Source of the DNA: Spirochaetia bacterium
Lineage (GTDB): Bacteria > Spirochaetota > Spirochaetia > Treponematales > Breznakiellaceae
Direction: 5' to 3'
NCBI GenBank assembly: GCA_025997595.1
Contig: BNUU01000024.1
Coordinates: 1-29,809 of the forward strand
Length of the DNA: 29,809 bases
Shown: positions 1 through 29,809 of the stretch, in pieces
Layout: the number at the start of each line of letters is the position of its first letter
How positions within the stretch are numbered: position 1 is the first letter of the stretch
The notes under the pieces: generated by a model
Told to the model about the DNA's origin: nothing
Database searches by the model: none
Seen by the model: only the letters and a program-made list of their open reading frames with translations
Position numbers and translations under genes: made by a program

Positions 1-1030
1 CCAGGATAAAGGAGCGCACCACCGGATGGTTGCAGTTCATCGTGTTGCCGCAGCCGGAATAGTTTTTATAGTACCGCTTATTCTCGTCCAGCATATAATA
101 AATCGTGTTATCCAGCCCCCGGAACGAGAGGGTGGGCCCCCGTTCGCTCCCCTCGGCGGTGTGATTGAATACGATGTCCAGAATCACCTCAAGCCCCGCC
201 TTGTGCAGCTCCCGGACCATCTCTTTGAATTCCCGCACCTGGCCGCCGGGGCTTTTGTCCGCCGCGTAGGAGCCCGTGGGGGCAAAAAAGGCCGCCGTGG
301 AATAGCCCCAATAATTGGTTACCTGTTTCCCCGTCCGGGGATTTATGGCAAATAGTTCGTTTGCGTTGAATTCCTGGATGGGCAGAAATTCCAGGCTGGT
401 AATGCCCAGATCCTTAAAGAAGGGGATCTTTTCGATCACCCCCCTATAGGTCCCCGGATGTTCCACCCCCGATTGGGGATGGGCCGTAAGCCCCCGGACA
501 TGGGTCTCGTAGAGCACGCTGAAGCGCAGGGGGTAGTTGAGGGGCAAATCCCCCTGCCAGTCAAAGGAATCATCCACCACGATACACCGGGGCTGGGCCT
601 TGATATCATCAATATATGAATAGGACAGATCCGTGGAAGGATCATTGGGGTCATAGCCCAGGCAGTTTTTAAAATCCCAAACATTCGAGTTACTCAGGGC
701 CTTGGCGTAGGGGTCCAGGAGGGTCTTGTTGACGTTGAAGCGCAGCCCCTTCTCCGGCAGGTAGGGCCCATCCACCCGGTAGAGGTAAGCCGCCCCCGGC
801 TTCAGGCCCTGAACATGGCAGTGCCAGATATCCCCGGTCTTGTTTTTCTGCCGGTCCAGTTTTATCTCGTGATGGGGACTATCCTGTTCCGCAGACTCAA
901 AAAGGATGAGTGAAACCGCCGTGGCATGCCGGGAAAACAGCGCAAAATTCACCCCCGACGCAGACGGAACCGCCCCAAGGGGCAAAGCTTTCCCAAAATC
1001 AACAACCAAATGTTCAAAATCCATTGCCAT
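1..1030 (-). CDS. glgX: Glycogen debranching enzyme / isoamylase, 5' part only
   Basis: Reading the minus strand from ATG at 1030 (second in-frame ATG at 1024) gives one uninterrupted frame of about 343 residues that runs off the left edge, so the C-terminal part is missing. An N-terminal CBM48-like beta-sandwich (about residues 10-110, with VDGPYLPEKGLRFN) is followed by the start of the GH13 barrel. The segment VLYETHVRGLT, the DIVFNHTAEG stretch near residue 285-295 (GH13 conserved region I) and YSGCGNTMNCNHPVVRSFIL near the edge are typical of GlgX/TreX debranching enzymes, which hydrolyse alpha-1,6 branches in glycogen or limit dextrins in the cytoplasm. The catalytic Asp/Glu lie beyond the window. 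No strong ribosome site precedes the start. It follows the Aat-like gene after 27 bases on the same strand. Confidence 0.88.
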   Translation of the reverse strand, partial: MAMDFEHLVVDFGKALPLGAVPSASGVNFALFSRHATAVSLILFESAEQDSPHHEIKLDRQKNKTGDIWHCHVQGLKPGAAYLYRVDGPYLPEKGLRFNVNKTLLDPYAKALSNSNVWDFKNCLGYDPNDPSTDLSYSYIDDIKAQPRCIVVDDSFDWQGDLPLNYPLRFSVLYETHVRGLTAHPQSGVEHPGTYRGVIEKIPFFKDLGITSLEFLPIQEFNANELFAINPRTGKQVTNYWGYSTAAFFAPTGSYAADKSPGGQVREFKEMVRELHKAGLEVILDIVFNHTAEGSERGPTLSFRGLDNTIYYMLDENKRYYKNYSGCGNTMNCNHPVVRSFIL

Positions 1031-1057
1031 AGTATCATTGTCGGCGTTTGGGAATAG

Positions 1058-1837
1058 TTATACAACCCGGAGACCGTGAGTTTCAGCGCCGTTGCGGGGT
1101 TTCCCGTAAATCAGTTCCAAAAATGCTTCCCGCTCCACCCTCCGCGCCCCCAGCCGGGTCTTGTATTCCAGGGGCATCCCCAGGTCCCAGAAGGCGAACC
1201 CCGTGTCCCGCAGGTAACGCCCGGTCAGGATGAGCTGCACCGTCCCCGCCGAATCCTCATCGTAGTACCCCGAATAGCTGGTGTAGACCTTGCCGCTGAC
1301 AACCCCAAATTCCCCCGCAGCCAGCCGCCCCTCCCGAAAAAGGCCGAAGGCGGCGGGCCGCACCGGGAGGCCGGCGCCGGCAGTACGGAGCGCCCGGATT
1401 TGCCGGAAACTTTCCCGTAGGGGCGGGGTCAGCCAGTCCTCCCCGTGGACGGCGGCGCAGCGTTCCATAACCGTGTCGAAAAGGTCGAACTCCCCCGAAA
1501 TCTCCGGCTGTATGTCGGTCCGCAGTTCATACCGGGGGATAAGCCGCCGCGCCGAGCGGGGTTCATGAAAATCTTCAAAAAAGATGATCGACCGCTCAAG
1601 GTGGAGTTTGGGGGTAAGGATGTATACCGGTTCCGGCTCAGCAAGCCGCAGGGACATGACTAGGAAGCCCGCCGCCATCAGGCGGGCGGTAAAGTCCGGG
1701 TCAAAATTGAGGGCAGGCGGCCCGGCGACGCAGAATTCTTCGTCGTAGCCGGTTTCAACCATGGCGCGGGCTATGGCCCGGGGATCATCTTCGGCGGAAA
1801 TATACACATAGCCGCCGAAGGTATAACGGAGCTGCAT
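1058..1837 (-). CDS. Aat-like GNAT-fold protein (leucyl/phenylalanyl-tRNA-protein transferase family)
   Basis: The 259-residue protein aligns by eye with the Aat family, which transfers Leu/Phe from tRNA to N-terminal Arg/Lys of proteins (N-end rule). Matching blocks are LTPKLHLERS with EDFHEPRSARRL (family pattern P-x-x-LHV-x-RS), GEDWLTPPLRESFRQI (family TWIT-x-x-M-x-x-AY), GLFREGRLAAGEFGVVSGKV (family G-x-LVGGLYG), and FAFWDLGMPLEYKTRLGARR followed by FLELIYG. The family WW-S-P-D-P-R element is replaced by VYILTPK, so substrate or function may differ from classical Aat. The ATG at 1837 has only a weak upstream ribosome site. It starts 15 bases after the AGCS gene stop, so it is probably co-transcribed with it. 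A general GNAT acyltransferase is the alternative. Confidence 0.7.
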   Translation of the reverse strand: MQLRYTFGGYVYISAEDDPRAIARAMVETGYDEEFCVAGPPALNFDPDFTARLMAAGFLVMSLRLAEPEPVYILTPKLHLERSIIFFEDFHEPRSARRLIPRYELRTDIQPEISGEFDLFDTVMERCAAVHGEDWLTPPLRESFRQIRALRTAGAGLPVRPAAFGLFREGRLAAGEFGVVSGKVYTSYSGYYDEDSAGTVQLILTGRYLRDTGFAFWDLGMPLEYKTRLGARRVEREAFLELIYGKPRNGAETHGLRVV

Positions 1838-1852
1838 GGCGGCTATGCCAAT

Positions 1853-3265
1853 TTATGCGCCCTTCTTTTTCCGCAGATCCTCCATGACGGGAATGGGGTC
1901 CGTGTCAACATCATTAATATGATCGCCATTGGTATACTTCTTTGTTTCCGCGACAATTACCCCGCTCAAGACCAATACCGCAATGATGTTCGGCAGAACC
2001 ATGAGGCCGTTCAGGGTGTCCGCAATGTTCCAAACCAGGTCCAGGGAAACAGCGGCCCCCACAAAGACAATGATGCTGTACAGAACCCGGTAGGGAACGA
2101 TTACCTTTGATCTAAAAAGGTATTCCGCGCCCCGTTCGCCGTAGTAGGACCAGCCGAGAATCGTGGAGAAGGCGAAGGTGATAAGGCCGAAGGTGAGGAC
2201 GATGGGACCGATGACGGGTATCTGGGAGAATGCCTCATTGACCAGGGCGGCGCCGTCGGAGAAGCCGCTTGAACCATTGGGGGCGACTTCATAGCTGACG
2301 ATGACGAGGCCGGTCATGAGGCAGACAACTACGGTGTCCCAGAAGGTGCCGGTCATGGAGACCAGGGCCTGCCGGACGGGGTTTGCCGTTTTTGCCGCCG
2401 ACGCGACGATGGGCGCGGAGCCCATGCCGGATTCGTTGGAGAAAAGCCCCCGGGCAATACCAAGCTGGGCGGCCTTCATCAGACCGTAGCCCAGTAATCC
2501 GCCTGTCGCGGCTTTGGCGGAAAAGGCGGCTTTACAGATGACCGCAATTGCCGGGCCTATATACTGCACGTTCATACCAAGGCAGATGATGCAGCCCAGG
2601 GTATAGACAATAGCCATAAAGGGGACCAGGCCCTCACACACCCTGGAAATGACCTTTAAGCCGCCGATGAGCACCAGAGCGGTAAAAGCCATCATGACAA
2701 GGCCCGAAATCTTCATGGAAACGTTAAAATTCCGGTGAATAATGTTTGCCACCGCATTGGACTGCACCCCGGCCCCGATCCCAAAGGCCGCGAAAGCCGC
2801 AAAGACCGCAAACAGGATACCCAGGACACGGCCGAGCTTCCTGTTCTTAAAGCCCCGTTCCAGGGCAAACATGGCGCCCCCGAGCATGGTCCCCTGCGCG
2901 GTCTTGACCCGGTACTTTACCGCAATCAGGGACTCGGCGTACTTGGTAGCAATCCCGAACACCCCGGTAAGCCACATCCACAGCACCGCCCCCGGCCCGC
3001 CAACCGCCACCGCCGTTCCAACCCCGACGATATTCCCGGTCCCGATGGTCGATGCCAGCGCCGTGGTGAGCGCCCCGAACTGGGACACATCCCCCTCGCC
3101 CCCTGAATCCCTGGTTACCGACAACTTGATACCGAGACCAAGCTTCTTCTGGATAAACCCGGTCCTGACGGTAAGGTACAGGTGGGTCCCGAACAGCAGG
3201 ACGAGGAGCCATGGGCCCCAGACCCAGTCATGAATCGTATTCACAACATTTACAAATACTTCCAA
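1853..3265 (-). CDS. Sodium:alanine/glycine symporter (AGCS family)
   Basis: A 470-residue integral membrane protein with about 10-11 hydrophobic segments, the usual AGCS length. Family signatures are visible: GTGNIVGVGTAVAVGGPGA (from residue 75), the FSNESGMGSAPIVASAAKT block (from residue 275) and the ILGWSYYGERGAEYLF block near the C terminus. Members import alanine or glycine with Na+ or H+ across the inner membrane. The start is taken as TTG at 3265. It is preceded by AGAGGTG five bases upstream, and the N terminus MEVFVNVVNTIHDWVWGP fits family proteins; no ATG fits. The gene is divergent from the PTS operon, with 177 bases between the two starts. The exact amino acid cannot be read from the sequence. 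Confidence 0.92.
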   Translation of the reverse strand: MEVFVNVVNTIHDWVWGPWLLVLLFGTHLYLTVRTGFIQKKLGLGIKLSVTRDSGGEGDVSQFGALTTALASTIGTGNIVGVGTAVAVGGPGAVLWMWLTGVFGIATKYAESLIAVKYRVKTAQGTMLGGAMFALERGFKNRKLGRVLGILFAVFAAFAAFGIGAGVQSNAVANIIHRNFNVSMKISGLVMMAFTALVLIGGLKVISRVCEGLVPFMAIVYTLGCIICLGMNVQYIGPAIAVICKAAFSAKAATGGLLGYGLMKAAQLGIARGLFSNESGMGSAPIVASAAKTANPVRQALVSMTGTFWDTVVVCLMTGLVIVSYEVAPNGSSGFSDGAALVNEAFSQIPVIGPIVLTFGLITFAFSTILGWSYYGERGAEYLFRSKVIVPYRVLYSIIVFVGAAVSLDLVWNIADTLNGLMVLPNIIAVLVLSGVIVAETKKYTNGDHINDVDTDPIPVMEDLRKKKGA

Positions 3266-3353
3266 AATACACCTCTTTGAAAAATATTAAATTACTATAC
3301 TACATTTTATTCGTTGCGGGTACCCCACCCTGCCGGCGCCGAAAAAAAATTAC

Positions 3354-3381
3354 TTGACAAGCCGGGAATTTGTGCTACCAT
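3354..3381 (+). promoter_or_regulatory. Probable sigma-70 promoter of the PTS operon
   Basis: A perfect -35 box TTGACA lies at 3354-3359. The best-spaced -10 is TACCAT at 3376-3381 (16-base spacer). A perfect TATAAT at 3381-3386 also exists, but its 21-base spacer would be unusually long. It sits about 60-90 bases upstream of the EIIC start, and the dyad operator follows immediately. Confidence 0.6.
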
Positions 3382-3389
3382 ATAATATA

Positions 3390-3416
3390 ACATTTGTAAT
3401 TATACATGACAAATGT
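3390..3416 (+). promoter_or_regulatory. Dyad operator, probably for the SorC-type regulator
   Basis: ACATTTGT at 3390-3397 and ACAAATGT at 3409-3416 are perfect 8-base inverted arms separated by 11 bases. The dyad lies directly downstream of the -10 region, at or just after the expected transcription start, where a repressor would block initiation. The only DNA-binding protein encoded in the operon is the SorC-type regulator at 7512-8465, so it is the natural candidate to bind here. That pairing is inferred. Confidence 0.6.
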
Positions 3417-3442
3417 AACGTTTATTCGAGGAGGATTCGGAT

Positions 3443-4192
3443 ATGAATTTACTGTTAGTGTCACTGATCATCGCTCTGCTGACCTGGTACGTCGCCACCG
3501 CGATGCCCATGTTTTTGCGCTGGTCTTTCTACATGGGCGCGCCGCTGATAGGAGGACTGATATGCGGTCTTTTGTACGGCGATCTGACCTATGGCCTAAA
3601 GGTAGGCGCCACCATACAAATGGCCTACCTTGGAACCCTGGCGGTAGGGGGAACCATACCGGCCGACCTGGCAATCGGCGGCTATCTGGGCTGCGCCCTC
3701 ACCGTGGCGGCCGGAATGGATCCCGCCACCGGGCTTGCGGTTGCGGTAACCCTCGGCTCCCTGGGTCTGCTCTGCCGCAACGCCTATATGACCCTTAACT
3801 CCCTGGTGGTTCATCAGGCGGATAAATATGCCGCCCAGGGCAATGCAAAAATGGTGCGTTTAATGAACCAGTTCGGTTCACAGATCGTGCCCGTTCTTTT
3901 CTACTTTATACCCAGCTTCCTGGCCATGTACTTCGGTTCCCAGGCGCTGGTATCCCTCATGGCGGTCATTCCACCCAAAATCATCACCGCCCTTGCGGTC
4001 TCAGGCGGCCTGATTCCTGCCCTGGGTATCGGTATGCTGTTGACCTATGTGTGGGACAAAACCTTTTTGCCCTACTTTGTCATTGGGTTCTTCCTGGTGG
4101 CCTATTTGAATCTGAATATCATGTTTGTCGCTATCCTGGGCGGATGCGCTGCGGCGTTATATATCTACGCCAACTCAAAGAAGGAGATCTAA
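3443..4192 (+). CDS. PTS EIIC subunit, mannose/sorbose family
   Basis: A 249-residue polytopic membrane protein of the PTS-EII Man/Fru/Sor family, subunit IIC, which with IID forms the sugar channel. Visible marks are the small-residue-rich N-terminal half with IQMAYLGTLAVGGTIPADLA (residues about 58-77; family motif G-x-x-x-P-A-D), and the C-terminal stretch GLIPALGIGMLLTYVWDK. The ATG at 3443 is preceded by GAGGAGG (3428-3434). It is the first gene of the operon; its stop is one base before the EIID start codon, implying translational coupling. The imported sugar or polyol is not decided by this sequence. The operon context (SorC regulator, zinc dehydrogenase, aldolase) suggests a ketose or hexitol rather than glucose. 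Confidence 0.93.
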   Translation: MNLLLVSLIIALLTWYVATAMPMFLRWSFYMGAPLIGGLICGLLYGDLTYGLKVGATIQMAYLGTLAVGGTIPADLAIGGYLGCALTVAAGMDPATGLAVAVTLGSLGLLCRNAYMTLNSLVVHQADKYAAQGNAKMVRLMNQFGSQIVPVLFYFIPSFLAMYFGSQALVSLMAVIPPKIITALAVSGGLIPALGIGMLLTYVWDKTFLPYFVIGFFLVAYLNLNIMFVAILGGCAAALYIYANSKKEI

Positions 4193-4193
4193 T

Positions 4194-5024
4194 ATGTCGG
4201 ATAGAATCAGTGAAGATAGAATCCTCTCAAGGGGCGATCTGCTAAAAACCTGGTGGCGCTGGATTTGCTGGGCCCAGCGGTGCTACAACTATGAACGGCT
4301 CATGGGCCTAGGCTTCTGCCAGGCAATCAGTAATGTTATCGAAAGGTTGTTTCCCAAGGATGAAGATCGGGCCGCGGCCCTTACCCGGCACATGCGGTTT
4401 TACAATACGGAAAACAACTGGGGCGCCATGATACTCGGCGTAACCTGCGCCCTGGAAGAAGAACGGGCCATGGGCAAAAATGTCGATACGGACATCATCG
4501 ACAACATGAAGAGTGCCTTGATGGGCCCCCTGGCCGGCATAGGTGATTCGGTTTCCCAGTCAATAGTCAAAACCATACTTATGGGTATCGGGATTGATAT
4601 GGCTATTAACGGAAATGCCTTTGGACCGATTTTTTACATCCTCGGCTTTACCGTTTACTGTCTCGTTGTCAGTTACACCATGTTTTTCTCGGGCTACAAA
4701 ACAGGCCGGAATGCGGTAACGAAACTGTTGAGTTCCGAAAAGGCAAAGGGCCTTACCGGGGCGCTTAAGATTGTCAGCATGATGGTTATCGGCGCACTGG
4801 CGGCCGGCAATATCCGGGCCAGGATCATAATTCAGGGAACCTTTGCCGAGTCAAAGGTGGTACTGCAGAGTGTACTGGACAGTATCCTGCCCAAAATGGT
4901 ACCGCTGGCAATCCTGATCCTCGTCCTCTACCTTTTGAGGACGAAAAAGAAGTCCGCCATATTTGTGCTGCTGACGCTGTTCATTATTGGCTTCGTCCTG
5001 GCCTTCCTGAACATCCTGGGTTAA
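4194..5024 (+). CDS. PTS EIID subunit, mannose/sorbose family
   Basis: A 276-residue PTS IID protein, usual family length. The N-terminal half is cytosolic/amphipathic with CYNYERLMGLGFCQAI and FYNTENNWGAMILGVTCALE. The conserved MKSALMGPLAGIGDSVSQ (about residues 104-121) is the family signature, and hydrophobic segments at about 120-165, 190-210 and 225-276 complete the membrane part. The start is set at ATG 4194 with AAGGAG at 4181-4186; the frame is open 23 codons further upstream but that stretch lies inside the EIIC gene. It pairs with EIIC to translocate the substrate, which EIIB phosphorylates on entry. Confidence 0.93.
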   Translation: MSDRISEDRILSRGDLLKTWWRWICWAQRCYNYERLMGLGFCQAISNVIERLFPKDEDRAAALTRHMRFYNTENNWGAMILGVTCALEEERAMGKNVDTDIIDNMKSALMGPLAGIGDSVSQSIVKTILMGIGIDMAINGNAFGPIFYILGFTVYCLVVSYTMFFSGYKTGRNAVTKLLSSEKAKGLTGALKIVSMMVIGALAAGNIRARIIIQGTFAESKVVLQSVLDSILPKMVPLAILILVLYLLRTKKKSAIFVLLTLFIIGFVLAFLNILG

Positions 5025-5029
5025 ATAAT

Positions 5030-5836
5030 ATGGATCTGATGAAAAAACACCGGGAAACTTTCCGGACCGACAAACCTGTTATCGGCTGTGTGCATCTGAC
5101 GGCTCTGCCCGGTACTCCTCACTATGATAAAAAGGACACCATGAAAAGCATGGTTGAACGGGCAAAGCGGGAAATTGCCGCGCTTCAGAACGCGGGATTT
5201 GACGCCCTGGTTTTTGCAAACGAAGGGGACCGCCCGTATCTTTCAACCGTAGGGCCGGAGATCATTGCCTGCTATACACGGGTTGTTGCCCAGGCGCTGG
5301 ACTCGGTCAAAATACCCTACGGCGTAGGGGTGCTGGTGGATCCGGTTGCGGCTATCTGTATTGCCAAGGCCCTTGACGCCCAGTTTATCCGCGCCTATAT
5401 CCACGGAGTTTATGCGGATATGTGCGGACTCCATGATTTCAGGCCCGGGGAACTTCTCAGGCTCAGAAGAAATATCGATGCCGACAATGTAGGCGTATAC
5501 TGTTACTGCGATGCCCACGGCGGAACTTCCCTGGACACAAGGTCCCAGGAGGATATGGCCGATACGGCCTTCAGCGTTCTGGATCCTTCGGGTGTTCTGG
5601 TGCCGGGTCAGCGCGCCGGCCTCGCCCCTGATTTTAAGGATGTCATTGCCATGAAGAAACGCTTCCCCGATAAGCCTGTTCTTATCGGCAGCGGGATCAC
5701 CCCTGACAACGCCAAAGAGGCCATGAAAATCGCCGATGGTATGGTAGTCGGTACCTTCGTGAAACAGGACGGCATCCTCTGGAATGAAGTGGACCCCGAA
5801 CGGGCAAAACGATTTATTGCAGCGGCAAAAGGTTAA
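5030..5836 (+). CDS. BtpA/SgcQ family TIM-barrel protein
   Basis: This 268-residue protein belongs to the BtpA family. Visible marks are VIGCVHLTALPGTPHYD at the N terminus, the GFDALVFANEGDRP segment, the PYGVGVLVDP segment and the C-terminal phosphate-site-like PVLIGSGITPDNAKEAM. BtpA was first linked to photosystem I assembly, but the homologue SgcQ sits in a PTS carbohydrate cluster of E. coli and the fold resembles TIM-barrel sugar-phosphate enzymes. It lies 5 bases after EIID inside the operon, so a role in metabolism of the imported sugar phosphate (epimerase or aldolase-like) is likely. The reaction is not established. Confidence 0.85.
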   Translation: MDLMKKHRETFRTDKPVIGCVHLTALPGTPHYDKKDTMKSMVERAKREIAALQNAGFDALVFANEGDRPYLSTVGPEIIACYTRVVAQALDSVKIPYGVGVLVDPVAAICIAKALDAQFIRAYIHGVYADMCGLHDFRPGELLRLRRNIDADNVGVYCYCDAHGGTSLDTRSQEDMADTAFSVLDPSGVLVPGQRAGLAPDFKDVIAMKKRFPDKPVLIGSGITPDNAKEAMKIADGMVVGTFVKQDGILWNEVDPERAKRFIAAAKG

Positions 5837-5843
5837 GCCAGGC

Positions 5844-5879
5844 AGGGCCTCAAAGGATCTCCGGATTTTTTGAGGCCCT
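5844..5879 (+). other. Intercistronic hairpin upstream of the EIIB gene
   Basis: AGGGCCTCAAA (5844-5854) and TTTGAGGCCCT (5869-5879) form a perfect 11-bp stem with a 14-base loop, between the BtpA gene stop and the EIIB ribosome site. No T run follows, so it reads as a processing, stability or partial attenuation element rather than a full terminator. Confidence 0.7.
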
Positions 5880-5903
5880 ATTTGCACAGAGGAGTTTTAT
5901 TGT

Positions 5904-6371
5904 ATGGAAGCGGTTTTATACAGGATTGATGAACGGCTGATACACGGACAGGTAATGGTGGCCTGGATTGCGAATACCGGCGCCAACTCCGTTGTTATTG
6001 TGGATGAAGAATCATCAAAAGATGATTTTATGATACAGGTCTTTCAGCTGGCGGCGCCGAAAAACATAAAAGTTATGGTGGCGGATGCAAAGGGCTTTAG
6101 GGATCTGCTGCAGGAAAAAGACGATTATAAGGCGATTGTTCTTTTTAAGGGCCCCATAAACGCCCACGAGGCCCTGCGGGAAGTTGCGGCGGGCGAACTG
6201 ATAGTCGGCAATGTTTCAAGCAACCCCCAGCGGAAAAAATATACCCAATACGCGTACTTTTCCGAAAACGAAAAAGAACTGCTTCAGGAACTGCAGAGCG
6301 CAGGCTGGAAAGTAAATATGCAGCTCTTGCCGGATGCCCATAAAAATGAGTTTAAAAATGATACAAACTGA
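5904..6371 (+). CDS. PTS EIIB subunit, mannose/sorbose family
   Basis: A 155-residue cytoplasmic IIB domain. The active-site block YRIDERLIHGQVMVAW places the phosphorylated histidine at His14. Further family features are VVIVDEESSKDDF, and a C-terminal half that matches IIB-Man/Sor length. It takes phosphate from EIIA (His9 of 11466-11888) and passes it to the sugar bound by IICD. The start at ATG 5904 has AGAGGAG at 5888-5894. Unlike in many manXYZ-type loci, IIA and IIB are separate genes, placed about 5.1 kb apart, with IIB flanked on both sides by large RNA hairpins. Confidence 0.93.
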   Translation: MEAVLYRIDERLIHGQVMVAWIANTGANSVVIVDEESSKDDFMIQVFQLAAPKNIKVMVADAKGFRDLLQEKDDYKAIVLFKGPINAHEALREVAAGELIVGNVSSNPQRKKYTQYAYFSENEKELLQELQSAGWKVNMQLLPDAHKNEFKNDTN

Positions 6372-6380
6372 AGCGCCGAA

Positions 6381-6420
6381 AAGCGGCCCCCAGGGGTGGA
6401 TGCGCCCCTGCGGGTCGCTT
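6381..6420 (+). other. Large intercistronic hairpin between EIIB and dehydrogenase genes
   Basis: AAGCGGCCC (6381-6389) pairs with GGGTCGCTT (6412-6420; one G-U pair) and CAGGGG (6391-6396) pairs with CCCCTG (6405-6410), with one C-C mismatch between the two stems and an 8-base loop. No T run follows. It lies 10 bases after the EIIB stop and upstream of the preferred dehydrogenase start, and argues that the in-frame codons before 6439 are not translated as that protein. Confidence 0.72.
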
Positions 6421-6438
6421 TCCGATAAGAAGGATTCA

Positions 6439-7497
6439 GTGGGCGCCATTGCGCCCGGCGTCATGCGCTTCGGCGTACTCACCGAAAAGGGACACGCCGA
6501 AGTACATGAACGCCCCCTTCCCGAGCCCGGGCCGGAGGAGGCCCTGATCCGTCAGGAGGCCTGCAATATCTGCACCACCGACTATCAGCAATGGCTGGGT
6601 CAGCGGGAAGGCAGGGGCTATCCCATAGCCTGCGGCCATGAATGCGCCGGTACGGTGATTAAAACCGGCGAAAAGGTCAGGGATCTGCAATGCGGCGATC
6701 AGGTGGCCCTGGCGTATATAACCTGCGGAATCTGCGAAGGCTGCAAACGGGGCATTGGCTGTTCAAACAACGAAATAGGTCCCAGGCAGCAGAGTCATGA
6801 CGGTTACCGGGGTATATTTGGTTATGCCGATTATGCGGTACGCCCCGCACGGGCGCTGGTAAAAATCAAGCGGGAGTTGTCCCCCGGCGAAGCTGCCTTC
6901 ATGGAACCCCTGGCTACGGTAATGAAGGGCCTGGAAAAATTACGGGTCAAGGCGCTTGAAACCGTGGTGGTTATCGGCGCAGGCACCATGGGCCTGCTTA
7001 ACGCCCAGGCGGCGCGGGCCTTTGGGTGCAGGGTTATTGTGTCGGAACTTTTGGACAACAAAATCGCCCTGGCCCGAAGCCTGGGATTTGAGGTCATTGA
7101 CGGAAAAACAGCAGAACCGGCTTCAGAAGTTATGAGGCTCACAGACAAGGCCGGCGCCGATGCGGTTATTGTTGCGGTTGCGGCGGCACAGGCCAATCAG
7201 CAGGCCCTGGATATGGCAAAGCACCTGGACGGCCGTATTCTGTACTTTGCGGCGGGCTATCCGGCGCCGGAAATCAAGATCGATTCCAATATCATCCATT
7301 ACCGCCGCCTGGAACTTATCGGTACCTTTGGAGCGGAATTGCCGCATTTTTATGCCGCGGCGGATATGCTGAACCAGGACAGGGTAAAGGTGTCCCAACT
7401 GCTTGAAGGCAGCCGGTATCCCCTGGAAAAAATTCAGGACGCCTTTGCGGAAGCGGCAAGGCCGGGGAAATACAGGGTAAGCGTACTTTTAAATTAG
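6439..7497 (+). CDS. Zinc-dependent alcohol/polyol dehydrogenase (MDR family)
   Basis: A 352-residue medium-chain dehydrogenase. Catalytic-zinc ligands are recognisable in CNICTTD (Cys45), GHECAG (His67-Glu68) and FMEPLA. The structural-zinc cysteines are CGICEGCKRGIGC (96, 99, 102, 108). The Rossmann motif is VVVIGAGTMGLL (GAGTMG at 180-185). GTG 6439 was chosen because AAGAAGG lies just upstream and the codon follows the hairpin at 6381-6420. ATG 6463 (MRFGVLTEKG) is the alternative and fits the family N terminus equally well. In the operon it probably oxidises or reduces a sugar (alcohol) phosphate produced by the PTS, in the manner of GatD or SorE, with NAD(P). Substrate unknown. Confidence 0.85.
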   Translation: MGAIAPGVMRFGVLTEKGHAEVHERPLPEPGPEEALIRQEACNICTTDYQQWLGQREGRGYPIACGHECAGTVIKTGEKVRDLQCGDQVALAYITCGICEGCKRGIGCSNNEIGPRQQSHDGYRGIFGYADYAVRPARALVKIKRELSPGEAAFMEPLATVMKGLEKLRVKALETVVVIGAGTMGLLNAQAARAFGCRVIVSELLDNKIALARSLGFEVIDGKTAEPASEVMRLTDKAGADAVIVAVAAAQANQQALDMAKHLDGRILYFAAGYPAPEIKIDSNIIHYRRLELIGTFGAELPHFYAAADMLNQDRVKVSQLLEGSRYPLEKIQDAFAEAARPGKYRVSVLLN

Positions 7498-7511
7498 GCA
7501 GCGGGAAAAAC

Positions 7512-8465
7512 ATGGACAAAAGGGCCTTAACACCAAAACAGGTTTCCGAATACACCCGGATTGCCTATTATTACTATAAAGAAGGCTTAACCCAGGGACA
7601 GATCGGAGAAAATTTAAAAATGTCCCGGCAGCGGATCAACCGCATCTTATATGAATGCGTAGAGCAGGGCATTGTTCAAATTACCATAAAAAATACCGAC
7701 AGGGATCATTTGGAACTTGAAGGAAAAATTAAAAAGAAATACGGCCTTAAGGATATCCGCATTATTGATAACGTCGGCGAAGAAAACATTTACCGGGATC
7801 TGGGAATAGCCGCCGGTGAATATCTGGCTTCAATAATACAGAACGGTGATATCATCGGCCTTAGCCGGGGCAGAACCATGGCGGCGGTGGCGGAGTACAT
7901 GCCGCCGGTACACAAAAAAGATCTTTTTGTGGCACAGCTCCTGGGCAGCCGTAACGAGGAACAAAAAAATACCGCCGCAGCCGAAATAGTACACGATATG
8001 GCGAAAAAATTAAACGCAAAAAAGTGTATGCTTTTTACACCTCTGGTTGTAAGCAGCGCCGAATTGAAAAAATCCCTGTGTAAAGAACCCCAGTTCAGGG
8101 AATCCTACAAATTGATAAAGTCCTGTACCATTTCCATGGTAAGCATCGGGGCCGAAGAAGCCCAGAATAATATAAACAGGCTTATCAAGAATATAAATCC
8201 TGATGAAAACATTGCAGAGGTAAAACAAAAGGTAGCGGGGGAAGTTATCACCTATTTTATGGATAAGGACGGGCAGCCGGTGGAATATCCCTACCGTGAT
8301 CATTTAATTATGGTTGAACTGAATGATTATTTACGTATCCCCGTCCGCCTTGGGGTGGCGGGCCTGCCGGTAAAAGCAAAAGCCATTCACGCAGCCCTGC
8401 GGGGAAAATATATTAACATTCTCATAGTGGATAAAAAAACAGCGTTGATTTTGGAGAATTTATGA
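7512..8465 (+). CDS. SorC/DeoR-type transcriptional regulator
   Basis: A 317-residue regulator. The N-terminal helix-turn-helix lies at about residues 24-47 (EGLTQGQIGENLKMSRQRIN). The C-terminal part is a SorC sugar-phosphate-binding domain of the NagB/RpiA-like fold, with NGDIIGLSRGRTMAAVAEYM (phosphate-loop region, about 112-131) and the C-terminal RIPVRLGVAGLPVKAKAI. Family members sense the phosphorylated substrate of a neighbouring PTS or catabolic operon. It is encoded within the operon 14 bases after the dehydrogenase gene, so autoregulation through the dyad at 3390-3416 is likely. Start ATG 7512; the ribosome site (GCGGGAAAAA) is weak. Confidence 0.88.
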   Translation: MDKRALTPKQVSEYTRIAYYYYKEGLTQGQIGENLKMSRQRINRILYECVEQGIVQITIKNTDRDHLELEGKIKKKYGLKDIRIIDNVGEENIYRDLGIAAGEYLASIIQNGDIIGLSRGRTMAAVAEYMPPVHKKDLFVAQLLGSRNEEQKNTAAAEIVHDMAKKLNAKKCMLFTPLVVSSAELKKSLCKEPQFRESYKLIKSCTISMVSIGAEEAQNNINRLIKNINPDENIAEVKQKVAGEVITYFMDKDGQPVEYPYRDHLIMVELNDYLRIPVRLGVAGLPVKAKAIHAALRGKYINILIVDKKTALILENL

Positions 8466-8502
8466 ACTATTATGTTTTATAAGACAAAAGGAGTTGTGTC
8501 GT

Positions 8503-9402
8503 ATGCTGGTATCTATGAAAGAAATTCTTGACCGGGCCAACAGGGAAAATTACGCGGTCATGGCCCCAAATGTCTCCATGGAACTTGACGCCCGGGCCGT
8601 ACTGGAGGCGGCCGAAGAAATGAAGTCCCCCCTGATACTTGATGTTCTCTACAAGGCCAACCCCGATATGTATCTTTTTGGGAGCTATTTAAGACGGCTG
8701 GCCGAACAAGCTTCGGTTCCGGTGGCAATCAATCAGGACCACGGCCAGGAATATGCCCATGCCGTCGCCGCGATACGGGCAGGCTTTACTTCCATTATGG
8801 TGGATCGTTCCGCCCTGCCCTACGAAGAAAACGCCGCCCAGGTTGCGGAGCTGGCCAAAATCGCCCATGCGGTAAATGTCAGTGTGGAAGCTGAACTTGG
8901 ATATGTGGGCATGGGTTCAAATTATGATCATGACGGAATATCAGGATTAACGGAGCCCTCCCTTGCCCTGGACTATATCAGTCGGACCGGCATCGACTGC
9001 CTTGCGGTCGCCATAGGCACGGCCCACGGCGCCTATAAGGGAAAACCAAAACTTGATTTTGATCGCCTTGAGGAAATTAAAAAAATCACCCGCTTCCCCC
9101 TGGTGCTGCACGGCGGTTCAGGAACTGGAGAAGAAAATCTGGCAAAGGCCTGTAAGCTGGGAATAAACAAGATCAATGTGGCGAACGATCTTTTCCGCGC
9201 CGCCCACAGCGAGCTGCTTAAATCCGATATGGAAGGCAACGGCGTCTATAAGTTCTGGGATGTCTGTTCCAGAGGCTTAAAGAACAGGACCAAAGAACTT
9301 ATCGAATGTTTCGGCGGCAAGGGCAAAGCCTGGGTCCCTGAAACCAGGGGACTCCCCCGTATTGGCGCCGCCGGCGGAGAAAACAAGATGGCAGCGATAT
9401 AG
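8503..9402 (+). CDS. Class II (zinc) ketose-bisphosphate aldolase
   Basis: A 299-residue class II aldolase of the FbaA/GatY/KbaY group. Active-site features are in order: INQDHGQ (catalytic Asp79, zinc ligand His80), VEAELGYVG (Glu131), GTAHGAYKGKP (His175), VLHGGSG (His203) and the phosphate-binding KINVANDL. It cleaves fructose- or tagatose-type 1,6-bisphosphates, or a related ketose phosphate, to dihydroxyacetone phosphate and an aldehyde. The ATG at 8503 is preferred over an upstream TTG because AAAAGGAG (8486-8493) is correctly spaced from it. Position in the PTS operon makes a dedicated catabolic aldolase likelier than the glycolytic housekeeping one. No kinase gene accompanies it here. 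Confidence 0.9.
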   Translation: MLVSMKEILDRANRENYAVMAPNVSMELDARAVLEAAEEMKSPLILDVLYKANPDMYLFGSYLRRLAEQASVPVAINQDHGQEYAHAVAAIRAGFTSIMVDRSALPYEENAAQVAELAKIAHAVNVSVEAELGYVGMGSNYDHDGISGLTEPSLALDYISRTGIDCLAVAIGTAHGAYKGKPKLDFDRLEEIKKITRFPLVLHGGSGTGEENLAKACKLGINKINVANDLFRAAHSELLKSDMEGNGVYKFWDVCSRGLKNRTKELIECFGGKGKAWVPETRGLPRIGAAGGENKMAAI

Positions 9403-9411
9403 GGGTTTAAG

Positions 9412-11184
9412 ATGATTTTTCACGGACTTCCGGTATCAAAAGGAATAGCAATAGGCAGGGCCTTTGTCTATGAACCCTTTAAGCCAAATGTGACCGAACG
9501 TATCATAGATGCCGCTGAGGCTGCGGAACACACAAAACGTCTGGATGAGGTTCTGGCGGCGGCCGGTAAAGAACTTGAGCTATTGCAGCAAAAAATGGCC
9601 GGTGAAGATCCTGACAAGGTGGGCATTTTTGAAGCCCATCAGGATATTCTGACCGATACGGCGGTTATCGAAGAAATTCTCGAACTCATAAACAAGGAGC
9701 TTTACGCAGGGGAATACGCCATAGAAACAATTTACGAGAATTACTTCCGCCTGTTCAGCGAAATGGATGACGCGCTTATGCGTGAACGCTGCGCCGATTT
9801 TAGGGATGTTAAAAACCGTATGCTCAGGCTCTGGATGCAGCAGGATACCCCCGCGGCCCTGCAAACCGCTCAGGTCGGCTTAGACGCTCCCTCAATCATT
9901 TTTGCCAAGGATCTGCTTCCCTCCGATACTGCGGCGCTGGACAGAAAAACAATTCAGGCCTTTGTTACCGAAACGGGGGGCTATACGTCCCATTCGGCCA
10001 TCATCGCCCGGAGCTATGAAATTCCCGCCATACTCGGCGTCGAAGGCTTCATGGACAAGGTAAAAAACGGCGATACGGTGATCGTTGACGCCGTCGAAGG
10101 TATTTTGATTCTGGAGCCTTCGGCTGCGGAAATCGCCCAATACACCGTAAAATACCAAAACTACAAACAGGAACGTGAAGAAATAAAAAAATACCGCGCT
10201 ATTGAACCACTCACGGCTGACGGAGAGCGGATCAGCGTATGCCTTAATATTGGCTCCGCATCGGAAGAAGAATTGGCGGCGGCGGCCTTTACCGACGGCT
10301 CGGGTCTTTTCCGCAGCGAATTTCTTTTTATGTCAGGCAGGGAATTGCCCGGCGAAAACGAGCAGTTTCAAATATATAAAAAAGCAGCCGAAACCTTTGG
10401 CAAAAAGCAGGTGATACTCCGCACCCTGGACATAGGGGGAGATAAATCTTTGGAATGTATGGAACTGCCCAAAGAAGAAAATCCCTTCCTGGGCTGCCGG
10501 GCGCTGCGCCTCTGTTTTGAAAGGCCTGACATTTTTAAAACACAGCTTCGCGCGGCATTGCGGGCCGGCGTTTACGGGAACCTCGCCCTCATGTTTCCCA
10601 TGGTAGGAAGCCTGGAGGATCTCCGCAGGGCCAAAGAATTTCTTGCGGCAAGCCGCCGGGAACTTGAAAGTGAAAAAATCCCCTGCAATAAAAACATGGC
10701 CATAGGAATCATGATAGAAATTCCCGCCATAGCCCTTATAGCGGACAGGGTTGCCAAAGAAGTTGATTTTGCCAGCATAGGAACCAACGATCTCTGCCAG
10801 TACCTGACGGCGACCGACCGGATGAATCCCGGCCTGGCTCCCTATTATCAGAGCTACCATCCTTCAATGTTTGGCCTGATCAACCAGGTGTCCCAGGCGT
10901 TTATAAAAGCCGGAAAAACCCTGAGTATATGCGGAGAAATGGGCGGCGATCCTGCGGCGGTGCCGGCCTTTATCGGCATGGGCATAAAAAAATTCAGCAT
11001 GAGCGCTTCCGGCGTGCCGGTGATAAAGCGCATGCTCACCCGCTTAACAATGGAAGGCGCCAAAAAAACAGCGGCAGCCATACTCAACATGGATACTGCG
11101 GGGGAAATCGAAACATACCTAAAGCAACAACTATCGCAACGAATGGAGGGAGAATATGTACGCAAAGAAAACGGTGATCATTAA
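9412..11184 (+). CDS. ptsI: PTS enzyme I (phosphoenolpyruvate-protein phosphotransferase)
   Basis: A 590-residue enzyme I of normal length. The N-terminal HPr-binding/phospho-His domain has GLPVSKGIAIG and the phosphorylated histidine in TETGGYTSHSAIIARS (His194). The C-terminal PEP-binding barrel has FRSEFLFM, ASIGTNDLCQYL and the catalytic cysteine in SICGEMGGDP (Cys507). All key residues are intact. It starts the phosphoryl cascade PEP-EI-HPr-EIIA-EIIB. The start ATG 9412 lies 9 bases after the aldolase stop. Its 3' end overlaps the HPr gene by 29 bases. Presence inside a sugar operon suggests a dedicated paralogue; whether the genome has another ptsHI is not visible here. Confidence 0.95.
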   Translation: MIFHGLPVSKGIAIGRAFVYEPFKPNVTERIIDAAEAAEHTKRLDEVLAAAGKELELLQQKMAGEDPDKVGIFEAHQDILTDTAVIEEILELINKELYAGEYAIETIYENYFRLFSEMDDALMRERCADFRDVKNRMLRLWMQQDTPAALQTAQVGLDAPSIIFAKDLLPSDTAALDRKTIQAFVTETGGYTSHSAIIARSYEIPAILGVEGFMDKVKNGDTVIVDAVEGILILEPSAAEIAQYTVKYQNYKQEREEIKKYRAIEPLTADGERISVCLNIGSASEEELAAAAFTDGSGLFRSEFLFMSGRELPGENEQFQIYKKAAETFGKKQVILRTLDIGGDKSLECMELPKEENPFLGCRALRLCFERPDIFKTQLRAALRAGVYGNLALMFPMVGSLEDLRRAKEFLAASRRELESEKIPCNKNMAIGIMIEIPAIALIADRVAKEVDFASIGTNDLCQYLTATDRMNPGLAPYYQSYHPSMFGLINQVSQAFIKAGKTLSICGEMGGDPAAVPAFIGMGIKKFSMSASGVPVIKRMLTRLTMEGAKKTAAAILNMDTAGEIETYLKQQLSQRMEGEYVRKENGDH

Positions 11185-11440
11185 TAAATCGGGATTGCAC
11201 GCCCGGCCGGGTTCAGCCTTTGTACGGGAAGCAAAAAAATTTGTATCAAAAATAACCGTTTCAAAACTCGACGGCCAGGATAATCCTGTACAGAGCGGCG
11301 ATGCCAAATCTCTGGTCAAGGTGATGTCCATGCTGCTTTCCAAAGATACCCACATTGAGATCAGCGCCAAAGGAGAAGATGAACATACGGCGGTAGATAC
11401 TTTGATAGATTTGGTAGACTCAGGGTTAAACGATTTATAA
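11156..11440 (+). CDS. ptsH: HPr phosphocarrier protein
   Basis: A 94-residue HPr. The active-site block is NKSGLHARPGSAF with His15, and the regulatory-site region is GDAKSLVKVMSML, where Ser52 occupies the position of the HPr-kinase serine. It ferries phosphate from enzyme I to EIIA. The ATG at 11156 follows GGAGGGAG and lies inside the last 29 bases of the enzyme I gene in another frame, an arrangement that couples translation of the two. It is a few residues longer than classical HPr (about 85-88). Confidence 0.95.
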   Translation: MYAKKTVIINKSGLHARPGSAFVREAKKFVSKITVSKLDGQDNPVQSGDAKSLVKVMSMLLSKDTHIEISAKGEDEHTAVDTLIDLVDSGLNDL

Positions 11441-11465
11441 TTTTTTTCTAAAGCGAGGTGCAGGT

Positions 11466-11888
11466 ATGATTGGAATATTAATAATATCCCACGGTGATTT
11501 CGCCAGGGGCATGTTAAGCGCGGCTGAACTTATTTCCGGCGAACAGGAAAAGCTTGAGGTGCTGGGCTTATACCCCGGGGACAGCCCCGAAGATTTTGAA
11601 CAGAAAATTCTTGCCACCCTGAAGAAGCTTGACGATGGAGACGGCGTAATCGGCTTTGTTGATTTTTTGGGGGGCAGCCCGGCAAGTACCGCAATGAAGG
11701 TTCTGAAAGAAAAACTATTTCCCTGTATTACCGGAGCCAACATGCCCATGCTTACCGAAGCGCTCCTGGACAGGGAGGACCCCGGCCTTACCCTGGATCA
11801 GATTGCCGCCCAGTGCGTCACCGCCGGAGCCGAAGGCATGACCCGGCTGGACGAAGTGGTAAAAAACATCATCGCGAAAAACGCCTGA
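11466..11888 (+). CDS. PTS EIIA subunit, mannose/sorbose family
   Basis: A 140-residue IIA domain of the Man family. The phosphorylated histidine is His9 in IGILIISHGDFARGML, and DFLGGSPASTAM (about residues 58-70) and ITGANMPMLTEAL are typical of the fold. It accepts phosphate from HPr and hands it to EIIB. It is the last gene of the operon, 25 bases after HPr, with GCGAGG upstream of ATG 11466. It ends 13 bases before the end of the convergent prenyl-synthase gene, and no obvious terminator was found between them. Confidence 0.93.
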   Translation: MIGILIISHGDFARGMLSAAELISGEQEKLEVLGLYPGDSPEDFEQKILATLKKLDDGDGVIGFVDFLGGSPASTAMKVLKEKLFPCITGANMPMLTEALLDREDPGLTLDQIAAQCVTAGAEGMTRLDEVVKNIIAKNA

Positions 11889-11901
11889 GCCGGATACTTT
11901 T

Positions 11902-12912
11902 TTACGCTTCCCGCACCAGCAGCAGCCGCGTAAGCCTGTCCAGCATATCCCGGGGGCCGCCCGCCGGCAGGGCTGCGATTTCACGGATGGCCCGGGCGGT
12001 GTATTTTTCCGCATAGGAGCGGGCAGCTTCCAGGCCGCCGGAATTCTGCACCAGGCTGATGATGGCGCCGCTGTCCCCAACAGAAAAATGATCGGCGGAA
12101 AAGAGCCCCCGCAGGGCAGCGGCGCCGTCCTGGGAGGGGGCGCCCTCCTTCCGGGAAGCTTGGGCCGGGGTTTCCCCCCGGAAGGCACAGATCAGGGGCA
12201 GGGTAATGAGCCCCTCCTTGAGGTCGTTCCCCAGGGGCTTGCGGACTGCGGCGGGGTCCCCGGCGTAGTCCAGGATGTCGTCGATGATCTGGAAGGCCAT
12301 GCCGATGTTGTAGCCGATGCGCCGCAGCCGGGCGGTAAGCGCCCGTGACACCTTTGCCTCGGAAGCCCCAATATAACAGGCCAGGGAAAAAAGCATCGCC
12401 GACTTCCCCATGATCTTGCGGAGGTAGCGCCGCAGGCTGATATTGGTGCGGAAACGGTCGCTGTTCTGCTCAATCTCCATGCCGCAGATCGTGGCAATAA
12501 CCCGCGCCAGACCTACCGCGTTATCGGCGCTGGTGTATTCTGCCGCCAGCAGAAAGCACCGGGAAAGGAGATAGTCCCCCATGAGTACCGCGTTCCGGTT
12601 GCCGTATTGGGTATGTACCGCAGGCTGCCCGCGCCGGGTGGGGGATTCGTCGATCACATCGTCGTGGATCAGGGTGGCCATGTGGAGCATCTCAAGACAG
12701 GCCGCCAGGGTGTAGTGTTTGGCCTGGGTTTTCCCGAAGCCCCCGGCAATAAGCAGGAGCCCCGGCCGCAGGAGCTTCCCCTGTCCGTTAAAAAGACCGG
12801 AGAGCCCCTGGGAGATAATCGGATTTTCAGATGCGGAAGTCTCCCGGATGATACCGGAAACCCTTTCCAGGGCCTCCGGCATACCGGGAAAATCCTGCCA
12901 ATAAGAAGTCAT
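11902..12912 (-). CDS. Long-chain polyprenyl diphosphate synthase
   Basis: A 336-residue trans-isoprenyl diphosphate synthase. The first Asp-rich motif LIHDDVID (Asp84, 85, 88) is preceded by EMLHMA, as in hepta/octaprenyl synthases where small residues before the motif allow long chains. The second motif is IIDDILDY (Asp211, 212, 215). GKLLRP and MGDYLLSR are further family marks. It makes the prenyl tail of (mena)quinones from FPP and IPP. It is the third gene of the operon begun at 15733, 12 bases after the NADH dehydrogenase stop, so its product probably supplies the quinone used by that enzyme. A low-complexity insertion (about residues 245-270) near the C terminus is unusual. Confidence 0.88.
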   Translation of the reverse strand: MTSYWQDFPGMPEALERVSGIIRETSASENPIISQGLSGLFNGQGKLLRPGLLLIAGGFGKTQAKHYTLAACLEMLHMATLIHDDVIDESPTRRGQPAVHTQYGNRNAVLMGDYLLSRCFLLAAEYTSADNAVGLARVIATICGMEIEQNSDRFRTNISLRRYLRKIMGKSAMLFSLACYIGASEAKVSRALTARLRRIGYNIGMAFQIIDDILDYAGDPAAVRKPLGNDLKEGLITLPLICAFRGETPAQASRKEGAPSQDGAAALRGLFSADHFSVGDSGAIISLVQNSGGLEAARSYAEKYTARAIREIAALPAGGPRDMLDRLTRLLLVREA

Positions 12913-12924
12913 GTAAACCGGCGC

Positions 12925-14961
12925 TTACTTCGAAGGCCCATCAAGGTAAAAATAACGCTTCCGGGCAAACCGGGTTCCGTTCCACCATTTTTTGAAGACC
13001 GGGACCACCCAGCAGTCAAGGCCGAAGGCCCGGCCCGCGCCGCCCAGGAGGAGGAAGCCCGCAAAGAGGAACCAAACCTGGTTCCAGGCGAACATCCCCG
13101 AAAGGGTAAAGATCAGGCACATGACGATGGAAATGACCGCCGCCCACCAGGTAAAGAGCCCGCCAATCATCATAAGGCCGATGGCGATTTCCGCCAGCAC
13201 CACCCCGAGTTGGAAGCCCTGAAAGGGGATATAGGCCATGATGCCGTCCATAAAGGTGGTCCTGAACCAGGTGGCAATTACGCCGTCCATGCTGAAAATG
13301 GGCTTGGTCAGGTCCCAGACCGCCTTAAAGGCGCCCCCGGCGGCGTCCACCGCCGCGCCCCCCGCATCGGAGGCTGCGCTGACCGCATCGGCGCCGGCGC
13401 TGTACAGGTCCTCCGCAGAGCCAAAAAGATCATCCACCGCGCCGAAGAGGTCGTCCACTGCCGGCGCTGCCGCAGCAACTTCATCGCTTGCCCCGGACAC
13501 TGCGTCTGCGGCCGCCTGGGACACCCCGGCCTGGGTCACACCACGGGAGAACATCCACCCCGATTTGGAGCCCGTGCTCCAGGCAAACCAGCCTTCGCCA
13601 ATCTTGTTGATCCCTTCAAAGACCCACATCAGCCCCAGCCAGAGCCGCAGGGGCAGCAGCCAGTAGCCACGGGTCCGGTAGGAGCCGAAGCCCCGGACAA
13701 AGGTCCGGCCGCTGTCGTTGTTGAGGAATTCGTGTTTCAGGTATTCCCAGCACTGGTTCAGGCCCGCCACCCCGATCAGGTAGTGGAGGTTGACGAAGTG
13801 CTTCATAAACTGGGCAAAAATCCCCGAAAGTTTGATCCCCATGGCGTTGGACACGGCATATTTGCCCCCCACGGACACCATAAAGCCGTGGAAGTTTGAT
13901 TTAAACTTTTTCGGCGCAGCCCCGTCGATGTCAGCGATGATGTTATGGGCCGCAGTTTCCCCGGTCTGGACCGCGGTTTCCACAATTTGGGGGAGGGGTT
14001 TTTCATTCTCTATGAACCAGATATTGTCCCCCACGGGAAACACATTGGGATAATCCACGGAACGCATCTCATCGGTGATGAGGAGGCGGCCCCGGCGGTT
14101 CCGTTTGCCCTCCGGCGGATTCTTGCCGAAGGGGCCGTTGGAAAGACCCAGCCCGTCGGCCCAGGTATTGCCGTCTACCCCGGCGGTCCAGATGAAGGTG
14201 CTGGTTTCCAGGGAGGAACCGTCCTTGAGCTTTACCACCCCCGGTTCCGCACCGGTGATTGCCGTACCGGTCAAAAGCTCCGCCCCGTGCTTCTTCATGT
14301 AAAATTCAACCTTATCCCGGAGATCCTCCTCCAGAATGGGCAGGATGGAATTCAGGGCTTCCACCACGATGATCCGCACTTCGGACTTGGGAATGACCCA
14401 CTTGGCGCACATGGTGTCCCGCCATTCAATCAGCTCCCCGGCCATTTCGATACCCGTAAAGCCCGCGCCGGCCACCACAAAGGTGAGCATCTGCTGCCGT
14501 TTTGTCCGGTCCTGCTCGGCAACGGCCTTTTCAAAAATAGCATCAACATGATACCGGAGCTTCATGGCGTCGTCGAAGGACCAGAGGGTAAAGGAATTTT
14601 CCTTAATTCCCGGAATGCCGAAGAAATTCGGCTCCGCCCCGCTGCCCAGGACCAGGTAATCGTAGCTATAGGTTTTGGTGGCGGATTTGAGCTGGTTCTT
14701 CGCAAAATCTATTGTTTCGATGGTATCCAGCTGGACCTTGACCCTGGAGGCGCCGAAAATTTTCACATAGGGCACCCGCACCGAATCGGGCTCCACCCGG
14801 TGGCCCGCAACTTCGTGCAGTTCCGTCATCAAGGTGTGGAAGGGATGTTTGTCGATCAGGGTGATGGTCACATCCGGCTGTTGTTTGTAGCGCTTTGCCA
14901 GCTTTTTGGCGGCCGCGATACCGCCGTAGCCGCCCCCGAGAATTACAATATTTTTTCCCAT
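12925..14961 (-). CDS. Type II NADH dehydrogenase fused to DoxX-like membrane domain
   Basis: 678 residues. Residues 1-420 form an NDH-2 flavoprotein: FAD motif LGGGYGGIAAAKKL (GGGYGG 9-14), NADH motif VVAGAGFTGIEMAGEL (GAGFTG 165-170) and second FAD contact VFPVGDN (Asp312). Residues 434-455 and 580-648 are hydrophobic segments of a DoxX/DoxD-like domain (PLRLWLGLMWVFEGINKI). Between them lies an Ala/Asp/Ser-rich stretch (about 478-548) with DDLFGAVDDLFG tandem repeats. It oxidises NADH at the inner face and reduces quinone; a C-terminal membrane domain is also present on Listeria Ndh2 of the extracellular electron-transfer locus. ATG 14961 follows GAGGAAAAA, 13 bases after the upstream FMN-protein gene. 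Confidence is high for NDH-2 and moderate for the DoxX assignment. Confidence 0.88.
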   Translation of the reverse strand: MGKNIVILGGGYGGIAAAKKLAKRYKQQPDVTITLIDKHPFHTLMTELHEVAGHRVEPDSVRVPYVKIFGASRVKVQLDTIETIDFAKNQLKSATKTYSYDYLVLGSGAEPNFFGIPGIKENSFTLWSFDDAMKLRYHVDAIFEKAVAEQDRTKRQQMLTFVVAGAGFTGIEMAGELIEWRDTMCAKWVIPKSEVRIIVVEALNSILPILEEDLRDKVEFYMKKHGAELLTGTAITGAEPGVVKLKDGSSLETSTFIWTAGVDGNTWADGLGLSNGPFGKNPPEGKRNRRGRLLITDEMRSVDYPNVFPVGDNIWFIENEKPLPQIVETAVQTGETAAHNIIADIDGAAPKKFKSNFHGFMVSVGGKYAVSNAMGIKLSGIFAQFMKHFVNLHYLIGVAGLNQCWEYLKHEFLNNDSGRTFVRGFGSYRTRGYWLLPLRLWLGLMWVFEGINKIGEGWFAWSTGSKSGWMFSRGVTQAGVSQAAADAVSGASDEVAAAAPAVDDLFGAVDDLFGSAEDLYSAGADAVSAASDAGGAAVDAAGGAFKAVWDLTKPIFSMDGVIATWFRTTFMDGIMAYIPFQGFQLGVVLAEIAIGLMMIGGLFTWWAAVISIVMCLIFTLSGMFAWNQVWFLFAGFLLLGGAGRAFGLDCWVVPVFKKWWNGTRFARKRYFYLDGPSK

Positions 14962-14974
14962 TTTTTCCTCTTTT

Positions 14975-15733
14975 TTACTTTGCGCCCTGCAAAGCCAGGT
15001 TTGCGGCGGTAAGGAAATCCTTTACCTGAATGGTCACACCGGTGATGGCGTCGGTTTTACCATCGGCCTTTACGGCGATCTTGGCCGGGTCCTGGACGCT
15101 TATCAGGGCCTCGGCGGCCCGGGGCGCCTGCTGATGCCAGGCGCCCGCAGGGGCCTGCATGGGGTACTTACCGGCGGCGGAGGTGATAATCTTTGAGGGA
15201 TCAACACCCTTCATCTGTAAAATTCCGTTCCAGAGCGCGTCCTTAATGGTCCCGTTTACCACGGTTACAATCGCGGTGTTTATGGTCTGGAATGAATCCA
15301 CCGCAGGGGCCGGCGCATAGTACCAGCCGTCTTTGCTGTAGATGCCCTTGGGCACCGGACCGGCCGCCAGGGCCGCTTTTGCCAGGGCAAAGAAGGGTTC
15401 TACCGGAATGGTAACCCCCGCCACGGATGTGGCGCTGCTGTTCTGGCTGGAAACCAGGAACGCTTCAGCTTTTTCCGCCTGAGCGGCCCAGCCTGAAGTA
15501 TCCTTGCCCGCCTTGGCGGCGGCTTTGCGGTCAGGCAGCCCCGCGCCCATCCCAATCGCATTCCAGTTGGCGGAAGTTATTTTCCCGCCCTGCACCTGTA
15601 AAACCACCTGATCCCGCCACCCGCCGCTATAACGGGGCGCCTGGGCAAAATAGATTCCGTTCTGGGGCGTCTGTGCGAACACCGTCACCGTTCCGATAAT
15701 AACCAATACGGCTATTAAGCTTAATTTTTTCAT
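14975..15733 (-). CDS. Secreted two-domain FMN-binding protein (PplA-like)
   Basis: 252 residues. A signal peptide (MKKLSLIAVL to TVFA, cleavage probably before Gln21) has no lipobox cysteine. Two similar domains follow (about 25-125 and 129-250). Each ends in a flavinylation-like motif: AGVTIPVEPFFALAKAAL (Thr108) and TGVTIQVKDFLTAANLAL (Thr234), compared with the S/T-G-A-T consensus modified by ApbE. The layout recalls PplA, the doubly flavinylated surface protein of Listeria electron transfer. It likely carries electrons outside the inner membrane from the quinone to reductases. The start is ATG 15733 with AGAGG upstream; the frame is open 19 codons further but those precede the signal peptide and overlap the promoter. 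First gene of an operon with the NDH-2 and prenyl-synthase genes. Confidence 0.75.
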   Translation of the reverse strand: MKKLSLIAVLVIIGTVTVFAQTPQNGIYFAQAPRYSGGWRDQVVLQVQGGKITSANWNAIGMGAGLPDRKAAAKAGKDTSGWAAQAEKAEAFLVSSQNSSATSVAGVTIPVEPFFALAKAALAAGPVPKGIYSKDGWYYAPAPAVDSFQTINTAIVTVVNGTIKDALWNGILQMKGVDPSKIITSAAGKYPMQAPAGAWHQQAPRAAEALISVQDPAKIAVKADGKTDAITGVTIQVKDFLTAANLALQGAK

Positions 15734-15775
15734 CTTTAACCTCTCTAATATAAAATATAATAAAAATATATAAAG

Positions 15776-15804
15776 ATTATAGTCCCTCATATTATTATTG
15801 TAAA
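15776..15804 (-). promoter_or_regulatory. Sigma-70 promoter of the FMN protein / NDH-2 / prenyl synthase operon
   Basis: On the minus strand TTTACA (15804-15799) and a perfect TATAAT (15781-15776) are separated by exactly 17 bases. The leader to ATG 15733 is about 35-40 bases and AT-rich. This is one of the cleanest promoters in the window. Confidence 0.72.
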
Positions 15805-16013
15805 GTCTAGATATTGAAGGTATTCATAATTTATTACGGGGGATTAAGGCGGTATCTAATGGTATTACTTAGGAGATTGCCATCGGCGAGAATCAGGATT
15901 ACCTGACGGTTTGCCAAGTGCTCTTCCATGCGGTCAAGAAAAAACTCATGACAAACGTATGAAAGAAAAGGGGTATACTTTAATTCAGAAAATAAGATAA
16001 GCCTTGCGGGATT
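15805..16013. other. Non-coding gap with a possible short gene remnant
   Basis: The gene-free stretch 15734-16060 (327 bases) holds the promoter at 15776-15804 and the terminator at 16014-16050. In between, one plus-strand frame (15873-15959, 29 codons between a TAG and a TGA) reads EIAIGENQDYLTVCQVLFHA and on. This looks protein-like but has no start codon with a ribosome site and matches nothing I recognise. It may be a degraded gene end or chance. Confidence 0.3.
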
Positions 16014-16050
16014 TTAAAAAAAGGCCGTCCGAAAATCCGAACGGCCCTTT
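16014..16050 (-). terminator. Bidirectional terminator after the 16061-18049 reductase gene
   Basis: GGCCGT (16023-16028) pairs with ACGGCC (16041-16046), extended by a CG pair inside. On the minus strand the stem is followed by a long T run (the A run on the plus strand, 16016-16022); on the plus strand TTTTT follows. It lies just past the reductase stop. Confidence 0.75.
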
Positions 16051-16060
16051 TTAAATGAAC

Positions 16061-18049
16061 TTATTTTCCTGCGATAAAGTCAGGAACTTTACTGGTTACC
16101 GCATAGTACCCGGCGATGTAGCCGTTGGCGCAGGCATCGGGGCCGGCGTTGGAGCCTAAGCGGTTGGTGCCGTGCACGCCTCCGGTAACTTCTCCGGCGG
16201 CATAGAAGCCGGGGATAGCATTGCCAAAGACGTCAAGCACTTCAAGCTTGTTGGTCGTAATAAGACCACCCATGGTGTGGTGGACCGAAGGCCATTGGGG
16301 GATCGCATAGAAGGGCGCCTGATCAATGGTCAATGCGGCATTGGTAATAACCTTGCGGAATGCAGGGTCCTGCTTGTTGCGGACATACCCGTTGTGGGTA
16401 TTGATGGTGTTGGTCAGGGTTCCGGGGGCAATATTAACACTGCCGGGAACTCCCGAGGGGCTCTTGTAGGCATGAGCGGCGATCTGCTTGGCAAGATCTT
16501 CCAGGGTATCAGCCTTGAAAATACGGCCGTTTTCGATACCCCGGTTCACGGTGTCCTGGCCGGTAAATCCGCCCTGGTCAACGATCTTCTGATCAAGGAT
16601 ACAGAAGGCGGGGAAACCGCCGGAATCCATGGCTGCCTTGGCGTTTACGTCGCGGCGCTCACCTTCGTTAACATAGCGTTCACCCTTGTAGTCTACGTAC
16701 ACAACACCCGAGGAAGGCCCGGAGAAGGGGATAACCGCATAGGCGTCAAGAACGCCGGTGTTGGGATCGGCGAAGGGATAAAGCTGTATATAGCTCATCT
16801 GCATGGTATTGGCGCCTACTTCCTGGGCAAAGGTGATGCCTTCGCCGGTCTGGCTTATCTGATTGGTGGTAGGCATGGCCTCGGTCAGGGAGGGAACCTG
16901 GGCGGACCGCATGGCCACATTGGCGCTGAAACCGCCGGTAGTAAGGATCACTGCCTTGTTGGCTTTGATGGTCTTGATACCGTCAACGGTGTATACCGCT
17001 ACGCCCACTACCTTACCGGTCAAATTCCCTTCCCGGTAGATGCGCACCAGCTTGGTGTTGAGTTTGACCGCAACCTGTGCCTGGTTAAGGAGTTTTTTCT
17101 GGACCTCGGTAATATCGAAGCCCTGCTCATGTTCCAGGGTATACGTCCGGAAACCATAGTGGCCGCCGGGCATGGTCAGCGCGTCACGGACATTGAGGCC
17201 GTTATCAAACATCAGGTCGAGGTAGAAGGGGGAACCGTACACCATGTTTTTAACCATAACTTCGACGGGCATGTAGTCGCCGCCGACAATGGTATCCTGA
17301 ATGTGTTTTGCCGCCGTATCGGGGGTAAGGTTCTTCCGCTTCTGGAGATCCGCAGCCTTCTTGCTGGTATAGGCAGCCCACACACCGCCGTTGATCTGGG
17401 AATTGCCCCCGATAAAGGGCATTTTCTCGATCAGTACGGTCTTGGCGCCATTGGTCTGAGCAGCATAAGCCGCGGCCGCACCGGCATAACCGGCGCCGAC
17501 GACTACCACGTCATAGGTTTCGTCCCAGCGGCTGGGAGTAGCCTCGGGACCCCGGGGGGTTCCGTCGATCTGGAGAAGGGCTTTCCGGGAAAGATAGAAG
17601 GGCTCGCCGCGGACCCGGTATTCCGAAGGATTACCGCCGGCTTCGGTGATGGCCTTTTCCACAGCCTGGAGAATGGCGGCGGAACTCAGGGACGCCCCTG
17701 ACACACCGTCCAAGCCAATGCTCTGCTGGTCCACAATGGCGGCGGGAAGCACCGCAATAGCGGCCTCGGCGATTCCGGGTGTGTCATTGTGGGAAACCAC
17801 GGTTACTTTCTCAATGCGGTTAGCCGAAAGTACCACTTCAACGTTAAACCCAAGGGCGTTACCCTTGACGGACTCGGTATAAGTACCGGGCTTTAACGGG
17901 GTTACGGTCCGCGACGCCACGCTGGCGGGTTTCGCGCCGCCGGTTTTCACGGACGATTCTTTGCTGCTTCCCGAGGTATTACACGCAACAATTGCTATTG
18001 CCATAACGGCAATTACCAGGGGAAAAAGCACTTTCCATACTCTTTTCAT
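16061..18049 (-). CDS. FMN-binding/FAD lipoprotein reductase, urocanate-reductase-like
   Basis: 662 residues. Lipoprotein signal with lipobox ending at Cys23 (IVAC). FMN-binding domain at about 55-140 with motif GVSGASLSS (acceptor Ser120). FAD-binding reductase domain from 178 (VVVVGAGYAGAAAAY). Catalytic region: GERRDVN (Arg466 equals the proton-donor Arg402 of Shewanella fumarate reductase), HHTMGG (590-595) and TNRLGSN (Arg630). At the position of the fumarate-binding histidine it has Tyr424 (IQLYPF), the substitution described for urocanate reductases. The usual GGN-A-x-x-D after NRL is replaced by GSNAGPDACANG. It probably accepts electrons via FMN outside the inner membrane and reduces an unsaturated acid such as urocanate. 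Start ATG 18049 follows GGAGGAAAAAA. Confidence 0.82.
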   Translation of the reverse strand: MKRVWKVLFPLVIAVMAIAIVACNTSGSSKESSVKTGGAKPASVASRTVTPLKPGTYTESVKGNALGFNVEVVLSANRIEKVTVVSHNDTPGIAEAAIAVLPAAIVDQQSIGLDGVSGASLSSAAILQAVEKAITEAGGNPSEYRVRGEPFYLSRKALLQIDGTPRGPEATPSRWDETYDVVVVGAGYAGAAAAYAAQTNGAKTVLIEKMPFIGGNSQINGGVWAAYTSKKAADLQKRKNLTPDTAAKHIQDTIVGGDYMPVEVMVKNMVYGSPFYLDLMFDNGLNVRDALTMPGGHYGFRTYTLEHEQGFDITEVQKKLLNQAQVAVKLNTKLVRIYREGNLTGKVVGVAVYTVDGIKTIKANKAVILTTGGFSANVAMRSAQVPSLTEAMPTTNQISQTGEGITFAQEVGANTMQMSYIQLYPFADPNTGVLDAYAVIPFSGPSSGVVYVDYKGERYVNEGERRDVNAKAAMDSGGFPAFCILDQKIVDQGGFTGQDTVNRGIENGRIFKADTLEDLAKQIAAHAYKSPSGVPGSVNIAPGTLTNTINTHNGYVRNKQDPAFRKVITNAALTIDQAPFYAIPQWPSVHHTMGGLITTNKLEVLDVFGNAIPGFYAAGEVTGGVHGTNRLGSNAGPDACANGYIAGYYAVTSKVPDFIAGK

Positions 18050-18074
18050 TTTTTTCCTCCTAAAAATGATTTCT

Positions 18075-18108
18075 ATACTAGATTAGTATGGATTTACCGT
18101 GAAGTCAA
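18075..18108 (-). promoter_or_regulatory. Promoter and dyad of the 16061-18049 reductase gene
   Basis: On the minus strand TTGACT (18108-18103) is followed after 17 bases by TAATCT (18085-18080). The -10 is embedded in a perfect dyad ATACTA-GAT-TAGTAT (18075-18089), a good repressor site. The 8-mer ATTAGTAT recurs at 18171-18178 in the same divergent region. Confidence 0.5.
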
Positions 18109-18149
18109 GAAGAAATGGAAAGATTTTTCCTTTGAGGCGTGAATGCCGT

Positions 18150-18178
18150 CTGACCCTGGTTTTTCTCGCTATTAGTAT
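18150..18178 (+). promoter_or_regulatory. Possible promoter of the 18249-20174 reductase gene
   Basis: CTGACC (18150-18155) and TAGTAT (18173-18178) are spaced by 17 bases, 71 bases before the start codon. Both boxes match the consensus at only four of six positions. A TATAAT at 18226-18231 is too close to the ribosome site to serve. Confidence 0.35.
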
Positions 18179-18248
18179 TATATTGCTTGCGTTTTCATCA
18201 TATTTCACCTAATCTTACAATAATCTATAATTTTTACAGGAGGAAATT

Positions 18249-20174
18249 ATGAAGAAAACTCTCGGTGTCCTGGGGGCGCTGCTGCTGGCGCTGGTCATTA
18301 TGACCGGATGCGGCAGTTCAGGAAAAGCTACCGGACCCATGAAGGCGGGAACCTATCAGGCCACCGTGCCGGGGATGCACGGTCCCCTTTCGGTGGAGGT
18401 TACGGTGGGGGCCAATGCCATTAGCGCCGTAAAAGTGACGGCGAATGTGGAGACCCCCGGACTCAACGAATGGCCGGTGAAGTTTATCCCCGAAAGGATA
18501 GTTAAAGAACAGTCCCTGGCGGTGGATGTGGTGACCGGAGTATCGATAACGAGCCGGGCCATAATAAACGGGGTGGAGAAGTGCCTGGACCAGGCGGGGG
18601 CCAATGTGGCGGCCTTTAAAAAGGCTCCGAAGAAGACCAAGGCGAAGGATGAAAGCCTGAGCGCGGATGTGGTTATCGTGGGTGGCGGCGGAGCGGGACT
18701 TTCCGCGGCGGTAGCGGCCACCGAAGCGGGTGCGAATGTTATCCTGATTGAAAAAACCGGTTTCCTGGGGGGTAACTCCATTGTGGCCGGGGGTATTTAC
18801 AATGTGGCAAATACCGAGCTCCAGAATGCCCTTAAGGGCACCGCTGGCGAGGACAAACTGGTTGCCGATGCCCTGGCGGAAACGCCCATTAACGAAGAAC
18901 ACCGGGCAATGCAGGAAAAGGTCCGGGTGGAATTTGCAGCCTATAAACAATCCGGTAAAACCTTCTACGACAGCCCTGCCTGGCATGCCCTGCAAACCTG
19001 GAACGGCGGGGACAAGCTCGGCTATCTGTCTATTATCGCAAAAATGACTTCCACTGCGCTTCCCTCCAAGGAATGGCTTGAAAGCATGGGGATGAAGTTC
19101 CTGCCCAAGGTTACCCAGGGAGCGGGTTCGCTTTACCCCCGGACCTTGACGGCGGAGCTTCCCAACGGGGTGGGCTATATTAAGGCCTTTAGGGATACCC
19201 TGGAAGGGCGGAGCAACTATACCCAGATCATGGAAACCACCGCAAAGGGCCTCATTGTTGAGGGCGGCCGGGTCGTCGGCGTAAACGCCGAAGGCAGAGA
19301 CGGCCACAAGGTTACCCTGCGGGCCAAAAACGGGGTAATCCTGGTTACCGGTGGTTTTGCGGGAAATGTCAAGCTCCGGCAGGAATACTGCGAAGGCGAG
19401 AAATGGCCCGATCTGGGACCATCCCTGATCACCTCCAACGTATCCGGTGTTACCGGGGACGGGATCTTCTTTGCCCGGGATGCGGGGGCTCAGCTGGTCA
19501 ACATGGATCAGATTCAGTTACTCCATGTCTGTAACCCCATCACCGGCGCCACCGGAGATATTGCCGCTCCGTCCAGCGTCGCCGGATATTTATTTATCAA
19601 TAAAGATGGTAAACGCTTTGTCCGGGAAGATGGGCGGCGGGATGAAATTTCTATAGCTATCATCGCCCAGCCTGACAGCATGATGTACATGGTGCAGAGT
19701 TCCGAAAGTATGGGAGATCCCGCAGTAGCCCAGACTCTGGATAAGCGGACCGTGGCCTACATGCTGGAAAATAAAATTTCAGATTACATAAAGGTTGATA
19801 CCCTGGAAGATCTGGCAAAGACCCTGGGAATGCCTGTGGATAATCTGGTCAAAACCATTGCCGATTACAACGCCGCAGTGGATGCCCATAAAACCGCCGA
19901 TGAATTTGGCCGGGTTGTACTTTCCCGCAAAATTGCGACGGGTCCCTGGTACGCCTTCCCCCGCAAGCCCGCGTCCCACCACACCATGGGCGGCGTGCTC
20001 ATTGACGAAGACGGCCATGCCCTCAAGGCTGACGGTTCCAAGGTTGATGGTCTCTACTGCGCCGGTGAAATCACCGGGGTGGTCCACGGCGGTAACCGCC
20101 TGGGAGGCAATGCCATCGTAGACTTTACGGTCTTTGGCCGCATCGCCGGAGCGAGCGCAGCGGCAGGCAAGTAA
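18249..20174 (+). CDS. FMN-binding/FAD lipoprotein reductase, substrate unknown
   Basis: 641 residues. Lipobox MTGC (Cys21). FMN-binding domain about 32-120, with motif VTGVSITS (acceptor Ser99; Val replaces the usual Ala). FAD domain from 139 (VVIVGGGGAGLSAAV, GGGGAG 145-150). Catalytic arginine in GRRDEIS (Arg464), HHTMGGVLID (577 onward) and GGNRLGGNAIVDF (Arg617) are conserved. However, the carboxylate-binding His and Thr-Glu of true fumarate reductases are replaced (IQLLHV at 422-427, IAAPSS near 438), so the acceptor is probably not fumarate. Expected to sit on the outer face of the inner membrane or cell surface, reduced via a flavin/quinone chain. ATG 18249 follows AGGAGG. Divergent from the 16061 reductase gene, which is also a paralogue. 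Confidence 0.85.
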   Translation: MKKTLGVLGALLLALVIMTGCGSSGKATGPMKAGTYQATVPGMHGPLSVEVTVGANAISAVKVTANVETPGLNEWPVKFIPERIVKEQSLAVDVVTGVSITSRAIINGVEKCLDQAGANVAAFKKAPKKTKAKDESLSADVVIVGGGGAGLSAAVAATEAGANVILIEKTGFLGGNSIVAGGIYNVANTELQNALKGTAGEDKLVADALAETPINEEHRAMQEKVRVEFAAYKQSGKTFYDSPAWHALQTWNGGDKLGYLSIIAKMTSTALPSKEWLESMGMKFLPKVTQGAGSLYPRTLTAELPNGVGYIKAFRDTLEGRSNYTQIMETTAKGLIVEGGRVVGVNAEGRDGHKVTLRAKNGVILVTGGFAGNVKLRQEYCEGEKWPDLGPSLITSNVSGVTGDGIFFARDAGAQLVNMDQIQLLHVCNPITGATGDIAAPSSVAGYLFINKDGKRFVREDGRRDEISIAIIAQPDSMMYMVQSSESMGDPAVAQTLDKRTVAYMLENKISDYIKVDTLEDLAKTLGMPVDNLVKTIADYNAAVDAHKTADEFGRVVLSRKIATGPWYAFPRKPASHHTMGGVLIDEDGHALKADGSKVDGLYCAGEITGVVHGGNRLGGNAIVDFTVFGRIAGASAAAGK

Positions 20175-20192
20175 AGGTTTAGTGTTCTGAAT

Positions 20193-20242
20193 AAGGCCCC
20201 CGCAGAAAAACCGCTTTCGCGGTATCAAGGGGGCCTTTTCTT
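20193..20242 (+). terminator. Terminator with apical sub-hairpin after the 18249 reductase gene
   Basis: AAGGCCCCC (20193-20201) pairs with GGGGGCCTT (20229-20237), followed by TTTTCTTT. Inside the loop a second small hairpin CCGC-TTTC-GCGG (20211-20222) forms. The same architecture recurs at 23672-23728 and 26628-26670. Confidence 0.85.
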
Positions 20243-20311
20243 TAAAGATTGTGAGCAATGAGCGCTTCATCTGCCCGTATTCCGCCCTTGTAATTATGTT
20301 TTGGGGCCACA

Positions 20312-20629
20312 CTATTCCGGTATGTGCGCATCGCCCCCGGCAGGCGGCGGGGCCGCAGGAACTTCGGGGTTTGCCGCTTCCGTTGGGGCTCCGCCCGGAT
20401 TTTCGGTCGGTTCCTTTTTCCTGGCGTCCTCTATTTCCAGCAGATTTGCCGCTTCATCAATTTCCCGGATGATCTTGTCCTTGACCATTATCACTTCTTT
20501 GTAGGCCCTTTTGATCTCGCCGTACATCTTTCCCGCAGAACGCAGGAACTTGGGTAAGTCTTCGGGCTTGATAAGGATAATGAGAACGATGGCAACCAGT
20601 ATTATCTCGGAGGGACCTATGCCAAACAT
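20312..20629 (-). CDS. tatB: Sec-independent translocase TatB-like protein
   Basis: 105 residues. The N terminus MFGIGPSEIILVAIVLIILI is a Tat-type membrane anchor, followed by the hinge and amphipathic helix PEDLPKFLRSAGKMYGEIKR, a charged helix to about residue 70 and a Pro/Ala/Gly-rich tail. The start MFGIG-x-SE and longer helix point to TatB rather than TatA; a second TatA is the alternative. ATG 20629 overlaps the tatC stop by one base (TGATG), so the two are translationally coupled. Confidence 0.8.
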   Translation of the reverse strand: MFGIGPSEIILVAIVLIILIKPEDLPKFLRSAGKMYGEIKRAYKEVIMVKDKIIREIDEAANLLEIEDARKKEPTENPGGAPTEAANPEVPAAPPPAGGDAHIPE

Positions 20630-21375
20630 CAGCCTTCCCCAAACTTAAAGATTTTGGCGATGAGCAGCGCAAGAAAATAGAAAAACATAAGGGGGATTGC
20701 GACCCCCAGCTGGCTGATAAAGTCCGGGGGTGTGATGATCGCCGCAAGGATAAATATACCCACTATGATGTACCGCGAGGCGTACAAAACCTGTTTCCGC
20801 TTGAGTATATTTAACACCAAAAGTATTTCCATAAGCAGCGGCGCCTGCAGGGCCAGTACCGCCCAGAGTATAAAACTTAATACGTAGAACATATTGGTCT
20901 GATAATTCAGCAGGAATCCTACATTCTTCGGCACAAAGTAGGGATTAGTCAAAAACCGGATCGCCAGGGGAACTATTTTGAAATAGGCCAGATAGGAGCC
21001 GATGATAATCAAAATCAGACTGAAAATCAAAAAGGACATCACAATCCGCTGCTCCCGGGTGGTAAGGCCGGGAAAGACAAATTTAACAATACCAAAGATG
21101 TGAACAGGTAAAGAGAGGATCAAGCCGGCGATCACCGTTATCTTGAGCTGGGCAACAAAACCTTCCGCGATGGAACTCACCACCAGGGTTTTATCCACCA
21201 TACTGCCCACATCGTTAAACTGATCGGTAAAGAGGGTGATGATCCGTTTTGAGAAAATGAAACAGACTATGCAGGCTATAACATAGGCAATCAGGGAAAC
21301 GAATAGGGAATTCCGCAGTTCCCGAATATGCTCAATAACGGGCATAGCCTTTTCGGAATTTTTAGCAGGGCTCAT
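20629..21375 (-). CDS. tatC: Sec-independent translocase TatC
   Basis: 248 residues with six hydrophobic segments. The N-terminal signature EHIRELRNSL (Glu15 onward, equivalent to the twin-arginine-binding region) and the VFPGLTTREQR segment after TM2 are TatC hallmarks. TatC is the receptor for twin-arginine signal peptides and exports folded, cofactor-loaded proteins. The start is set at ATG 21375 (TTG 21378 precedes it) with AGGAT upstream. It lies in a tatA-tatC-tatB-like unit between reductase genes, consistent with export of folded flavoproteins, but the neighbouring reductases carry Sec lipoprotein-type signals. Confidence 0.93.
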   Translation of the reverse strand: MSPAKNSEKAMPVIEHIRELRNSLFVSLIAYVIACIVCFIFSKRIITLFTDQFNDVGSMVDKTLVVSSIAEGFVAQLKITVIAGLILSLPVHIFGIVKFVFPGLTTREQRIVMSFLIFSLILIIIGSYLAYFKIVPLAIRFLTNPYFVPKNVGFLLNYQTNMFYVLSFILWAVLALQAPLLMEILLVLNILKRKQVLYASRYIIVGIFILAAIITPPDFISQLGVAIPLMFFYFLALLIAKIFKFGEG

Positions 21376-21405
21376 CAATTATCCTAAAAGGGCTGACGTA
21401 CGTCT

Positions 21406-21588
21406 TCAGACTTTTTTTTCGGATTTGTTATCAATTTCCTTTTTCTCTGCCTCTTCGCCCTCTTTTGTGGCATCGGTAAATTCCTTCTTGGCCTGTCCCA
21501 GGGAACGGGCAAATTTGGGAATGGCAGCGGCTCCGAATAAAACCAGAATAATCAACGCGATTACGAGAATTTCGGTATGTCCAATCAT
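21406..21588 (-). CDS. tatA: Sec-independent translocase TatA
   Basis: 60 residues. A short N-terminal anchor (GHTEILVIALIILVLF) is followed by FGAAAIPKFARSLGQAKKEF, the TatA hinge and amphipathic helix, and a highly charged Lys/Glu tail. It polymerises to form the Tat pore. ATG 21588 is preceded by GGAGG. It is the first gene of the tat unit, 30 bases before tatC, and divergent from the 21751 reductase gene. Confidence 0.92.
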   Translation of the reverse strand: MIGHTEILVIALIILVLFGAAAIPKFARSLGQAKKEFTDATKEGEEAEKKEIDNKSEKKV

Positions 21589-21678
21589 ATGAGTGCCTCC
21601 ATATTGTTACTATACGTTATTATTATACTATAATATAAAAAATAAGATAGACCCAAAGGAAAGAATGTTAATTGATAT

Positions 21679-21708
21679 TTGACATCGTCCCGGAAAGACG
21701 GTTATATT
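21679..21708 (+). promoter_or_regulatory. Promoter of the 21751 reductase gene
   Basis: A perfect TTGACA (21679-21684) and TATATT (21703-21708, five of six) are separated by 18 bases. The spacer contains an imperfect dyad CGTC-N7-GACG. The leader to ATG 21751 is about 36 bases. Confidence 0.65.
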
Positions 21709-21750
21709 TAATCTATAATTTATTATCAATTCTTTAGGAGGAACGAGATT

Positions 21751-23202
21751 ATGAAAAATGCGGACAAAAAGAGGATTATTGGAATTCTCACCATTTCGGC
21801 CTTGCTTATTGGGGGGATGACGGTTTTTTCCTGTGCGGGAAGCGCTAAAAGTGCGGATGCGCCCTTTGCCTCATCCTATGATGTGGTGGTAATCGGGGCC
21901 GGCGGGGCGGGGCTTTCCGCAGCGGTATCCGCGAAAGAGGCCGGGGCCAATGTGGCTGTTTTTGAAAAAATGGGCATCCCCGGTGGTAATACGGTCCGAG
22001 CCAGCAGCGGCATTAACGCCACAGGTACGTCGTATCAGAAAGCGGCGGGGGTAGAGGACAGTGTTGATCTGTTCTATTCGGACACCATGAAGGGCGGTTA
22101 CAACAAAAACGATCCGGCCCTGGTACGGAATCTGGCGGAAAAATCCGCATCTTCCGTGGACTGGCTGGTTAGCATGGGCGCCGATTTAAGCGGCGTGGTA
22201 CTCATGGCCGGCGCCTCGGTAAAGCGCACCCACCAGCCCACCGGCGGCGTCAAGGTTGGCCCGGTTATTGTGGGTACTCTGGATAAAGAGGTTGAGAAAA
22301 CACTGGGCATTCCGGTTTTCTACCAGACCCGTGTTACCTCGGTGATTGCCAGGGACGGTACGGTTACCGGGATTGAGGTGACCACTGCGGACCAGAAAAA
22401 ATACACGATCAACGCCAAGGCCGTGGTACTTGCCTCAGGAGGCTTTGGGGCCAACAACGAGATGGTCGCTTCCCTGGCGCCCGATCTTAAGGGCTTTGCC
22501 ACCACCAACCACCCCGGCGCAACCGGCGACGGCATTGGTCTGGCGGAAAAAGTCGGGGCAGCCCTGGTGGACATGGCGGAAATTCAGACCCACCCCACCT
22601 ACGCTCCCGGCAAAGAGATGATCGGCGAAGCGGTCCGCGGCCAGGGCGCAATCCTGGTGAACAAGAAGGGAGCGCGTTTTATTGATGAACTGGCAACCCG
22701 TGACGTGGTATCCGCAGCGATCCTTGCCCAGGATGGCGGAACCTCCTACCTGGTGTTTGACCAGTCGGTACGGGACAGCCAAAAGGTTATTGATGACTAT
22801 GAGAAACTTGGCATCGTGATTAAAGGCGATTCCCCGGACGCTTTGGCCGCGGCCATTGGCGCCGATCCTGCAACCCTTGCCGCCGCCATCACCAGGTATA
22901 ACCAGGCGGTGGCCGCCAAGAGCGACGCCGAATTCGGCCGGAAGAATATGGCCCGTTCCCTTTCCGTCGCTCCCTACTATGCCATCGAAGTGTTGCCTGC
23001 GGTGCACCACACCATGGGCGGTGTAAAAATCGATGTCAATGCCCATGTGATCAGCGGTTCCGGTCAAAGCATCCCCGGCTTCTATGCCGCCGGTGAAGTG
23101 ACCGGCGGGGTCCACGGCGGCAACCGTCTCGGCGGCAACGCCCTGGCGGATATTGTCACCTATGGCCGTATTGCCGGGACCAACGCGGCGGCGGGTAAGT
23201 AG
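21751..23202 (+). CDS. Secreted fumarate-reductase-like FAD lipoprotein without FMN domain
   Basis: 483 residues. Lipobox VFSC (Cys28), then directly the FAD domain (VVVIGAGGAGLSAAV, GAGGAG 49-54); there is no FMN-binding domain. It has the most complete fumarate-reductase active site in the window, by comparison with Shewanella flavocytochrome c3: IQTHPT (His281, Fcc3 His365), GEAVRG (Glu293, Fcc3 Glu378), ATRDVVSAA (Arg317, Fcc3 Arg402), HHTMGGVKID (419 onward) and GGNRLGGNA (Arg459). Fcc3 Thr377 is Gly here. It probably reduces fumarate or a methylated relative, taking electrons from the small FMN lipoprotein encoded next (23278-23649). ATG 21751 follows TTTAGGAGGAACGA. A terminator separates it from its presumed partner. 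Confidence 0.87.
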   Translation: MKNADKKRIIGILTISALLIGGMTVFSCAGSAKSADAPFASSYDVVVIGAGGAGLSAAVSAKEAGANVAVFEKMGIPGGNTVRASSGINATGTSYQKAAGVEDSVDLFYSDTMKGGYNKNDPALVRNLAEKSASSVDWLVSMGADLSGVVLMAGASVKRTHQPTGGVKVGPVIVGTLDKEVEKTLGIPVFYQTRVTSVIARDGTVTGIEVTTADQKKYTINAKAVVLASGGFGANNEMVASLAPDLKGFATTNHPGATGDGIGLAEKVGAALVDMAEIQTHPTYAPGKEMIGEAVRGQGAILVNKKGARFIDELATRDVVSAAILAQDGGTSYLVFDQSVRDSQKVIDDYEKLGIVIKGDSPDALAAAIGADPATLAAAITRYNQAVAAKSDAEFGRKNMARSLSVAPYYAIEVLPAVHHTMGGVKIDVNAHVISGSGQSIPGFYAAGEVTGGVHGGNRLGGNALADIVTYGRIAGTNAAAGK

Positions 23203-23212
23203 TAACACCGTC

Positions 23213-23248
23213 AACAGCGGGGCCTTTGCAAGCCCCCGCTGTTTTTGT
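23213..23248 (+). terminator. Rho-independent terminator after the 21751 reductase gene
   Basis: AACAGCGGGG (23213-23222) pairs with CCCCGCTGTT (23234-23243), followed by TTTTTGTT. The loop is 11 bases. Confidence 0.88.
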
Positions 23249-23277
23249 TATTATAAAGGTACATTTTTATATATGGA

Positions 23278-23649
23278 GTGTACAGAATGAAAAAGCTATC
23301 AAGTTTTGTGTTGATCGCCCTGCTGGCAGCTGCCGTCCTGGTTGTTGCCGCCTGCGCGAGTCAGGGGGGCGCAAAAGCGTCCGGCGGTCCTTCGGGAACC
23401 GCCAGCGCTGCGGCTCAGGGTTTTGGCGGGGAAATAACCGTAACGGTTACCCTGACAAATGGCAAGATCACCGCGATTAAAGCGGTGGGGGATGGTGAAA
23501 CCCCCGGAATCGGCAGCAGGGCCATAGAACTCCTTCCCGCCGATATCCTGGCCAAGAATACCCTTGAGGTAGAAGCGGTGTCCGGGGCTTCAATTTCGTC
23601 CGAGGCGGTACTCAGCGCCGCCAGGGAAGCCCTTGGGAAGATCCAGTAA
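23278..23649 (+). CDS. Small FMN-binding lipoprotein
   Basis: 123 residues. Lipobox VAAC (Cys23), a Gly/Ala/Ser-rich linker to about residue 45, then one compact FMN-binding domain (GEITVTVTLTNGKITAIKAV) ending in AVSGASISSEAVL, where Ser102 is at the ApbE-acceptor position. It is the same domain that is fused to the reductases at 16061, 18249 and 24700, here as a separate polypeptide. It probably acts as the electron-carrying partner of the FMN-less reductase encoded just before. ATG 23278-style starts: the frame begins TTG-less at GTG/ATG 23278-23289; I place translation at ATG 23287 or slightly upstream, with GGAG at 23275-23278 as ribosome site, giving MKKLSSFVL as the mature start of the signal. 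Confidence 0.75.
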   Translation: MYRMKKLSSFVLIALLAAAVLVVAACASQGGAKASGGPSGTASAAAQGFGGEITVTVTLTNGKITAIKAVGDGETPGIGSRAIELLPADILAKNTLEVEAVSGASISSEAVLSAAREALGKIQ

Positions 23650-23671
23650 GCCAAAGTAACATGTGGCACAC

Positions 23672-23728
23672 AAAGGGCCCTGTCTTCGAAGCCGCTCACG
23701 CGGCATCAAGGCGGGGCCTTTTGTTGTT
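23672..23728 (+). terminator. Terminator with apical sub-hairpin after the FMN lipoprotein gene
   Basis: AAAGGGCCC (23672-23680) pairs with GGGCCTTTT (23714-23722; one G-U pair), followed by GTTGTT. The loop contains CCGC-TCAC-GCGG (23692-23703), matching the architecture at 20193-20242. Confidence 0.75.
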
Positions 23729-23733
23729 ATGTA

Positions 23734-23750
23734 CCTAAAGCCGCTTTAGG
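23734..23750 (+). promoter_or_regulatory. MerR-type dyad in front of the 23766 regulator gene
   Basis: CCTAAAGC-C-GCTTTAGG is a perfect 17-base dyad, ending 15 bases before the ATG at 23766. Size and composition suit a MerR-family dimer, so autoregulation is likely. The adjoining TTAGGGTAAAG (23746-23756) recurs at 28690-28700 in the operator region of the second MerR-reductase pair. Confidence 0.5.
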
Positions 23751-23765
23751 GTAAAGGAAGCTTGC

Positions 23766-24566
23766 ATGAAGTATAGTGTGACCGATGTGGCTAAAATTCT
23801 TGGGTTGACCCCCAGCGCCCTTCATTTTTATGAGAAGGAAAAGCTGCTTGAGGTAGATAAGGACGAGCATAACCATCGTCTGTACCAGGTGGGGGATATT
23901 TTTCGCCTGCTTTCCTATACCAAATACCGGTCCATGGGCTTTTCTATGAAGACCGTGCTAAAGCAATTCAGCGGCGTTGAAAACGACCGCCGGCTGATTA
24001 TCCAGCGTATGGAAAAACAGCGGGAGGAGGCTTCAAAAAAAGCGGCCTACTACCATGAGTTAGCCGATTCCATTGACGGTCATATTACCAGCGTCAAACG
24101 TATCGAATCTCTTTTGGATGAATACGAATTTACCCAGTCTCCCCATACGCTGTTTCTTTACGATGAGGAATGCGGGTGGATGTCCAAAGACCGCCGAGCC
24201 CAGGGGATTGTGCAAAAGTGGGTTAAGGCCATGCCCGCTGCCCGGCTTGCGGTGATGTTGCATTCAGCAGAATCCATGAACGCCGGTTTTGGCTACGCCA
24301 TTACCCCCAGGAAGGCCCAGGCCTTCGCGTTGTCCATGGACCTCAATATGCAGGAACTGCTTCCCGTGTCCTGCCTGCATACCATCATTGCCACCGACGA
24401 CCGGTTTCCGGATAATCCCCATATTGTATTTGAAAAGGCCCTGGACTATGCCCGTTCACGGGGATTTACCCTGGTGGGGAACCCCTGGGGCTATATTTTG
24501 CTGGTGGAAGTCGCGCCGCAGGTCAGGTTAAAACCTTATGTTGAACTATGGGTACCTATTCGATAA
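23766..24566 (+). CDS. MerR-family transcriptional regulator
   Basis: 266 residues. N-terminal MerR winged helix (MKYSVTDVAKILGLTPSALHF and on, followed by YQVGDIFRLLSYTKYRSMGF, residues 1-65). A dimerisation coiled coil spans about 78-118 (RMEKQREEASKKAAYYHELA). A C-terminal domain of about 150 residues ends in KPYVELWVPIR, reminiscent of GyrI/BmrR effector domains. It probably senses a small molecule and activates the reductase gene that follows at 24700 by twisting a long-spacer promoter. The start is ATG 23766; AAAGGAAG precedes it. The second MerR protein (28732-29553) has the same layout and a similar C-terminal YFELWFP. Confidence 0.85.
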   Translation: MKYSVTDVAKILGLTPSALHFYEKEKLLEVDKDEHNHRLYQVGDIFRLLSYTKYRSMGFSMKTVLKQFSGVENDRRLIIQRMEKQREEASKKAAYYHELADSIDGHITSVKRIESLLDEYEFTQSPHTLFLYDEECGWMSKDRRAQGIVQKWVKAMPAARLAVMLHSAESMNAGFGYAITPRKAQAFALSMDLNMQELLPVSCLHTIIATDDRFPDNPHIVFEKALDYARSRGFTLVGNPWGYILLVEVAPQVRLKPYVELWVPIR

Positions 24567-24699
24567 TAGGGTTGTTCAATAACTCGGTTAATTGCCGAAC
24601 AAGTCCAATACCGGTATTCAAAAATAATGCAAAAATCTTAAAAAAACACTTGCGCCTATAGCTGCTATATGAAATAGACTGAATTTTAGGAGGAACGAA
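24567..24699 (+). promoter_or_regulatory. Control region of the 24700 reductase gene with MerR-type promoter
   Basis: TTGCGC (24650-24655) and TAGACT (24675-24680) are separated by 19 bases, the long spacer typical of MerR-activated promoters. The spacer contains the dyad TATAGC-T-GCTATA (24657-24669). Upstream lie a perfect palindrome AATACCGGTATT (24607-24618) and the arms TTGTTC/GAACAA (24572-24577, 24597-24602). The predicted transcript would have a very short leader (about 13 bases), which is a weak point. Confidence 0.4.
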
Positions 24700-26601
24700 A
24701 TGAAACGTATTTCATCGAAAATTTTTGCGGTAGTTTTGGCCCTGGGAATCCTGGGCTGTGCAACCACCAGCAAGATCAGTTTTACCCCCGGTACCTACCA
24801 GGGAAGCGCTCCGGGATTCAACGGGGATGTAACGATAGAAGTTACCGTTGACTCAGGCCGTATTCTGGGTGTCCGGGTGGTGTCCCAGAACGATACCCCG
24901 GAAATTTCCGGGCTTGCCTATCAGCGTATTCCCCAGGCCATTGTCGAAGGGCAGACCCTGGGGGTGGATATGGTTTCCGGGGCGAGCATCTCCAGCAAGG
25001 GGATTATTGAGGCGGCCACGGCGGCGCTGGCAAAATCCGGCGCCGACATTAAGGCCCTGCAAAGCAGGAAACCCGTGGCTGCAGCAAAGCGGACCTCAAA
25101 GAGTGAAACCGCCGATGTGGTGGTTATCGGGGCCGGCGGTGCGGGACTCGCGGCGGCAATTACCGCCAGTCAGAACGGCGCAAAGGTCATTGTGCTGGAA
25201 AAAATGCCCCGTGCAGGGGGAAATACCATTATTTCCGGCGCAGCCTGGAATGCGGCGGATGCCGCCCGGCAGGCGTCAGTTCCCATAAACGACGCCAACA
25301 GAACCGCTATCCAGCAATCGATCACAAGGGCGCCCCATGACGCTTTTGAGAAAGAACTGCAGGCAACCATAACAAAACAGTTTGCCGATTTTAACGCCGC
25401 AAAAAAGACCAGCATCTTTGACAGCCCCGAGTTCCACATGCTCCAGACTTACAACGGCGGTGACTATGTGGGTAATCCCGAATTGATCAAAACACTGGCA
25501 TCGGGAACCCTTGCCGCCCTGGAATGGGAAATGAGCATGGGGTTGCAAGTTAACGACCATATCTTTACCGTGGCCGGCGGACTCTGGCCCCGTGCTCATC
25601 AGCCGACAATGCCTCTGGGAACCGGGTACATCGATACGGATCTTAAATACATTGATGCCCATAAGGACCAGATCACCCTGCTGGTGGATACCAAAGCCAC
25701 CGAGCTGATCGTACAGAATGGCAGGGTCACCGGAGTTAAGGCTGCGGGACCCACGACGGACTATACCTTCACCGCTGCCAAGGGCGTGATCCTTGCCACC
25801 GGCGGTTTTGGGGCCAATAAGGAACTCCGGCAGAAGTATGGCGGGGCTCAATGGGGGGATATGACCGCTGCGGGAACCACCAATCATCCCGGCGCGACCG
25901 GGGACGGCCTCTTAATGGCGGAAACCGTCGAGGCCAATTTGGTGGGAATGGAATATATCCAGTTTCTCCCCCTGGGGGACCCCGTTACGGGCAGTCTTTC
26001 CGGTAATATTGAGCAGGGCGTAGAGGACCGTTTCTTTGTTAACAAAGAGGGGAACCGCTTCGTGGACGAAGGGGGCCGCCGGGACGCGATGACCAAGGCC
26101 CTCTTCGCACAGCCGGACGCCTTAATGTGGATTATCTGTGATAAACACAGCTATCCTACGCCCCAGGTTAAGAACAACTTCAACGAAACCATTGAAGAAC
26201 TTATCCAGCAGAAAAGGGCCTTTGGCGCTAATACCATTGAAGAACTGGCCCAGCAGATCGGGGTTCCCCCGGCTAATCTGAAAGCCGCGGTTGATGAATT
26301 CAACGCCGGCGTTGATTCAGGCAAGGACCGGCTTGGCCGGACCCTCTGGAAGATCAAGATCGATACGCCCCCCTACTATGCGGGCGCCCGGATACCCACG
26401 GTGCATCACACCATGGGCGGTCTCCAGATCAATACCCAGGCACAGGTAATCAACAAGAGCGGCCAGGTGATCCCCGGCCTCTATGCGGCAGGTGAAGTAA
26501 CCGGCGGCATCCACGGGTCTAACCGGCTCGGCGGCAACGCCCTGGCGGACATCCACGTGTTTGGCCGTATCGCCGGAGCAAGTGCGGTGGCAGGCAAGTA
26601 A
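24700..26601 (+). CDS. FMN-binding/FAD lipoprotein reductase, not fumarate-type
   Basis: 633 residues. Lipobox ILGC (Cys20). FMN-binding domain about 28-118 with MVSGASISS (acceptor Ser96). FAD domain from 138 (VVVIGAGGAGLAAAI, GAGGAG 144-149). Conserved catalytic GGRRDAMT (Arg461), HHTMGGLQIN (569 onward), GSNRLGGNALADI (Arg609). The fumarate-binding His is Leu423 (YIQFLPLGDP) and a Gly/Ser-rich GSLSGNIEQG replaces the Thr-Glu loop, so it should reduce a different unsaturated acid; the segment resembles my recollection of urocanate-reductase relatives. ATG 24700 follows TTTAGGAGGAACGA, a 14-base leader shared with the 21751 gene. It lies downstream of a MerR gene that probably controls it. 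Confidence 0.84.
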   Translation: MKRISSKIFAVVLALGILGCATTSKISFTPGTYQGSAPGFNGDVTIEVTVDSGRILGVRVVSQNDTPEISGLAYQRIPQAIVEGQTLGVDMVSGASISSKGIIEAATAALAKSGADIKALQSRKPVAAAKRTSKSETADVVVIGAGGAGLAAAITASQNGAKVIVLEKMPRAGGNTIISGAAWNAADAARQASVPINDANRTAIQQSITRAPHDAFEKELQATITKQFADFNAAKKTSIFDSPEFHMLQTYNGGDYVGNPELIKTLASGTLAALEWEMSMGLQVNDHIFTVAGGLWPRAHQPTMPLGTGYIDTDLKYIDAHKDQITLLVDTKATELIVQNGRVTGVKAAGPTTDYTFTAAKGVILATGGFGANKELRQKYGGAQWGDMTAAGTTNHPGATGDGLLMAETVEANLVGMEYIQFLPLGDPVTGSLSGNIEQGVEDRFFVNKEGNRFVDEGGRRDAMTKALFAQPDALMWIICDKHSYPTPQVKNNFNETIEELIQQKRAFGANTIEELAQQIGVPPANLKAAVDEFNAGVDSGKDRLGRTLWKIKIDTPPYYAGARIPTVHHTMGGLQINTQAQVINKSGQVIPGLYAAGEVTGGIHGSNRLGGNALADIHVFGRIAGASAVAGK

Positions 26602-26627
26602 AACTGTCCGGTATCAGATAAACACAA

Positions 26628-26670
26628 AGGCCCCGCCTTCATACCGCGCAAGCGGCTGAAGGCGGGGCCT
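26628..26670. terminator. Perfect 14-bp bidirectional terminator with apical sub-hairpin
   Basis: AGGCCCCGCCTTCA (26628-26641) pairs perfectly with TGAAGGCGGGGCCT (26657-26670), with an inner CCGC-GCAA-GCGG (26644-26655) in the loop. It lies between the convergent reductase genes 24700-26601 and 26697-28601 and can stop both. T runs are poor on both sides. Confidence 0.75.
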
Positions 26671-26696
26671 ATTACTTTGTCCTGAAAAATAGGCTC

Positions 26697-28601
26697 TTAC
26701 TTTGCCTTGCTCAGGGCGTCGCTGACGGCCTGGATGATGGCTTTGCTGGTGGCGGTGGCGCCGGTGACAATATCCACATTGGTGCTCTGGGCTTTAATGA
26801 TAGCCTGAGGAATATTGACAATAGCGCGGGTGGAAAGTCCCGGGGTTTCATGGACGCTTATATATTCAATGGCTGCAATTTTACTGCCATCCATTCTGAC
26901 TTTAAGTACCAGATCACTTCCCATGCCTGAGCCGGTTCCAAGGTATTCATTGGGTCCCAGGGTAACTTTCAGCGGGGCTAAACGGAAATCCACTCCGGAT
27001 TTGTTTAAGACACTGCCGGCCGGAACATCCTTCTTTACTGTCGCAGCGTTTTTCCCCGCCGTACGACCGGTAAACAGACATTCGCTCAGGTTTCCCCCGC
27101 CGTTGTAGATATCGGTGAAAAAGGAACCAAATTCCCCGGCGCTGTACAAATGGGGGATCGGTTTGCCCCAGACATCAAGTACTTCACATTCTACATTCCG
27201 TTTGGCCCCGCCCTGGGTATTGGTCAGGGTTGCTTTGACTTCGAAGGCATAATAGGGGCCGGTCTCCAGGGGTTTAAGATTGGCAGCTTCTACTCCAAAA
27301 TCGGGGTCCCTGCCGCTTCTGCAATACCCGTTGTATTTGGTGATCTCCGCAGCCAGGGCAGCGGGATCGATGTTGATCTTACCTGCCAGTTCCTGAATCG
27401 AATTAGCCTTGATGATCCACCCCTTGGCAATTTCTTCTTCCATACCGGGACTCCAGACTTTATATACGGTCCCGGTCTTGCGGGCGGTTTCGTCAAATAC
27501 ACAATAGGCGTTTTTAGGTACCAGTTGACTAAAGTAGGTTCCACCGACTTCATTATGACCATGTCGTCCCAGTTCGGTTTCGTCCACAAAACGCTTGCCG
27601 TTTCCTCCGACGAGGATCATATTGGAGGCCCCAAATCCGCCATAGAGGGCGGTATTGGTGGTGGTAAAGAGGTAGTGCATGCCGTTCCCCGTTTCGGGAT
27701 TGATAAAATTGAGATCCGGGCCGGAAAGGGCGCTCATGTGCCACAGGTCTGCTCCCACATCGATAGCCATTTTGATGCCATCCCCGGTATTATACCGGGC
27801 GCCCTTTGCACGGGCATCCGCCAATTGGGCATAGTTTTCCAGCATTTCATCGTTATTCTCAAAGCCGCCCAGGGCCATGACCACTCCGTTTTTTGCCCGT
27901 ATGTTATACCGCCTGCCATCGTGTTCTGCGACTACCCCATGGATGGTTTTGGAATCCTTATCCTGAATCAACTGAACAGCCGGGGATTTGTACCATACAT
28001 CAATGTTATCCTGCCGGTCATATACCAGTTTCCGCAAGAATTTCCAAAAGGTAGCCTGCCAAATGATGCCGTCGATGAAACGGAGTTCTATGCTCTCATT
28101 TCCACCCTTGATTTCCGGGTATTCCACTAGGGGAAAGACCGCCAGTTTACTGATATCAACTCCCATTTTTTCAAACCAGGGCAGGTTTTCTATGGAACCA
28201 TCAACGATGAAATTGATCTCATCATCGCTTTGGTTGTTGTATAAACCCCGGAGGCCCTTATAATAGGTAATAGCCGCTGCCCGCTCTTTTTCTTTGGGGA
28301 TCAGGACCAATTGGGCCGCATACCGGGTATTGCCTCCCTCTTCCCCCTCCGGGGCCTTTTCCAGAACGAGTACCTTTGCCCCCGCATCGGCGGCGCTTAC
28401 TGCGGAAGCGGCGCCGGCGCCGCCGAAGCCGATCACCACCACATCGTATTCGGCGTCCCATGATACGGTGGAAAGAAAATTCCCGCTCGAGGCCCGGTTT
28501 TTTCCGTCCCCGCCGAAAGCGGAACTGGCACAGGCAGCAACAATCGCGGTTATGGCGACTAGCCCGGCAATGATCGAAATCCTCCGTTTGAACTTTTGCA
28601 T
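26697..28601 (-). CDS. Divergent FAD lipoprotein reductase with C-terminal FMN domain
   Basis: 634 residues. Lipobox VAAC (Cys24); the signal contains KFKRRIS, a weak twin-arginine-like pair. FAD domain from 52 (VVVIGFGGAGAASAV, GFGGAG 58-63), and the FMN-binding domain is at the C terminus (about 545-634) ending in IVTGATATS, with the canonical Thr616 acceptor. The reductase signatures of its neighbours are missing: HHTMGG is replaced by NTQGGAKRN, NRLGGN by GGGNLSECLFTGRTAG, and the catalytic R-D pair by ELGRHGHNEVGG. It is therefore a distant member with an unknown acceptor or a dehydrogenase role. ATG 28601 follows GGAGGAT. Downstream of a MerR gene on the same strand, with a classical MerR promoter between them. 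Confidence 0.8.
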   Translation of the reverse strand: MQKFKRRISIIAGLVAITAIVAACASSAFGGDGKNRASSGNFLSTVSWDAEYDVVVIGFGGAGAASAVSAADAGAKVLVLEKAPEGEEGGNTRYAAQLVLIPKEKERAAAITYYKGLRGLYNNQSDDEINFIVDGSIENLPWFEKMGVDISKLAVFPLVEYPEIKGGNESIELRFIDGIIWQATFWKFLRKLVYDRQDNIDVWYKSPAVQLIQDKDSKTIHGVVAEHDGRRYNIRAKNGVVMALGGFENNDEMLENYAQLADARAKGARYNTGDGIKMAIDVGADLWHMSALSGPDLNFINPETGNGMHYLFTTTNTALYGGFGASNMILVGGNGKRFVDETELGRHGHNEVGGTYFSQLVPKNAYCVFDETARKTGTVYKVWSPGMEEEIAKGWIIKANSIQELAGKINIDPAALAAEITKYNGYCRSGRDPDFGVEAANLKPLETGPYYAFEVKATLTNTQGGAKRNVECEVLDVWGKPIPHLYSAGEFGSFFTDIYNGGGNLSECLFTGRTAGKNAATVKKDVPAGSVLNKSGVDFRLAPLKVTLGPNEYLGTGSGMGSDLVLKVRMDGSKIAAIEYISVHETPGLSTRAIVNIPQAIIKAQSTNVDIVTGATATSKAIIQAVSDALSKAK

Positions 28602-28673
28602 AGATCCTCCAAAATTATTGAAATAATCGGCGGTTTCTATAGAAGCCCATGCCTCTAAGCCCGCTATGGTTTA

Positions 28674-28704
28674 AGGCTAAAGTTTACCCTTAGGGTAAAG
28701 TCAA
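28674..28704 (-). promoter_or_regulatory. MerR-type long-spacer promoter of the 26697-28601 gene
   Basis: On the minus strand TTGACT (28704-28699), a 19-base spacer and TAGCCT (28679-28674) form the arrangement seen at MerR, CueR and ZntR-controlled promoters. The spacer holds most of a perfect dyad TTTACCCT-T-AGGGTAAA (28683-28699 on the plus strand). The start codon is 73 bases downstream. The MerR protein encoded just upstream is the obvious activator. Confidence 0.65.
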
Positions 28705-28731
28705 ATAAAAACGGACAATTAAATCGAAATA

Positions 28732-29553
28732 TTACGTTGAGGAGGGGGATTTATAAGGAAACCATAATTCAAAATAGGTCTGGAGCCGGGTTTGCCTGTT
28801 AAGGGGCATAATGGACCTGCCGCAGATGGGGCCCGAGCAGATCAGTCCCTGCTCGGCCATTTTTTTGAGTATTGGGGACAGATTGTCCTGGTCGGCAGGG
28901 CCATCGGCGTATATCAAGGCCACGGTATATACGCAGGGACAGGGCGCCAGATAGAAGGCCGGCATTTCCGCCTTGAATCCTAAAAAGTCCGCTTCTTCCT
29001 GGGTAACGCAGAGACCCATGCTGTACCGGTCTTCCCAGTCCAGGGAATCATCTTCATCGCAGTATAAAAAGGGTTGGGGAAGGGGCATGTATTTCATCCA
29101 GCGGGAAAAACACCGGCGGGTCTTGGGTTTTTCGGTAATTTTAAGACCCCTGCGCATGAGGATTCCCAGCATGGCAGGGCGGGTCGTCAGGGTAAGGGAA
29201 TGCTCCAAATTTTTTGCTTCCTCCAAAAGCCTGACTTTGGCAAGCAGATGATCAAGGATATATTTCTGCCAGGTGATTTCTTTCTCTACTGCCTGGGCGC
29301 GGCCTTTAAACAAAGATGCGGCATTATGAATATCTTTTTCGTCCAGGAGTTCCTTGGTTTCCTTTAACGTAAAACCATATGCCCGGTACACCCGGGATTT
29401 TAACAGCAGATGGATGTCGGAAATATCAAAGTAGCGGTAGCCGGTAATATCGTCCCGTGTATCCCCAATGAGGCCCATATCTTCATATCTGCGAACGGTT
29501 TGGGGAGCGACCCCGGATAATTGTGATGCGTCATGGATCAGATATTTTGACAT
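28732..29553 (-). CDS. MerR-family transcriptional regulator
   Basis: 273 residues from ATG 29553 (a TTG two codons earlier is less likely). N-terminal MerR domain: SKYLIHDASQLSGVAPQTVR, then RYEDMGLIG and YRYFDISDIHLLLKSRVYRA, residues 1-65. A helical linker (about 75-115) and a C-terminal effector-like domain of about 150 residues follow, with CPCVYTVALIYADGP and ending in YFELWFP, similar to the 23766 regulator. Two cysteines in CPC and one pair in CSGPICG could bind a metal or thiol ligand, but this is not established. It probably activates the reductase gene downstream through the long-spacer promoter at 28674-28704. Confidence 0.82.
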   Translation of the reverse strand: MSKYLIHDASQLSGVAPQTVRRYEDMGLIGDTRDDITGYRYFDISDIHLLLKSRVYRAYGFTLKETKELLDEKDIHNAASLFKGRAQAVEKEITWQKYILDHLLAKVRLLEEAKNLEHSLTLTTRPAMLGILMRRGLKITEKPKTRRCFSRWMKYMPLPQPFLYCDEDDSLDWEDRYSMGLCVTQEEADFLGFKAEMPAFYLAPCPCVYTVALIYADGPADQDNLSPILKKMAEQGLICSGPICGRSIMPLNRQTRLQTYFELWFPYKSPSST

Positions 29554-29570
29554 TCGCAATTCTTGCAGAG

Positions 29571-29809
29571 CTAGAGTTTTTCGATTTCTTCGGGAGAGAG
29601 GCCGGTAACTGAGGCAATCTTCTCTACCGGATCACCATAGGCCTTCAGGTTCCGGGCGATTTTTTCCGCACAAGCATTCCCCGCGGCGTATAGCCCGGAT
29701 TCGTGATCTATGATCCCGATTTCCCGTGAAAAGGCACGCGCCCATTTTTGCTGACTCCGGCTTATCTTCGCCAATGCCCGGTCCGCCCTCATGATCCCTT
29801 CCTCCTGCT
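29571..29809 (-). CDS. C-terminal part of a probable Rpn-family (PD-(D/E)XK) nuclease
   Basis: The minus-strand frame is open to the window edge, so this is taken as the 3' end of a longer gene. Visible sequence is helical and charged (RADRALAKISRSQQKWARAF) and ends in ARNLKAYGDPVEKIASVTGL and SPEEIEKL. That tail is typical of Rpn/PD-(D/E)XK transposase-like proteins that are abundant in Treponema genomes. The nuclease domain itself is outside the window. An alternative is a small 73-residue protein from ATG 29792, which has AGGAGG eight bases upstream, so a truncated remnant with its own start cannot be excluded. It ends 17 bases before the MerR start. Confidence 0.5.
   Translation of the reverse strand, partial: QEEGIMRADRALAKISRSQQKWARAFSREIGIIDHESGLYAAGNACAEKIARNLKAYGDPVEKIASVTGLSPEEIEKL

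Follow-up and report, generated by a model that had tools for sequence, protein, structure and literature searches.

Most components of the system by which Listeria exports electrons from NADH through flavin proteins are present in a termite-gut spirochaete. With a probability of roughly two in three, they form a module for flavin-based NADH respiration whose operation resembles that of the Listeria/Enterococcus pathway. The DNA studied (the window) is a 29,809-nt stretch of contig BNUU01000024.1 (C24) from assembly GCA_025997595.1, a metagenome-assembled genome (MAG; G000) that is ~79% complete. By ORF and profile search, all named genes between 11902 and 28601 are open frames with strong family matches (Table 1). 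The minus strand of 11902-15733 holds a prenyl synthase, a type II NADH dehydrogenase (NDH-2), and a two-repeat FMN-type protein (FMN2), while 16061-28601 holds five fumarate-reductase-like flavoproteins (FR1 to FR5), one FMN lipoprotein, TatC, and a TatA/B-type gene. The preliminary description of this DNA, in which the first three genes sit beside five FAD reductases and a free FMN lipoprotein, is borne out by the ORFs and family matches, and its spirochaete host with multiple acceptor enzymes is supported as well.

Table 1. Genes of the window and the matches by which they were assigned
Feature	Position	Strand	Basis
Long-chain polyprenyl diphosphate synthase, putative DmkB-like role	11902..12912	-	PF00348 (polyprenyl_synt) 5e-61
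Type II NADH dehydrogenase (NDH-2), C-terminal membrane region	12925..14961	-	PF07992 (Pyr_redox_2) 1e-35
FMN2, secreted two-repeat FMN-type protein, putative PplA-like role	14975..15733	-	homologues, alignment, AlphaFold, PDB profile
FR1, FMN_bind + FAD reductase, lipobox, urocanate-reductase-like RRD	16061..18049	-	PF04205, PF00890
FR2, FMN_bind + FAD reductase, lipobox-like MTGC, RRD, HHTMGG	18249..20174	+	family and motif matches
TatA/B-type translocase subunit	20312..20629	-	PF02416 7e-5, 22.4 bits (cut-off 21)
TatC	20629..21378	-	PF00902 6e-50; TIGR00945 143 bits (cut-off 132.7)
FR3, FAD reductase, flavocytochrome-c fumarate-reductase-like, without its own FMN_bind	21751..23202	+	PF00890 2e-90
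FMN1, free FMN_bind lipoprotein, 123 aa	23278..23649	+	PF04205 8e-17; lipobox VAAC, SGAS
MerR-type regulator	23766..24566	+	PF00376
FR4, FMN_bind + FAD reductase, lipobox, RRD	24700..26601	+	family and motif matches
FR5, FAD reductase, C-terminal FMN_bind	26697..28601	-	family matches, motif scan
MerR-type regulator	28732..29559	-	PF13411 1e-10

In the mechanism that we propose, NDH-2 would oxidise cytosolic NADH and reduce a membrane naphthoquinone, whose polyprenyl tail would come from the adjacent prenyl synthase and whose ring would be finished by the UbiA-UbiD-UbiX set of contig C13. FAD would be exported by EetB together with an ECF-T-like partner, and ApbE would place FMN on the two-repeat protein and on the FMN_bind domains of the reductases. 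Electrons would then pass from the quinol to the FMN groups, on to the several FAD reductases, and finally to small organic acceptors, which may be fumarate-like for FR3 and urocanate-like or other 2-enoates for FR1, FR2, and FR4. The extracellular transfer of the preliminary description is not supported: in a diderm host the FMN proteins and reductases may be periplasmic. We take the system to be a diderm version of the flavin-based pathway known from Listeria and Enterococcus. Genes, domains, motifs, synteny, and co-occurrence are what the analysis shows; electron-flow direction, the nature of the quinone, flavinylation, substrates, and cellular location are inferred. (EetA is dispensable in Listeria (PMC9973259), and DmkA, DmkB, and EetA are non-essential for extracellular electron transfer (EET) in Lactiplantibacillus plantarum (PMC10746273); the presence of such genes is therefore no proof of function.)

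The NDH-2 matches PDB 9pxk over residues 1-401 (5e-67), and hydrophobic stretches are seen at residues 585-647. (Membrane helices and lipoboxes were judged by a hydropathy window and simple patterns.) Some of its homologues have a precomputed DoxX domain (PF07681). FR1, which contains PF04205, lies two genes from NDH-2, an arrangement that corresponds to the operational definition of flavin-based EET as a transmembrane NDH-2 near FMN-binding or ApbE genes (PMC8238504). In tblastn searches the prenyl synthase adjoins NDH-2 in 29 of 29 spirochaete loci (L018-L037, L083-L091), some of which share a contig or a species. Its best NCBIfam match, GerC3_HepT, stays at 208 bits under a cut-off of 456.55. 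The prenyl synthase is likely to make the quinone tail, as had been suggested.

For FMN2, the start at 15733 is preferred over that of a longer ORF at 15790. Profile searches give no Pfam match for the protein itself; of its 277 homologues, 15 of the 120 listed have a precomputed PF04205 match. The family aligns well (32 rows), with D228 and G232 invariant and TDAITGVT in repeat 2. The FMN site of repeat 1 is without the Asp present in 20 of the 32 aligned members, and only repeat 2 has an intact FMN motif. An AlphaFold model shows the two repeats (pLDDT 90.9), and the family profile matches the single-domain PDB entries 2kzx (1.9e-41) and 3o6u (8e-6). No lipobox is found by the pattern used, and the leader reads as a putative signal-peptidase-I type. 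PplA is a lipoprotein with two flavinylated domains. The earlier view of a PplA-like two-domain protein agrees with the two repeats; strict identity with PplA is not supported.

All five reductases contain FAD_binding_2, and four of them (FR1, FR2, FR4, and FR5) also contain FMN_bind with an S/T-G-x-S/T motif. FR3 could be linked to FMN only via a separate protein, and the 123-aa lipoprotein encoded just downstream is a possible electron partner. The best PDB match of FR1 is urocanate reductase (6t85, 7e-64). FR3 matches 1d4c (9e-133) and has TRD, HHTMGG, and NRLGGNA, with no lipobox by the pattern used; FR5 is without the canonical catalytic motifs and has an RR near its N-terminus. The neighbouring Tat genes at 20312-21378 had gone unmentioned in the preliminary description. 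In a related genome, G001, a 94% identical orthologue of FR4 lies beside the NDH-2 operon, and it is preceded by a 91% identical copy of the MerR-type regulator of 23766..24566, again beside the core operon.

Other parts of the pathway lie outside the window. The preliminary description had named the lack of ApbE anywhere in the genome as one refutation of its reading; a profile search finds ApbE on contig C64 (PF02424, 4.6e-90). Contig C13 encodes EetA (L082:14486-14869, minus strand; PF07009, presumably the EetA family, 1.5e-20) and EetB (L082:13960-14523, minus strand; PF07456, 1.9e-33). PF07456 is the EetB family, and in Listeria EetB is a FAD-exporting substrate-binding subunit (PMC9973259). 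ApbE, EetA, and EetB are absent from the window, as the preliminary description has it, but present in the genome, and a genome lacking them is rejected; the FLEET-like part list is supported. EetB is followed by a hydrophobic ECF-T-like protein in five loci (L148, L082, L139, L023, and L019), and none of the four of these five proteins that were scanned matches a Pfam family over its cut-off.

Beside EetA-EetB on C13 there is a UbiD-UbiA-UbiX operon with an NMT1-type ABC importer. UbiD passes the cut-off of TIGR03701, the menaquinone biosynthesis decarboxylase (580.8 bits; cut-off 495.9), and UbiX that of TIGR00421 (185.4; 108.9). UbiA passes the general model TIGR01475 (246.4; 180.8), while the MqnP models remain under their cut-offs. 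This UbiA, with UbiD and UbiX alongside, is the only PF01040 match in the 79% complete MAG; DmkA, the DHNA prenyltransferase that had been named as a gene to look for, is not found there, and UbiA/UbiD/UbiX are in its place. From these family matches we read the completion of the quinone as putatively of the MqnP/L/M type, replacing DmkA.

For the early steps of quinone synthesis, profile searches of the MAG find no PF02621 (MqnA/MqnD). Across 27 genomes PF02621 is matched in three at E 0.001, and two of these (in G021 and G026) pass the cut-off, with scores of 35.6 and 30.1 bits. The two were rejected as MqnA/MqnD and are probably binding proteins because of their low scores and, for G026, because of the neighbouring ABC gene (a 273-aa ORF and an ABC ATPase-like ORF come after the match). 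MenD (TIGR00173) is over the cut-off in 0 of 27 genomes versus 7 of 14 control genomes, and sub-cut-off matches in 21 of the 27 are read as probable other ThDP enzymes. With MqnA/D and MenD not found in the MAG, salvage of a quinone precursor is possible but unproven, and the quinone would differ from that of Listeria and is possibly scavenged. A fuller proposal is offered tentatively, as something we think may be true but would not bet on. The conserved NMT1-type importer of the ApbE-UbiD-UbiA-UbiX operon would take up a naphthoate precursor (e.g. 1,4-dihydroxy-6-naphthoate) from gut microbes, MqnP/L/M-type enzymes would convert it to demethylmenaquinone for NDH-2, and the flavinylated reductases would respire host or plant 2-enoates, giving a diderm spirochaete NADH respiration on a scavenged quinone ring.

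The blocks that lie on the contigs C24, C13, and C64 in the MAG are joined in relatives. Locus L019 has, in one 14-kb stretch, ApbE-UbiD-UbiA-UbiX-SBP-ATPase-permease-NDH2-PPS-(ECF-T-EetB), where SBP is the substrate-binding protein of the importer and PPS is the prenyl synthase; FMN2 and EetA are not seen in this locus. In L140 a single strand carries NDH2-PPS-ApbE-UbiD-UbiA, with ApbE adjoining NDH2-PPS. In L138/L139, ApbE-UbiDAX-importer is followed ~9 kb on by EetA-EetB-ECF-T-like and ~12 kb on by FMN2-NDH2-PPS, and in L023 EetAB lies beside a reductase and FMN2-NDH2-PPS. Of the 20 loci L018-L037, only 4 have FMN2 itself next to NDH-2, and in one more the distance is ~4.6 kb (several of these contigs end too early for a judgement); in G029 and G241, FMN2 and NDH-2 lie apart. 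NDH-2 is present in 69 of 291 genomes of the order. It shares 52 genomes with FMN2 (69 and 58 carriers; Fisher p 1.2e-35) and 46 with TIGR01475-type UbiA (69 and 49 carriers; p 1.8e-32), both values being uncorrected for kinship. Among the 69, FMN2 is not found in 17 and this UbiA not in 23; three genomes have the UbiA without NDH-2. Of three other prenyltransferases scanned from UbiA-free NDH-2 genomes, those of G015 and G022 are DHNA-prenyltransferase-like but under curated cut-offs, and a fragment in G019 has no match at 1e-10.

That independent flavoprotein genes have merely clustered by chance in a reductase-rich genome is very improbable. Nine FAD reductases do occur over five contigs, and FMN2 is frequently unlinked to NDH-2, but the blocks reappear from one genome to another in several cases, which largely answers the point, and presence and absence are correlated over the 291 genomes. 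Another question is which donor feeds the reductases. FMN_bind occurs in 274 of the 291 genomes, far more than have NDH-2, and seven NDH-2-free genomes of family f3 have 9-16 FMN_bind matches each; within family f1 the median is 3 in NDH-2 carriers (n=24) versus 2 in the others (n=96; p 0.002), a small effect. The reductases therefore do not need this NDH-2, an obligatory link from NDH-2 to them is not supported, and they may receive electrons from a different donor, for example Rnf. Rnf or another membrane donor could be the main source of electrons, with NDH-2 and its quinone serving separately in NADH disposal. An rnf cluster (named by reading) directly follows a 787-aa double-FMN_bind FAD reductase on C34 (L013), and in other bacteria EetB co-localises most commonly with Rnf and EET systems (PMC9973259). 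However, NDH-2, FMN2, and FR4 lie within ~10 kb of one another in G001 and L028, and in L019, L138, and L140 the quinone operon includes ApbE; we consider this alternative credible but doubtful.

A different fate for the electrons is also conceivable. Oxygen reaches the periphery of termite guts, and many bacteria pair NDH-2 with cytochrome bd in a minimal chain, so NDH-2 and the quinone might be part of a short oxygen-scavenging chain that ends in a terminal oxidase. Yet the oxidase search, which covered cytochrome bd, gives no subunit I in G000, G001, or G055, and matches occur in 6 of 69 NDH-2 genomes versus 11 of 222 without NDH-2, one of the 11 being under the cut-off. Cytochrome bd was accordingly rejected as the usual partner of NDH-2, and such a chain seems quite unlikely. 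Slightly less unlikely is that electrons truly leave the cell for iron, humics, or electrodes and that the organic-acid reductases play a secondary part, in close analogy to the FLEET-based reduction of ferric iron by Listeria and lactic acid bacteria (PMC8837199). FMN2, however, is without a lipobox by the pattern used, and there is no sign of surface exposure in this diderm.

Among the literature matches listed, no title or abstract beginning describes the pathway in spirochaetes. The main text of PMC8238504 does not contain "spirochaet"; a breakdown of EET systems by phylum and genome is given in its figures and supplements, which may list spirochaete clusters. In the FeGenie paper (PMC7005843), spirochaetes are mentioned in the title of a reference. 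Large termite-gut spirochaetes of the Breznakiellaceae are the subject of a 2026 genome paper (PMC13067680), which reports that they ferment sugars, that two species carry out reductive acetogenesis, and that an Rnf complex is present; a term search of its main text gives no quinone, NDH, flavin, or respirat. If true, a flavin respiration that depends on a quinone would offer these spirochaetes a further route to regenerate NAD+, and quinone precursors and reducible acids would connect them with other microbes of the gut. Importers needed to explain quinone-precursor exchange have been called for (PMC4746308), and the NMT1-type importer would then be a candidate; an operon of importer and late enzymes makes the exchange directly testable in cultured species.

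The Listeria locus has the order FmnA-dmkA-fmnB-pplA-ndh2-eetAB-dmkB (PMC7005843), FmnA being an ECF-T subunit. Common to it and the spirochaete are an NDH-2 with membrane region, prenyl synthase, ApbE (FmnB), EetA, EetB with an ECF-T-like neighbour, a two-repeat FMN-type protein that is secreted, and FMN_bind-containing reductases of the fumarate/urocanate type. Unlike Listeria, the spirochaete has UbiA, UbiD, and UbiX for DmkA, an NMT1-type importer in that operon, an FMN protein without lipobox, a diderm envelope, and five reductases plus TatC clustered beside the core; a contiguous FLEET-type locus is not present in the three-contig arrangement of the MAG but largely so in L019. As in the futalosine MqnP-MqnL-MqnM system (PMC4746308), UbiA, UbiD, and UbiX homologues share one operon and UbiD passes the menaquinone-decarboxylase cut-off, but within a human-gut set mqnPLM was reported to be restricted to genomes that have the Mqn pathway (PMC4746308); PF02621 is not found in the MAG and gives the two weak matches described above in 27 genomes. 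The reductases resemble flavinylated fumarate-reductase-like enzymes (PMC8238504) in fusing FMN_bind to FAD_binding_2 and differ in the cluster of five, the C-terminal FMN_bind of FR5, and the possible split FAD/FMN pair of FR3 and the 123-aa lipoprotein. Late quinone genes in an incomplete pathway are likewise found in L. plantarum, which performs EET with exogenous DHNA (PMC10746273); in the spirochaete they are UbiA/D/X with an importer in the operon, and the salvage is putative.

In the genome that carries the window contig (2.26 Mb, 79% complete), the genes for the prenyl synthase (PPS), NDH-2 and the two-repeat FMN-type protein (FMN2) lie head to tail with intergenic gaps of 12 and 13 bases, and the first of five FAD reductases (FR1-FR5) follows on the same strand, about 330 bases beyond FMN2. 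The nearest relatives of NDH-2 are from Spirochaetia, with records named Treponema, Leadbettera, Breznakiella and Gracilinema among them. FR5 has an RR pair close to its N-terminus (KRRI); together with the Tat genes, this sequence feature suggests that at least one reductase might be exported by the Tat route.

Features of the window in gene order
Feature	Position	Strand	Remark
Mannose-family-like PTS genes, dehydrogenase, SorC-like regulator, class II aldolase, EI, HPr, EIIA	3443-11888		upstream; assigned by reading
PPS	11902-12912	-	
NDH-2	12925-14961	-	
FMN2	14975-15733	-	
FR1	16061-18049	-	
FR2			
TatC and TatA/B-type gene	20312-21378		within reductase cluster
FR3			
FMN lipoprotein	23278-23649	+	
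MerR			
FR4			
FR5	26697-28601	-	
Second MerR			

The catalytic part of NDH-2 (residues 1-401) aligns with YjlD. In the segment that we take to be the quinone-site motif, VETAVQ replaces the AQIAWQ of YjlD, and E328 and Q332 (residues 328-332) are invariant in 26 aligned relatives; the family pattern is an invariant E-x-A-x-Q, as against A-Q-x-A-x-Q in YjlD. Diverged NDH-2 proteins (42-43% identity) occur in genomes G102 and G121, which have 18 and 9 FMN_bind matches, respectively, two of those in G121 lying within ~2 kb of NDH-2.

Because FMN2 itself has no Pfam match, its family membership needed a separate test. Among the 120 matches listed from its 277 homologues, 15 carry a precomputed PF04205 assignment, and its profile matches 2kzx (1.9e-41) and 3o6u (8e-6), both named uncharacterised. 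The AlphaFold model (pLDDT 90.9) has two similar beta-beta-beta-alpha repeats. In repeat 2, D228 and G232 are kept in 32 aligned members within TDAISGVS-like text; in repeat 1 the site Asp is present in 20 of the 32 rows, and the window protein has SVAGVT there, without Asp. The 'PplA-like' of the preliminary description is to be read as a role label, not as sequence identity with Listeria PplA.

FR3 (residues 33-480) aligns at 9e-133 with 1d4c, a flavocytochrome-c fumarate reductase, and retains the TRD, HPTY, HHTMGG and NRLGGNA segments. Urocanate reductase 6t85 is the best-scoring structure for FR1, FR2 and FR4, all of which carry RRD at the TRD position; FR5 is without motifs of any of these types. 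Substrate assignments are guesses. The genome holds 11 FMN_bind matches across 10 open frames. Of these frames, five lie in the window, one encodes RnfG, one the double-domain reductase ahead of the rnf cluster on contig C34, and three encode further reductases (C28, C6 and C1). At the C34 site (L013:284-8953) the rnf cluster, assigned by reading, comes after a LysR-like gene and a gene for a 787-aa protein that combines two FMN_bind domains with a FAD domain.

ApbE, EetA and EetB had been described as absent, which holds for the window and fails for the genome: ApbE is on C64, and EetA and EetB are on C13 (L082), adjoining an operon that encodes UbiD, UbiA and UbiX together with a permease and a binding protein of the NMT1 type; UbiD (TIGR03701), UbiX (TIGR00421) and UbiA (TIGR01475) score above curated cut-offs. 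In relatives, these blocks are found together. Locus L138/L139, on one 3,855,671-base contig, has ApbE-UbiDAX-binding protein-ATPase-permease, FMN_bind and FAD-reductase genes, EetA-EetB-ECF-T-like and FMN2-NDH2-PPS, all in ~22 kb. L019, which covers 13,998 of the 15,662 bases of its contig, reads ApbE-UbiD-UbiA-UbiX-binding protein-ATPase-permease-(147-aa ORF without family)-NDH2-PPS, beyond which an ECF-T-like gene and then a truncated EetB lie on the opposite strand. L140 has NDH2-PPS-ApbE-UbiD-UbiA on a single strand, with the binding protein and a cut ATPase on that contig and strand too, and one contig of the sister genome G001 (L083/L148) combines PPS-NDH2-FMN2 with MerR-FR4, EetA-EetB and some of the importer genes.

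PPS adjoins NDH-2 in 29/29 spirochaete loci checked (L018-L037, L083-L091; L018 and L083 come from a single contig, further loci may come from one species, and L038, a Subtercola match at 25% identity, is excluded). Of the 20 loci L018-L037, four have FMN2 directly beside NDH-2, and in L028 it lies 4.6 kb off. In L084, L085, L088, L021, L029-L031 and L035, PPS is followed by a gene for a small membrane protein that reads as MntP-like. UbiA has a match in 49 genomes; in the 30 UbiA loci covered, some cut by contig ends, UbiD (27/30), UbiX (19/30) and the binding protein (16/30) lie within ~1.5 kb of it. Genus g29 possibly has a reduced version of the set: UbiD is beside UbiA in 6 of the 8 loci covered (L112-L115, L117, L119, L122, L124), UbiX and the binding protein/importer are in 0/8, and no g29 genome has an FMN2 match.

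Across 291 genomes of the order, NDH-2 is found in 69 (E <= 1e-60; some fragmentary, three at 41-43% identity), FMN2 in 58 (five partial) and UbiA in 49 (E <= 1e-10). NDH-2 and FMN2 share 52 genomes, NDH-2 and UbiA 46, and UbiA and FMN2 38 (Fisher p, kinship ignored, 1.2e-35, 1.8e-32 and 3.4e-23). A tight tie between NDH-2 and the reductases is countered by the spread of FMN_bind (274/291 genomes) and its abundance in some genomes without NDH-2 (for example, 14, 13 and 16 matches in G045, G060 and G099). Cytochrome bd matches occur in 17/291 genomes (16 above cut-off), 6 of which carry NDH-2.

As for the quinone, MenD is above cut-off in 0/27 genomes; MqnA/D is weakly above it in 2/27 and not found in the window's own genome, where absences are weak because the assembly is incomplete. 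PF01040 occurs in 12/27 genomes: 9 of the 10 with a strong NDH-2 match, plus G010, G013 and G018 without one. The exception among the ten is G001 (71% complete), whose contig breaks off within the importer genes. G015 and G022 have a DHNA-prenyltransferase-like protein under curated cut-offs; a prenyltransferase fragment of G019 has no match at 1e-10. PMC4746308 proposes precursor import for microbes with late genes only, describes the transporters as still to be annotated, and reports mqnPLM, within its genome set, only alongside the Mqn pathway. The spirochaete UbiDAX and importer operon fits the gap so left; riboflavin or a sulfonate are alternatives to a quinone precursor as its putative cargo.

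Taken together, we put at roughly two in three the probability that the NDH-2/FMN2/reductase module works like FLEET, the Listeria flavin-based pathway. It is not classed as a member because DmkA and a single locus were sought and neither was found in this 79% complete genome. FLEET is a single locus, whereas the blocks here are spread over C24 (the window), C13 and C64; FLEET has DmkA, whereas this genome has UbiA with UbiD and UbiX.
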